A DNA stretch of 64,000 nucleotides, from NCBI GenBank assembly GCA_016906335.1, contig JADEYG010000001.1, positions 1,612,001 through 1,676,000 on the forward strand, in the 5' to 3' direction. The stretch's first letter is position 1; every line of letters starts with the position of its first letter. The stretch is from Novakomyces olei (lineage: Eukaryota > Ascomycota > Novakomycetes > Novakomycetales > Novakomycetaceae). Below are positions 1-64,000 of this stretch, piece after piece. Position numbers and translations under genes: made by a program. The notes under the pieces were generated by a model that saw nothing but the letters and a program-made list of their open reading frames with translations, had not been told where the DNA came from and did not search any database.

Positions 1-801
1 AGCTCTGTGCTGGCGGACAAGTTGGCCCTTAAACTCGGCGATTATTGTGTAACTGAAGCAGGGTTTTCTTCCGAGATTGGACTGGAAAAGTTTTGCAACA
101 TTAAATGCCGGTCTAGCGGTCTCAACCCGGACTGTGCCGTCCTTGTTGCCACTGTCCAGGCACTCAAGATGCATGGCGCTGGTGATTTAGGTAATGGATG
201 TGCTAATATGGAGAGGCATATTGAAAACTGCCGTCGCTACAATATCCCTGTCGTTGTAGCAATAAACCGCTTTGCCACCGATACGGCAGAGGAAATTGCT
301 CTCATCCGTGAGCGAGCTGCTGCTGCTGGTGCAGACGCGGCAGTGCCTACTTTTCATTGGGCTCGTGGAGGCGCTGGCGCTCGTGATCTGGCTCAGGCTG
401 TTGTGCAGGCGAGCGAAAAGCCCAGCAAGTTTGAGTACCTCTACCCTCTCGATCTGCCGCTCAAGGATAAAATAGAAAAAATTGCGTGTGAAATGTACGG
501 TGCCCGGAGTGTGGAGTACGCACCACTCGCTCTGGACCGTATTGACCGGCTCACACGTCAGGGCTATGCTGGCCTGCCTGTCTGTATTGCTAAAACACAG
601 TACTCTTTGTCCGCCGACCCAGAGCTGAAGAATTCTCCACGCGACTTTGTCGTGCCCATCCGCGATGTACGTTTGTCCGCCGGCGCCGGGTTTGTTTACC
701 CTCTGACGGGTGCTATTCAAACGATCCCGGGTCTGCCTACTGCTCCGGCTTACTTGAACATCGACGTGGACGATGAGGGGAACGTTGTAGGCCTTTTCTG
801 A
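1..801 (+). CDS. MIS1: C-1-tetrahydrofolate synthase, C-terminal part (formate-THF ligase domain); 5' end outside window
   Basis: The frame is open from the first base to a TGA at 799-801, about 266 residues. It reads as the C-terminal half of a formate-tetrahydrofolate ligase domain: TEAGFSSEIGLEKFCNIKCR, then ATVQALKMHG, VVVAINRF and GFVYPLTGAIQTIPGLP. The enzyme makes 10-formyl-THF from formate, THF and ATP; in eukaryotes this domain is normally fused behind a dehydrogenase/cyclohydrolase domain (yeast Ade3/Mis1). Only the ligase end is visible, so the fusion and the compartment (cytosol or mitochondrion) cannot be judged. No intron is seen. The first in-frame codons carry no ATG, consistent with a gene entering from the left. 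The symbol is by family and could equally be ADE3. Confidence 0.93.
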   Translation, partial: SSVLADKLALKLGDYCVTEAGFSSEIGLEKFCNIKCRSSGLNPDCAVLVATVQALKMHGAGDLGNGCANMERHIENCRRYNIPVVVAINRFATDTAEEIALIRERAAAAGADAAVPTFHWARGGAGARDLAQAVVQASEKPSKFEYLYPLDLPLKDKIEKIACEMYGARSVEYAPLALDRIDRLTRQGYAGLPVCIAKTQYSLSADPELKNSPRDFVVPIRDVRLSAGAGFVYPLTGAIQTIPGLPTAPAYLNIDVDDEGNVVGLF

Positions 802-1374
802 TTTGAACCAAACAGACAAAGATGGGGGGAGACAATGGGAAAAAAATAATGCAAAAAAAATAATGCAAAAAAAATAATGCAAAAGAAATAATGCAAAAGA
901 AATTATGCAAAAGGATTCTATGAAAAAAAAAATAATCGAAAAAAGAAAGCAGGAGGCAATTTGCAAAAGCAAGGCAAATATTCGTCTCCTAATTTCGTCT
1001 TGCAATTCGTTTGCGTGGAGAACCCCCACGCTCGATTCAACCCGGTGTGCGCCATTACTGGTTTTGGCAACTTAACTTGCCTTGTATTTAGATTAGCTAG
1101 ATTGTGATATATAGAAGCAATATATCGATCATTAGACTTATTTGCCACAGCAGGTGCAGAGCTATCGCCAGGGTTTGGCGTTTACTAGTTCAAAGTGGAC
1201 GCTGGTCCTTGGTATACAAAGGCAAAAGAATATACAGTATGGCGGACAAAAGGCACTTTTAAACAAACAGCAATTATAAATAAAGCCAGTTGGTTGCCAC
1301 GCTATAGATCAACAGTGTACGTGAGAATGTGCAAGTGCTGTCGGTGAGTGCAAATATATATATACAGTCGACGC
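802..1374. other. Convergent intergenic space
   Basis: Between two convergent genes. Apart from the 14-bp array at its left end I see no gene, RNA or site here. Long reverse ORFs that cross it are shadows. Confidence 0.6.
847..915. repeat. 14-bp A-rich tandem repeat, about five copies
   Basis: Units of the form TAATGCAAAAAAAA follow one another at 847, 861, 875, 889 and 903; the later copies drift to AAAAGAAA. The array lies in the 3' flank of the C1-THF synthase gene. It has no coding meaning and looks like replication slippage. Confidence 0.85.
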
Positions 1375-2323
1375 CTAGTCAAGCACACGTGGCGCACTCG
1401 TCCCTTCCTCAACGGCCAAGTGCGCCAGCGCATTTTGGCCGTGCAGTAAAAGCTCTTCTGATATTACGAGTGTTCGAGTTATCTGCTGCTCAATCTCTTG
1501 AGCGGCTTCCAGCAAACTTGGCGCCTCCTGGTCTTCCGCGTCTTCACTAAACTCGACAGACAGTGTCGCACGCGGCATTCCGGTACGAACTTGTTGCCTT
1601 AACCTTTTAATTTCCAACGTCTGTGCCCGCAGTTTCGACTCCAGCTCCTTGTTTATAGCCCGGAGCGAATCGTTCTCTAACCGTGCATCCAGCATCTTGG
1701 GTTAGCATCAACTCCTCTGCACATTTCCCTTTTTCCTTGTTTTATTTTATTTTCAGCTCATTTTCATTTTCTTCTTTTCTTTATTTTCTTTTTTTCTTTT
1801 TTTCTTTTTTTCTTTTTTTTTCTTTTTTTCTTTTCTCCCTTGTTTTTGTTTGTTTCAAATTTATTAATTTCAAACTTATTTAAAATCATCGTTCGCCTAC
1901 CCTCCTCTGGAAACGCGCAGTCTCCATATCATTCTCCGTATCGGCGTCGTCCGTCTCCGACCCGAGAGCGGTTGGAGACACCGGCGAGGCCGACGGAGAA
2001 GCCGACAGCTTCAGCACCTGCTTGACGGGAGTTGCGCGTGCCGCTGTGCTTTTCCCATTCACCTGTTTGGCTCCATTCGTCTGCTTGACTGGAGCAATAT
2101 TCTCAGTACGCCGAGAGTCCCCCCGTTTGCTTGCCAGACGCGGCAATTGCGCGTGCTTGCGTACCGTAACATTCGGGGAAAGCGTGTTGCGGACGCCATT
2201 GGCGCCGTTCCAGGCCGAATCCTGCGCCGGCGCAGGACTGCTCATGGCACTGTTTGACCGTAGTACGGAGACCGACATTTTACGGCTAATTTCTGGGCGT
2301 GGAGGGCACTCGCGGCCAGACAT
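1375..2323 (-). CDS. Unrecognised protein with basic, Ser/Pro-rich N-terminus and C-terminal coiled coil
   Basis: Two exons, 2323-1901 and 1695-1375, give 247 residues. The donor is GTAGGC and the acceptor follows a CTAAC branch site (CTAACCCAAG); exon 1 is exactly 141 codons, so the join is phase 0. The 205-nt intron is very A/T rich. The first 110 residues are basic and rich in Ser, Pro, Ala and Asn, with MSVSVLRSNSAMSS near the start. The middle is acidic (ETDDADTENDMET). The second exon starts with a clear heptad coiled coil (ARLENDSLRAINKELESKLR) and has a second predicted helix near the end. I do not recognise a family; a cytoskeletal or chromosome-associated scaffold is possible but unproven. 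Confidence 0.6.
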
Positions 2324-2528
2324 TGGTCACATGCCGGTCCGCTAAACTGCCGTCGAGATTTGTATAGTGTCTGGCTTTGGCGGAGGATTGTGTAATGATA
2401 CTGCCAACATTCACACACCCGCGCGTGCGTGTAACTGGGTTTTGTTGCAGCCCGTACGGGTTAGTTGCATGATGTAAATGTAGAAAAAAGTGAGGATATA
2501 GTGCGGTTTTCATACAATTTGAATTTGC

Positions 2529-2637
2529 AGTAATATACAAAATATACAATGTATATTATACAATAATATACAATAATATACAATAATATACAGTAATACA
2601 CAAGTATACGAATATACAAGTATACATATACACTGCA
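2529..2637. repeat. A/T-rich imperfect repeat (CAATAATATA-like units)
   Basis: Short units of the type ACAATAATATA recur several times directly upstream of the next plus-strand gene. Likely low-complexity promoter DNA. Confidence 0.6.
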
Positions 2638-2651
2638 AATATATTTGAACG

Positions 2652-3314
2652 ATGGTCAATTGGCCAAAAGCAAGCATGAATAGGCCGGTGCGGCTGTTGT
2701 GCCGCAGTGTCTCAACCAACACTACCGCAGAAACCCGCCGTTCACGGCTACTTGCTCGTATGGGCCGGTACGGTGAACGTTTTAGAAAGGTATACAATCT
2801 TTGGCTGTGGGTGGCTTTTAGCGTGTCTAACAAGGCCAGCAGCCGCTGTCGCACATTACATCCTTTTTATTTCTCCACGAGGTCACTGCGATAGTACCGA
2901 TACCCATTATTTTCGGGACTCTGCACGCGCTCGATTGGACGCCTCCAGCGTTATCGCCCTACTCGGCCGCCATTGCGCGTACGACAGATCGAGTGGTACG
3001 TGGCAATTATACGCGTACTAAACTACACTCATACTAAACGACAGAACGGGTTCCTGAATCGATACAATTTCCGCGAGCGCAGCGAACAGGACGTGAGCCG
3101 TATCGTGCTCGAGCTTCTTGCGAGCTATACTGTCGTAAAGGTTGCGTCATTAATCTTTTATACCCCACGACAGCCCTCGTTTATTTTTGCCTCCTGTACT
3201 AACCGTGCATAGATGCTGATGCCTGTGCGTATCGCTATCAGCTTATGGGGCGCGCCAATACTCGCCCGTCGGGTTCACGCTTTATCGGCATGGATGCGGC
3301 TCGTTAAACGGTAA
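2652..3314 (+). CDS. Small mitochondrial-type membrane protein (LHEVTAIVP family, possibly Mrx11-like)
   Basis: Four exons: 2652-2789, 2840-2995, 3045-3140 and 3213-3314, 163 residues. The introns end in TCTAACAAGGCCAG, ACTAAACGACAG and ACTAACCGTGCATAG. The N-terminus is basic and hydroxylated (MNRPVRLLCRSVSTNTT), like a mitochondrial presequence; ATGs at 2652 and 2676 both fit. The core reads ITSFLFLHEVTAIVPIPIIF, a hydrophobic segment, then NRYNFRERSEQ and a last exon with PVRIAISLWGAP. From memory this layout matches a fungal mitochondrial inner-membrane family that includes yeast YPL041C/Mrx11; I could not check. Exon 3 may end at 3134 (donor GTAAAG) or 3140 (donor GTTGCG); the second gives VVKMLMPVRIA, which fits the family better. 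Function unknown. Confidence 0.6.
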
Positions 3315-4195
3315 AGGATTTCGCTATACATAGAGCAGAATTACAGTTATCAAGCTACACCGTCCGCCTGGCACACTCAAACTGCACCGGCCTTGCACGC
3401 TATTCAGTCGCCGTCGGGTGATATTGATCGGGTATTGCGGCAGCGACTGCTTAATGCAACGCTATAAAGACCACAATTACGTCTATAATCCTTGTAATTA
3501 TCCTCTCCCCCACACTCCAAATCTATCCCGCGAAATCGCGGGATAGAAAAATACCACGAATAATAGTCGTAGTGTGCATGTAATAAGTTTTCCCCACAAG
3601 AGTCAGCCATCCCGCGGATGAATGACAGACACGTCACAAACGGCAACGCTGCCGCGCGGAGAGTATAAGAACGAGTCAATAGGTCATTGCGGACGCCGTA
3701 TCGCCAAGGACTTGACCATTAATTCTGTGTCTGGTTTCATGCTGAAATATTACCGGCAGAGGAGAGGACGGGTTCAGTCACAATTGATCTGTTAAACACT
3801 GTCTTGCACTGAAAATAAAGAAGAAAAATTTGAATTTCAGACATTTGATAGTCAAGATCTCGAGTAGAGCTTTTCTTACTGCTCTAAGCTCTTTGACAAA
3901 ACCGTCGCTGTTGAATAATTCGTGATATCTGCCGGGACGGTCTCAGCAGTTCTTTAACTTGACAGTTTTTTAACTTGAACAGTCTCCTGACTTGAATAAT
4001 TTTGCTTCGAATTATTTGCTTGAACTTTCAGTAGCACTGCACTTCTTCATCCGCGAATTTGATCCTATTGTATCTGAATTTACTCGCATCTAGTTTGTTT
4101 ATCACTACTGAGCCGGGCCAGTGCATTACAAACCGGCCCCAATTGTTGGATCCGTCTTTACACACCCTCTTTTGTTCAGTCTCACCGTTACTGCA
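3315..4195. other. Intergenic region upstream of PhyH gene
   Basis: About 880 bp without a supported gene. It holds the 26-bp palindrome listed separately. A reverse ORF at 3404-3679 has no recognisable family and no clear splice context. Confidence 0.5.
3522..3547. promoter_or_regulatory. Near-perfect 26-bp palindrome (12-bp arms, 2-bp centre)
   Basis: Left arm TCTATCCCGCGA (3522-3533), centre AA, right arm TCGCGGGATAGA (3536-3547). It lies about 650 bp before the PhyH start and 210 bp after the preceding gene. It could be a dimeric transcription factor site or a transcript hairpin; nothing visible decides. Confidence 0.5.
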
Positions 4196-5383
4196 ATGAC
4201 AAACTCAAAGAGTGCGCATTTCGCCTCTGTGCAGGACATTGACATCAACGAATTTGAGCGTATTTGCGCACAAACGGTTGGCGCCAACGATTACGCGTTT
4301 GCCGAAAAGGTCGTACACAATATCCCTGTCTTCAATGGAACAAAGCTCGGATCTTTATTTGCCGACGAGCACACGCACACAAAAGTGCGTGCGGAACTGC
4401 ACCACTGTCTTCTTCGAGGACCCGGCTGCTTTGCCGTGAAAGGGCTCTATACTGATACGGCTTTGGTCGATCGTGTCTCGCAACGGTTCCGTTCCATGAT
4501 TGCAGATGAGACGCGCACCGGCCGTTCACGCGGAGACCATTTTGGTTCGAAATCGAGCAATGATCGGCTGTGGAACGCATTGCAAAAACTAGGCGAGTCT
4601 TATCCACAGGACTTTATTGCTTACTATGCGAACCCGCTGCTACAAAACATCGCTGAATCCTGGCTGGGTCCACAGTATCGATTGACCAGCCAGGTCAATA
4701 TTGTTAAACCCGGTGGGCAGGCACAAAAGCCGCATAGAGATTATCATTTAGGGTTTCAGTTGCCCTCTACAATTGCCCGATTTCCTCTCGCTATGCACGA
4801 AGCCAGTCAGCTCCTGACACTGCAGGGCGGAATTGCCCACTGCGATATGCCACTGGAGTCCGGGCCGACTATGCTGCTCCCTTTTTCCCAGCAGTATCGG
4901 CTGGGCTACCTGGCTTACACGGACCCTGCTTTCCGTGAGTACTTTGACAACCACTGGGTCTCGTTGCCAATGGAGAAGGGTGACGCTGTTTTCTTTTCCC
5001 CTGCACTATTTCACGGAGCCGGTACAAATAAATCTGTAAATATTGAACGGGAGGCCAACCTTGTACAAATCTCGTCTTGCATGGGGAAAGCTATGGAGAG
5101 TATTGATAGTAAAAAGTTACTGCTCAAATGCTATCCTGCTCTGCTGCAAGCAGTCGAGGATGCAGGCGAGGTTACAAATGAGCTATCTGCCTTTGTGGCT
5201 AATGTGGCTGAAGGATACCCTTTTCCTTCAAACCTAGACAAGACCCCACCTGCTGCTGATGGATCTCCACCGCCCAATGATCAAGAGTACGTCTTGGCAG
5301 CTTTAAAGCGAGGCGATTCGCCCGACGTTTTCGCTGAAGGGTTAGAGCAGTGCTACCGTAATCGAATGGCCGACAATGACTGA
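4196..5383 (+). CDS. Phytanoyl-CoA dioxygenase (PhyH) family protein
   Basis: A single exon of 395 residues. The frame is open further upstream, but the first ATG is at 4196. The non-haem iron ligands are visible: HRD in KPHRDYHLGFQ (His and Asp near residues 180-182) and a distal His in FFSPALFHGAGTN. This places it among Fe(II)/2-oxoglutarate oxygenases of the PhyH superfamily, which hydroxylate varied small substrates. A fungal dioxygenase acting on a secondary metabolite or fatty acyl derivative is as likely as true phytanoyl-CoA hydroxylation. No PTS1 is present at the C-terminus (ends RMADND). It is transcribed away from the preceding gene and convergent with METTL4, with about 120 bp between the stops. 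Confidence 0.85.
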   Translation: MTNSKSAHFASVQDIDINEFERICAQTVGANDYAFAEKVVHNIPVFNGTKLGSLFADEHTHTKVRAELHHCLLRGPGCFAVKGLYTDTALVDRVSQRFRSMIADETRTGRSRGDHFGSKSSNDRLWNALQKLGESYPQDFIAYYANPLLQNIAESWLGPQYRLTSQVNIVKPGGQAQKPHRDYHLGFQLPSTIARFPLAMHEASQLLTLQGGIAHCDMPLESGPTMLLPFSQQYRLGYLAYTDPAFREYFDNHWVSLPMEKGDAVFFSPALFHGAGTNKSVNIEREANLVQISSCMGKAMESIDSKKLLLKCYPALLQAVEDAGEVTNELSAFVANVAEGYPFPSNLDKTPPAADGSPPPNDQEYVLAALKRGDSPDVFAEGLEQCYRNRMADND

Positions 5384-5504
5384 CAAAATAGTGGATAAAT
5401 TTGAATTAAATGAAGACCATTGTAAAGTACGGGCAATTATGGATTAATTATTAATATGCTGATATAAACAACGACTTCTCATAGTATTTTAAAGATGTAT
5501 ACCA

Positions 5505-6582
5505 CTAATCAGTATTGAGCCTGTTCCCGGAAAGCGCTTGATCGCCCCATGCGGTCCAATTCGATGTGGTGACGCGTGCACAAACCTCCAAGCCTTGAAC
5601 GCGTTTGCCCAATAGTCTGTCGAAAATCTCATGTAAAGCTGGTTTGCGAGAATGCTAAAGATTAGTCTTTTTGTGTTTACATGATACGTACCACGTCGGG
5701 AACGGCAACGATCACACGTGGCTCTGGTGATACGATTGGGCTGTCGCCCACACCAATCAGTAATTGCTCGTATGGAACCCTGTTGCCCGAATCAAGCTGG
5801 AATATGGGTGCTCCATGCTCCGTGACCTTTTATTAGAATTTGCAAACAGACACGATATGAGTTATTTTTATTCAGAGACGAAAGGCAATTATGATGGCTA
5901 GACACGATTTGCATGATAATGCAAATCAAAAAACAAAAATAAATAATAGAAAATGATAATTATAGTCTTGGCAAGAGTCAAAGATAAAAAACAAAGGCGA
6001 ATAGGCCGGTGACAAGCAGTGCGACCGAAAGCTATATCAATGCCGTCTTGACCAATAATACATTGTGACCAATCCTACCTTGAGCCATAACCATCGTGTA
6101 TGTAAATGCAGACCCCACGCTGGGAATAGAACTTGTTCAACAAAGCGTTCTACGCAGGAGCTGTTTGTAATCCACACGGCTACAAGACCATTCTTGCGTA
6201 ACAAACGCGGCACTGGGATCTGTGGGAGCGCGTTTATCCGCATCGACTCGTAATCACCTTTATTTCTCGCGGAACGATTACGCCAAGCCGGGTCGAGAAG
6301 CACTACGTCATAGCCTCCAAGTCGATGAGCCAGGCTTTGAACAGCCCGGCCACTAGTGCGACAGTCCACGGGTCCAAGTACAACACTGGCTCCCATTGGA
6401 AGAAGGTATGTACTATTGCTAGACCGAATTCTAGATCCAGTTTCAGTTGTGATGTCCTCGTTTTGCTCAACGAATTCGCCATTACTGCTATCCGCAGTAT
6501 CAATGCGCTCATCCATATCGTGATCATTGATCAAGTTAGTTTCGTACGTAGGTTGGCGCTCTAGCGCCTGTTCTTCAACCAT
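5505..6582 (-). CDS. METTL4: METTL4-like MT-A70 family N6-adenine methyltransferase
   Basis: Three exons, 6582-6079, 5826-5692 and 5654-5505, give 262 residues; introns are 252 and 37 nt with TTCTAATAAAAG and CTAATCTTTAG ends. The MT-A70 core is clear: VVLLDPAWRNRSARNKGDY, VAVWITN, LHTRWLWLKVTEHG, then KPALHEIFDRLLG and TSNWTAWGDQAL, which align with the C-terminal half of METTL4. Known METTL4 proteins methylate internal 2'-O-methyladenosine in U2 snRNA, and some have been linked to DNA 6mA. The catalytic DPPW is here DPAW. The N-terminal 80 residues are acidic and not conserved. An upstream exon cannot be excluded. Nothing nearby suggests a partner. Confidence 0.88.
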
Positions 6583-6823
6583 ATACTCAATCCTGCAACG
6601 ACATGGACCAGGACCGCGAACTAGCAGCGCACGTGCATAGACATCTAATAGGGACAGAGCGCATATATCTTTTACCTAGACTATAGATCAGTGTCCATAA
6701 TTAACCAGTATCTTTTTTTTTTCTTTTTCTTTTTTTTCATAAATTTATAAATTTATAAATTTATTTATTTAATTATAAATTTATTTATTCATTATTTTAT
6801 TTGTATTGTTTTGGTCTGTCAAG

Positions 6824-7273
6824 TCAATTCAATTTTCCTACCTCTATTATCTCGTCTCCGCTTCCAGCACGAAACGCAAAGGCCGCCATTGCCCTTAGTG
6901 AAGGCTGCATTACCCTCATGGAGTCAGCCATTTTGTCGCACAAAGGCGAATCCTTGTTTGTTGCTACTCGTGCAAGGCAGTACGGGACCCCTCGAGCTTT
7001 CACTGCTTGATCTACCAGCGACAAAGCTTGGTGTATATTAGCGCCCCAGCGAGCGTAGAGCATATGTAAATGCTCAGTCTGAGGCATTGGATGGTTTTCA
7101 TCGCGCGGTTCCGCTAAAGCGTATGGCTGTTGTAATGGTGTACTCATCTGTAGAGCGGCATCAGGCCTTAGACTTTGTAAAGTATTGCCAATAACAAGCC
7201 CAGAAGCCTCTGCCATACTCCACGGAACATCGACAAGAAACACGGTACATGTCTCGTTTGTCCAAATGATCAT
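6824..7273 (-). CDS. Unrecognised protein, possible vWA-like N-terminus
   Basis: The open frame encodes 149 residues from an ATG at 7273. The N-terminus reads CTVFLVDVPWSMA, which resembles the first strand and MIDAS loop of a von Willebrand A fold (hydrophobic strand, Asp, then Ser), but the usual DxSxS is DVPWS. The rest has helical stretches (ANIHQALSLVDQAVKARG, MADSMRVMQPSLRAMAAFAF) and no family I know. The last codons may be intronic: GAG at 6844-6842 is followed by GTAGGA, and an acceptor at about 6681 would add two codons and a stop at 6674-6672. It lies head to head with the RNase P gene across an A/T-rich 260 bp. Confidence 0.5.
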   Translation of the reverse strand: MIIWTNETCTVFLVDVPWSMAEASGLVIGNTLQSLRPDAALQMSTPLQQPYALAEPRDENHPMPQTEHLHMLYARWGANIHQALSLVDQAVKARGVPYCLARVATNKDSPLCDKMADSMRVMQPSLRAMAAFAFRAGSGDEIIEVGKLN

Positions 7274-7532
7274 GATCGATCGTCAAACGACATATCGACC
7301 TTGTGGGCAGTGAATGATCTATGTATTTGATCTATCTAATCAAACCAAATCAAATCAAATCAAATCAAATCAATTAAATTAAATTAAATTAATTATAAAT
7401 TTAAACTAATATAAATTAATGAAACAATTATAAATTAATTAAACTAATTATCACATTTTATTTTTAATGTTTACAGATCAAATTTGTTATAAATATTTAT
7501 CGTATATATTTTACAGTGCTTATTCTGCAGAT
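7274..7532. promoter_or_regulatory. Bidirectional A/T-rich promoter region with (CAAAT)n run
   Basis: The spacer between divergent genes is strongly A/T rich. A (CAAAT)n microsatellite of about six units lies at roughly 7339-7371, followed by (TAAAT)-type repeats. No specific site is identifiable. Confidence 0.5.
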
Positions 7533-7895
7533 ATGGCCCTGCTGTCGGCGAGTCAGAAACGCCTCTTGTTCTTGCACCAGGCAGCGGCTATTACTAGTGA
7601 AGGCAAAGGTCCAAAGTCTGTATTATCGTGCCATTACAATGAGTGTATGGCTAGCATTGCCAAGAAGACGGTACAGCATTTGGGGCCGAGTATAAAGAGC
7701 ACTGTTTGCCGTCGCTGTAAGGCAACCCTCCTATCAAATGAAACAAGCAGTGTCTTTGTAGAAAACTGTTCGCGCCGTGGGAAGCCACATGCTGATGTTT
7801 TTGTCATTCAATGCCGTCGCTGTGGAGCGCAAAAACGGTATCCTACAGTGAAGGAGCACAAGAAGCGTAATCGAGTGGAAGAATCTTTAAAATAG
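7533..7895 (+). CDS. RPR2: RNase P/MRP subunit Rpr2/Rpp21 family
   Basis: A single exon of 120 residues from the ATG at 7533. An upstream in-frame ATG at 7467 would add 22 residues of unlike, A/T-coded sequence, and family members start close to the QKRLLFLHQAA helix seen here. The zinc ribbon is clear: CRRCKATLL at about residue 70 and CRRCGAQKRYP near residue 105, the Rpr2 domain Cys4 pattern. The protein is a subunit of the RNase P ribonucleoprotein that trims 5' leaders of pre-tRNAs in the nucleus. The C-terminus is basic (EHKKRNR), suited to RNA binding. Confidence 0.88.
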   Translation: MALLSASQKRLLFLHQAAAITSEGKGPKSVLSCHYNECMASIAKKTVQHLGPSIKSTVCRRCKATLLSNETSSVFVENCSRRGKPHADVFVIQCRRCGAQKRYPTVKEHKKRNRVEESLK

Positions 7896-8096
7896 GCCAA
7901 TAATCAATTTTTACAATATGGAACTGTCGCTTATTGCCAGTGATTGGAGATTGGTAGTACTGATGATGAGTCACAGAGTCCGGCTAGCGTGTACGCTGCA
8001 ATACTACAAAAGCCCTGGTTGGAGAGTCTACGAGCGAATAAAAGCTGGATGGCGTTGAATAAGAGTCTCAATTTATATTCAAGCTGCAAAATCTCC

Positions 8097-9365
8097 TTAC
8101 AATCCATCGGGAATGTACCGTTCAACGATTTTGAGTGATTCTCTGTCAATTTCCGCGATACTGCGCACACCAGCAACGTTCATGAGAATATCGAATTCGG
8201 CCAACAGCGATCGCAGCACGTGGCGTACACCTGTTTCTCCCTGAATACTAAGAGCCCAAACCCAAAGGCGGCCGATAAAAACGGCTTTAGCTCCAAGAGC
8301 TAAAGCCTTGAACACATCGCTCGCGCTACGTACTCCCGAATCGAAGAGAATGGTCCAGGAGGCAGAATTGCCTCCTGTTATGTCAACAATCTCGGCCAGC
8401 TGGTCCAGGGACCCAACTGCTCCATCGACTTGGCGGCCGGCATGGTTGCTTACTACGATACCATCTACACCATCAATTGCCTTTGCCCGAGCAGCGTCAT
8501 CAGGGTGCTGAATACCCTTTAGAAGGAAAGGACGGCCACCAGAGATTCGTTTCCATTGCTTGGCAACCCAAGGAATACGATCCCAGTCAAAGGATTTTCC
8601 GTGCCAGATACGGTCGATCCAGAATTCGCCTGCGGGCTTAACATGCTCTGGATTGTGCAGCGGATCGAGGCCACGTGCCTTGAGCATCTTTTGGAAAACC
8701 GGATCGCTAAAGCCGAGATCATTGCCGACGCCTCTGTAGAACGCGTAATTTGAGGTTTGCACATCGTGATGCCGCCACGCTAGTTGCCAAGTGTCCAGGG
8801 TCATAATGCACACGTCAAAGCCAGATTTGTGAGCGCGTTCCAGCAACGACAGGGCCAGGTCTTCTTCGTGGGGAAGGTACAATTGGAAGATGCGCGGGTG
8901 GCCTTCACCATTAGCTGCGCCCACGTCTTCAATGGGCGTTGATCCGGCAGTGGATAGAGAATAGGGGATGCCAAGTTCGCCTGCTACACGGGCCACTGGC
9001 AGTTCACCTTCATTGTTGTAAATCTTGTTTATCCCGATAGGCGCAATTCCAATAGGCGCATTAATCTTATGACCAAATAAGTCTATCGATAAGTCACGCT
9101 TCTGCGTATCCCGCAGCATGCGTGGGACTATTTTGTACCGGTAAAAGGCTTCACGGTTCGCCCTGTCGGTTAGTCCCAGGCCCGCGTTGCATTGCGCATA
9201 GTTCCATCCATTCTGTGTAAGTTGCTTGTGCGCCAGCTGCTCCAAGTCATCTGGGTGTGTCGAGAAGGGCGGAAAGTCTCCATCGCGAGCGCCACGGAGG
9301 AACAGTTCTTTTTGGTACGTCGAGAACCAGGGCGTATTGCGTTGAGGCAAGTTTGTCGTGTCCAT
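8097..9365 (-). CDS. FMN-dependent alpha-hydroxy-acid oxidase/dehydrogenase (lactate 2-monooxygenase-like)
   Basis: A single exon of 422 residues starting at an ATG at 9365. The TIM-barrel FMN enzyme pattern is complete: APIGIAPIGI, YSLSTAGSTPIEDV, RIFQLYLP, MTLDTWQLAWRHHD, the catalytic block GIVVSNHAGRQVDGAVGSLD with the active-site His and the Arg, ILFDSGVRSASDVFKALALG and FIGRLWVWAL. The family oxidises L-2-hydroxy acids such as lactate, passing electrons to oxygen; the N-terminal extension and WQLAWR region recall lactate 2-monooxygenase relatives. The family motif usually has Gly after SNH; here it is Ala. No cytochrome b2 haem domain precedes it, and no presequence is evident, so a cytosolic or peroxisomal enzyme is likely. 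Substrate unknown. Confidence 0.88.
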   Translation of the reverse strand: MDTTNLPQRNTPWFSTYQKELFLRGARDGDFPPFSTHPDDLEQLAHKQLTQNGWNYAQCNAGLGLTDRANREAFYRYKIVPRMLRDTQKRDLSIDLFGHKINAPIGIAPIGINKIYNNEGELPVARVAGELGIPYSLSTAGSTPIEDVGAANGEGHPRIFQLYLPHEEDLALSLLERAHKSGFDVCIMTLDTWQLAWRHHDVQTSNYAFYRGVGNDLGFSDPVFQKMLKARGLDPLHNPEHVKPAGEFWIDRIWHGKSFDWDRIPWVAKQWKRISGGRPFLLKGIQHPDDAARAKAIDGVDGIVVSNHAGRQVDGAVGSLDQLAEIVDITGGNSASWTILFDSGVRSASDVFKALALGAKAVFIGRLWVWALSIQGETGVRHVLRSLLAEFDILMNVAGVRSIAEIDRESLKIVERYIPDGL

Positions 9366-10116
9366 GTCTGCCTTGTGTGGGGTACAAGTGCGCCGTTGTA
9401 ATATTTATACCATTATAGTTTACTGTAATTTACTATCATGTACTAAAATTATATATACTATAGTTACTACTTTTCTGCGTAATTTCCGGCAAACCCCGGT
9501 TCCTTGACATCATATGATGCATACGAATAGGGTTATACAAGTGCGCAATGCCGACGATGTGACATAATCCATTCTTATATTTAGATTATCAGCCGACAGG
9601 ATACTCCTGGTATTACATAATGACAGTCTCTCAACACCAAGATTATGGTTGGATCGGAGCACAATACTCTACGAAATTAGAAGTTAATTTACACGTAAAG
9701 CACCTGGTGCTTATTTATTAATTTGCAAACCTAATTGCAAATATTAGTCTATGAACAGTGATTTAATTACTTTGACACAAACTTTAAAGTTCACAGCTAT
9801 ATCGGCAGAGCAGAATGCATTTAAACGCATAGTAGTATCTGCACACACTTTCTTATACACATCTTTAATGCCAGTTTTGTAAAAAGTTTGTAGAGACAGT
9901 CAACTTTGCACGAGCACAAATTTCGGTACTGCAAATGACACATTTTGGCCGTCATATACCTTTTGATTAGGGTTAGTTAGGGTTATTACTTTTCAGTACT
10001 AAATTTATAATCTAATTAATGTCAAACTTACTGATCGCCCAGAAAGGAAATTATGACCTGAACAAGAACAAAGAACTGCAAAATCAAACACAAAGCAAAC
10101 GACAATCAAATTAAAT
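9366..10116. other. Divergent intergenic region
   Basis: A 750-bp spacer between the oxidase and the CAP-protein gene. It contains a telobox-like element (listed separately) about 150 bp before the CAP start. No gene or RNA is seen. Confidence 0.55.
9967..9985 (-). promoter_or_regulatory. Tandem telobox-like element
   Basis: TTAGGGTTAGTTAGGGTTA: two AACCCTAA cores on the minus strand with a 10-bp period, not the 6-bp telomeric period. It lies 132 bp before the CAP-protein ATG. Confidence 0.55.
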
Positions 10117-10620
10117 ATGAAAGTTTTGTATTGTATTCTTTCTCTTACTACAGCTATTGTGGGCCGTGTTTCCGCAACCGACTTTGCCGACTCGATTCTA
10201 AACATACATAATGAATACCGCTCGCGCCATGGTGCAGTAGCCCTAACTTGGAGCGAAGTTCAAGCAGAAATGGCAGCCAAAGCTGCGGATTCCTGTATTT
10301 TTGCTCATTCTGGGTACGTTGGGTATGGCGAGAATTTGGCGGCCAGTACTGGATGGACGGATAACGCAGCCGCCGGCAGCACATACAGTTGGTGGTCCGA
10401 GATAGCAATGTACAACTGGGCAGACCCTGGTTTCAATATGAATACGGGGCATTTTACCCAGTTAGTTTGGAACAGTACTAATTCTGTGGGATGCGCTACT
10501 GCCCAGTGTGACGCACTTGGCCAGTTTGTCGTGTGCGAATATTTTCCGGCTGGAAATATAGTTAATGACGATTATTTCCAGGACAACGTTTTCCCCTGCC
10601 TTCACGACTGTAATGCGTGA
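10117..10620 (+). CDS. Secreted CAP/SCP/PR-1 domain protein
   Basis: A single exon of 167 residues. A signal peptide is evident at residues 1-20 (MKVLYCILSLTTAIVGRVSA). The CAP domain follows with its hallmark blocks: ILNIHNEYRSRHG, the AHSGYVGYGENLA segment, GHFTQLVWNSTNSVGCA and VVCEYFPAGNI. Conserved Cys residues fit the usual disulfides. Fungal CAP proteins (yeast Pry family) are secreted and bind sterols or lipids; this is a bare CAP domain without the Ser/Thr-rich spacer of Pry proteins. It probably acts outside the cell. ATG and stop are unambiguous and no intron is needed. Confidence 0.93.
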   Translation: MKVLYCILSLTTAIVGRVSATDFADSILNIHNEYRSRHGAVALTWSEVQAEMAAKAADSCIFAHSGYVGYGENLAASTGWTDNAAAGSTYSWWSEIAMYNWADPGFNMNTGHFTQLVWNSTNSVGCATAQCDALGQFVVCEYFPAGNIVNDDYFQDNVFPCLHDCNA

Positions 10621-10920
10621 ACAATCCGGATTGGTTGATTTTGGTTTCGCCTGTACTTGCTTGTATTAGTTTGCATTTTGTTTGCTTAGGCCTTTAATTT
10701 CGACGTTTTCGCAGTTTCAATTGAATGCTGGCCACGAATACATCAACACAGCTTCGACATGAAGATTAACGCTGCAAATGAAGAGATAACGTTTTACATC
10801 AGATATCAGCATAATAATTCTCATAGTATTCACTACCATCGAAATGCCATTAGCCGTGATTTTGTGAGCAAACCAGCACATAATCCACAATTAAACCGCA
10901 TGTTAATGCTTATACCATCC

Positions 10921-12236
10921 CTACACTTTTTTAACTGTTGTGCCATCATCATCGAAATCAAAATCGTCCTGCACCCGACGCCAACCAGATTTTGACAGCT
11001 CTTCCAGCAAGGCAGGCCGATCTGGGCCAAAGGAGGACGACTGACGATATTTTGGATGGGAGTAAGAGCCGACTGCGTCCTGTTGGCTGAGCTGCTGTTG
11101 CTTATCAGCCCGTTGCTTTGCGACAATATCCTCCTGCTTTCGAATTTCTTGGTCTAGTCGATCATCGTCCTCGTCATCGCTCTCGACTGTGTGCTGAATC
11201 CGCTTCCCGGTTAAATCGATCGTTATAGCACGTGATTTCTTCTTATTTTCTCGGCGGACTTGCCGTTGCTGCCTCAACAAAAGCAGTGCCTTTTCACTCG
11301 GATCGGACCATTTGCTATCGGTCGCGGTCGAATCAAAATCAGCAGCCTGATCAATAATTTTAGTACGCTGAGCTGCTGTTCTGTCAAAGTTAAGCAATGT
11401 GTTTTTCCTCTCCGTGGCCAAATTGTGCGCTCGTTCAATAGCAGCTTCATCGTATCTGCCACCACCCATTACTCCGGAATACGAGGACTGAGCGCGTCCA
11501 GGAGCTTTTGACCTGGCTGTTTGCGCATTGTAATGACTCTGTTTGACTCGCGCTTTACTACGACGTAAAGATTCAACCAATTCTTTTTTTTGTTCTGGCT
11601 GCAAAAGAGGTTGACCACAAAACGTACACGGGCCCATACCTTCCACAACGCATATAATTTTTCCACAATTTAAACAGTTGGGCGTGACTGTGTTTAGTGG
11701 ATGCCTGGTTGCCCCACAATTGCATACTTTTCGGTGCTGGGGTCCTTTTCCTGAATCCAGGGCAGAAGCCAGCTCGATCTGTTTTAAAACTGCCTCTATG
11801 TCATCAAGCCCTTCAACTTTTACGCCGGTAGATTTGTGCGACAGTTCGGGAAAGGCTGCATTATTCACATTCTTTGTTTTCACAGTACCAAATGGGTTAC
11901 TGTTAGACGCGCCAGGGATTTTAGGCGCAGCTTTTGATGCAGGCCGAGTTCCTGCTGGTGACGGCTGTTGCTTGTTCCGTACTTTTGATTTTTCAGTACC
12001 GAAATTTCGGGCCGTAAACGTCGATACGAAATCAAGACTGTCCGAGCTTTCACCCAATAGTTCCTGCGATCATTAGCTCTGTCTCCCAAACTCAAAGAGT
12101 ATAAATGTCATACAATAAGATATGAGGCTGCCCGTCCAGCGGTGCCCGTGGCCCTAGCTGCATCTAGTATCCCGTTTAGCGTCTCGTCTTCCAGCGGAAG
12201 CAGAGCCCGAAGACTTTCTAACGCGGATGAAGTCAT
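10921..12236 (-). CDS. TRIP4: Activating signal cointegrator 1 / Rqt4 homologue
   Basis: Two exons, 12236-12114 and 12063-10921, encode 421 residues; the 50-nt intron ends GCTAATGATCGCAG. Exon 1 joins in phase to give ASYLIELLGESSDSLDFVST, the conserved N-terminal helices. The C2HC5 zinc finger follows: CNCGATRHPLN, PNCLNCGKIICVVEGMGPC and TFCGQPLL (about residues 150-200). A later block, LLNFDRTAAQRTKIIDQAAD, is also typical. In yeast Rqt4 belongs to the ribosome quality control trigger complex that splits collided ribosomes; the human protein is part of the ASC-1 complex. No ASCH domain is present, as in yeast. The C-terminal half is charged and probably disordered. Confidence 0.92.
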
Positions 12237-12606
12237 GGCGGATTTCAGGTCGGCCGACGATGGAGATCCATGTTCATTATGACAGGCATCTGATAAAAAT
12301 GCAATATATCAAAGACTACTCAGTCCACATTAAATATTATGTCTATTCATATTATTATATCTCTTTATCCAGCATAATGACAATGCTTAGGGTTAACAAA
12401 ATCCGTATACAAACTTGTATGGTAATGATTAGGTTTAGGGTTAGTATTCTCATTGACGATTTACATCTGTATATTATAAAAGCATTAGATTGTGTACTTG
12501 GATTATAGAAAATACGGTGCTAGCATTATCGGGAGAAAATATCGTGATAAACCAGATCGAGAATAATGAATAGCTGCACTGATACATGTCATTCACGGTT
12601 GGATGA
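12237..12606. other. Divergent promoter region with telobox-like cores
   Basis: A 370-bp spacer between TRIP4 and the glutaminyl cyclase gene. It holds TTAGGGTTA at 12387-12395 and TTAGGTTTAGGGTTAG at 12429-12444, and otherwise A/T-rich sequence. Confidence 0.5.
12387..12444 (-). promoter_or_regulatory. Pair of telobox-like elements
   Basis: Two separated TTAGGGTTA-type cores in the shared upstream region of two divergent genes. Confidence 0.45.
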
Positions 12607-13802
12607 ATGGCGGTTCCGCGCGGCAGAGCGGCAATTGCTTTAAGCGTGATTGTGCTATTATGCGCTGCGGCTTTCGCACTATTGCCCACCACTGTCACAG
12701 ATCAGAATTATTTGGAAAAGTATTTGGCAGCAGACAGTGAATTGACAAAAGCACTGCTCGACATCGACCACGGCAGTTTACTTGCGCCTCTTTTAATACC
12801 CCGGCCGGCGGGATCAGAAGCAGCAAATGATACGCTGTATTTTATTCGTGAAAAACTGGAAGATTTGAATGGATCTTGGCATACGGAAATAGACACTTTC
12901 CACGAACAAACACCGGCAGGCGTAGTGCGATTTTCTAATCTTGTAGCCACATTTTCAGGTCGCGAAGGTACGTACCGACAATTTTTTTTTTGATTTTCTA
13001 ATGGCAAAATTATGACAGGTCCTCATTTAATGCTCGCTGCACATTATGATTCGAAACGGGAGCCGGACGGCTTTGTGGGCGCTATTGATTCAGCAGTACC
13101 TTGTGCCATAATGCTGTATGTTGCTCACGCAGTTGCACAGCAGCAAAAGATCGGTATTCAGCTAGCTTTTTTTGATGGAGAGGAGGCATTTGAGGATTGG
13201 ACAGCTACCGATTCGCTCTACGGCTCTCGCCATATGGCGGCAAAATGGGACCAAGAAGTAGTAGAGTCAAGCGGAACGTTACAAAAACGTTCCTCTCGGC
13301 TGGAGAACATTGACGTTATGGTGCTATTAGATTTGCTGGGTACGGCAAATCCCTCAGTGCCCTCTTTCTACGTGGATACACATTCTCTTTACCGCCGTCT
13401 CGCGCTGATTGCGCAAAATTTATACCAATCAGGCGATATTTCTATTGATGCGACGCAATGGTTCCGAGACCGCAACACCCCACATTTGCGAGGTCCTCCC
13501 GCATGGCGCGTGGAGGATGATCATTTGCCCTTTATTGCGCGTGGTGTGTCTGCACTGCACGTAATTCCAGCGCCGCTGCCTTCTGTTTGGCACACGCTTG
13601 ATGTAATAAGGATCGCCATTTTGTTTTTATTCATTTCGCATTTCAATCCTTGTTTTTATCTACATTTTTATCTACATTCATTTTTATCTATATTCTTACT
13701 AATATTTCAAAGGATGACGCAGAGCATTTGCATCAAGCTACAGTCGACGCATGGGCAAAAATTATACTGCAATTCGTGTATGATACAGCAGGAAACTTGT
13801 AA
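12607..13802 (+). CDS. QPCT: Glutaminyl-peptide cyclotransferase (M28 fold), membrane anchored
   Basis: Three exons, 12607-12967, 13019-13602 and 13713-13802, give 344 residues; introns are 51 and 110 nt. An N-terminal hydrophobic helix (AAIALSVIVLLCAAAFALL) after MAVPRGR is a signal anchor or signal peptide. The zinc-dependent glutaminyl cyclase core follows: LAAHYDSKR, GAIDSAVPCAIML, LAFFDGEEAFEDW, DSLYGSRHMA, then VEDDHLPF and PSVWHTLDDDAE across the last splice junction. The expected single-zinc ligands (Asp, Glu, His) are all in place. The enzyme converts N-terminal Gln to pyroglutamate on proteins in the secretory pathway. The last exon restores the conserved WHTLDDD block, which supports the splice model. 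Confidence 0.92.
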
Positions 13803-14130
13803 ATATAGAGCCTTGTTTGCTCCTTTGTATATATTGGAGTATTCGCTTGCGATAGAAAATGCGTAAATCAGCACCTGCCCTTTACCATGGCAAGTTTTAT
13901 TCAATCACAACGGTAGCGCGAAATGTATAAAACATAAATCAACATTGTCATTATGATCACAGTGGCTCAGCTCATATCATATTCCATATTCAGTGAGGCT
14001 ATTTAAATCTGTAGAAGAGCCAAAAGACTGATAGCAGACGCTTCGGCAAACACACGATACATTTGCACCAAAGTAATTTCGACGTCGGAACAAGCAGGCG
14101 TGCAGCGCAAGTTATATTTTATGAAATTTG
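13803..14130. other. Convergent spacer with overlapping open frames
   Basis: From about 13990 to 14190, frames are open on both strands without a clear start. See findings. No gene can be supported. Confidence 0.4.
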
Positions 14131-14466
14131 CTAACCAGCGCGAACCGATTTTTGTGGCGATATTAGCGGATGCAGTTGGGCAAGGTACGTGCTACCGGTC
14201 AATAAGGGAAACAAGACGGATAGAGACACAACTTACATTGCCCAGAAAATATAGCAGCTGGCCAAAGTCAGAATGAGGGACATGCGCCACACGCTACATT
14301 AAAAGTCAGTCTTTGTCACTGGCAATAGTACAAACGCACGATTGATTATTGCCCCGGGGAGAAAACAGATACGCGGCTACACCGAGAGCGGCCACGATGA
14401 CGCCTACAATGATAATTGCCCACCTGTGCATTAGCTAATGTAGGACGCGCAAGCATACCCGCTCAT
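14131..14466 (-). CDS. VMA9: V-type H+-ATPase subunit e (Vma9)
   Basis: Four small exons, 14466-14459 (8 nt), 14423-14340, 14293-14237 and 14191-14131, give 69 residues. The introns are 35, 46 and 45 nt. The protein has two transmembrane helices: WAIIIVGVIVAALGVAAYLF and SLILTLASCYIFWAITYLA. The diagnostic block SPRGNNQSVWRMSLILTL matches yeast Vma9 (PKNNQAVWRSTVILTL), and QLHPLISP matches its QLHPLVAP. Subunit e sits in the membrane V0 sector of the vacuolar proton pump. Each splice junction restores a conserved residue, and all phases close. The gene is convergent with the glutaminyl cyclase gene and divergent from COX10. Confidence 0.88.
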
Positions 14467-14895
14467 ACTGCGGCAGTGTACTCTCGATCCGTAGTCATAC
14501 ACGAGTAAGCACGGCGTAGGGGATTGATCAATTTGAGAATTAATTTATTTACAGTACAATTCTTATTCCAGTCTCGTGTGTTTATAGTATTGAAGCCCAG
14601 GAAAACCATAGTTAATGTGCACTACTATTATTACTAGAATATCTATTTGTATAGATTATGGTATTGGTATTTTTGGTATAATTATTTGTATAATTCTTGG
14701 TATAATTCTTGGTATTATTTGTATAATTATTGGTATTATTGGTATAATCATTGGTATAATTATTGGCATAATTATTGGTATATTACTGGTAGAAATAATT
14801 ATTCGTAACAATATTGCAATAATGTGAAGGAGAGGAGCAGGATACTAAATTATTACACTATCGAAACCTGAAATCCAGGTCATTTTGACGCGCCA
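14467..14895. other. Divergent spacer VMA9-COX10
   Basis: Contains a low-complexity array (listed) and no supported gene. Confidence 0.5.
14658..14789. repeat. Low-complexity GGTATAATTATT-type array
   Basis: About eleven imperfect units of GGTATAATTATT/GGTATAATTCTT. One frame reads as repeated Ile-Ile-Gly, but this is a by-product of the repeat and not a protein. Confidence 0.8.
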
Positions 14896-16170
14896 ATGCG
14901 GCTCGGAGACTCGCTTTTGTGGACGGTCTCTGCGCCAATTCCGCGCAGATTTATATGCTGCCAGTGTCAGCAATGGAAATCAATACGCCGGCGGAGTTTT
15001 GTGCATTATGCAGTTCGGCACGATCAGCAGCAGAGGCGAGAATCAGTGTGGAAAAGGTTGGACCATGCGACGGTAATCCCCGACTTTGCCCCTCAGTACG
15101 CTCAGAGTGGCGGGGCTCAGACTGACGGGGCAGTGACTCGGCAAAAGCTGAGCGCCCAAAATTTGCGGGACGCGTATGACAGACCGGAGCAGAGTTTGGC
15201 AACTGCAAATTCCAAACCGATTTCCGGGTTTCGGCGGGTATCGGCAACGCCTCAGCTGTCGGCGCTTGTAGCGCTGGCAAAACCAAAACTGAGTGCTCTT
15301 GTAGTGCTCACGAGTATGTCGGCGTACGCAATTGCGCCTTACCCGACTACTTCTCTCACCAGTCTTTTGTGTTTAACTGCAGGCACTTCTCTCTGCTGTG
15401 CGGCCGCGAACGCGTTTAATCAGTTTACGGAGCCGCTGTACGACGCGCAAATGGCGCGAACTCGAAATCGGCCGCTCGTTCGTGGCACAATTATGCCCGA
15501 TCAAGCTGCCCTGTACGCTGCTGCCTGTAGTGTTACTGGTGTAGCAGCACTGTATTATGGTGTTAATGGCACAGTAGCCGCTCTCGGCCTGGCCAATATC
15601 GTGCTTTACGCTGGCGTATACACGCCCATGAAACGCGTCTCCATCGCTAATACTTGGGTGGGGGCATTGGTGGGGGCACTGCCCCCACTAATGGGGTGGG
15701 CTGCCTGTAGTGGGGGTAGTCTCACGGCACACCCTGGCGGCCTCCTGCTGGGACTCGTACTGTTTGCCTGGCAGTTTCCTCATTTCAACTCCCTTTCATG
15801 GAGCCTCAGGGCTGACTATGCACGTGCTGGCTACCGCATGGCCTGTGTAACTGACCCGGCACTGAACGCTCGAGTCAGTTTACGGTGGACACTGGCTTTC
15901 TGGCCTATTTGCTTCCTTTTGCCTTATTACGGACTTGTAGATTCTTCTTTTTTGCTGGATAGTGCAGTTGTCAATGGGCTTCTGACACTGCGCGCATGGC
16001 AGTTTTACCGGAACACAAACGGTGCTACTGCTAGAAAACTGTTCTTTGCCAGCCTTGTGCATTTACCACTGCTGCTTATTCTTGCAATGGTGCACCATGT
16101 TGCCCTTTTCTGGCTGATTGATGACGACGAGCTGGAAGAGGGTCTGCCTGCCAAGGGAGCCGAGTTTTAG
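14896..16170 (+). CDS. COX10: Protohaem IX farnesyltransferase
   Basis: A single exon of 424 residues. An N-terminal basic extension of about 120 residues, including RRFICC and RRRSF, looks like a mitochondrial presequence and linker. The UbiA core follows with polyprenyl-diphosphate binding Asp motifs NAFNQFTEPLYDAQMARTRN (NxxxDxxxD type) and RPLVRG, then AGVYTPMKRVSIANTWVGAL and GALPPLMGWAA. Seven to nine hydrophobic helices are evident. The enzyme converts haem B to haem O in the inner membrane, the first step of haem A synthesis for cytochrome c oxidase. A second loop has LRADYARAGYRM in place of the usual DYxxAGxxM. Its length is close to that of yeast Cox10. Confidence 0.95.
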   Translation: MRLGDSLLWTVSAPIPRRFICCQCQQWKSIRRRSFVHYAVRHDQQQRRESVWKRLDHATVIPDFAPQYAQSGGAQTDGAVTRQKLSAQNLRDAYDRPEQSLATANSKPISGFRRVSATPQLSALVALAKPKLSALVVLTSMSAYAIAPYPTTSLTSLLCLTAGTSLCCAAANAFNQFTEPLYDAQMARTRNRPLVRGTIMPDQAALYAAACSVTGVAALYYGVNGTVAALGLANIVLYAGVYTPMKRVSIANTWVGALVGALPPLMGWAACSGGSLTAHPGGLLLGLVLFAWQFPHFNSLSWSLRADYARAGYRMACVTDPALNARVSLRWTLAFWPICFLLPYYGLVDSSFLLDSAVVNGLLTLRAWQFYRNTNGATARKLFFASLVHLPLLLILAMVHHVALFWLIDDDELEEGLPAKGAEF

Positions 16171-16549
16171 ACTGCCCGTGTCACTGGCTCGTGTACAGTG
16201 TAAAGGCTTTCGTTATTCGGCCTTTAGCCTTTGCACATTGCTTAATTGTATGCACACTATTGGATTGTGCAGTTTAGCAACTTCTAAAGACTTTTTAAAT
16301 GGAGCCTAAACTATCGCTAATACAAACATCCACCAAGATTTAGTTTAAACCCTTTTGCAGTGGCAACCGTCTCGCCAAGTCTATATAGACCTTGTTCTGA
16401 AACCCAGTTTTAGTTGTCCCGTTATGCTCAAGCCTACACAATCTTGCCGGCAGACCCGCAAGGCTCAATCTTCCAACGTGCCCGGTACAGTGTGTAATTT
16501 GCTGTCCCTATGCTAATGCCATTACTGCGCAAACATACCTTGAGCACGC
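16171..16549. other. Convergent spacer
   Basis: 3' flanks of COX10 and JIP5. No feature seen. Confidence 0.5.
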
Positions 16550-17863
16550 TTATTCCATACCCTCAAAGGTCGCAACTGGGCGTTTCTGCGGGTGTACAAG
16601 CTCGCGCTCTTGCCGACGCCGTTTTTTCCGTTCTTTGCGAGTTAGACGCTTGCTTTTTGGCTCATCGGAATCGTCGTCATCTGACCCTTGGTTTTCAGGC
16701 TCCTCGGGCTCCTCAGGCTCCGGACCAGCACTTTTAACTTCTGCCAGTTCATCATTTTGTTCAACTTTTCGAGTTTTAGCGCTGGTGCTCTGAGGGAACC
16801 AGCGCACTTGGGAACCGGACGCAGAGACGATAGAATCACCGTCAAGACACAGTCCCTCAACAGACCCAGGCACAGCGTAGCGGCCAATCAGCTCCTTATA
16901 CCGGTTAGGTTTAAGGTCTAATCGCCAGATAGAGGCGTCACTGAAAGCAACAAAAAGCTCATCGCCACTAGCCAGCATGGCGTCTACTCCCTCATCCACA
17001 GGCGGTAAAATGCGGTCGACAGAGTCGCCCCACTGCCCGTAGCGAAACAGCGAAATAACCCCATCCAGCTGGCCGACTGCTAATACGCTCGGCTTTCCAC
17101 TGTGGCCAAAAATACAGGCGGAATCCATTAAATCAGTTTCCTGGTCTTCACTTTGAACTGCTGGCGTTTCCCGCTTCAATCGGCGAATGTCCCAGTACGA
17201 CAAGGTTCCATCGCCACTTGTAGCCACAAACGATCTCTCGTCCTGTGCGTGCAACGAAGTAATATAGTCAAAATGCAGCAAAGACGTGTGCACGGCTGCC
17301 TCTGGCTGCCTAACGTCCCACACTTTAATCACACCAGAATCATCGCCAGTGACAAATTGCTGTGCGCTTAGAAACTCGGCCGCGTTTATTCCTTCACTAT
17401 CGTGCGTTTGAACGAACTTTTGTCGTACTCGGCCGGTGGCAGAGTCGGCCAGTTTAACTATCCTATCTGATCCCGCACTCAATAGTGCTTTTTGTTAGTG
17501 ATGATTGCAGATGATAATCTTGAAGTATTATAAAAGCAGGCAGTCAAAAGGACAGGCAGTCAAAAGAGCAGGCAGAATAAAACGGGAAAATAAAAAAGTT
17601 AAAAACATTCTAAATATATGGAATTGTCAAGCGGAGCGTTGGATAAGGAGAAAAGGCAGCGCAATATTCTTACTTGAACCATCGATACTAAAGTCCAATG
17701 CGCGACAGGCGAGCTTGTGTCTTCGTGTAGACCATTGCTTTTCTTGTGTCTGACTTTTGTATACTTTCACATGTCCAGTTACGAGCCCAACGGCAACTAG
17801 CGACTGCTCTTCATGCGTTGCAAGAGCGAGCACATCGTCTGGTTCTTCAATTTGCTTATCCAT
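16550..17863 (-). CDS. JIP5: WD40 protein, WDR55/Jip5 family (ribosome biogenesis)
   Basis: Two exons, 17863-17674 and 17487-16550, encode 375 residues; the 186-nt intron ends CTAACAAAAAG. The join gives DGSTLLSAGSDRIVKL, a normal WD repeat turn. About six WD repeats follow, for example GDDSGVIKVWDVRQPE and TSGDGTLSYWDIRRL. The C-terminus is acidic then strongly basic (SKRLTRKERKKRRRQER) and ends KRPVATFEGME, like nucleolar Jip5/WDR55. The family is needed for 60S pre-rRNA processing. The start at 17863 is the first ATG in frame. A tandem telobox lies 60 bp upstream of it, a context known for ribosomal and ribosome-biogenesis genes in several eukaryotes. Confidence 0.85.
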
Positions 17864-18283
17864 ACCAGATAGCAATTGAGCTTTTTATGATGATAAAATA
17901 ATAATTATTTATTTATGAAAAATAACCCTAACTAACCCTGTTCAGATAGCGAATAGCAAATTACTCCCCCATCGTTTAGATTTCTAAATATTTATTTAAA
18001 TCCTCTTTTTACCTTTGCGTGACTGATGGGTATGTCAAAGGCTGCACTGGACCTTTTAGTATTGCAAAGAAAGTCATATATTATACAAAATGCAGCATGT
18101 TACTATAGGATAAAACTATAAACCCAAATATTCAACACATTTGCTCAACACCGCAAGCCGAGTACTATCAAAAAGCCATTATGGCTTGAATATTGTTTGC
18201 CGCTTGCACCTAGCGTTATGCAAAACAAAAATAGAAATGCAATAGAGGGAGAGCTTTTGGTATTCTAAACCAACCAATTTACA
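17864..18283. other. Intergenic region upstream of JIP5
   Basis: 420 bp between two minus-strand genes; contains the JIP5-proximal telobox. No other feature. Confidence 0.5.
17923..17939 (+). promoter_or_regulatory. Tandem telobox-like element
   Basis: TAACCCTAACTAACCCT, two AACCCT cores 10 bp apart, 60 bp before the JIP5 ATG. Confidence 0.6.
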
Positions 18284-19659
18284 TTATCGTATACGATGCT
18301 TGCCTTTCTTTTGAGCCGCATGTGAATTGGAGGTGCCCGTAGTCCATCTGAAAAGTCAGTATGAATGTCGAAAATCCTTTTGTCTTAATGCGTAAAGTAC
18401 TTAGAAAAGCAACACAGTCAGAGATTAAAAATCAAGCCGTGTCCAGCACCAGAGTCATCAAGGAAAAAGATAAGAAAAAGGAATAGAAAGAGCAACAATA
18501 GTAGTAACAATGTGAAGCTTACATCCGAACTATCCAGTCGTCCCCGGTAGAAGCAAACATGTACGGGTCCCGTGGGTTATAAGCCACGCAATTGACGGTC
18601 CGTAAATGGCCTGGCAGACGCTCTAACAATGCGCCCGATTCGCGATGCCACACGTAAATCATTTCGTCTTCACTTCCGCTTAAAATGAATGACTCGTCTG
18701 CTCCACCAAAGCACGAACGAATTACAAACCGTCCCTGTCGCTGTCCTGTGTACTTTCGTACTAGTGTCATATTATTCAAGTCCCATAAACGGACTTCCTG
18801 TGGAGCTACATTGAAAAGAGCGTACCTTGAATCTCGGCTTATACTAACACTGGAAATTTCTTGATCAAATTCATGGCTCGCTGTAACTGTGCGCGAAGGC
18901 ATGTCCCAGACGTAAAACATTTTCAGATTAATCGTTACCAGAGTTTTGCCGTCCGGCGATAACGCCATGTCGTATATCCGATGATCCTCGATACGCTCCA
19001 CAATTTGCCCATTAATATTCCAAAATATCAGGCTCATATCAAGTCCGCTTGTAACAAACATTGTATCGCTGAGCCACGCGCAAGACGGAGGCGGCTCCGT
19101 ATGACCCTCACAAACCCGCAAACAAGCACCGGTCTCAGCGTCCCAGAGACGCGCAGTTCTGTCGAGGGAGCAGGAGACCAGCCTCGTATCATCTGGAGAC
19201 CAGGCAACAAAGGCAACAGAATTTGTATGGCCCGATAGTTCAAGCACGCTTTGCCCCGTGTACGGGTCCCATATTATAATAGTCATGTCCAAGCTGCAAG
19301 TAGCCAGAAACTTTCCAGAATGACTAAACGCGGCGTACCATACTTCATCCTTGTGCTGAGAGCATGCAAACGTTGCTGTGTGGGGGAATTCGTCGGGCGA
19401 AGCCTTGTAGTCCGCGAAAAGCGTAGTGGGCTTTGAGGCATTGTGCCAAACTGCCCGGTCGATTTGGTACTGCTGTGCTTGTTGTAATAGTGTATCCAGC
19501 CGGTGCAGCGGGATAATGATAGACGGTGCCATATGCGATTCAATATCGGCTAACAAAGATTCTCTTGATGAAATTTTAGGCAAGTTTGCGCGTATCCGCG
19601 AGTCTAATTGGCTCGTGTCCACCATTATCAAACTGGTATTAGTAAAGGTAATAATAAAA

Positions 19660-19695
<36 letters not shown>

Positions 19696-20292
19696 CCTAC
19701 CTGGTCAGCGTGTTGATTCGGTTGAAATCTTTCTGCAGTGGCGTTACATGGCGGCGCAAGAAAAGCAGTGCTGCATCCAGATTAGCCAGTGACCGGTCCT
19801 GTAACATTTCCACAAACTGTCTTTCCCGTATGGCCAATACAGCATCCTAAAAGACGTTAGAGGGAACCGACAATAGAGCAGGCGTACCCGACCAGCATGG
19901 TGGTTTTGGAGTTGCATATTAGACAGCAAGTCCTGAGCCCTTTGCCAGTCACCAGACAAAATCGCCTGCTTGAACAAATCGACCTGTGCCAGTTCCACGG
20001 TAAGGCCAGTTTCCCGGCTTAGTGTTTGAGCCGAATGACTTTACCCGTTAATTATTTATTCAATTTGAATTTCGTACCTACAGCCCAGATCAGACAGCGC
20101 CTGTATCATGAGCCGGATAATCTCCGTTGAACGTGTGGACTCGCCGCTGCCTTGCGGTGGACAAGCTCCGGAAGGCTGATCATCCGTGTCGTCATCAGTT
20201 GCAGATACCCGACTGTTGTTGCCATTCACGTGGTACCCGTTGCTGCGCTGATAGCTGCCGTCCTCCACTGCCGTCCGCTGCTCGGTACGCAT
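18284..20292 (-). CDS. GID7: GID/CTLH E3 ligase subunit Gid7 (WDR26)
   Basis: Five exons: 20292-20078, 20017-19888, 19846-19701, 19632-18523 and 18347-18284, 554 residues. A LisH motif (STEIIRLMIQALSDLGC) is followed by a CTLH segment (LFKQAILSGDWQRAQDLL), a CRA-like region (DAVLAIRERQFVEMLQD, then RRHVTPLQKDFNRI) and seven WD repeats such as DEVWYAAFSHSGKFLATCSL, VRLWDLNNMTLVRKYTGQRQG and HLRTVNCVAYNPRDPYMFAS. The last exon completes DDWIVRIW and a basic tail. Gid7/WDR26 is a scaffold subunit of the GID ubiquitin ligase that degrades gluconeogenic enzymes in yeast. The start is uncertain: the frame is open for about 200 bp before 20292 without an ATG, and an acceptor-like CCTTTTAG ends at 20403. 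One intron holds a (TTTA)n run. Confidence 0.93.
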
Positions 20293-20829
20293 CTCTATGC
20301 CCAAGGCGCTTCCTTCTTCCCCAACGGCAAGTTTCTGACGCTTTGTTGCACGCGAACTCTCCGTTGGGGAGGAGAGTAAACGAGCGGGAGATGAAATGAT
20401 CGCTAAAAGGAGACAGAATGCGCCTGAACTGGCGATTTCCGCGTGGCCAATGTTACAAGAGGCTCCCGCGAAATTTAATTGTAATTCCGTCTCGCAACGA
20501 GTGCTTTATCATCCGAGGGTTTTCTGCCAACGAATCTGTGACGAAAACGCTGGACCGTTGAGCCTGTACTCGAGAAAATATATAGTATATTAAGTACTGC
20601 TGACGACAGATTGTACTTGCTACATCCAATATACAACTCATGCGAGCACTAGACTTGACCATGACTTGGACACAAGCAATACATTCGGTCTCTAACCTAT
20701 TATAATAAAGATACTATAATATACAATATATACAAAACATATGGCTCATATCGAGTTTACAGGAAAAACTGTTCAAATTATTTAGACTGCATTACCCGGC
20801 TTAAAGACATTGTAGATGAAACGATTCTA
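20293..20829. other. Intergenic region upstream of GID7
   Basis: The first 200 bp may hold unrecognised 5' coding sequence of GID7 (see findings). The remainder is A/T rich. Confidence 0.4.
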
Positions 20830-21121
20830 ATGGATACAGAGGAACCACAGTCCTCTGTAACCGTTAGAAGACCCCATCACAACGGGCGTGCAAAAGCAGC
20901 CATTTAAACGACGGGATGCTACAAGCGACGACACAAACCTTGACAAAGGTGCATTCACTCGCTCTAACGCGCAGACAATTGAAAATAGCTGGACGCTGCG
21001 TCCAACAATTGACAAATTGTACTGCGTAGAAAAAGGTACCAAAAAGTATAAAGGCGACTCTTTACGAGGCCAGACACGGTTGTTTCTGGTAAAAGGCAAG
21101 AAACAAATACGACTTGTCTAA
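20830..21121 (+). CDS. Small unrecognised basic protein (83 residues)
   Basis: Proposed exons are 20830-20856 and 20897-21121, joined over a 40-nt intron with donor GTAACC and acceptor GCAAAAG. The join is phase 0 and gives MDTEEPQSSQPFKRRDATSD. The second exon continues with AFTRSNAQTIENSWTLRPTI and ends with KKYKGDSLRGQTRLFLVKGK and a short basic tail. The open second exon, even composition and small-gene style fit the window, but I know no family and the intron lacks a clear branch site. Treat as a hypothetical gene. Confidence 0.4.
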
Positions 21122-21176
21122 CCCCGGCCGCAGATGGTGTGCAGTACGGCAATAGCCACTCTATATATAGTCGCCC

Positions 21177-21192
21177 TTAACCTAACCCTTAG
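21177..21192 (+). promoter_or_regulatory. Telobox-like element
   Basis: TTAACCTAACCCTTAG, a degenerate pair of cores. Confidence 0.35.
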
Positions 21193-21330
21193 CAGTCACG
21201 CTCAAGATAGTAAGCGAAGGTTACATATGAAATTGCACAGAGAATTCTCACAGGCAAACACGATACTGGAAATAGTGCATGCACACGTGTCGTATGGAAT
21301 TTATACATTAAACCCGAAAACCTCATGATA

Positions 21331-21346
21331 TTAGGGTTAGGGTTAG
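21331..21346 (-). promoter_or_regulatory. Telomere-like repeat TTAGGGTTAGGGTTAG
   Basis: The only copy in the window with a true 6-bp telomeric period. It lies 285 bp before the REV7 ATG. Confidence 0.5.
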
Positions 21347-21630
21347 TGGTGGTCCGTGTTCAATCGAGCATCAGCGTCGAGCTATCGACCGATCATGTCC
21401 AAAATAACCATTTAGCTTAGTTTTTGAAATCGCATCAGTCGGTTTAGTGTTGCATCTAGTCCCAATCTTTGCATATTTTGTAGAATCGTGGAGCATAGTG
21501 TATGCTTTATAATGGCCATGCTCATATACTTTGGCTGAAACAGAACACACGTGTTCCATGACAGCTCAACAATAAATTTCGTTATCGACAGGTCTTTTAC
21601 GCGCAAAGACTCCAGTTATGAGCCATCGAT

Positions 21631-22529
21631 ATGTCGAGCAAACGGAAGTCTGTCGACGACAATTGGACTATTAATCGTAAGAACGACGTAGACGCAGACA
21701 GCTGACATTTGAACAGAAATAATCAAAGTGTTTGCCGAATTTTGTATGTAAAAATGAGCCCACGTTGTGGCTGACTTTGCAGTTACAGTCGCCATACATA
21801 CGATCATCAGAAACAGAAAGATTTACGCGTCGGGTAACGTGATTTGGAGGACTGAGAGCTAATGGACTAGAAATATTTGCAAAGGCTCGCAAGTACAATG
21901 CTGTTGTATGGCAATCCTGCCATCCAACCCTCAACAAGTACATCAATGATGCGGTAGACAGTGTCGTTGTTCAAATGAAAAAGGGGTCTCTTGAGCGGAT
22001 AATGCTGCTTATTATGTCTCCGCAGCAAATTGTATTAGAGCGCTATGTATTCGACGTGTCCACTCTACCAAACATCCCTGAATCTGATCGTGATTTTCCG
22101 TAAGTCTTTCTTTCCCCGTTGGTCTCTACAGGAGACTTTTCTATTTGTTGTTATTTTGTTTTGAGCTTTATTATCTGTCGCTGGAAAATGTTTACCAACA
22201 TCAGCATCGAGGAGGAAGCTTTTGATGGAGACTTGCTTACGGAAAACTTGCGGGCTGCGATGTACAAGCTCTCTGTCTGCGATGCTGCGCTGGGAGATCT
22301 TCCACCTGACTGTACGTTTTCTATTGCGATAGATATTCAGGACAGGGAGACCGCATCTTTGCCCACGGAAGACTGGATCCTGTCGGGTCAGCAACCGCCC
22401 AGCAGCAACGCGGATAATTCACGTCCTGCCACGTCAGGTATCCGCCCCGTGCGTTCTATCAATGTTGGGCCCATGCTCCTCGAAGTTTACATTGAAGAGT
22501 CCGTTGCCAAGGGAAAGACAAAAGAATAG
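21631..22529 (+). CDS. REV7: HORMA-domain protein Rev7 (MAD2L2)
   Basis: Five exons: 21631-21676, 21717-21743 (27 nt), 21783-21833, 21871-22099 and 22205-22529, 225 residues. The introns are 40, 39, 37 and 105 nt. The spliced N-terminus reads IIKVFAEFFTVAIHTII, then IFAKARKYNAVVWQSCHPTL, the start of a HORMA domain; later blocks are QIVLERYVFDVS, MYKLSVCDAALGDLPPDCTF and MLLEVYIEESVAKGKT. These align along the full length with MAD2L2/Rev7. Rev7 bridges Rev1 and Rev3 in DNA polymerase zeta for translesion synthesis. The C-terminal safety-belt region is intact. A telomere-like motif lies upstream. The family is clear; exon borders rest on phase and family fit. Confidence 0.9.
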
Positions 22530-22858
22530 CCATGTAAACTTGACGGCTCTTTACTTATAATTTATTTTCTTGCATCTCTTCGGATTTCCACTATCATAAG
22601 ATAGCCGAGTAGCGCCAGGCGTTTCACTCTAAAGGAGTCCACACATAACAGCACGATCATTTTATTTCTTCAATTATAATTTAGTATTGTAGGTTCATTT
22701 ACACCTGTATGTGAGCCGTGAAACGGCCGAGTTAAACATCGTCAAACATCGTCAAACATCATCTATAACCCCCAAGACTCAACAACAGTAACTTGCCACC
22801 AGTGCGACATTTAATAGATTTTTGCTCTTCCCCTTCTTTTATCCTTCTTTTCATTCAC
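22530..22858. other. Convergent spacer REV7-SAL1
   Basis: 3' flanks only. A GTCAAACATC motif is repeated three times near 22735-22765. Confidence 0.4.
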
Positions 22859-24946
22859 TCATTTCAGATTCATAAATTCTTTTGATCTCAGGTACACGAG
22901 GTAACTGATCGAAACGGCTGGAGCCACTTTGAGCAGGTTAGGTATCAATCCTCTGTAAAGTCCACGAGGACCCTCGCTGCGTAGTGTCGTCGAAACAACG
23001 TCAAATATACCCGTATAGGTTTGAGGATGCATAGTACTGCCCTGGGCTTGCAATCTGACTCTGGCGCTGTTTAGGGGGTATACGATTGTTGCTCCTATGC
23101 TCCCACTAAGAGCGCCAAATTGTAGCACCGTCACATTAGACAGCTGAATGTCTGACGGTGAGCACCCGAGACTCTTTGCCTTGGCTGCAACGTACGTTTT
23201 CTTTAGTAACTCAAACGAACCAAGATCAAAAGCTGAAAATGTTAGCATTGCAATGGTAAGTCGAATAATTTCACATACCGCTATAAGGGAAAATGCCAGT
23301 TATGCCAAGAGCCAGACCCCGATAAAAGGCGCGAAAACCGTTCTGCCGCCACATTTTCTTTGCTGTCTCTAAAAGTACACTGTGGGAAGAAGTGCCTACT
23401 GGCTCGCATTGAACGCGACTGCGAATAAAGCGTTAGCCTGCAATATTAAAGAATAGAGAAATATAGAATATAGACTCTTAAAGCAGGGAGTTTTGATGAA
23501 GAAACACACAAGAAAAAAAAAACCCCCAAATTTCAATGGCATCCAGATCAAGTTTTAACGAGCTAAAACTTTTAAAAATAACTAAATAAACGAACGTAAA
23601 CAAATTATGAATGAAATGACAAAATCGTCTACTAGGTCAAATGTAGGCAGACGAAGCACAAATCTTAATTGTTACATACAATCTTAGTGTATCGAGTGGG
23701 TATACAGCAAACTGTGATACAGCACCGGCAAATCCTCCCGCTGCAAAGCTCGCGTAAGGGGACATGAACTCGACAGTGGTACCTTCTGCGTTCGCAAATG
23801 CCTTTTTGAACGTCTCAAAAGACCCAAATTTGATGGCTGATTCTGGCACAATTTTAACAACATTCAACGCGTTGCCGGTAAAAAAAGCACGAAGCCCACC
23901 CGATGAATAAATCGTAGTTACTGCATGAGCCAATCGAGTTTGTTTGAACCATGACGTAATAGGCTTGCGCGAAGTCTTGTGGGCCATTTCCGCAACCTCT
24001 TCCAGGGCCGTTGGGGGTAAAGGCGCTGCTTCTGTAATTAAAAAGGTCTTTAATCGGTCAAATGGTGCTGTAGCAGTTCGCGAGACTGCACCTGCAAGAC
24101 CACCCGCGGCGAAATAGCCGATGCCATTAATTATTTCAGCCGACAATAAAACATCTCCTTCCGAGGAATCGTGCAGCGTAGACTGGTAGAAGCTAAATAC
24201 ATTCGAAACATTAGGATTTTGCGGGAAGAACAGTAAAAACCGCCGCCATTCATCAAACGATATGTCTGCACAGGTAAGCTTGGACTCGGTTCAAAACATG
24301 ATTAACTTGGGAAACGAAAAAGGATAACAAAGAACAAAAACAATAAACTGAGACGGCAAAAAATGCTAAATAATTGAACAAATGTATTGTAACTATGCCT
24401 AAAAAACTCACATCCGTCCGCATCTTGGTCAATATAATCAAAAAATTCTGTAAAATTAGCGTAACTCATAGCCGTTATTCGTACCTTTCATTTGGGCACC
24501 ATCCAAATGAATTCCAGCAGCAGAGAGTGCTGCCTCTATATCCTGTGGAGCCAACTTCCCGTGCGGTGCCGTTGTATCGAGAGATTTAAACAACTCCCAC
24601 AACTGACTCTCCGTCTCATCAAAAAATTGGTCAAAATCTTCATACTAGTACTGTTAAAAAACATCTTCTAAATTTGTGCATACACTTATTTTGCCACTGC
24701 GCGACCGATCAATCTTGTTGAATACCTGAGATTAAGAATTTGAGTTTAAATATGTATACTTCATACCTCTTGAAGTAAATCATGAGCATCACTGAGCGGA
24801 TGGTTCATACGCCGAAGTCCAGCTTGAAGATCATCTATACTAGCTAAATGGCCCGTTTTCCGAGTGTCAAGAGTATCAAAAAGTTCCCGGGTCGTGTCCG
24901 CCTCCTCCGTGTCCGGTTTCCCATGTTCAACTCCTGATTTTGACAT
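22859..24946 (-). CDS. SAL1: Calcium-dependent mitochondrial ATP-Mg/Pi carrier (Sal1/SCaMC)
   Basis: Seven exons: 24946-24767, 24725-24684, 24644-24485, 24447-24412, 24265-23680, 23418-23279 and 23232-22859, 505 residues. The N-terminal half carries EF-hand loops: DTRKTGHLASID, DRSRSGKISYED and the canonical DQDADGYISFDE. The C-terminal half has three mitochondrial carrier repeats with APFDRLKTF, YPLDTLRFRVQ and YPLNSARVRLQ signatures; the third has Asn in place of the usual acidic residue. The protein exchanges ATP-Mg for phosphate across the inner membrane under cytosolic calcium control. The start at 24946 is the first ATG in frame, though the frame stays open upstream. The junctions restore KISYEDFDQFF and DGYISFDEW, which supports the very short introns (37-41 nt). 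Confidence 0.92.
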
Positions 24947-25571
24947 TGCCTCTTTCAGTTTAGCGGTCAAGACGGGAGTCAAAGATTCCAGCCAAAAGTG
25001 AATTTGACCCTGCTGTTTTAAAGTAGCAGAATTATGTCGCCCAATGGCCCACAGCCACGCTTATCAATATCATTTAGAACTTTTGACTGTAACGATGCTA
25101 ATCTGTGGCCAAATACTGAGCGTCTGATTTGTTCAAACGAATATAATGATATAATATATATGTTCATTAATTTATATACTTATTTGTATATTTGTATTAT
25201 TATTGTGCACATTGGAATTTGTATCAAATATACGTTCACTAATAAAGGTATACTTGTTGGCCGTACGTATATCAGCATAATAAAAAGCGCGATAGATTTT
25301 TGGGTTTGCATGGTATAATATTCACAGTGTTTTTGCGCGGTCGATAAGCTCCAATTAGGAGCAGAGTGAAAACAGTTTGAAAACAGTGAATGAGGTGGCA
25401 TCAAGAGTTTTTGTGCCGCGCTGCTTTAGGGATATTCTTTTCAGTTTTAGCCTACTCAGCATTTGAAATCTGACAATGGAGCAGCAGCTGGAAGAAAGTC
25501 GTTGCAGACGGGCATAGTAATAAGCTAGCGTTCATTATTTTGAGCTTCGGCTATTAAAAAAAGCACCTGCA
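24947..25571. other. Divergent spacer SAL1-cyclin C
   Basis: 625 bp, A/T rich in the middle. No gene supported. Confidence 0.5.
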
Positions 25572-26696
25572 ATGGCGGCCAATTATTGGGACTCGTCACA
25601 ATTGTATGTGTAAAGCGAAACCTAAAGCTAACGAATACAGTCAGGAATGGAAGTTTCCACAAGATCGAGTCGAACAGCAGCATCGGTCGCTGCATTCTCC
25701 GTTCCTTGGGACTTCGGTGCGCCAATGGACTTCACTCCAAATATATCTTTACGGTGTTCTCACAAAGCTGGCAATTCGCTTAAATGCGCCTCAAATTGTA
25801 CGGAGCACAGCGATGGCGTATCTTATGCGATTTTATTACCGGTAATTAATCATTTTAAAGACGGACTTTACTGAGCAGTCTAAGAATGAGTATTATGTCG
25901 GTCAACCCGTATATGCTTGTTGCAGCGTGTCTGTACTTTGCCAGCAAAATGGAAGAGACGCCTGTACATTTAAGGACTGTAATGAGCGAAGCCCAGTCTG
26001 TGTTTAAAGGTAACATGACGATAGCTTTGCGGCCTTTTCATCTTTGCGCTTTCATTCTCATGCCCTAATCTGCTTTTTATTAGACAAAAGCAGAGCTTTG
26101 TGTATACTTGTACATTTTCGCTATCTCTGGATACCTCGTGCTAATGTCTAGAACATGTAATATCTGATACGGGCCTTTTGGCAGAGCACGAGTTCCGGCT
26201 CGTTCAAGTCATGGACTGTTGCCTGATTGTGCATCATCCTTATCGTACATTGCAGCAACTACAGCCCGTGGTGAAATTGAAGCCTGGCGAAATGCAGCGT
26301 GCTTGGTACTTTATATTAAAAGACTCTGCAAGCTAACCCAGTCAAAGGTCTGTGGTAAATGACTCGTACGGATCGAGCGCTATGCTGATTTTCGCACCGC
26401 ATATCATAGCGCTGGCAGCTATTTGTCTCGCCTTGGCGAACGAAGGCCCGCCTGGGCCGAGATCAAAAGACAGAGCTAGTAGCGCCGATGAAGGAGCGCC
26501 TACTGATGCGAACAAGATAATGGCTTGGATTGCGGATAGTCGCATTGATATAAAGGAACTCTTTGCATGTATGGAAATGATTCTGGCAACATGGGCTTTA
26601 TGGGATGAGATTGACGGGATTTCTTGCGAGGCCATACTTTCGAGCTGCGCGCATAAAGCGCTTGAGGAAAGATCAGACCGCAAGAAGGCAAAATAA
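25572..26696 (+). CDS. SSN8: Cyclin C, Mediator kinase module
   Basis: Five exons: 25572-25603, 25641-25841, 25879-26009, 26185-26305 and 26348-26696, 277 residues. The N-terminus MAANYWDSSQFQEWKFPQ is the cyclin C signature. The cyclin box follows: MAYLMRFYYRLRMSIMSVNP, LVAACLYFASKMEETPVHLR, then FRLVQVMDCCLIVHHPYR and AWSVVNDSYGSSAMLIFAPH. Cyclin C pairs with Cdk8 in the Mediator kinase module in the nucleus and in fungi also controls stress-induced mitochondrial fission. Two AGs compete at the last acceptor; the distal one restores the conserved AW dipeptide. Its length equals that of the animal protein. Confidence 0.92.
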
Positions 26697-27406
26697 TAAT
26701 TATAGGCATGTGGCAGATCGTTTCATATATCCAATGTAAATATAAGTTAATTAAGAGTTTCTTTTACCAAAATTGCTACTGCAATACCTTATACTGTGTA
26801 ATGCTTGCTTTATATACAACTCGCTTTATATACAACTCGCTTTATATACAACTCGCTTTATATACAACTCGCTTTATATACTACTCGCTTTATATACAAC
26901 TCGCTTTATATACAACTCGCTTTATATACTACTCGCTTTATACTACTTGCTATTGTACAGCAAATCAGAGCCTATATACTTAACGGTACTTAACCCTGAT
27001 ATTGCTTGGAATACAGGCTATGTATGCTCGATATATGTACGTTAGTGGAAAAGTATCAGCGCGCCGCGTACCAATTGAGCGCTGTGGTAAAAACATACGC
27101 TATATGATTGTGGGCGCGGTAACGCGGTGGCACTATAGGGCAAACATAATATATAGAAATTAATAGATTCCAGCAATAAACCGCTGTACTGTGAGGCGTA
27201 TAAAAATAGAATCTTGGCGGACACGTTTAACGTCGACGTTACTGCAAACCTGTGTAAGTAACAAAAGAGCATACCAGTCACGACGCAAACACGGGAGACG
27301 AACCCCACGTTCACTTCTCCCAGGCAGTGCAGAACTCTAAAGCAGCAACGTGCTTTAGCTTGCGACCTCACAGTATATAACGCGTAAGGCGCAAATTACG
27401 GAGCCG
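26697..27406. other. Intergenic region with minisatellite
   Basis: About 700 bp. It holds the 16-bp minisatellite and a single AACCCT core near 26988; no gene. Confidence 0.5.
26805..26948. repeat. 16-bp minisatellite, nine units
   Basis: The unit TCGCTTTATATACAAC is repeated head to tail from 26805; some copies have TACTAC in the second half. The period is not a multiple of three, so all frames read as Tyr/Leu-rich repeats and no protein is implied. Confidence 0.9.
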
Positions 27407-27976
27407 ATGTTTTACCGCAGCAAGTCGCTGCAAGACGCGACGGAACTCGGTGCAAAACTGAGTAATTATTTCACCAGTTTCGAGTTGGCCAAGGGCTTCG
27501 ACGCCGAGGACGATTTGGAATTCTGTCCGACCCTTACTGCGGCAGAGCTGCAGGCTATCTATGCCGAGCAAACTGCAATTGCAGCTCGGTCGCCTCCACT
27601 GAGCTCGGCTTCGTCAAACTCGAAGCAGCCAAACTTTCACGCTCAGAGTGTGCCTCCCGTTTCTAATGCCGCTGCTGCCAGTATGTCCGTCTACGCTCAA
27701 AGGGCCAAGCAAATGAACCAGATGCAATACTATTCGCAACCACCAGCACAGGTCTATCAGCCTCCGCAGCAAACCTATTACACCCAAATGAATGCATACC
27801 CGGCGCGGCAAGCTCAACAGCATTCGAATGTGATAGCCGGGAACGCTATGCAGTACCGACGTGAGGCCAATATGGGTTCAGGCAATATGTTTAACGGGTC
27901 TGAGCATTCTCCGCCAATGTTTTCTCCCGGGTTTGGAGAAAATTTGAATATGCGCGACTGGAATATGATCTATTAA
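27407..27976 (+). CDS. Unrecognised Q/N/P-rich, probably disordered protein
   Basis: A single exon of 189 residues from an ATG in good context. The first 65 residues look folded (DATELGAKLSNYFTSFELAK, then TLTAAELQAIYAEQ). The rest is low complexity and rich in Gln, Asn, Tyr, Pro and Met, for example QMQYYSQPPAQVYQPPQQ, ending NLNMRDWNMIY. This is a prion-like composition common in RNA-binding or P-body proteins, but there is no RNA-binding domain. Family unknown; it might be a regulator acting through short motifs. A coding origin is supported by the long frame, the composition contrast with its flanks and the lack of stops. Confidence 0.6.
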   Translation: MFYRSKSLQDATELGAKLSNYFTSFELAKGFDAEDDLEFCPTLTAAELQAIYAEQTAIAARSPPLSSASSNSKQPNFHAQSVPPVSNAAAASMSVYAQRAKQMNQMQYYSQPPAQVYQPPQQTYYTQMNAYPARQAQQHSNVIAGNAMQYRREANMGSGNMFNGSEHSPPMFSPGFGENLNMRDWNMIY

Positions 27977-29499
27977 TCATCTTTACTGCGTCTGTTTACT
28001 TTTGTATAATTTTTGGACATATTCTTTCTCTTGTTTGCCCTCGTTTTTGCATTGGTTGTGATGGATGGGATTGCGCAAGTGGCAAGCCATCTATGTGATT
28101 CCTGTATTGTCGTTGATTCGAGGCATGGAACTCGTTCGGGACACAATTGAATTTGAACATGATTTTGCGAATGCTTTTGATTTAAGAATCGACTATGATT
28201 TGACGCGAGCGACTGCGATTGGAGTGCGCACGCCGCTGTTTACGATAGTATTGGCATCGATTTTGTGGAGTTTCTAGTTATGCATGTACATGATGACAAT
28301 ATTATAGAATTTATACATATGCATTCTATCATTATTTGCTGAATATTTAAATATTCATGTCGCCTTGTAACGCATAAATAACGTTTTTGAGAGAAAGTAT
28401 ACTACTACTTTAAGAATAGGCGCGATACCTGCAGTAATTCGCCAGGTTTATTAAGTATTGCGTTTGAGAATAGGGGAGCCAACGATGGGGGCAAGGGGCC
28501 AGGCTTTACAATTAAAAGGCCGATTTTCACACCGCGTACCCTGTATCTTATCCCCAATAAATTCTTTCCAGTCTTTTGCAGACTTAATTTTGCCCGTTCA
28601 GTAAAGGAAACGAGCAGGGAGCAGCCAGTTTTGTACATCTCAAAGATTAAATACTCGTTTACCATATACCATAATTTATTCCTGTCTCATATCAATCCAC
28701 TGTGTACCTTACAAATTACTGCTTTTACAGGTTGGTTAATGCTTATTTGTCGCCCCTCAACCGGATCACACGGAAAACCTGAATTTAGCCGCATTTTGTG
28801 GCAATTATTCTTGATCCAAAGTATGGGTATTGTATCCGTCTTCGCCGAGATAGTGAAGGAGTTTTACCTCTAGTTTTACATTTCGTTCATTTCACTTTAA
28901 TACATTCACACATATCACTACCACACTGCACATGTGCAGCATCACTAACACTTGCGTGTTAAATGCTTTAGCAATTCTATGCAAGATGAAATCCGTCGAG
29001 ATAGTGCTACAAAGTCAAATGTAAATTGACAGCATGATCTCTTGTTTTGCAAGCGTTGGCTGGATATGGTTTAGGGAAAGGTAACTCTGATCACCTGCGT
29101 TAATTCGCTTTGTAGTTTTAAATTTTAGTTATAGACCGAGTCTGGTGACTAGTGAACGCGCAGTGGACCTATCAACGAACGGCGTTGGAAACATGACTCT
29201 TCTTATTCGCGTGCAAATAGTATTACATACTCGACCGCTTTGGTTTTATGGCTTAGAACGAGTATGACATCATAACCTTGGGGTATTCTGACATTTTACA
29301 GAGTTGAAAGACCAAAACACACAAGTAAGCTAAAAGGTTTCAAGCAAATATAATATAATAAGAAATGCTTGATATAGCGAATGCGGGTTAACGCGGATTA
29401 GGGCTGGGGACATGACGTTATTTTGGCCCAGTACAATTCGAATCAGTAATACTGGCTACGACTCCTTCGACTCATCTTGACACTTGCCATTAAATAAAG
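27977..29499. other. Gene-poor 1.5-kb region
   Basis: No gene can be supported. A 70-codon plus-strand ORF at 28065-28277 and long open frames on both strands at 28389-28873 are noted under findings. Confidence 0.4.
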
Positions 29500-29760
29500 A
29501 TGCTTCGAGCTTATCTTCAATCGGCGGCTCTACGCCCCGCAGCTGTTCGCTATAGTACGGCCTTGCCCGCACTCGCGCGGCAATACAGCAAACAGCCACC
29601 AAAGTCTTCGTCGGATAAATCTGTTCCGGTTGATCACGCACCCGAGTGGGACGAGGCGGATGCAACTTATAGCGAAGCAGATATCAAAGCCGATCACGAG
29701 CATATTGATAGCATTGAGGAGCTACAGGAGAAGACTGCTCACCACAAAACGCAGTCTTGA
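29500..29760 (+). CDS. Small mitochondrial-type acidic protein, fungal conserved type
   Basis: A single exon of 86 residues. The first 30 residues are a strong mitochondrial presequence (MLRAYLQSAALRPAAVRYST, later ALARQYSKQ). The mature part is acidic: HAPEWDEADATYSEADIKAD followed by SIEELQEKTAHHK. From memory this WNE/SEADVKAD/EELQxxT pattern recurs in small fungal mitochondrial proteins of unknown function. It is not an F1-ATPase inhibitor by sequence. No intron is needed. Confidence 0.65.
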   Translation: MLRAYLQSAALRPAAVRYSTALPALARQYSKQPPKSSSDKSVPVDHAPEWDEADATYSEADIKADHEHIDSIEELQEKTAHHKTQS

Positions 29761-29974
29761 ACGGGTCTGGTATTTGACTGAGAATTGGCAAATCTAAAGT
29801 TGTGCAACTTTACTCGTGGACTAGTTTGCGAACTATATCATTTTGCTCTCTAAATTTCGTTCTTTGCAGCCGTCATTCAAAGATCACACGATAGCCTATA
29901 CATAATTATACTGCGAACGTACATATTGAGTAAGGCATTAGTTTGGCGTAGGATTATATTGCTTTGGCTTCTAT

Positions 29975-32152
29975 TCAACGCCGAATGCGTCGCAGCTCTC
30001 CTGTTTCTGGAGCGGCGCGCTCTAAAACTTCGCCCATTCCAGCTTCTTCCATACGCGACTCTAATGTCCGTACTTCCTCACGAACAGACCAGTAGTACTC
30101 CTCGGCTTCAGCAAACGCAAGGCGTCTCATTTCCTTTCCTCGCGGTATTTCGTCAGAAGTAGATCGGGGTACATTGATTATTCGATCCATCCAACTATTT
30201 CCGAGGCGAGCGAAGTACTCACGTAAGGTCTCAAATGGTCGTGCTGCCATTGGGTCTTCATTATCGAGGACAGGAGACTCTTCATCTTCTGCAGGTTCAT
30301 GAGAAGCATCGTTGCCGTCTTTGACTTGTGAATTCTCTTTGTCACTGTCATCATCAGCGGAATTTTGCAAACCAAGGCCTTTAAAATCATCATAGACCCC
30401 ATCTCCATCTCCATCTTCATCTCCATCTTCATCTCCCTCACTGTCCTCGTCTTCCGACTCCTGCCAGTCCGCATCGTCCTCGATCCGTTGCTCCCAAATA
30501 ACGGTGCAGCCATCGAGTTTGGCCAAATCAATCGTGTGCAGAGAATCTAGAGTGTATTCTCGATTTTTGCTTTCAAAAAGCCCACCATAGATCCATAGAC
30601 GATCTCTTGTCACTGCAAGAGCCGCATTAAATCTAATATTAGTATCTGCACATAATAGTTTATTATACGAAAAAAAAAAAAATAAATAAACGGTTGATTG
30701 ATTGACTTGTTCTGTTGCTCTCCTACCTTGCATGTGGAAGCTGCATAGACTTGACCAACTCTGATGACAGTGCTCCTTCCGCTTGACCCTCGTTCGCCTC
30801 GTCATCTTCATTCAACCTTTCTCGTAAATCATCCTCGTGATTTCTATCAGAATCTCCATTTTCAACCTTGGTTTTATCTTCTTCAGTGTCGCCGTGGCCC
30901 CTCGCAGCATTCAAACTCTTGATCAAACGTTCGTTTTCAAGCAATTCATCGATACGACTGGTCGAGTTTGTATTACGAGGAACAGGCTGTGCAACCCTTT
31001 TTCTGGCCAGTTTAGGCTGGCGCAACTTAAGAGCAAACCATCTATTTGAGTCAATGTTAAGAGCCCACAGCTCGTTGTAAAAAACAGACTCTAGCGTCTC
31101 CTCCGTGTCTACTACATCGTGAACTCCACCAAAAACTATCGCTCGGCCTTTGTGCATAACTGCGGTCATACCCACTCTTGGGCTCGGAGCATTAGCCGCT
31201 CGTTTCCGCCTTTCCCATTTCCAATTTTGCATGTCACGATCAAGTTTCAACGTCCAATAATCCCCGTGTACTACACCGCGCGAGGAGTTACGGCCCGTCT
31301 TTAATTTGGAATAGCCTCCGATTAGTACGGCAGAGTCCCGACCCGGTACAAAAATTCCACCAGACCGAGGGTCAGGCTGAGAGGCAGTTTTGCCCAATCG
31401 AAGCTCTCGCCACTCGTACGTATCTAGATCAAATGCCCACAAGTCCTGCAAATAACGAGTTTGAATTGACGTATCAACAAAACCACCAAAAACAATAATA
31501 TAATTTTTCCAGCAAATCATACGATGCCCTGAGCGTGCACACGGAGCTGCACCACCCTTTGCATCGATGCGGGACCATGTGCGTTCTTCCGGATCAAAAG
31601 ACCAAAAATCACCGTAATGATAAAATGTATTTTGCCGCGGTGAAGCAAATTCACCACCAAACATGAAAACACGACCGGAAGAATGTACAGTTATTTGATG
31701 AGATGACCGCGGTAATGGAGTGTTGCGAGACGATATTTTGCGCCATTGATCTTTGCTGATATCATACACAAAAAGATCATTGTAAAAGGCAATTATTGAC
31801 CCATTAAAATATTCGCCACCAAATAGAAAAAGTTCTGTATGCTTTACAGAGAATAGAGCAGCATTTACTCGCCGACTAGGCCACGTGCAAACTTCTTCGG
31901 AAACCTGTAAAAGAGCTTCTTGCTCTGCTTTATACTGTGACAGAATTTCATCAATATCTTGATCCTCGCCGTAAAGCTCCTTGTCCCTTCTTTTCTCTTT
32001 GTCTGCCTTTAATTTGGCTTTTCGTTTTGTCTTTATTGATGGTTAGCCATTCTCAACTTGGAGCAATAAAAAAAGGTAGTTTGCCCTCATACTTTTTGTG
32101 CTACGCGTGCCCGTTTTTCCGCCTGTTGTGCCTCTTTTGACTTTTTTGCCAT
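29975..32152 (-). CDS. KEL3: Kelch-repeat protein Kel3/KLHDC4 family
   Basis: Three exons, 32152-32093, 32030-30727 and 30632-29975, encode 673 residues. The N-terminus is highly basic (MAKKSKEAQQAEKRARVAQK, then TKRKAKLKADKEKRRDKELY), as in Kel3. Six kelch repeats follow, including FLFGGEYFNGSIIAFYNDLF, RVFMFGGEFASPRQNTFYHY, YIIVFGGFVDTSIQTRYLQD and RLWIYGGLFES. A long acidic insert (SEGDEDGDEDGDGDG) separates the last repeat from a helical C-terminal domain. The first intron ends GCTAACCATCAATAAAG. Kel3 is cytoplasmic and poorly understood; KLHDC4 is its animal counterpart. Confidence 0.92.
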
Positions 32153-32618
32153 CGCTAAGGCGTTGCGCCACTTATTTTATTACAATTGGTTCATCTGCCT
32201 TTGTCGAGCATGTGAAGTTGATCTAGAGCTCCTTCACTCTGCGCTTCAATTACAAAAAGATTTAACATTTGGCACAATAAAATTAAATTGTATAATCCAT
32301 ACAACGTACGTAATAATATTGAATATATTTTTTGTACAGTACGTTTTACATTCATTTTACGTAAAAAAGAGAGTTGGCAAGTATGCCGCGATTGCAATTC
32401 GCAATCTGCGCGCATTGAGTAGCCGACGATCATTCGTAAACGAAATTTCTGAAAAAGACTTGTCTTTAATTCCCCCTAATTCGATAGAGTATAAATTTCG
32501 TGTATAATTTCGAAATACTATGATCTCAGAGAATAAATCTAGACTTTTCTAAAAGTGTGGAGAGGAAAATAACGCAGAGATCGACAATCCGAACACTTGG
32601 TCCCATTTCTCCAAGGCA
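32153..32618. other. Divergent spacer KEL3-GNAT
   Basis: 466 bp. A plus-strand frame without ATG (about 32352-32507) ends in a coding-like stretch and is noted under findings. Confidence 0.4.
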
Positions 32619-33306
32619 ATGGCATTCTCTGTGCGTCGTGCGACTCGGGCAGATGTTCCTCTAATCTTGGACTTTATCAAAGAATTGGCCAATTATCAAA
32701 ATGCGGCAGAAAGCGTTATAGCGACTGAGAAGCTGCTGCAGGAGAACATCAACTTTGAAGACGGTATCGGAGATGGCCACGTTTATTGTCTTGTGGCCTG
32801 CCGAGATGATGAGGTAAGAATTGCGTTTTGTTCAAATTGCTCTAACTCTAGTAGCCGGTGGGAATGGCCCTTTACTTTTTTAATTTTTCGTAAGCAGCCT
32901 GCTCTTCATTCTCGCATGCGTCTGACACATATTAGAACGTGGAACGGCCGTCCCGGTATATATCTGGAAGACTTGTATGTGCGAGAGCAGTACAGGGGCC
33001 ATAAATTAGGTCTGGCGCTTTTGGTAATATTTTGATCGAGGCAAAGCTGCTAATTCAAACTCAGTCGGCTCTAGCACAGATTGGAAAGCGAATTAACGCC
33101 ACGAGACTTGAATGGGTGGTACGGATTTTGGAGCTTGCTTCATGCTAACACAAAAGGTGCTTAATGATAACGAGCCGAGTATTAAATTCTACGAATCAAT
33201 TGGGGCAAAATCATTGCATGAATGGACAAAAATGCGCGTTGAGGGGGATGCCATCAATAACGTCGCAACGCTCCTTTCTCAAGGTACAGTAGCAATAACT
33301 GTCTAG
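32619..33306 (+). CDS. GNAT N-acetyltransferase, SSAT-like (diamine/thialysine acetyltransferase family)
   Basis: Five exons: 32619-32813, 32855-32889 (35 nt), 32936-33023, 33065-33118 and 33157-33306, 173 residues. The spliced protein has VRRATRADVPLILDFIKELA, then EPVGMALYFFNFSTWNGRPG, the acetyl-CoA binding region IYLEDLYVREQYRGHKLGLA, RLEWVVLNDNEPSIKFYESI and GAKSLHEWTKMRVEG. This is the spermidine/spermine and thialysine acetyltransferase subgroup, where FSTW.GRPGIYLEDL is diagnostic. The likely substrate is a polyamine or lysine analogue. Exon 2 requires the second of two tandem AGs; the first would create an immediate stop. Its length matches the family. Confidence 0.88.
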
Positions 33307-33575
33307 TTCCATATCTTTTGCCGGCTGCTTTGGACTTTCAAACAGAGTTTTCATCTGCCTCGAGTAAGACTGCCAAGCCTGCTGCAAATTGATCTATGCA
33401 TATTTCAGACAGGATGGGCTTGATTTTTTAAGACACAAAGATTAGAGCAAAGCATACGGAAAACTATTTGTTTTCTGCCGAAAATATAACCCTAGCAATT
33501 GAGCATTTTACACAGTACACTACGTCGTGCATTCGCTAGTACATTGGTTGAATATACATTGCAATAATCTTATCG

Positions 33576-34052
33576 CTACTTGTCGTCAAAGGTAGATGGT
33601 ACAGCCGCCCGTTTGCGATCGGGTACTGCGATACGTTAGACCATAAAACATAGAACAGTAATAAAGCCGAGTATAAATAGAGTGAATATGCATTAAAATA
33701 GAGGTAAAGGCTGCGAATAAAAAGGACAAATATAATAGAAAAACGAACTGTTTGAAGAAGAGGCTCCTTGATCAGCTTACGCGGATATGTTGTAGGAATA
33801 CGATTCGGCATCTTGTAGCCGAGAGCGTCCCGAATGGAAGGCCCAAAGATCAAGATAAGCGGGCCTGTTAGAAATGTTAGTTGCTGCCAGGGACGGAGAT
33901 AATAATACCCGCGAAACCAATTGCCAGCGGAAATACAAATTGAGGTCGTTCCAAGGCGGCCTTTTTCTAGTCACAGGTTAGAAGCAATGAGGAAAAGTAA
34001 ATACCAAGTATGCGATGGGACCGGCCCAAAAGTCGGAATGTGCAGAACTCAT
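33576..34052 (-). CDS. NUO9.5: Complex I (NADH:ubiquinone oxidoreductase) 9.5-kDa subunit, NDUFA3-like
   Basis: Four exons, 34052-34005, 33966-33909, 33864-33781 and 33625-33576, give 79 residues; introns are 38, 44 and 155 nt with CTAAC-type branch sites. The protein reads FWAGPIAYLKKAALERPQF, a single hydrophobic span VFPLAIGFAGPLILIFGPSI, RDALGYKMPNRIPTTYPLPD and a short basic tail. This matches the fungal 9.5-kDa subunit (for example Neurospora FWATPVRYLKWAVRERPAY from memory), an accessory single-span subunit of the complex I membrane arm. Its presence shows that the organism retains respiratory complex I. No single frame shows the gene. Confidence 0.82.
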
Positions 34053-34593
34053 TTTAGTGATTGGAGTTGTGCTGTGGACTTTGAAAGAGATCAGTTTATT
34101 ATGTAGACTTTAACGTACACAATTCTGCATTATTGAGCAATAAATATCTAATACTATAAAGTTTATTGATTTTAAGTATATTGGATGTGGGTTTGTGCTG
34201 CGTAGGGTTACGGGTTGTTTAGGGTTATGGTTTGCTTAGGGTTATTGTTTGTTTGTTGAAAACCCTGATGTTAGCAACAAGCGGCGCCGTAAACGTTGCG
34301 CAACTCGCATAACAACGTGAACTAGAATAAAGTGTCCCCTTACTGAATGTATTCTTGTACTAAGCTGAACTAAGCTGGCCCAAATTTTATCTACGACTTA
34401 TTAGCAAAGTGTCCTTTAATCACGTGTGTTGAAGAACGGCAATTGGGGACGTTCTTTTAAGCCATTTAATATAATAATTGTGAATCATAACTAAATATAC
34501 TTTTAAAATATTGAGCACGCACTTAAGGCAAATTAAAAAATTGACATGAAATCGCAACCAGCGTTCAATTATTCGGAAGTTTGTCCCAAATTT
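34053..34593. other. Intergenic region with dispersed telobox-like cores
   Basis: 540 bp upstream of NUO9.5 and downstream of COQ6. Three TAGGGTTA cores lie at 34203-34244. Confidence 0.5.
34203..34244 (-). promoter_or_regulatory. Three TAGGGTTA cores
   Basis: Cores at about 34203, 34219 and 34236, 16-17 bp apart, 150 bp upstream of NUO9.5. Confidence 0.45.
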
Positions 34594-36182
34594 CTAAGCA
34601 GCCCCAGCGGCCCGCATCATTAAATTCTTTACAAAAGGCATCGCATTTAAGGCTTGCGAGGCGATTGTGCGTAGTTCTCTTACAGCGGGGTTCTGAATAC
34701 CATAAAATTTGTGGAATTTGTCACATGCTCCCATCATACGCTGATTCGCAAAATACTGTCTGGCCGGATATTGCTCAAGCAAAATAAGCGAACCAATATC
34801 GGCACCCTGCAGACAGCCTTGCTGAATAATCTCTGATAAACAAGCAACGTCAGCCAGTCCCAGGTTGAGTCCTTGGCCGCCCAATGGATGAATTACATGA
34901 GCGGCATCGCCAACAAGGGCCACACGGTCCTTGACATAAGAGTCAGCATGATACATTCGTAAGGGAAAAGGTGCCCTTGTGCCTGGCACAACGTCTGCCA
35001 CCCAGGGCAGATTGTCAGACTTGCTCTGGGCGTAAACTCCCAAACGCCACTCTACTTCATCCCGTACTTGTTCCGGTGGTAGTCGGAAAATGTACTCCAA
35101 CTCGGAAGGGCTTAGCCTTAACGCAGCATTCACCATAAGGCAGAAACTTTTATCATCTAATGCCTTTAGTAGTGTAATAATTTCGGGACTCGTATGGAAA
35201 GCTAAGCTGGCATTGGTGCCGGGAAAGGGTAGCACTGCTACTGGTCCAGCCCCGAGAAATCGTTGATAAGCGCATGCATTTTCCCCGTTCTTCTCTGCAA
35301 GTTTTAGTGTGGCCACCATACACTGCCGATTGTAAGGCCAGCCAGAACTTTGTATGCCTGCAAACTTTCGCACCGGCGAATTGACACCGTCTGCGCCCAC
35401 CACTAGTCTGGAGGCAATCTGCAACGTTGCTCCACTGTTTGCTTGGGCCGTGCTATTTTCGTTTGCCTTTTCATCTTTGTGTTTGTCTGAGTTTTCTTTG
35501 ATTTTATTTTTTTCGTTAATGTTTGGCTGTTCCGCCAGCCTTGGATTGGGAGTAGCAGAGCTTTGGTCTTGCTTACTTTGCACACTAACCACGGGCCAGG
35601 TACCGTCACCGTTACTCTCAATGGAAGAGACTAACGAGTTATCCAGCACAACCGTATCAGTCTCCCCAATAACCTGGAGCAGTGCGCTCATAAGGTTTGA
35701 GTTCTCTACCATATACCCATTAATCGCGTCGTTAGCGAAATGTATAGGTTCAGGCGTATTCCAGTCCCATACACGCATGTCCTCATACGGACCAACTCGG
35801 TCCCATTCCAGACGCGACCACGCGCCTGTTTTTGTCAAGAACCGAGCCGAAGTCGGCGTAATCGAGCTCGTGCGATTCGCGTAAGGTCCATTATTACGAG
35901 CGGCTTCGCGCCAATCCGATATGCGTGAAAGCGATTGGCCTTCGACGAGAACGACACCCAAGTTTCGGGAAACGGGACTGGTTTCTGTCGTTAATTATAT
36001 GTATTCTGCCTTTTCGATGATGTGCGGTTCTAGTTTAGTCTATTCTCCTTGTTTTTTATCCAAAACTTACTCAATGCCGCAGCCAGAGCAAGACCCGCAA
36101 TTCCACCACCCACTATAGTCACATCTGCATTTTTGGCGACTTTTGTAGAGTAATGCCGGCACGCTTTCCGTAGTTTGAGCAT
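34594..36182 (-). CDS. COQ6: Ubiquinone biosynthesis monooxygenase Coq6
   Basis: Two exons, 36182-36071 and 35984-34594, encode 500 residues; the 86-nt intron ends TTAACGACAG. The N-terminus MLKLRKACRHYSTKV is a mitochondrial presequence. The FAD-binding motif VTIVGGGIAGLALAAAL starts at residue 23. The DG motif RLVVGADGVNSPVR and the GDAAHVIHPLGGQGLNLGLA block complete the PHBH/UbiH fold. Coq6 hydroxylates C5 of the ubiquinone ring precursor on the matrix face of the inner membrane. A Lys/Glu/Asn-rich insert (KIKENSDKHKDEKANEN) before the DG motif is unusual. The first exon supplies the whole nucleotide-binding loop, so the splice is secure. Confidence 0.93.
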
Positions 36183-36518
36183 TGAAGCCTATTGCGATTT
36201 GTTAATTATCCTAGTTGCATCATAAGACCTCGCCTTAATTCTCTTGATCGTTAAAAGATATTTAGCCAAAAAAAGATAACTAACCCTGACTAACCCTAGC
36301 TAACCCTATTTGCGAACACTGGCTTTACAGTATCTGAATATCGTTATGTGCCGATTGATTACATAAAGAAAATGTGAAATAAGCATCATTGGAGCAGCGT
36401 ATTCAGACATGTGTAATGTGAATAAACGGAATACATATAATCACTCTAAAACACTCGTATGTTGGCGATACGCTAGTGAAACGCGTTACCCTACGGCGTA
36501 GTAAACTGCCCTGCAAAT
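36183..36518. promoter_or_regulatory. Divergent promoter region COQ6-SRV2
   Basis: 336 bp between two divergent genes; contains the triple telobox-like element at 36281-36308. Confidence 0.55.
36281..36308 (+). promoter_or_regulatory. Triple telobox-like element, 10-bp period
   Basis: TAACCCTGAC, TAACCCTAGC and TAACCCTATT directly abutting. It is the clearest case of the 10-bp spacing, 99 bp before the COQ6 ATG and 210 bp before SRV2. Confidence 0.6.
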
Positions 36519-38128
36519 ATGCAAATTGATCAGATATCGGAGCAATTAGAGCTCGTCTTCCAACGGTACGTGTCCATTCTAGTTGGTTAGCATTCAGTAT
36601 CCCTCTAACTGTGTATAGACTCGAGTCCGCTACTTCGCGACTGGAGAAAATTACGGGAGCCGGTGGGACTGCGGGTCAGACTGGACCGTCCACGGGACCC
36701 GATTCAACTGGTCAGCGCGGCACTTCCGTTCAAAATTCTCAGTCTCCAGCAGTCGAAAATTTTAAAGAATTTATTGAAGCTTATGTGAACAAATTTGACC
36801 AGCTCAGCGGTAAAGTTGGTGGCGATGTGGCAACTCAGGCCCATGCAGTAGCGGGCCTGTTTGCACTGCAGCTTGATCTCCTACGTGCCGCGGCCGTTAG
36901 CAAAAGACCAAAAATAGCCGAGTTTCAAGAAATTTTGAAGCCGTTCTCTGCTAGTTTAATGCAGATCTCAGATCTGCGAGATCGTAGTCGTGGATCCCCA
37001 TTTTTCAACCATTTGTCTGTTGTTGCTGATGGTGCTCAAGCCTTTGGATGGATCGCTGTGGACAGAACTCCGGCCAAGTTTGTCAGTGAGAATGCAGAGG
37101 CAGCCCAGTTTTATGGTAATCGTGTGCTCAAGGAATACAAGGAAAAGCCTGATTCCGCGAGCCACAGCGAATGGGTTCGCTCATTTTACCAATTGCTGTC
37201 CAAGTTACAGCAGTACATTAAGGAAAATTGTGCTACTGGTATCGAATGGAACCAAAGTGGCGGCGATGCATATGAAGAGTTTCAGAAACTTTCCAAGGAC
37301 TCTGGAAGCAACTCGTCTTCTAATGGATCTACTACAAAAGCAGCAGATGGACCGGCAGCAGATGGAACAGCTGCTCCTCCGCCTCCGCCGCCGCCGCCGC
37401 CACCGGCGCCGGCTCCCCCTCCAGCTCCAATTCAATCGGATGCTTCGGCTCCAGCAGACATGAATGCCGTTTTTGCTGAGATTAATAAGGGCGACGCGAT
37501 TACTTCGGGTCTGCGTAAAGTGGACAAGTCACAAATGACGCATAAAAACCCTTCATTGCGGGCGCACAATAAAATACCGACATCTTCGGCCTCTGAGACC
37601 CGGCCGGCTTCAACTTCTGGCCCAGTTACTGGATCTAAACCTGCAGCGAAACCGCCTCGTCGTGAATTGGATGGCACCAAATGGTTCATTGAGAATATAG
37701 ACAATGATCCAAATGTGATTATAGAAGGGTTAGAGATGAACCAGTCTGTGTTCATATACAACTGCAATGATACAACCGTCCAGATCAAGGGCAAGTGCAA
37801 CGCCGTATCTGCAGGAAACAGCAAAAAACTCAATGTTGTGGTGGACGATCTGGTTTCGTCGTTTGATGCAACAAAATTGACGTCTTTTGGATTACAAATT
37901 TTGGGCAATTGTCCTACAATTGTCGTAGATCAGTGCCATGGGGGCGCGGTTTACCTGTCCGAGGGCAGTTTGACGGCAGAGATTAGCACTACAATGTCCT
38001 CAAACATAAATATAAATATTCCTGGCGCCGGAGAAGATGGTGACTATGCTGAACGTGCCGTTCCGGACATGCTCAAGCATACGGTTAAAGACGGACAGCT
38101 CGTGACAGAAATCGTACGCCACGAATAA
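36519..38128 (+). CDS. SRV2: Adenylyl cyclase-associated protein (CAP/Srv2)
   Basis: Two exons, 36519-36565 and 36619-38128, give 518 residues; the 53-nt intron ends TCTAACTGTGTATAG. The N-terminal helical segment QRLESATSRLEKITG is the cyclase-binding, oligomerising part. A helical folded domain spans about residues 50-220. A polyproline run (eleven prolines, then APAPPPAP) and a WH2-like linker follow, then the beta-helix CARP domain (KWFIENIDNDPNVIIEG, IYNCNDTTVQIKGKCNAV, GNCPTIVVDQCHGGAVYL). The protein recycles cofilin-bound actin and, in fungi, links adenylyl cyclase to Ras. The full domain set is present. Confidence 0.95.
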
Positions 38129-38317
38129 TGCGAATAGATAAAGCTTTTGACAGGTCTGCCTTCCACGAACGCTCTATAAATAAATACATAAAGCACCACA
38201 GTGATCGGTAGATAGTATATAGCAATTATTTCACTCCTTTTTTGTTTACCAACTAAGCACGTACAATTTGTGAGTTTAAATCGATTAACGTCTCATTCCT
38301 GCATGCTAAACATACTT

Positions 38318-40447
38318 CTAATGCATGTGTCCATGTGGGTCTTCTTCCTGCTTCTCAGGGTCAAGCTTGATGCTCGTATCAATGCGCAAAATAGCAATGC
38401 ATGCCTCTACCGCACTTTTCAAGCTCTTCAGTTTGCTCATTGTCGGTTCTAAAACGCCAGCTTTGACGTTGTCTCTTATTTGCCCATTGATGAGATCCAG
38501 ACCATAGTTTCTGTAACCTTTCCTCTTCTTATCATCTGGCTGTGCCAATTGCGCAGCAGCATGATAAGATCTTAGCTTAGCCGTAAGATCGGACGAGTCT
38601 TTAGCCGCATTAACGGCTAAAGTCTTGGGAATCTGTAGCAAAGCGGCAGCAAACTCTGCAATCGCCAATTGTTCACGTGATCCCTGGAACCGGTTAGTCT
38701 TTAGGTTTTATGAAGGGAATGATATTTTTTTTTTTTAAATATACAGCGTACCAATGTTGTTGCAAAATTCTCCAGATAAATACTGAGAGAAGTTTCAACA
38801 GCGCCTCCACCAGGGACGACTGCTCCAGACTCTAATGTTCGTTTGACCACACTCAGTGAATCGTGAATCGACCGCTCCATCTCGTCCAACTGGTAGTCTA
38901 AACGTTGATTAGAAGAGATGCTGGTAAAGTAATAAAAATGACTTGAAATAGAAAAATACGCGAATGTGAAAATGTTGACGAAAGATACAAAAGAGTCCTT
39001 TATTTTCGGACAAAATGTTTATAGCCGGGATAGCGTACAAAGGATTGAACGAATATATCATGCAAGCAAAACATTAAATCAAATAAAATAAAACATAAAC
39101 AAATAAAAGTATAAGTGAAACCATGTAGATAAAAGGAAATGGGAACAAAGAACAAACTCGTACCGTTACTGCCTCGCAAGATGATGCTCGCGCACGAAAA
39201 AGCCTTCGTGCCCTTTACGAGGATACATTCATCGTCAGAAATCTGTTCTTGAATAACTTCGTCTGCGCTTCCCAAGCTCGAAGCTTCAAACACTTCGTCG
39301 CCTTCGAGATTAGATAGTGTACTGACCATAGTGGCTCCCGTAGCCTTTGCGATACGACGCAGATCGTCTTTATTACACCGTCGCACACCCATAGCACCAG
39401 CTTCGACAAACATTTTGAGGCACAAGTCATCAATGCCTTTAGTAGTGAGAACGACATTGGCTCCCGAATTCAGAATCTTTTGCACCCGTTCCAAGACGAT
39501 GGCCGATTCTCGCTGGCGTACCTTTTCCAGCTGATCAGGATCGTCAATCGTGATATGGACGCCCAAGGCCATACGATATTTCTGCAAATTCATATCGAGA
39601 ATAGCAATCTTGGCATTAGTAATCCGCCTCTTCATGGCCTGGCTGGCTACAGTGCAGTTGAGCGCGTATCCCTTGACAAGAACAGACTCTGCTGCAGATT
39701 TTCCATGAGCTTTAAGGACGTTTACCGCTTTGACTGGGTACTTAATTTCGCCACGGGCATTGGTAGTCTTTACGCTCTGCATAGCATCCACCGCTAAATT
39801 GGCAAAAAAGTCGGAGTCACTGCCGATTATTTTGCTCGCCATACTCGTCTTTGCAATATTGACCAGTGTCTCTTTGCCCACAAGATCGACTTTGAGGGAA
39901 AGCTGGTCCAGCAAGTACTTTGTAGCCTCGCGTAGAGCCAAACGGTAACCACTGATAATCGTAGTAGGATGGATTCTGTTTTTAACGAGATCATTCGCTC
40001 TTCGCAGCAATTCCGCTGCAACAATTACGACAGAAGTAGTGCCGTCACCCACTTCGCGATCCTGCTGCTGAGCCAACCCAACCAGAATCTTCCCGGCAGG
40101 GTGTTCTACGTCGAGGAGAGACAAGATGGTAGCCCCGTCGTTTGTCACTGTAACATCGCCGATATCGTCCACCAGCATTTTGTCTAAACCTACTGGGCCC
40201 AGGGACGATTTGACCACGTTCGCAATAGCACTAGCGGCCAAAACTTGCCGTCAATTTTCAAAAGAACATAAAAAGAACAGTAAAAGGATAAAAAAGAACT
40301 GCTGGAGTAACGCGTACCATTTTGATCTCGCACATCGTCGCCCGAAACTTTCTCACCGCCCAAGACTAAAACGCGGTTAGGAGGTTTTGCAATAGACTCA
40401 AACTTACACAGCGTATTGCTCCGCGGCTGCACAAACATTTGTGCCAT
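38318..40447 (-). CDS. CCT1: T-complex protein 1 subunit alpha (CCT1)
   Basis: Four exons, 40447-40318, 40243-39164, 38897-38752 and 38683-38318, encode 573 residues. Group II chaperonin motifs are all present: [61 protein letters not shown], and [20 protein letters not shown]. The subunit is alpha by [20 protein letters not shown] and [20 protein letters not shown]. The complex folds actin and tubulin in the cytosol. The junctions restore [15 protein letters not shown] and [16 protein letters not shown]. The gene is convergent with SRV2, whose product acts on actin; this is probably coincidence. Confidence 0.95.
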
Positions 40448-40837
40448 TGCGCCTTGTCGTTGAAAACTTGTTTAGCCTATACTGCGCTTACTATATAATT
40501 TAGTTTATATGGGCTATTGCGACGCCCATTTTTGCCTGCATTTCTTATGGGTCTTTAATCTTGCTTTTATTCTGCTGTGGTGTTCTCTATGTGTTGGAAA
40601 TAATATTGAGCGTTACCAATGGTATGTAATCAGGTATGAAAATGTGAAAGAATTGGTATTAGATACAGATTTAGTTTAATTGTAAACTCGACTTTTGTTA
40701 TATATGTAACTTCCATTATTCATTAACTTTATCAATTAATTAATTAATTAATTAATTAATTAATTGCTTGGATGTGCGCACATTTCATAGATATAACGCA
40801 CATTTTTAGTCAAAAAAAAAAAAAATAATCGAGGTTG
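40448..40837. promoter_or_regulatory. Divergent promoter region with (TTAA)n microsatellite
   Basis: A/T-rich spacer between CCT1 and the prolyl-tRNA synthetase gene. A (TAAT)n run of about 34 bp ends near 40768 and a poly-A tract lies at 40813-40826. Confidence 0.55.
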
Positions 40838-43619
40838 ATGCCATTTTGTGCTGCAGCAAAGGCCATAAGATTACAAGGTTGGAGACGTTGCTGCAGAGTC
40901 CAAAGCGGTTCTTTCAACAGACAGGTCACTGATCGTCCCGTTTTCATTGGTTTGCGGCTGAGTCATAGCATGGCGGAGTCTCACGCGGCAGCAATTGACC
41001 AAGTGCAAAGCGCGCTTGGAGCATTGGATCTGCAGGCGAACAGTGCCAATTACTTTGAACATGGATCCGTAAGCAACGGTGGTACTTGGGCAGAGGCTTT
41101 GAAGAGCGTCGGTGGTTTGCCCGACTCGTTTTCGCTATCAAAGACTCTTGTCTTGAAACCGAAACTGGCTAAATCAGCAGCTGCCACAACGCCGCCACTG
41201 GTAATGCTGGTAGCCTTAGATACTACGCCCGTTACTATTAGCCAGGCAGCCAAAGCGCTTGGCTTCAAGGAGCTGCGGTTTGCGCCTGTAGATCTTGTCA
41301 AGCAGACGCTTGGTGTCGAGCCTGAAGCTGGTATGTGCAGCATTGGAATTTGTTGAGATTTAAATACGTTTTGTGTTGCTTTTATTTTTGTTTTCTTTCT
41401 CCATGGGCGTGAATCGTTTTGATGGTTATGACGATTGTGTAGGATCTGCCTCTGGTGAAACATGCTCCCGTTTTTTTAAACAGTCCAAGCCTTAATTCTG
41501 CAAGTTGGTCTAATTCTAATATACAGCGTCGCCATTTTCGTTGGCTTCCTCAAACGCCGCGTCTTTCCACGTTGTCTTGGATGAGAAATTATCATCCGCA
41601 ACTGGAAAGATTGCCTTTCATCCCGCAGAATCAAGTAAATCTGTCTTTGTCGATGTGGCGGCAATCAGGTCGCACTTGCAGTCCATTGGCATTGAAGCTC
41701 AAATTGCTGATCTTGGTTCTGTTCCCCTGGCCAAGGAGGTCAGCAAGGAAACAAAAACTGCTCCCAAACCAAAGCGAGAATCGGCCAAAATTTCTGATGC
41801 GGCTCAAGTCGGTATTACGGTACACAAGGATCTAGATTTTCCCCGGTGGTACCAGGAGGTTCTAGTAAAGTCCGAGATGATTGATTACTACGATGTGTCG
41901 GGATGCTATATTTTGCGTCCATGGTCTTTTGCCATTTGGGAGCAAATCCAACGTAAGTGTTTCTCCAATTCCATATGGAAGTATTTTGTTACCTTTCAAA
42001 TCAAAATGTCTACGACTCCGGTGCAATTGCACGCTAGTATATACTGTACAGCTCAAATGTTGATTTCAATTCTAAGCAGATGAAATGAATTTCTTGTTTT
42101 TTTTTTTCTGTTAAATTTGGTTTTTATTTCTGCAGTGTTTATTACTTCAAATTTATATATTTTTTCAGTTTCCAAACTGAGCCAGTCTGTCTTTAACAAT
42201 TCCCAGTGCTAACATCCAGACTGGTTTGACGCACAAATCAAAGAGATGGGGGTGGAGAATGCATCTTTCCCCATGTTTATTAGTGAGCGCCAATTGGAAA
42301 AAGAGAAAGACCATCTTGAAGGCTTTTCGCCGGAAGTAGCATGGATTACACGCGCTGGACAAACAGAGTTGGACGAGGCAATTGCAGTTCGCCCCACATC
42401 AGAGACGGCAATGTACCCTTATTATGCAAAATGGATCCGGAGCCATCGCGACTTGCCCCTGAGGTACAATCAATGGAACTCGGTTGTTCGTTGGGAGTTC
42501 AAGAACCCACAACCCTTCCTGAGAACCCGAGAGTTCCTTTGGCAGGAAGGACATACTGCACACTTGACCCAGGCTCAAGCAGAGGAAGAGGTATTCCAGA
42601 TCCTTGACCTTTATTCCCGTGTGTATACAGACTTGCTCGCTGTGCCCGTGATTAAAGGAATAAAATCAGAGAAAGAAAAGTTTGCAGGCGGCCTGATGAC
42701 CACGACGGTGGAAGGTTATATCCCGACAACGGGCCGCGGAATTCAGGGCGGTACCTCGCACGCTCTGGGCCAAAACTTTTCACGAATGTTTGATATTACG
42801 GTGGAGGATCCAGATTACCGGCCGGGCGAGGGTAAAGAGGCTAAAGAAAAGCTCTTTGTGTGGCAAAATTCTTGGGGTCTTTCCACCAGAGTCATTGGGG
42901 TTATGGTGATGGTACACGGGGACGACAAGGGCCTTAAACTTCCTCCTGCAGTGTCCAAGTTTCAAGTCGTTGTTGTGCCATGTGGGGTCACTGTCAAATC
43001 CTCGGACGAAGAACGGGCAGCTATCGAAAAGGGCTCTGTAGAATTTGCCGCTGCCTTGAAGCGATCAGGGCTCAGGGCGATTGCTGACGTTAGTGCCGGC
43101 TACACACCAGGCTGGAAGTTTGCCCAGTGGGAAATGAAGGGAGTGCCCTTGCGCTTAGAGTATGGGCCGCAGGACCGGCGGCGTGAGCAGGTGACTGCAG
43201 TCAGACGTGATACGGGTGAGAAATCTGTTTTGCCGATTGCAGATTTAGAGACGGGAGTCAAAGGCATTTTGCAAAATATCCAGGCAGATATGTACACCAC
43301 GGCCGCCCGCAAAATGCAGGAAAATGTGGTTAAAATCCGGCAGTGGGACGATTTTGTGCCGGCTCTGAACGCAAAGAAACTGATTCTTATTCCCTGGTGC
43401 AATACGACCGAGTGTGAAGACTATATCAAGGACAAAAGCGCTCGCATCGCCACGGAAGGCCAGCCTGAGGATGAAAGGGCCCCCAGTATGGGAGCCAAGT
43501 CTCTGTGCAACCCGCTAGAGCAGCCGGGCGGAGAAGATCAGATTGTAAAGGGCGAGACCAAGTGTGTTGCCTGTGGGCACGACGCTAAGCTCTGGGGGCT
43601 GTTTGGCCGATCTTATTAG
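40838..43619 (+). CDS. Prolyl-tRNA synthetase with N-terminal editing-like domain
   Basis: Three exons, 40838-41330, 41527-41952 and 42220-43619, give 772 residues from the first ATG or 728 from the second (40970). Residues 45-300 form a YbaK/ProXp-like domain (FSLSKTLVLKPK, LVMLVALDTTPVTISQAAKA, LRFAPVDLVKQTLGVEPEA), as in fungal and protist enzymes. The class II core follows: motif 2 in PLRYNQWNSVVRWEFKNPQP and FLRTREFLWQEGHTAH, with RPTSETAMYPYYAKWIRSHR before it. The C-terminal zinc-like domain has KCVACGHDAKLWG and ends in Tyr, typical of eukaryote-type ProRS. The extension before the second ATG is Arg-rich and lacks acidic residues until residue 37, like a mitochondrial presequence. Confidence 0.95.
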
Positions 43620-44007
43620 GCTCCGATTCTGTTGACGCCGACAAGACATTTTAAACATAAAACTTTGGTTGTAGACATTTGGAATAGGCGAATTTCGTTT
43701 GGTTTCGTACTTTATTCCTTGTTTTACAAAGTGCAATGAGAGCCCAGACGGGGCCGATTCGTTCGAGTCATTGCACTAGTTGTACCAAGAGATTTGCGTT
43801 TAATTAAATTGACTACTTGCAAATACACAATCATAAATATAGTATATCGTATGCGGCACCGCGACGAGCTCTCTTGCATGCACTATGGGCTTTATGCACT
43901 ATGCAGACTTTTTCACGGCCGAGGAAAGAGGGATAGTGTTTTGGTTCCATGCTGCTCGCACTATAAACCGTTTATGTTTATTACGAGTCTATGAAAAGAA
44001 TGTAAGC
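43620..44007. other. Convergent spacer
   Basis: 3' flanks of the ProRS and FHA-protein genes; no feature seen. Confidence 0.5.
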
Positions 44008-45735
44008 CTAATGTCTGCGGCGACGAACACGCGAATCTGCCCATGTATTGTCGCGTTTCGGTAGGGCAGGCCGACGCCAAAAATACTGCATTGATAAGCA
44101 CAATGAAAAAAATGAAAAAAAATAAAAAATGAAAAAAATAAAAATAAAAATAAATCGAACAAAACAAAACAATTAAATTAATAGATTGATTGGTTGATTG
44201 ATAAATTAATTAGTTTTCAATTCCATACCTGTTTATGGCTTTTGCGGCTGGACCGAACAGGTTTAATATGCTCCGCTAATACTGATCGCCGCTCCTCCGA
44301 GGGGTCGCCTGGGATTAGTACAATGCAAATTTTTGATATACGCGTACCTTCGGGAATATAGTACCATTCGCCCCAAATTTTGTCTCCCGCAGCATTCTTT
44401 CCTTCGCGTTTCACTTCACCCAAAACAGGGATTGTTCCGCCCACCATACGTAGCCATTCTTCTACCCGCTCTAAGCTCCAGTCTGTTGGGAAAAGAGGCC
44501 GTAATTCCGTAACCGGCGTTGTGGACAGAGTAGAAAACACCAGTGCATTAATAACCTTATCCAAGTGGTCCATTGAAATTCCGCTTGAAAGATTCTGATT
44601 TTGCGAATCTAGAGTCTCGCCATGCACATCGCTCAAAGGTTCTTTGGATTCATTATGCTTTTCTTGTCCTTGCAAGTGTTCGCTATGCTGTAGAGCAGGT
44701 TCGCTGTGCTGCTGGACAGGTTCGCTATGCTGTAGAGCAGGCTGGCTATGCTGTAGAGCAGGTTCGCTACGCTGTAGAGCAAGTTCGCTTTGCTGTTGGG
44801 CAGGCTCGTTATGGCAGAGGGCTGGCTGTTGGTCATCTGCCTTCACAGCTTGATGATTGTCCGCTCCAAAATCAGGCTGCAGCTTGTTCTCATCCTTGTT
44901 TTTCTGATCAAATTTATCTGTTTTCCTCAAACCGATATTCTCCTTGTCATTGCAATCTTCGTTGGTAGAACCACAAACTGGTGCCAGTTCACGCAAAGGC
45001 TCCCGTTTACCATCATTTTGCTGCTCAAATTCAAGGCTCCCGTCATCACTGCACGTATCATCCTGATAGACGCGAATACGTTTTGGCGCTGGCGAAGAGA
45101 CAGGAGAAATAAGTGCTGTTCCTAGCGGTACTGCTGGAGGCGAGGAAGGCAGCAAGGGATGATTATCGTGTTGCCACGGCAATCCCAGACCAGATGTAGG
45201 CTCTTCTCCATAGTTTTCAGAGCTCGGCTCCTGCTCTAGTTCGCTACTCATAGTTTGCTGGGGCTGATCTACGTCTGATTCCGTATCGTACTCATGACGT
45301 TCACGCTCCAGCTGTTCCTCCGTTTTCCATTCTAATCGGATCAAATAGCCAACAATATTAACAAAAGTAGCAAACGCCGAGTCTCGTCGTATTACCAGAC
45401 TTTGCCCTTTTTGCAGCGTTTCATTTTTTCCCGCGTGGGACACGTCTATTCCATTCCACCCTTCACACGTAATTTTAATTGCACTCACATTATCCGTCTC
45501 CCATGTGTAGGCAACTGTAACATGACGCCGGCTCACGAGCTTATCGCTCTTTGAAACAACGTACTTTGCTCGCTGGGACGATCTTCCTATTGTCAGGAAA
45601 TAACCACGCACAGGATACAGTGAGTGGGACGTCCGCGTCGATTCCATTTCCTTTGCCTCAAAGCCTTCGAATTCAAGTTAGTGCTTTTGATTTTGTGTTG
45701 ATTACGTACGTACCATCTTTGTTGGCGAACGACAT
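44008..45735 (-). CDS. FHA-domain nuclear protein, Tos4/Plm2-like
   Basis: Three exons, 45735-45714 (22 nt), 45664-44229 and 44085-44008, encode 511 residues. The N-terminal FHA domain reads GYFLTIGRSSQRAKYVVSK, LVSRRHVTVAY and GWNGIDV, with the GR, SxRH and N residues for phosphothreonine binding. A long acidic, Gln-rich linker holds a degenerate heptad array (SEPALQH type). The C-terminal region, AAGDKIWGEWYYIPE followed by RKSHKQYFWRRPALPKR across the last splice, matches as far as I recall the conserved tail of fungal Tos4-like FHA proteins. Those act at G1/S and in the replication checkpoint through histone deacetylases. Nibrin is an alternative only for the FHA part; no BRCT follows. 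Confidence 0.72.
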
Positions 45736-46311
45736 TTCGTCAGACTGTGAGCGACGGCACTGGGAGACTGCTGCTGTCACTTTTTGGTTCGATTATTTCT
45801 TCAATTATTCCATTTCCCTGTCCGGTTCCTCCTCTATTGTTTACGCGTTTACGCGTTGCGTTTAATTTGTTTACGCGAAAACATAATGCATTGCTGATAT
45901 TATTCTGTAACGCGCTCTGGATATTGTATATTACCACATCAAGTAAATAATTTTGCGTGCACAAGGCTTATAACGCTGCGTCGCAATTAATTATAAATTA
46001 TACCATATTTAAAGTAATCTATAGGGCAGTATGCCAATCTGTCGTGATGCAAATCTTCACTTTACAATTTGTAAATGAAATTTCATTAATAGCTCTTGCG
46101 TCATGCCAGATCGCGTCGGAATACTAATAGCACAGTGCCCTTATCCTCCGAAGACTTTGAGGAAAATTTACATTTATTAATACATTCATTTGTTTCTCTA
46201 TCCATTTAATGATTTAACTTTTTTTCTTTTTCATTCTGCACCTGCTTGATACTCGTCTCAAAGGCTAAATATCTTTTTAAACAGGCTAAAGACGGATTCT
46301 CATAGGTAAAA
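45736..46311. other. Intergenic region
   Basis: 576 bp upstream of the FHA gene and downstream of the ATRIP gene. No gene or clear site. Confidence 0.5.
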
Positions 46312-48386
46312 CTATTCAGGATCAGGAGGCATATTTAGAGCCGCTAGAGCCTGAGGCGGAGTGGATAATCGTCCAGTAGGTGGGGGGCGAGAGTTTACAG
46401 CAGTAAAAAAATCATAAATACTGTCCCCCTCTTCCCCACTAACTGTCCGCTCAAGCAGCTCCATAGCCAAATCAGCCACTTCCTCGGACTGCTGGCGCAG
46501 TGGTAAAATTGTCGTTAAGCGTGCGCCTTCAAAATCACCAAGGCTCAATCGTGACGTACTTGCCACCAATAAATATTGCAAGCCGCCTGGGTACAAGCTC
46601 AAAGTCTGTGCGAAATTTTCGTCTGATATTAGGTGCAGCAAGCGCAGGCATAGCAATAGACAACGAGTTCTTATATTAGTCATAAAAATCGACAAGCAAC
46701 TATTAAATTATTCAATGAAACAAAATAAAATAGAGAGAATTATGATTTACGGATAAGACCGGTAATCCATTAAAGAGAAAGACTTCTAAAATATGCGACG
46801 TACTCTGAGTCGCTCAAAGCGCAAGCGCGGCTTGTGGTGAGATTACGAACGGTCATTGATAGCGTGCGCACAAGAACGGGTATGACAAAGTTTGAGTTTG
46901 CTAATAAAAGACGTCCCGGCGAAGACTCAAATGAGGTTTGCTTTGACTGGTCAAAAACAAGTAAAATGCAGGCTATGTTTTCCAGTACCAACTGCCGAAG
47001 TCGAGATTGTGTGCTCACGGCTAAAGACTTCGAGCCTGGCTGTATGAGTTTAGATAAGAGGCCGATATATGATTCGACTTTGGCCTCAAAGTCTGGACCA
47101 CTAGACTCGAAACAGCAGATGCTGTTTCGTGTCACAAGGGTTTTGGTCAAATTTAACACTCGCTCGGTGACTTTCTCATCCTTGACAGAACCGAAAAGTT
47201 TCTTCATCAGTGGCTCCTGAAGTGCGTGCACGGGTCTGATAATTAGCAAATAAATTTAAGCAGGAATATAGGAATCATTTTCGCTGTCAACTTACAAGGT
47301 ACAGTCGTCAAATGCGAACTTGTAAAGCTGAACAATTTTTTCTAATGCGCCAACAGCGGCATAAAATGCCGTGGGTTCAAATTCACGAATATCGATAGCA
47401 GTAAAAGCGGCATTAGCCCTGTCCAAAAGAGTGGTCAATTGGATAACAATACCAAGCTTTGGCGTTGATTCCATTGCACTTGCAGACAAACAAAGGAGGC
47501 AGGCAAAAACCCGGGCCTAAGCTCAACGTTAGAAACTTGGTCAGCCAATATAAAATAGTCCCGTATGGAAAAAAGTACGACTTACAGAGTTTCCAGTATA
47601 CGCATTTGTTTGCGAAACTATAGAGCCAAGTATATTTGTTATATATTCCGAAGGCGTGCATTTATCTACGTTTGATACAATGGCTTCCTTTATGACTCTT
47701 GCCATTGTGAACGTGTCGTCTCTTGTTTCAAGCAATTCAACGCAACTTTTCGCATTTGGCTCATTGAGCGAGCAGCTGAGCATTCGGTTCAGCGTATCAA
47801 GTTTGGCCGAGACATTATCTGCAGAGGGCAGTTTTTCTATCGCTGTTGGAGCCCGCGCAGGCAATGCCGGCTTTTTTGCTTTAATTGGTTGATCATCAAA
47901 TGAATGTCTAAAGCCCGTGCTGTTTGGTTTGCTTTGGGCAATTGATACAACTTCTTTTGTCTCGTTCCGCGATTGCAGCTGTGAAAACTTGCGAAATTCT
48001 GAATCAACCTTTAGCGCATCTAGTTCTTTATGTAGTTCATTTACTTGAGCCGTATTCTCCGCTCTTAACTGTTCTAAACGCCCACGCAATTCTTGTAATT
48101 CGCGTTGATGCCTTTGTTCCTCCTGGTGCATTCGCTGCCGTACAATCGCGGCCTCTCCTGCTTTTTCTAATAGCTGACGTTGAAGCTCATCTCGGTCATC
48201 GAGGTATTTATGCGTTTGCGATGCTTCAAGCCTCGCCACGGTTGAGTCATCAAAATAATCATCACCATCTTGGGCGACTTGTGTCGCACCTAGTGCTGCG
48301 AGAGCCGAGTTTTCCAGCTGATCAAGGTCGAGTCCGTCGAAGAAATCGTCGGCCTCAAGACCATCCGACCAATTTTCACTTTGCAT
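46312..48386 (-). CDS. ATRIP: ATR-interacting checkpoint protein (ATRIP/Rad26/Lcd1-like)
   Basis: Four exons, 48386-47586, 47516-47296, 47235-46804 and 46699-46312, give 613 residues. The N-terminus has an acidic motif (DDFFDGLDLDQLENSALAAL) of the RPA-binding type, a second acidic block (DDYFDDSTVARLEA) and a long coiled coil (RQRMHQEEQRHQRELQELRG onward, about residues 75-145). The rest is a helical-repeat region with Leu-rich helices and ends GDSIYDFFTAVNSRPPP. This acidic/coiled-coil/helical-repeat order fits the obligate partner of ATR/Mec1, which brings the kinase to RPA-coated DNA. Overall identity is low as always in this family, so this is an architecture-based call. The ATG at 48386 is the first in frame. 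Confidence 0.68.
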
Positions 48387-48734
48387 GTTGCCATTAGGCC
48401 CGGATTTCAATTGTGTATTTGATTTGCATACGTATTCAGGTTGTCGTGAACACCTCTTGCCTATCAACAATGACGATATTTACTTTATTAAACAGCATTC
48501 ACCTCTTGCAAGGAAACTAACCCTAAGAAACCCTATACAGATTGTAACCGTTGGGAATTTTATGTATAGGTCCCCCACGTCTTACTTCATCCATCTACCA
48601 AAACATTAGGCTTGTATCGTTTTAATATAAGCTTATCAAGGAAGCGTTTTGGGCAGGTATTATTATAACTGGATATTATTTATGGAGAATATCCAAATGT
48701 CGTGCTAGTGTTTTGCCATCGCAAATCTTTGGAC
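48387..48734. promoter_or_regulatory. Divergent promoter region ATRIP-DAP1
   Basis: 348-bp spacer with one telobox-like element at 48516-48538. Confidence 0.5.
48516..48538 (+). promoter_or_regulatory. Telobox-like element
   Basis: ACTAACCCTAAG followed by AAACCCTATAC; two AACCCTA cores 12 bp apart, 130 bp before the ATRIP start. Confidence 0.5.
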
Positions 48735-49223
48735 ATGTCGGGCCAGTTTGAGCCCAAGGTAAGCAGACGGTACTGCGTATGATTTATTGATTATTCTAGC
48801 ACAAAGTCGCGCTTGATCCGCCAAAGAATAACGAGTATTCCTCTCAGGACTTGCAGCAGTATGACGGTACGGATCCGAGCAAACCAATATATGTAGCTAT
48901 AAAGGGCATTGTGTACGATGTTACGCGAAACTCTGCCGTTTACGGTATGAAAATTGACAAAAAATCAAGTTGGCTAATAATTTAGCCAAAGGAAAGTCTT
49001 ATAATGTGTTTACGGGGAAGGATGCGTCTCGTGCTCTGGCAAAAAGCAGTTTAGAACCACAAGATTGTGTGCCTGGAACTGATGGACTGGACGAATCAGA
49101 GCAAAAAACATTGGACGATTGGGTCACCTTCTTTTCAAAGGTATGCTTTGGCAAAATCTTTTCGCGCATGCTAATCTGAACTAGCGGTACAACGTTATGG
49201 GCCGTATTGTAGACAAGGACTAG
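48735..49223 (+). CDS. DAP1: Cytochrome b5-like haem-binding protein Dap1/PGRMC
   Basis: Four exons, 48735-48758, 48800-48944, 48986-49140 and 49185-49223, give 120 residues; introns are 41, 41 and 44 nt. The membrane-associated progesterone receptor type of cytochrome b5 fold is clear: QDLQQYDGTDPSKPIYVAIK, GIVYDVTRNSAVYAKGKSYN, the haem-ligand Tyr in YNVFTGKDASRALA, LDESEQKTLDDWVTFFSKRY and NVMGRI. Dap1 binds haem and supports cytochrome P450 Erg11 in ergosterol synthesis at the ER. No N-terminal membrane helix is seen, as in yeast Dap1. All junctions restore family residues. Confidence 0.93.
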
Positions 49224-49517
49224 TAATGATTCTAGCGTGTGATTTGGTTTATTACGGTAAAGGTTATACATGAGTGTGCGTTTTCAAGTTGTTTAAGGGG
49301 GTTTTGGCCAAAGCCTTAGTGGTAAGCAGCCTCGCACGATACTGCTAGCAATTATTATACTATTTTGCCTTGTTGACCAGGCTTCTATAAACATTGCTAT
49401 CGTTTGAAAGCATGATGCCGTGAAGTTTTCATCTGGGATTCTTTTGACACTTTAAATTAAAATGTCCTATTTTAAGAATAGCTGCTCCTTCTCTCGGACA
49501 AGAACAACTCGTATTTG

Positions 49518-50435
49518 TTACATTCGAACGCCGTTAACGCTCGGAGAAGCGTGCGACAAGAGTGCCAGCATCTGTAAGATTAGCTTCTGATTAATCCCTT
49601 CGTAGCATACCGTCACAATGACTTCAGCCGCCGCCATACCCGTGATGTCAGCTATATTGTACATTTAGCAAATTGACCTCTAGCAAATCAAGCTTACCGT
49701 GATCATAAGCTGGTGCCACTTCCACCACGTCGCCCCCTACTATATTTATGCCCTTTAGGGCTTCAAGGATGGTTAACAGCTCACGTGTAGTCCAGCCGCC
49801 TACTTCGGGTGTGCCAGTAGCAGGTGCATACGCCGGGTCTAGCACATCAATATCAAGAGTGAGGTACACCGGATTGTCTCCCACTGTTTCCTTAATTTTA
49901 CGAGCCACCCCAGCTGCACCCATGATATCAAGCTCTCGCGCATGAATGTACTGAAATCCACAGTCAGCGTCATTGCTAAAATCACCAGGTGATTCAACTG
50001 GGCACCGAATGCCAGCATGTATCGAGTGGTTAGACACAAGCCCCTCATGAGCTGCAATATGGAGAAAAGTGCCATGGTTGATGCTAGCATATGGCGTTAC
50101 ACCTCCAAGCGCATTCGGACTAGTGGTTAGACAACTACATGGGTTTAAAGTTAAAATTACTCCCAGGTGTCAATATGTGAATCGAAATGAATAACGTGTA
50201 ATTTCCCCCAATGTGGGTGCAAGGCGCGCAGAGCTGGTAGCGTTACTGTATGATCTCCGCCAAGCATAAGCACTCTAGGCACTGAGAGTGACGAATTTAC
50301 GGGTTTATGGCTTAAGATTCGCTATACTGTCAGCGGAAAGTTTAAAAGCGAAAAGGTTTCGATCTCCAAAAGGTTTATCTCAAGCATTGCTACTTCTTCC
50401 TCTTGATTTCTTTTCATTTCATTTCCTTTCTTTAC

Positions 50436-50466
<31 letters not shown>

Positions 50467-50962
50467 TTCAGGGTAAACATGTTCAACTTACGCCGTAACC
50501 CGTCTCCAATTGGAGTAAAGCAAACGAATTGTCCATTGGCGACATACCCACGTCCCCGCAGTCGACCATTCGCAATCCAGCCTCAAAAGGATTCATACGC
50601 GTCCATTTATTGTAAGCGCCTTCAGGTAGGATTCGACGCGATCCACGTCGAATCCCACTTGGTCCAAAGCGAGCGCCCGTTCGATATGAGACAGCTGTAT
50701 CAAAAGGGGCCCCGAGTACTGCTACGTCATAGGCGTCTTTTGCCGGTAAAGTTTCCTGCGTAAAACAATTGGGGGCCTCTAAATGTGCAAACGTCTGAAT
50801 GCCTCCGAACAAAGCTAAATTTTGTAAAAGATCGCTATCATCATCCATTGAAGCTAATCGGCTTTTGTAATTCCAGAATGGAATTGAGGCGCCATTGCCA
50901 ATTGGTGCCTGAGAGCACCATGCAGACGAAACTGCCAAGCTTAGGATAAAAGCGACCTTCAT
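49518..50962 (-). CDS. Secreted or vacuolar agmatinase-like ureohydrolase
   Basis: Five exons: 50962-50492, 50321-50161, 50119-49698, 49651-49611 and 49571-49518, 382 residues. A signal peptide is evident ([17 protein letters not shown]). The arginase/agmatinase fold shows its binuclear manganese motifs: [16 protein letters not shown] and [19 protein letters not shown]. Agmatinase-type blocks include [20 protein letters not shown] and [14 protein letters not shown]. The last exons complete [15 protein letters not shown]. The enzyme family splits agmatine or related guanidines to urea and an amine; fungal members with signal peptides probably act on external guanidino compounds. The substrate is not certain. 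The first in-frame ATG with a signal peptide decides the start. Confidence 0.9.
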
Positions 50963-51817
50963 TCTTGTCCGAATAGTCAGCAATAGTTGGCAGACGAGAA
51001 ATTGCCGCACTATCAATAAAATTACTCGGCCTTTCAGCGCAAAGTGAATAATAGTCAATTGCAATTTAGAGTCTTGGTACCTAAAACGGGCTAGACGTTT
51101 TGCCGATTTTGGTCAACAGTATACAAAATCGGAGTATTCTTCTTATAAAGTAATATCTATTATATTGATAGGATCTGACAGGATTGCCTTAGATTTACAT
51201 CATTGCGGTCTTACAGGGCAGGGCGGCTTTCTCCGCCATATTAACCGACTTCTACGAAAATACTATTATATACAAATAATGGAGAGGATAACGTCTAATT
51301 GACTGAAAATCATACACCGATTCAGGGTAAAGCTCGTACGCGCTCATATCAGCTAATCGCTATCAAAAATAGCTAATGTCTAATTAATTTTCCACCCATT
51401 AGTGGCTTTCAGTTTTGGACATTTTTTTTAGAAGTATTTGGTCATCGATTTGCGTAGCATGAAATTATCAAAATAATTACATTAGGATAATTAAATTGGA
51501 ATTAGAATTTTGCGGTCATGTGTCGTAAACTTTTGTCAACACCAATATAAAACCTAACTTAGCCATGATTAGTTCACCAAAATACGCTACGCCAGCCGTT
51601 TATATTTACAAATTGTAGCTGACTCGGCGCCATATACAATGCGTAATAGTCAACAAACCCGCTTGGCGGTTGAGAATGCGCGACCAATTTTTTTTATTTC
51701 GAGAATTCTCTTATCACCAAGTAATGATATGAGTAGATACAGCTCTCAAGCACCTGACAACGGGGTCCTCTATTGCTTTTGTTTTCTCGCCTTTTGAGAA
51801 TCAAACGAACTGATGTG
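50963..51817. other. Divergent intergenic region
   Basis: 855 bp between the agmatinase and ALG3 genes. I looked for hidden short exons and found none convincing. Confidence 0.5.
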
Positions 51818-53247
51818 ATGGACCGTCGAACGCCCGCAGAGCGGTTCATTGCTGATACGATTTACGGTGTTAAATATACTCATTATTTTGCGTTACTTCT
51901 ACTATTGATCGATTTTGTTTTCTGCTTTTGGATAGTGCGCAATGTGCCTTGTAAGCGACAAATATGACCTTGATAACTAACATGAAAGACACTGAGATTG
52001 ATTGGAAAGCATATATGCAGCAAGTGGAAATTGTTAACAAGGGCGAGCGAGATTATACTAAAATATTGGGGGACACCGGACCACTTGTTTATCCAGCGGC
52101 TCACGTGTACATATACAATTTTCTATACAGTTTGACGGACAGAGGAGTAAATATTCGCCTTGCTCAGTATATTTTTATGGCTCTCTATCTTACCACCGAG
52201 GCGTTGGTATTTGTGCTGTACCGACAAGCTAAGGTATCATACTGAATTGGAAATTTATTTATTTTTATTTATGTTTTTTTTATAAACTCAGTCCAACTTA
52301 CAGTTTTGAATCCCCTCGTATCCTATGATGCTTACTATTAGGCCCCTGCTTTTGTATACCCACTCGTTATTTTTTCAAAGCGACTTCACAGTATTTATCT
52401 GCTGCGGCTTTTCAATGATTGTTGGAGTACCTTTTTCGTGGCTCTCTCCATTTTTTGTTGGAGTAAGCGTCTCGATATCTTGGGCGGAGTTCTTTATAGT
52501 GTGTCGATTGGTGTCAAAATGAATTCGATTCTTTATTTGCCGGCAATTATGATACTATACGTCCAACGACTTAACGTGCGCTGTACTCTTGTTTTCGCTG
52601 CACTATTAGCACAAACACAGGTAGTTCTAGGACTACCTTTTCTGTCAAAATATCCCTTGAGCTATATAAAACGAGCGTTTGATTTTTCTCGTGTATTTCT
52701 TTTCAAATGGACTGTCAATTGGCGTTTTGTTGGTGAAGGTGTTTTTTATAGCTGGCAGTTCTCGGTTGGGCTACTGCTTGCTCATGTTATGGTTATCCTT
52801 TTCTTTGCATCTACGCGATGGAACAGACTGACTGGGTACAAATTACAAACCGTTGTTTTACACTTTCTGTCACTGTCCCAATTGCCTCTGCCACCTAGGC
52901 CGCGATTTGAGCTGTTGATGAATAAACGGTTTTATCTGATATCACTGCTTACCTGCAATCTCATCGGTGTAACGTTTGCCCGGTCGCTTCACTACCAATT
53001 TTACACTTGGTTTGGTTGGTGGCAACCCCTTCTGCTTTCTTCATGCCCTCCTTCGATCGCATGGGCGTTGTGGCTGGCGCAAGAATGGGCCTGGAATGTT
53101 TTCCCCAGCACTAAGGCCAGCTCTTTTGTAGCGTTTTTTGTAAACATAGTTGTGCTAGCCACAGTATGGTATGGAGAGCTGTTAGATGATGATCCTGACG
53201 CGCGAGTAAAGGAGTCGCCTGCAGCTTTACAGAAAAAGGTAACGTGA
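51818..53247 (+). CDS. ALG3: Dolichyl-P-Man alpha-1,3-mannosyltransferase Alg3
   Basis: Three exons, 51818-51950, 51989-52233 and 52342-53247, give 427 residues; introns are 38 and 108 nt. Conserved luminal blocks are [55 protein letters not shown], and [15 protein letters not shown]. Ten or so hydrophobic spans follow, with [20 protein letters not shown] near the end. Alg3 adds the sixth mannose, in alpha-1,3 linkage, to the lipid-linked oligosaccharide inside the ER. The C-terminus ends KKVT, a dilysine ER-retrieval signal, which supports reading through the GTAACG that could otherwise be a donor. Confidence 0.95.
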
Positions 53248-53682
53248 TTTCAGGGAAAATACATACTACATGCACAAAAAGCTCCGCCCTTTATGTTTAT
53301 GATTACTACGAAGCGTATATTTTTGTCTCGCAGCTGCCATTTATACTGAGTTGCTTGCATTGCTGTGTATCTGTTAGAATCATTGCCTGTCGTACCAATT
53401 ATCATGGCTACTATTTGTATAAGGACGCTTCGTCATATTTCAGGTTTATTTCGTCTACATTATGGAAATGACCGCCCATATATCCTATAAAAATCCAACA
53501 AAAATTCCCAAACACGCTCGATCTATTTCGTTGTCATTTTACCTTGTCCCACATAAAACAGTTTATTGAGATTCACTGTCATAAATTTATATAAAATACC
53601 ATTATAAATAGTCTACGCGTACCACTTCGAATCCAGTAATCTATAAACATGTTTTACTAGATAACACAACACAAAAGCGTCA
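53248..53682. other. Spacer ALG3-NCA2
   Basis: 435 bp between two plus-strand genes; no feature seen. Confidence 0.45.
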
Positions 53683-55525
53683 ATGAGTTCGTTAGTGCAA
53701 GAGCGGCTGAGGCTGTTTACGCAAAATCTGGATCAGTGTGAGGCCGAGATTACACTGTCTGCCAATCTGAAAGATCAAGGCTTTCAAACGGGTCGACTAA
53801 GGTGCACAGAAGTCAAGAATTTGCCGAATGAAGAAGCCATTGGCAGTGCGTTAGCCACGCTTCCAAGTACAGCAGACCTTTCGCCTGACCAATGGGTTCT
53901 TGCCGGCCGTGCTGCCGTAATTTTATATGCAAAGTATGTGGATCGTTTATTGGGCACTATTCTACCAACTGGAAACGATATCTATTACTGGGATGAACTT
54001 TTGTCCAGTGACGTATGGACCGCAGTGTATCTCGTACAGAGTATGTTGAATATGTCGAGGACTTGAACTCTGGCCTTTGGCTTGGAAAATTTCTTTTATT
54101 TAATGCTAATTAATAGCTTTGCCTGTCCGGTTTGCAATGCTGTTTAAAAGATTATGGAGCGATTTGAAATCTCAACGGTTCAAAGCTAATAACACGTTCG
54201 ATACTAGCGCCAGTATATCTCAGTCAATATCTCACTCCTTTGCTTACATTTCGCAAAGGCTCCGTTCACCCGAAACTGTTTTGAGTGCTTTGTTCTCCGT
54301 GAACGGAGAGCAGGTGAAACCCCCATCATTTGCTCGTGCTGTTTGGTCCAGTCTGGCTCGACGAGAAATAAAAGCCAATCGCAATTCTCTAAAATCAGTT
54401 CGCAAGCAAATGGCTGAACAAATCGGTCGTGCAGTTTCCGCAAATATGGAGCTGCGTAATGACGCCGGGCAGCTTTGTCTAAGCCAAGGCGTGACGGACT
54501 TTTTAGCTTCACTTGCTCCCGAAGCCGATCTGCCACCGCTAAAATTACTGTTCAACCTGCAAACTCGCATCGCCGATTTGGACGATATCGTTCCCCGTGA
54601 GCGTACACGGCCGTCACTGGCTATACGAGCGTGGCCTATAGTTATATTGGGTATAGTTGGTGGGTCAAAAGCGCTGAATTTTATTGTTGGGCGAAAACAC
54701 GATATTGCAGAATGGGCTCGAGAAAGTGTCACCACACTGCAAGCTTTTTGGCAAAATTGGGTGGTATCGCCCTGCGTCACAGTCTTGCGTACGATTAGGC
54801 ACGATGACGGATCTGAAATTGCCCTGACGAGCAAGCGCAGTCTCGAAGCAGACCTCGATTCCTTAGAGCGTATGGTGCTGTCTTTTGCCGAAGAACGAAG
54901 AGAGTATGCGCCAGAATATTTCGATAGTGGCGGAAACATTGAGAAAGCTTTGCTGGAGCAGCATGTTCGAGAAGGCGACATTTCACCAGTTTTACGTGCG
55001 TATGAGCACGACCTTAAATCGCCTCTTCGGGGCTCTCTACGTGGTGATCTTGTCAGGTCGCTACTAATACAAGTGCAAAAGACCAAAGTCGATGTTCAAC
55101 GGGCTCTTTCAGGAATAGACAGAATCTTGCAATCGCAAGAACTCGTCTTTGGCTTTGTAGGCCTTACTCCGGGCATTTTGGTGTGCTATTTTACCTTCAA
55201 TTTTGTACACGACCGAATCTACAATCGCGGTGCGGTTTGGAGCGGTGCTAAAAAGGTTCAAGCACGACGTACTCTGCGTAATATCTCACGTTTAATTGAC
55301 AGCGCTGCCAGTGACGAGGCAGAGCTATCTGACGAAACGATAGGCCTCTTGCTATGTGAGACATACATCTTACGGCAAGTTGTACCTTTGCTTGTACAGG
55401 ACAAGGCAGTCTTGGACGACTTTTTACATGATATTCGTCGGCTTGAAGATGGCGCTAACGCTAATATTGGGTTAGAGCGTCGTCGACTCGATTTGATTTT
55501 CCGAGTATACTCGAGGTATTTTTGA
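53683..55525 (+). CDS. NCA2: Nuclear control of ATPase protein 2 (Nca2)
   Basis: Two exons, 53683-54040 and 54117-55525, encode 588 residues; the junction gives YLVQTLPVRFAML. Family blocks include RPSLAIRAWPIVILGIVGGS, a membrane-span-linked RESVTTLQAFWQNWVVSPC, SPLRGSLRGDLVRSLLIQVQ, VDVQRALSGIDRILQSQELV, the second span FGFVGLTPGILVCYFTFNFV, and a C-terminal RRLEDGANANIGLERRRLDL. Nca2 is an outer mitochondrial membrane protein in fungi that influences expression of the mitochondrial ATP6/ATP8 transcript. The intron ends GCTAATTAATAG. Full family length. Confidence 0.92.
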
Positions 55526-56048
55526 AAAGATGGAGTATTACGGTTTGTGTATAGCGCATGAGTATTAGACGTCTTTCTGGAATATAGTAATGATTGAACT
55601 AATCTCGTATGGCAAAACAAAGTGTCCTCATTAACTATCGTAATTTCGAGATTAGTAAACCCAAACATTAATATTGGGCACAACAATTTATTGAGCTTCC
55701 AGAGACAAACAGGTCCTTAGTGTGGGAACAAAACCCTAACTAACCCTATACTTAATTTTGCACTAACACCGATAACCGCAATAGCCCTACAGGCGCCCAA
55801 CAAGCGGAACGGAACTACTAAAAAGGGTGTTGAGCCTATCTAGACTAGAACGTTGCATAGTATGCGTATTTGAATCACATATAGATGCTAATCATGCTTT
55901 ACGTACAACCATAATTTTGCAACCGTAGGTCCATTACTGTTTGTGTCGTCCTTATCCGGCACTTTTAACTTAATAATAACACCATAAATATATTATCAAG
56001 AAAGGAGAAACGGCGTGTTGAGCGTCAGATACCGGATACGCGAGCAGA
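55526..56048. other. Spacer NCA2-SEC4
   Basis: 523 bp with a telobox-like element at 55731-55750; no gene. Confidence 0.5.
55731..55750 (+). promoter_or_regulatory. Tandem telobox-like element
   Basis: AAACCCTAACTAACCCTATA, two cores with 10-bp spacing, about 300 bp before the SEC4 ATG. Confidence 0.55.
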
Positions 56049-57052
56049 ATGGCCTCAAAGTCTTAGTAAGCTTCTATTCTCATTTCTTTTACGCGTCACC
56101 TGAAATACTTGGCTGAATACGCGTCTGCTTTAACGGCTGCTATCATCCGTCGCGGACCGATCCTTCTAAATTCTACCGTGACTCTGTATAATTATTCAGC
56201 AATCCTAATTTGAATAGCGACTATTTGATCAAACTTCTATTGATTGGCGATTCGGGTGTGGGCAAGTCGTGCTTACTGTTGCGTTTCAGCGAGGACAGTT
56301 TTACTCCGAGCTTTATCACGACCATAGGGATCGATTTCAAAATTCGAACAATCGATCTAGAGGGCAAACGCATCAAATTGCAGATATGGGACACTGCAGG
56401 CCGTAAGTGCCGTGTAATTAAGTCTAGTTTGTCTAATATTTCCAGAGGAGCGATTTCGCACGATTACTACGGGTATGAAGAGAGTAATTGTTGGTTGCTT
56501 ATACTTTAGCGTATTACCGAGGCGCCATGGGCATTTTGCTCGTTTACGATGTTACAGACGAGAAGTCCTTCAACAGTATGCTCGACCAAAGTTCAACGTA
56601 TATTCAGTGCTAACTAAACAGACATTCGTACATGGTATTCTAATGTTGAACAGCATGCTTCGGAAAACGTGCACAAGATTTTGATTGGAAACAAATGTGA
56701 CGCCGAAGAGAAAAGGGTATACTCATACACGTCTGGCAGCTTTTAGTATTATTTCTATTTGGACGGAACTAATTCCTAAAGCAAGTAAGCACGGAACAGG
56801 GTGAGGCCTTGGCTCGTGAATTTGGTATTCAGTTTGTTGAGGCCAGTGCTAAGGCAAACATCAATGTGGAAGATGCGTTTTTCACGCTTGCGCGGTATGT
56901 TTCTCAGGCTGTTTTGCAGTTCTAAATATGGCAGTGATATCAAGCGGGATATGATTGATACTTCCGGCAATGACGCTGGCGCCTCCGGTCAGAGCGGCAT
57001 GAATTTATCCGGATCAAATGGCGCTACTTCGAGCAGCAGCAAATGCTGTTAG
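56049..57052 (+). CDS. SEC4: Rab GTPase, Sec4/Ypt2/Rab8 type
   Basis: Seven exons: 56049-56065, 56218-56402, 56446-56472 (27 nt), 56510-56575, 56622-56716, 56782-56894 and 56935-57052, 206 residues. The spliced start [20 protein letters not shown] is almost that of fission yeast Ypt2. All GTPase motifs are intact: P-loop GDSGVGKS, switch [11 protein letters not shown], switch [26 protein letters not shown] and EASAK. The C-terminal SSSKCC is a double-cysteine geranylgeranylation site. Sec4 directs secretory vesicles to the exocyst at growth sites. Intron positions lie within the P-loop preceding strand, switch II and the NKxD region; introns are 37-152 nt. No defects seen. Confidence 0.95.
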
Positions 57053-57663
57053 CTTTTTTTTCTCTATAACATATCCATATTTACAGCTCAACGGTGCCAT
57101 GTTTGAGAAGGGGAAATAGGCCGTTCGTTCGTTGGTTATTTATATACATTGATTTTACAGCTAAATGATTTGAGTGTAATCACTAGCAATTGTAGTTTTA
57201 AAAATGAATCCTTAACTTTTCAAACCGACATAAGAAGCTGGTTTTGTTAGGTAGTGAAAATATTCAGTCAGCCGTTGCAAAGTATCTTTTGCGTTTTGGC
57301 AGATATGTCTCCGATGTTCATCGTAGTCGAATACTGTATGTGTATATCCTGTGTAATATTACGTACGAATATAATTATATCTAGTGAGTTTACTTGTTTT
57401 TACTCGCGTATCGAGCGGGCGTAATTCTCTTTTAAGGCAAAACTTTTATTCGTTTTGGAGATTCAAGAACCGAGTCCGAAGGGCTACAGGTCAATTCAAG
57501 ATAAATTGCGTATTCATCATCGTGTGCTATTTAAAAGCTCATCGTATTAAGGTCGTGTTTTATCCGTATCTGACTCACAACAAGCCTCTCGTAATGAATG
57601 GTACGAGCGTGGCATGAGCGTGTCGTATTTTCGTGATTTTGAATCTACCCAGGGTTTTCTGAT

Positions 57664-57676
57664 GAAGATTCCAGAA
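57664..57676 (+). promoter_or_regulatory. Heat-shock element, three perfect alternating units
   Basis: GAAGATTCCAGAA fits nGAAnnTTCnnGAAn exactly. It lies 187 bp before the HSP110 ATG, where heat-shock factor control is expected. Confidence 0.7.
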
Positions 57677-57763
57677 AAGGACAGGATTTTCTACGATGTA
57701 ATGTAAAAATAATAGCGTCCATAAATTTTCTTTCTCGCCGTAAAATTGTCAAACCCTCTGCTA

Positions 57764-57764
57764 T

Positions 57765-57798
<34 letters not shown>

Positions 57799-57799
57799 A
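57764..57799. repeat. (TA)n microsatellite
   Basis: An almost pure TA run interrupted by one C, about 65 bp before the HSP110 ATG; it may contribute a TATA-like element. Confidence 0.75.
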
Positions 57800-57862
57800 A
57801 AGACAGCCGAGCTTGATAGAGCACAAATTTAGGTGCCAATTCGAGCCAGAAAGTAGAGCAGA

Positions 57863-60070
57863 ATGGCGTCTTCCGTGGTGGTAAGTCTATTCTTTCAGTC
57901 AATGTTCTTTGTTTAACTTTTTCAGGGATTTGATATCGGAAACAGCAAGACTGTTATCTCCGTAGCACGGAACCGTGCGATTGATGTTATAACAAACGAA
58001 GTCTCGAACCGTGCGACACCCACTCTGGTTGGATTCGGTCCGAAAGCGCGTTATCTCGGAGAGGGCGCGAAAACGCAAGAGACCTCAAACTTTAAAAACA
58101 CAGTAGGCTCGTTGAAACGGCTTGTCGGCCGTTCCTTCTCCGATCCGGAAGTAAAATACGAGCAGCAGTTCGTTTCTGCTGAGCTGGTGGACGTAAAGGG
58201 CCATGTTGGCGCAAAGGTCAATTACCAGGGCAAACAGGAGGTCTTTACTGCTACTCAGCTGCTGGCTATGTTTTTCACGCAGGCAAAACTTACTACTGAG
58301 GTCGAATTGCGGCAAAATGTGACTGACGTGGTCATCTCTTGTCCCGGCTGGATGACGGACCAGCAGCGCCGGGCAATGTTGGATGCTTCCGAGATTGCAG
58401 GTCTAAATACTTTACGTCTCATGAACGATACTTCCGCTGCAGCTTTGGGTTATGGCATCACAAAGACAGATCTACCGGAGGACAAGCCCCGTAATGTCGT
58501 CTTTTGCGATATTGGCCACTCCAATTATTCTGTCGCTGTTGTGTCCTTCCTACGTGGTCAATTGCACGTACGTGCGACTGCTTATGATCGTCATTTTGGA
58601 GGCCGTAATATCGATTTGGCGTTGGTCAACCACTTTGCTGAAGAGTTCAAGGCCAAATACAAGATTGACGTCAATGCTAACCAGAAAGCCTTGTTCCGTT
58701 TGTACACAGCGGTCGAAAAATTGAAAAAGGTCCTTTCTGCTAACGCTGCTGCTCCATTGAACGTTGAGTCGCTTATGAATGACATTGACGTTAGCAGCTT
58801 TTTGAAGCGGGCCGAGCTGGAAGAGCTGATCAGCCCATTGTTGGCGCGTGTTGAAGATCCTCTGAAGCGCGCCTTGGAAACTTCTGGACTCACCAAAAAT
58901 GATATTCACAGCATTGAGCTTATTGGCGGTACTACGCGCGTTCCATCAATCAAGGATCGTATTGCTGCGTTTTTTGATAAGCAGCTTTCCTTTACACTGA
59001 ACCAGGATGAGGCTGTTTCGCGTGGGTGTGCTTTCGCTTGTGCTATCCTTTCTCCTGTTTTCAAGGTCCGTGAATTCGCAGTCCACGATATCTCTGCTTA
59101 TCCGATTGTTTTCCAGTGGGAGGCCGAGCCTGGAATCGACGAAGAAACGAGCCTGGAGGTATTCTCTGCACGTAACCCGATCCCGAGCACCAAAGTTCTT
59201 TCTTTCTATCGCAAGAAGCAATTTACGCTCACCAGTTCTTATCCAGATCCCTCCGCCTTACCGGGCGGTATCAATCCTTGGATTGGTGATTATACGATTA
59301 AGAACGTAAAGCCCAACAGTGCCGGTGAGCATGCTTTGGTCAAAGTTAAAGCCCGCTTGAATCTTCACGGAGTTCTTAGTGTAGATCAGGCATATGTGGT
59401 TGAGGAAGAAGAAGTAGAAGAGCCGATTCCAGCAGAAGGTGAGGATGCCAATGGTGAAAAGAGCAAAGACGAAATGCCTGTTGATGGCGCCGATGGAACA
59501 GCAAATCCTCCACCCAAGACACGCAAGGTGAAGAAGCTGGTCAATAAGGGATCTCTCCCCATTGTTGCTGGTACAGTATCGCTTGACGACTCAATCAAGG
59601 AGGCTTACAGAGAGCGTGAATTGGAAATGACAGTGGCTGATAAATTGGTAAAGGAGACTGAGGATCGCAAGAACGCATTGGAGGAATACATCTATGACAC
59701 TCGCAGCAAGCTGGACGATATTTATGCTGGCTTTGCTAGTGATGCGGAGAAGGAGAAACTGCACAAGCTTTTGAACGAGACCGAGGATTGGTTGTATGAT
59801 GAGGGCGAGGATGCCACGAAGGCTGTTTACGTTTCACGTATGGACTCGTTACTCAGCATCGGCGGCCCTATTCGTCAACGATACCTTGACGCAGAGGAAG
59901 CCAAACGTCAGGAAGTGATCAAGGCACGAGAAGCCGAGGCAGAGAAGCTGCGTAAAGAAAAGGCACAGAAGGAAGAAGCATCCAAGGGCGAAAAGGGAAC
60001 TGGTGGTGCGGCCCCACCACCACCGCCACCGGAGCGAGTAGAGGATGAGGATGCTGAAATGAAGGGATAA
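57863..60070 (+). CDS. SSE1: Hsp110-family chaperone / nucleotide exchange factor (Sse1, Hsp88)
   Basis: Two exons, 57863-57880 (18 nt) and 57926-60070, encode 720 residues. Splicing completes SVVGFDIGNSKTVISVARNR, the first phosphate-binding loop of the Hsp70 ATPase fold. Further blocks are RLMNDTSAAALGYGITKTDL, VVFCDIGHSNYSVAVV, YDRHFGGRNIDLALV and ELIGGTTRVPSIKDRI. The substrate-binding half has the long acidic linker and helical lid typical of Hsp110. The C-terminus holds polyproline and an acidic tail (ERVEDEDAEMKG). Hsp110 acts as exchange factor for cytosolic Hsp70 and as holdase. A heat-shock element and a TA run precede the gene. The 45-nt intron ends TTTAACTTTTTCAG. Confidence 0.96.
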
Positions 60071-60756
60071 ACGCTAAATTTGCAGCATTCATGGCTTTAT
60101 AGAGAATGCATCCTTATGTGTTATAATTGATTATTGATGCGGCATATTGAGTCAAGTTTTATGATTCGTAGTTATAATTGAAGTTTGAGAATTTGCATGC
60201 CATTTGCTTAAAGTCGTAAGAGAGAGCGTTCAGGGCGTTCTTAGTGACTGAAGGTTACATTGAATCTGAAAACCGTCGCACGCGCCTAGAAGCCCTGGTC
60301 CTTTGCTCCTTTGTATGCATACGTTGGGCAAGGTCGAACTATTAAAGTTAGGGTTAGTCAGAGTCTGCAGTCTTCCATATTTAAGGGTTAGTTAGGGTTA
60401 GTTTAACGCAAGTCAGGGTTTACGTGCACTGTTATGTGGTACAAATATAAGCGTACTACTTAATCTCTGCATTAGCTCATTACCAATCCCCGCACGCGAC
60501 TTGCGGAGAAGTGCAGTAAGGCGAGGCCGCTGTTCCACTCCGTACTCGGTCAAATAATTCTGTTTTTCTCACTGAAAATCTATACCAATCGACACGCTGG
60601 CTTTTGAAGGCTCTTTCATTGCTTATTGCTAGGCGTTAAAAGTTTGTGGCGCCCTCTATACATTGTGCCTGTCACGGTCTTTTGACGAAAGGCTGAGAAT
60701 AACTTTTAAGCACCTGATTGTTTGGACGGCAATACTCTTTGAAAACGTACGTCTGA
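60071..60756. other. Spacer HSP110-quinone reductase
   Basis: 686 bp with two telobox-like elements; no gene seen. Confidence 0.5.
60347..60402 (-). promoter_or_regulatory. Two telobox-like elements
   Basis: GTTAGGGTTAG at 60347-60357 and AGGGTTAGTTAGGGTTAGT at 60384-60402, the latter with 10-bp core spacing, about 360 bp before the next ATG. Confidence 0.5.
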
Positions 60757-62031
60757 ATGGGCCATACAACATTACCAGCGCGATTTCCTGCGCTGGTTAT
60801 GGCGCGTGCCCTGGACCCGGCGGTAAAGTACCATCCCACGAAACTGGCCTTGGCCGAAATGCCAGAAATCATTGGCGCCGATGACGTGGTCGTAAAAATA
60901 AGCGCTGCCGCTCTTAACCATCGTGACGTGTTTATTCGCCAGCTCGCTTACCCGGGAGCTATGGAGAATGTGCCCTTGGGCTCGGATGGTGAGACCACAA
61001 AAATGATGATTACAGTATACGTTTATATTTCTGAATTTCGCCATTTTGTGACTTGATAACTACATTTTGAAATCCTTGGAGGCCTATTGAAGTCTTGTGT
61101 TCTTTTTTGTTTTTGATTTTTGTTTTGCTTTTGTTTTCCAAGTCTAACGTCAGGCGTCGGCCGGGTCGTATGGACGGGAGAAGCGGCAACTAAATGGCTC
61201 GATAAACTTGTCCTTGTTCGGCCAAGTATCGGTTGGAGCAGCGATAAAAAAGGACCAGAAAACCCTGCTGATTTTGCCATACTTGGGGGTACAAAGCAGT
61301 ATCAGCAGGGCACTTTTGCTCAGTATATTCATGTCCCAGCTGACCAGGTGGTTGCCTGCCCGCCCCATTTGAGTACAAATGAGGCAGCTGCGCTGCCCTT
61401 GTGCGGTGTTACTGCGTACCGCGCCCTTTTCACAAAGGGACTAGTAGCCCGTGGTGACAATGTTCTTGTTACTGGAGCTGGAGGCGGCGCTGCTAATATT
61501 GCAATCCAATTTGCTCTGGCAGCCGGGTGCAATGTTTTTTCTACAACTGGTAGTGAAGAAAAAATAAAACTTGCACAGGCGATGGGCTGCCGTGCTGTTG
61601 TGTCTTATCGTGATAGCGATTGGGGAAAGCAGTTAGCACGGCATTTACCGGCTCATAGGTCTTATTTTGATGCGGTCATTGACTCGGCCGGTGGAGAAGT
61701 ACTTGCGCAGACTTGCCGATTCTTGAAGGAAGGGGCACGCATAGTCGTTTACGGAATGACAGCAGTCCCCAAGATTGAATTCACTATGCACGCGGTACTC
61801 CGAAATATCGAACTGGTGGGGACCAAAATGGGGTCAGATCTGGAATTCGACGAAATGCTGGAATTTGTGAAGCAACATCAGATACGGCCAATAGTTTCGC
61901 GGACCGTTGATGGACTCAAAAAGGCAGAATCGTTGTTTGAAGTAATGAAGCAAGGCACTGACGTATGGGGCAAACTCGTAGTCGTTATTGATCAAGAGCA
62001 GCAACGAAACGACGACGACTCGAGGCTGTAA
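60757..62031 (+). CDS. MDR-superfamily oxidoreductase (quinone reductase/zinc-less alcohol dehydrogenase-like)
   Basis: Two exons, 60757-60988 and 61154-62031, give 369 residues; the intron is 165 nt and ends TCTAACGTCAG. The N-terminal GroES-like domain has DDVVVKISAAALNHRDVFIR, PLGSDGVGRVVWTG and FAQYIHVPADQVVACPPHLS. The Rossmann domain has NVLVTGAGGGAANIAIQFAL. Catalytic zinc Cys/His residues of alcohol dehydrogenases are not evident (NHRD follows instead), so NADPH-dependent quinone or enoyl reductase chemistry is more likely. A second in-frame ATG follows 14 codons later (ALVMARALDP). Substrate unknown. Confidence 0.9.
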
Positions 62032-62036
62032 ATAAA

Positions 62037-62041
62037 CAAAC

Positions 62042-62073
<32 letters not shown>

Positions 62074-62092
62074 AATTAATTAATTAATTAAA
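62037..62092. repeat. (AAAT)n/(AATT)n microsatellite
   Basis: A (AAAT)n run passes into (TTAA)n just after the oxidoreductase stop codon. Confidence 0.8.
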
Positions 62093-62239
62093 TGCCTTCT
62101 CCATATACGGCGTATACTTCTATCAATCACTCCTCTTTAGGTACTAATATTCTCGCTCAACATGTAACATTAGTGAACTACGTATTTTAATCTTCATACA
62201 CATAAAACTACATTAAATACTCATAATCCGTTTAGAAAT

Positions 62240-64000
62240 TCAAAGCTCAATCAGTGACTCCTCGGCTACTGGTTGCTGAGAAGCTTTGCTATATGTTTGA
62301 GGTATAACAGGTTGCGGCTCCGGCTGAGCATTAACAGGATAGTGACCATTATTACGCTCAGAATTTCCAGCCGTATTATAATACGGGTTGCTTCTCTCTG
62401 TATAATAATAAGAAGAGGGCGGCGGATGCGATTCACCGCCTGTAAACTGTGGAGCCGGAGGCTCCACTGAGGCCGGTGGAAGCGATCCCCGACCATAAAA
62501 TCCGGGATCTCCTTTAGCAGGCCCACCATATAAAGGCAATTGTTCCCCAAAATTTGGAACCCGTCCTGATACATCCGCACTATAGCTGAATTCATTCTGA
62601 GGCGGCTGCTGTTGCGAAAAGGCTGGAGCGGAAAAGTTCTCGGTTCTTCGAGCGTAAGCAGATGATAAACGTTCTTCTAACAACGCATCATAGTACCGAA
62701 TAGCCGTCCCAATTTTTGCATGCATGTCCGCCAATTTGTCTAAAAGTCAGATTGAGTTTTACACTAATATTAAAGGTAAAGCCTGCAAATACACAGAAAT
62801 GTAAATGGACTTCAAAAGTGTGTATTCAATTTGATAAAACAATAAATGTTTAACATTTCATGTGGATCTCCAACATACCGTATCGTGACATTGATTCACC
62901 AAGGCTTCGCATCAGACGTGGCCGTATTGCGCCCACTGTTTCGTAGAGTTCCTGCACCTTTGGCTCGCGTAAAATAGAGCCAGTCGGGGCTGACTTGAGT
63001 CTTTCAATTTGTGAAGCAAATAAATTAATGTTTTCCGCGTCTTGAGAAGGAAGCTCTGCATTGTCGTAAGCATTTAGAGAGTCGCTCATAGCGGCACTGG
63101 TCACTGGCTGTGTAGATAATGAGGGTCCCAAATCTTGAGCACGAGCATCAGCTAAACTTGCTTCAATAGCTGCTCGTAATTCTGCATCCTCTTTGTCTTC
63201 TTGTTCCTGCTGAGACTGTGCAGACAGACCCGCATCAGGTCTTGCTGCCTGTCTTTGTGAGTCTTGAAGAGAGAGTTCAAGTGCCCGTCGTAAATCATCG
63301 TCTTCCTGACCCGCAGGTTGCTCCAGAGCAGTCCGCGGTAAGGCTTTTGCTGCGCTTGCTGGAGACTCTAGAGCACCAGAAGGCTTGCGTCTTGCTTGAA
63401 TTTTGGCATAGCATCCGTCACAAACTCGTACAGGTGTAGTAATGCCCAAATGATGAAGCTCCAGTGTCTTGGAAGAACAGGCTTGATCAAACGTGTTACC
63501 GCAATTACGGCAATGGTGTTTCCTATTGGTAAAGGAGAATGGTGTACGGCAGCGCATACAAACATCCGAGTCACCCCACTCGGGAGGCTTTAAAAACAGT
63601 TAGCTTTATTCAGGGCCTCAAATATAAATATGCGTACCGCAGTAGAATCGATAAAGCTCAAAGGTATCTCTTCCGGAGGAGGGAACTCCAGTCCTTCCAG
63701 TTTTAGCTCGTTATACACTTGACTCGCATATTGAAACTGTGGCTTTGCTTTTGCCGCAAGCGCAAACATTTGTATGACGCGTAAGAGCGCCGTCTTCACA
63801 TCGAAATTCGACTTTTATGATTTTAGTATAATATTCGATTACGTTCTTGCTTTCGCTTTTGCAAACATGATGCCTTACACTCTGTCGATACAAGGATACG
63901 AGATCGTCGATAAACTCGCGCGATCCAATCTCCGCGAGAAAATGATCACCTCCATTTTTAAAGCAGGCCTCTACAAGTTTGAGTGCGGATATCTGTACAT
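62240..64000 (-). CDS. VPS27: ESCRT-0 subunit Vps27/Hrs; 5' end outside window
   Basis: Exons 63843 to beyond 64000, 63811-63638, 63587-62879 and 62739-62240. The first visible exon is the VHS domain ([35 protein letters not shown]), continued by [20 protein letters not shown]. The FYVE finger follows ([39 protein letters not shown]), which binds PI3P. Two ubiquitin-interacting motifs are evident: [14 protein letters not shown] and [19 protein letters not shown]-like helical region and a Pro/Gln/Tyr-rich tail, with PQNEFSYS and clathrin-box-like ESLIEL at the C-terminus, complete the layout. Vps27 sorts ubiquitylated cargo at endosomes. One intron is only 31 nt. The start codon lies to the right of the window. 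Confidence 0.95.

Follow-up and report, generated by a model that had tools for sequence, protein, structure and literature searches.

Telobox elements in intergenic DNA of the ascomycete Novakomyces olei and their match to the species' 10-bp telomere repeat

Intergenic DNA of Novakomyces olei carries numerous telobox elements composed of one or more AACCCT cores, and their tandem form with 10-bp spacing has the sequence of the species' own telomere repeat. We consider that these elements are probably promoter teloboxes, whose cores would be bound by a telobox-Myb protein acting as a general regulatory factor. The interpretation offered in a preliminary description of the DNA, which compared the elements with teloboxes bound by Tbf1/Teb1-type Myb proteins, was partly supported overall.

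Telobox elements and their positions relative to genes

The window, that is, the whole 64,000-nucleotide stretch of DNA analysed, contained seven AACCCT-N4-AACCCT pairs, compared with a mean of 0.005 and a maximum of 1 in 200 first-order Markov simulations, and 18 copies of TAACCCTA compared with 1.2 in such simulations. The elements and the genes next to them are as follows.

9529..9534, minus strand: single core TAGGGTTA, 162 bp ahead of the start codon at 9365
9969..9984, minus strand: 10-bp telobox pair whose spacer is exactly telomeric, flanked by the genes for an FMN-dependent dehydrogenase (start 9365) and a CAP-family secreted protein (start codon 10117, 131 bp away)
12389..12442, minus strand: two single cores (12389 and 12437), 151 and 163 bp from the starts of the two genes that share this divergent promoter, one with a weak TRIP4-domain match and one for an M28 peptidase
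16434..17863, minus strand: WDR55-like gene model (WDR55 is its best match in Pfam but, at 124.6 bits, falls short of the cut-off of 200)
17924..17939, plus strand: 10-bp telobox pair, 59 bp ahead of the WDR55/JIP5-like gene model
21017..21132, minus strand: U5 spliceosomal RNA gene (Rfam RF00020, 68.7 bits)
21179..21192, plus strand: partial box AACCTAACCCTTAG upstream of U5, with 46 bp between its near edge and the 5' end of the snRNA
21333..21344, minus strand: 6-bp telobox pair AGGGTTAGGGTT, also upstream of the U5 snRNA gene, at a distance of 200 bp
34204..34243, minus strand: three single cores at 17-bp intervals; these and the element at 33487 lie in a convergent 3' flank
34594..36182, minus strand: FAD monooxygenase gene model (PF01494; called COQ6 in the preliminary description)
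36282..36307, plus strand: three cores with 10-bp spacing, forming two pairs, in a divergent promoter, 99 bp from the COQ6-like monooxygenase start and 210 bp from the cyclase-associated protein start
36519..38128, plus strand: adenylate cyclase-associated protein gene model
48519..48534, plus strand: 10-bp pair with the non-telomeric spacer AAGA in a divergent promoter, 131 bp from a gene that matches LCD1 weakly and 200 bp from a short model
55732..55747, plus strand: 10-bp telobox pair, 301 bp ahead of the Rab/SEC4 start codon (56049; gene named by reading its sequence)
60350..60399, minus strand: single core (60350) and 10-bp pair (60384-60399), 398 bp ahead of the start of a zinc-dehydrogenase gene model at 60799

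The existence of the elements as first described was partly confirmed overall. All of the coordinates listed earlier held with an offset of 1-8 bp, and none of the window elements overlapped any predicted exon, in agreement with their description as lying between genes; the apparent intronic position of the element at 55732 was an artefact of the gene finder, which had merged Rab/SEC4 with NCA2. The element at 36282-36307 comprised three units as reported, but it was not literally AACCCTAACTAACCCT because its spacers were GACT and AGCT. The copies listed as looser proved heterogeneous: the one at 21331, the only copy for which that spacing had been noted, is the 6-bp pair; those at 12387, 12429, and 60347 are single cores, 21177 is a partial box, 34203 comprises three cores, and 48516 is a 10-bp pair. 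The pair at 17924 had been placed 60 bp before JIP5, and its distance of 59 bp from the WDR55-like gene, which we take to be JIP5, agrees with this.

The abundance of the motif extended well beyond the window. In 260 kb, TAACCCTA was the most over-represented intergenic 8-mer (44 copies; 1.9 expected), so that the AACCCT/TTAGGG core exceeds chance by a wide margin between genes, and AACCCTNNNTAACCCT occurred 353 times in the whole genome, telomere ends included, versus once for the reversed pattern, a count far above expectation. A second candidate promoter motif, CCATACATT, was discarded, most of its 27 copies being a 15-bp subtelomeric minisatellite.

The elements were also placed non-randomly with respect to genes, as predicted by gene models from our own HMM that were built without RNA support and in which some genes are fused. 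Fifteen of 26 intergenic telobox loci fell within the interval 50-300 bp upstream of a start codon, against an expectation of 6.7 (p=5e-4), consistent with the upstream location first noted, and three control hexamers were flat with respect to start-codon distance. The promoter bias was weak in a second set of 18 C1 elements chosen by motif, three of them copies of an LTR-like repeat described below (6 of 14 intergenic elements; 3.6 expected; p=0.12). Predicted exons, which cover 58% of the 260 kb, contained none of the 13 10-bp pairs of that region and none of the 18 in the second set, and overlapped five of 53 TAACCCTA sites and one of nine 6-bp pairs. Coding sequence is avoided, and the initial interpretation accordingly withstands two of the outcomes named beforehand as refuting it, a genome-wide count no higher than expected and equal frequency in coding sequence. 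With respect to 3' flanks, whose avoidance is not clear-cut (convergent loci numbered 3 of the 26 intergenic ones; 4.6 expected), it survives only weakly.

A box was present within 600 bp upstream of 25 gene models, of which 24 were covered by domain scans, 20 of them through one exon each. The genes were mixed, as the preliminary description had noted in naming COQ6 and SEC4, which rules out a target set confined to ribosome-related genes. No common function was evident, a point against the promoter reading. Other Rfam genes were likewise rejected as usual neighbours: only U5 and three tRNAs reached gathering scores in the 260 kb, and of these U5 was the one examined for boxes.

Telomere repeat, spacing, and chromosomal spread

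The 10-bp spacing had been presented as a feature distinguishing the boxes from telomeres, which were assumed to have a 6-bp period. The contig ends rule out this distinction. The telomere of the species consists of a 10-bp unit, TTAGTTAGGG, with TTAGTCAGGG variants, which is found at both ends of C1 and keeps TT-AGGG within 10 bp in accordance with the Yarrowia-type formula TTNNNNAGGG. All of the 98 three-unit matches lay at contig ends, the end being known for 22 of them only as the highest coordinate seen. Because the telomere unit itself is 10 bp long, a 10-bp pair represents 1.6 telomere units. Nor is 10 bp the rule among the boxes: across the genome the 6-bp tandem is the commoner form, and on C1 6-bp pairs outnumbered internal 10-bp pairs by 66 to 48, the latter drawn from 69 10-bp pairs in all.

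The identity of the 10-bp pairs with the telomere repeat raises the alternative that they are functionless interstitial telomeric sequences, short pieces of the repeat that telomerase or end repair deposited at internal breaks and that persisted only outside exons. Of the 82 internal 10-bp pairs sampled, 67 had the telomeric spacer (AACT or GACT), as read from the rows by eye with a search pattern that itself fixes the last T; this is more than a two-core site needs and counts against the promoter reading. So does the distribution of differences in the six sites with three mismatches (1.65 expected by chance), where 13 mismatches fell in cores and five in spacers. Sites with one or two mismatches showed the opposite pattern, as only three of 14 mismatches affected the cores (12 positions) and the other 11 the spacer (four positions), which speaks against functionless remnants. 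Moreover, internal sites had mostly two cores and sometimes three, no internal array of at least three units with the telomeric spacer NACT was known among the 98 three-unit matches, and longer internal runs had other spacers, as in the four or five cores separated by AACA at C2:970264-970305. Together with the preference for the 50-300 bp ahead of start codons, these observations make an origin as mere telomeric debris unlikely, albeit the strongest of the alternatives.

The chromosomal distribution differed between the two spacing classes. After removal of the LTR-like copies, 10-bp pairs were clustered (variance/mean 1.62 in 100-kb bins; none of 2000 simulations as high) and enriched within 150 kb of an end (24 of 70 loci; 11.9 expected), neither of which is required of a plain promoter element and both of which suit interstitial telomeric sequences. 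Clusters lie at C1:1.14-1.38 Mb and C2:0.71-0.94 Mb. The 6-bp pairs sampled were evenly spread, with eight of 51 near ends and 8.7 expected, a pattern that speaks against telomeric debris. Clustering on the scale of domains, seen in the sampled 10-bp pairs and not in the 6-bp pairs, together with the enrichment at ends, could also indicate that the 10-bp pairs are docking sites of a second, perhaps Taz1-like, telobox protein and mark late-replicating or silenced domains instead of promoters. Taz1 acts on internal telomeric repeats that adjoin late origins, and C9 encodes a protein that is the second of the telobox-Myb type. We nevertheless give this proposal little credence, as the pairs lie close to the start codons of ordinary genes, and the C9 protein matched no Pfam family and yielded a structure model too poor to use.

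Some 10-bp pairs are carried by a dispersed repeat of approximately 440 bp with TG...CA ends, in which the pair lies approximately 15 bp inside the start. Flanking 5-bp duplications (ATCAT and CTTCT) were present at two of the three copies read and absent at copy L030; such ends and target duplications are those of LTR retrotransposons. Of the three, two resemble solo LTRs. The repeat gave at least 20 matches, grouped into 15 places, and might have spread the elements as a mobile family whose start carries telomere-type repeats. As a main source it is largely refuted and in our judgement highly improbable, since it holds only 11 of the 82 sampled internal pairs, leaving 71 outside it, and none of its listed matches (at least 20) falls in the window.

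Candidate binding proteins and proposed action

Consistent with the involvement of a Tbf1-type Myb factor suggested at the outset, reading frame C3:1164465-1166633 codes for a TBF1/Trf1-type protein that combines a TRFH domain (PF08558; 1.7e-60) with a C-terminal telobox Myb. It matched S. pombe Trf1 over TRFH (8.4e-41) and Myb (1.4e-28) and the Myb of TBF1 (4e-20); the general Pfam Myb model alone reached 18.5 bits, short of the 24.4 set as its cut-off. The second telobox-Myb protein, whose Myb lies at C9:828968 (36% over the Myb), matched no family in a Pfam search, and its structure model had a mean pLDDT of 38.5. A TBF1 protein search returned two matches and led nowhere. Judged by their sequences, other Myb places look like a SANT co-repressor (C2:1217k), Cdc5 (C12:1230k), Reb1 (C9:780k), and an R2R3 protein (C3:1077k). 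No two-Myb Teb1/Tay1 homologue was recognised among the Myb places read, which exclude C12:1035k, C7:1859k, C12:591k, C3:1498k, and C3:1041k.

On the promoter-telobox reading, one or more AACCCT cores would be occupied by a telobox-Myb protein, for which the TBF1/Trf1-type protein is the first candidate and the C9 protein the other. Once bound, this protein would most likely displace nucleosomes or insulate, serving as a general regulatory factor for many unrelated genes. The analysis establishes the motif with its enrichment and positions, the telomere sequence, and the presence of both proteins, whereas binding, the assignment of each protein to a form of the box, nucleosome displacement, and descent of the 10-bp form from the telomere are inferred. 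The 6-bp pair corresponds to the TTAGGG-type box of other yeasts; since the 10-bp pair comprises 1.6 units of TTAGTTAGGG, the same protein or proteins could read both chromosome ends and promoters. A more far-reaching scheme, which we regard as improbable, would treat the 6-bp and 10-bp boxes as separate telobox codes that differ in reader and range. The 6-bp box, evenly spread, would be the older, and the 10-bp box, clustered in domains and near ends and partly LTR-borne, would be a younger copy of the telomere. Promoters would then compete with chromosome ends for the telomere protein, and telomere length could therefore tune a large gene set.

Comparison with known systems

Promoter boxes are known in yeasts; the novelty here lies in their agreement with the telomere and in their uneven distribution. 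The S. pombe HisBox (AGGGTTAGGGTT) is described as bound by Teb1 (PMC4839565); as in that system, tandem TTAGGG-type boxes lie 5' of protein genes and the 6-bp class has the same 12 letters, whereas N. olei has an additional 10-bp class equal to its own telomere, and its targets are mixed. S. cerevisiae Tbf1 is described as a general regulatory factor of snoRNA and other promoters and of subtelomeric STAR elements, for which, as here, nucleosome exclusion and insulation have been proposed (PMC6410037). The TRFH plus telobox-Myb architecture, the promoter sites, and the TTAGGG sites near ends are common to both species, but the S. cerevisiae boxes no longer match the telomere repeat of that yeast and those of N. 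olei do.

The Yarrowia clade is reported to have a 10-bp telomere repeat, TTNNNNAGGG, and the protein Tay1 (PMC6746865). Repeat length and formula are shared, and the Y. lipolytica repeat TTAGTCAGGG is a variant here; in N. olei, however, the main unit is TTAGTTAGGG, and a one-gene tree (37 chosen rows of 120 listed plus the query, whose branch is long) places the species with Schizosaccharomyces. The 10-bp unit itself is already in print: the repeat given for chromosome ends of Morchella sextelata, AACCCTAACT, is identical to that of N. olei, and the account of that repeat makes no mention alongside it of internal or promoter copies (PMC13208314). Nearly the same 10-bp telomere is thus present in what look like three ascomycete branches, represented by N. 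olei, Yarrowia (PMC6746865), and Morchella (PMC13208314), a distribution that would mean either repeated origin or deep ancestry. When the telomere repeat of a lineage changes, promoters using the same binding protein should lag or follow. Both outcomes seem to coexist in N. olei, where the 6-bp box was evenly spread in the sample and the telomere-matched 10-bp box was clustered, and this coexistence allows a test of whether telomere repeat, binding protein, and promoters evolve together.

Telobox pairs and the telomere repeat

The window (C1:1612001-1676000) belongs to a genome of 14.34 Mb in 15 contigs (C1, C2 and so on). The telobox-like places listed in the preliminary description were present, with offsets of 1–8 bp. 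Seven pairs of AACCCT cores at 10-bp spacing were found in the window, compared with a mean of 0.005 and a maximum of 1 in 200 first-order simulations, and AACCCTNNNTAACCCT occurred 353 times in the whole genome (184 + 169, telomere ends included) versus once for the reversed pattern. On C1, the sole contig with a complete listing for this pattern, 48 of 69 matches were internal and 21 terminal. Pairs spaced 6 to 9 bp gave 559 matches genome-wide versus 11 in the control; from the 76 on C1, removal of nine at other spacings and one terminal match left 66 at spacing 6. Spacings of 11–20 bp gave 437 matches, including telomere arrays, versus 52 in the control, and by our reading of the internal C1 matches none of these spacings singly approached 48. 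On the internal C1 counts, 6 and 10 bp were thus dominant, with 6 bp exceeding 10 bp. At C2:970264-970305, four or five cores follow one another at an internal site, separated by AACA, which is not a telomeric spacer; the window also contained a tandem repeat of 8.5 near-identical 16-bp units (GCTTTATATACAACTC; 26807-26942).

Both ends of C1 consisted of (AACCCTAACT)n plus a few 6-bp units, with AACCCTGACT variants at the left end. A three-unit pattern with the spacer NACT had 98 matches in the whole genome, all listed. Of these, 76 mapped to contig ends whose position is known, and the other 22 to the highest coordinates observed on C4, C7, C8, C10, and C13, which were taken as ends. These matches and the terminal repeats indicated that the telomere is TTAGTTAGGG/TTAGTCAGGG. 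The formula TTNNNNAGGG, given for the Yarrowia clade in a passage of PMC6746865, also fits this telomere, and the unit AACCCTAACT, reported for Morchella sextelata in an excerpt of PMC13208314, is common to that species and the C1 ends. Because the telomere unit is itself 10 bp, the contrast previously drawn between the 10-bp spacing and a 6-bp telomere period fails; the 10-bp element corresponds to 1.6 telomere units. Just inside the right telomere of C1, a subtelomeric minisatellite of ~15-bp units with CCATACATT was observed (C1:1760909-1761478). Telobox matches near the highest coordinates of C8 (29065-29690; ~29.7 kb) had offsets nearly equal to those of the C7 right-end matches (C7:2620437-2621051); C8 may therefore duplicate that end or represent a haplotype of it.

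Chromosomal spread of the pairs and variation in cores and spacers

We compared the spread of the two forms using internal pairs with flanking C or G. The 10-bp sample comprised 82 internal pairs from seven large contigs (100 of 108 matches listed; C4 and C7 lengths assumed to equal the highest coordinate). It was over-dispersed in 100-kb bins (variance/mean 1.79, a value reached in 0 of 2000 simulations), and 30 of the 82 were within 150 kb of ends versus 13.9 expected. The 6-bp sample, drawn likewise (60 matches, 51 used), was even (variance/mean 1.03; 847 of 2000 as high), with 8 of 51 near ends versus 8.7 expected. On C1, counts of the two forms per 100 kb were uncorrelated (Spearman −0.12, p = 0.62), and a single form recurred in runs somewhat longer than expected by chance (p = 0.03). 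Away from contig ends, 10-bp pairs formed clusters at C1:1.14-1.38 Mb and C2:0.71-0.94 Mb; 6-bp counts did not track them on C1, which this comparison covers, the C2 6-bp matches listed reaching 576 kb.

Three of 18 C1 elements chosen by motif alone fell within an LTR-like repeat of ~440 bp with TG...CA ends, ~15 bp in from its start:

L017:1485-1924 (C1:343 kb), LTR-like repeat copy
L018:1486-1930 (C1:350 kb), LTR-like repeat copy
L030:1486-1928 (C1:1071 kb), LTR-like repeat copy

The copies were 84–86% identical, and two of the three had 5-bp flanking duplications. At least 20 matches were found genome-wide, which we grouped into 15 places on C1, C2, C4, and C9. The telomere-type boxes occupy the expected position of an LTR promoter. 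After 11 LTR-derived pairs were excluded and near neighbours merged, the 70 remaining 10-bp loci stayed clustered, with a variance/mean of 1.62 (0 of 2000 as high), and enriched at ends, with 24 near ends versus 11.9 expected.

Core and spacer mismatches were compared in 260 kb chosen as adjoining the window (C1:1502001-1761951). At sites with one or two mismatches, some overlapping within three-core arrays, the 12 core positions held 3 of the 14 mismatches and the 4 spacer positions 11. Sites with three mismatches numbered 6 versus 1.65 expected by chance (13 core and 5 spacer mismatches). Genome-wide, allowing one mismatch anywhere gave 439 matches versus 353 for intact cores with a T-ending spacer. 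Overall, these counts lean towards selection on the cores. However, by our count, 67 of the 82 sampled internal 10-bp pairs had a telomeric spacer (60 AACT, 7 GACT, 15 other; last base T fixed by the search pattern), which weighs against that reading.

Position relative to genes

A simple gene-finding HMM trained on the 260 kb yielded 100 models with 160 introns (58% coding). In this region, TAACCCTA was the top over-represented intergenic 8-mer among those seen at least 15 times (44 versus 1.9, z = 30.6), and AACCCTA, with 28 promoter copies and 20 elsewhere, ranked third among promoter-biased 7-mers and first among those not composed of AT only. No 10-bp pair (0 of 13) touched a predicted exon, compared with 1 of the 9 6-bp pairs and 5 of the 53 TAACCCTA copies. 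The 35 telobox loci comprised 26 between two models, 3 exonic, 2 at an edge, and 4 intronic, although predicted introns conceal errors: the pair at window position 55732, which precedes the start codon of SEC4 by 301 bp, was called intronic because the HMM fused NCA2 and SEC4. A start codon was 50–300 bp away at 15 of the 26 intergenic loci versus 6.7 expected (p = 5e-4), convergent flanks occurred at 3 of 26 versus 4.6 expected, and three control hexamers showed no bias in the same test. In the second set, the 18 C1 elements, none was exonic, 4 were in predicted introns, and 14 were intergenic, 6 of these 14 being 50–300 bp from a start versus 3.6 expected (p = 0.12); taken alone, the 10-bp form therefore has a moderate promoter bias.

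Boxes were found within 600 bp upstream of 25 models of mixed functions, several of whose matches (WDR55, LCD1, TRIP4, and dynactin 5) fell below Pfam cut-offs.

Genes with upstream boxes
WDR55/JIP5-like, FAD monooxygenase (COQ6-like), cyclase-associated protein, FMN dehydrogenase
P-type ATPase, Vps27-like, heme lyase, dehydrogenases, others
Window 21017-21132, minus strand, U5 spliceosomal RNA gene; telobox-like boxes 46 and 200 bp upstream

Candidate binding proteins and related systems

The genome contained one TRF-family match, a 722-aa reading frame (TRFH, 1.7e-60) matching both domains of S. pombe Trf1 and also yeast TBF1. A second protein (C9:828968) carried a telobox Myb at its C terminus, in which the letters VDLKDKARN occur; it matched TBF1 weakly (1.4e-4) and no Pfam family. 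No two-Myb Teb1/Tay1 homologue was recognised among the Myb places read, with five further Myb places outside that reading. In a one-gene tree of prolyl-tRNA synthetase (37 chosen matches plus the query, 38 rows), the long-branched query grouped with Schizosaccharomyces (98/86); the top identity was 69% among the 120 matches listed.

The elements agreed with the telobox promoter element class in motif, enrichment, and position, the last qualified by the second set (p = 0.12). They are unusual in that the 10-bp form matches the species' own telomere repeat and that its spread is unlike that of the 6-bp form. In passages of the respective sources, TTAGGG boxes precede genes in S. pombe and Teb1 requires two of them (PMC4839565), and in S. 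cerevisiae, Tbf1 acts at promoters and in subtelomeres as a general regulatory factor (PMC6410037). By analogy with these closest counterparts, the N. olei elements would work most like Teb1 boxes and Tbf1 sites.
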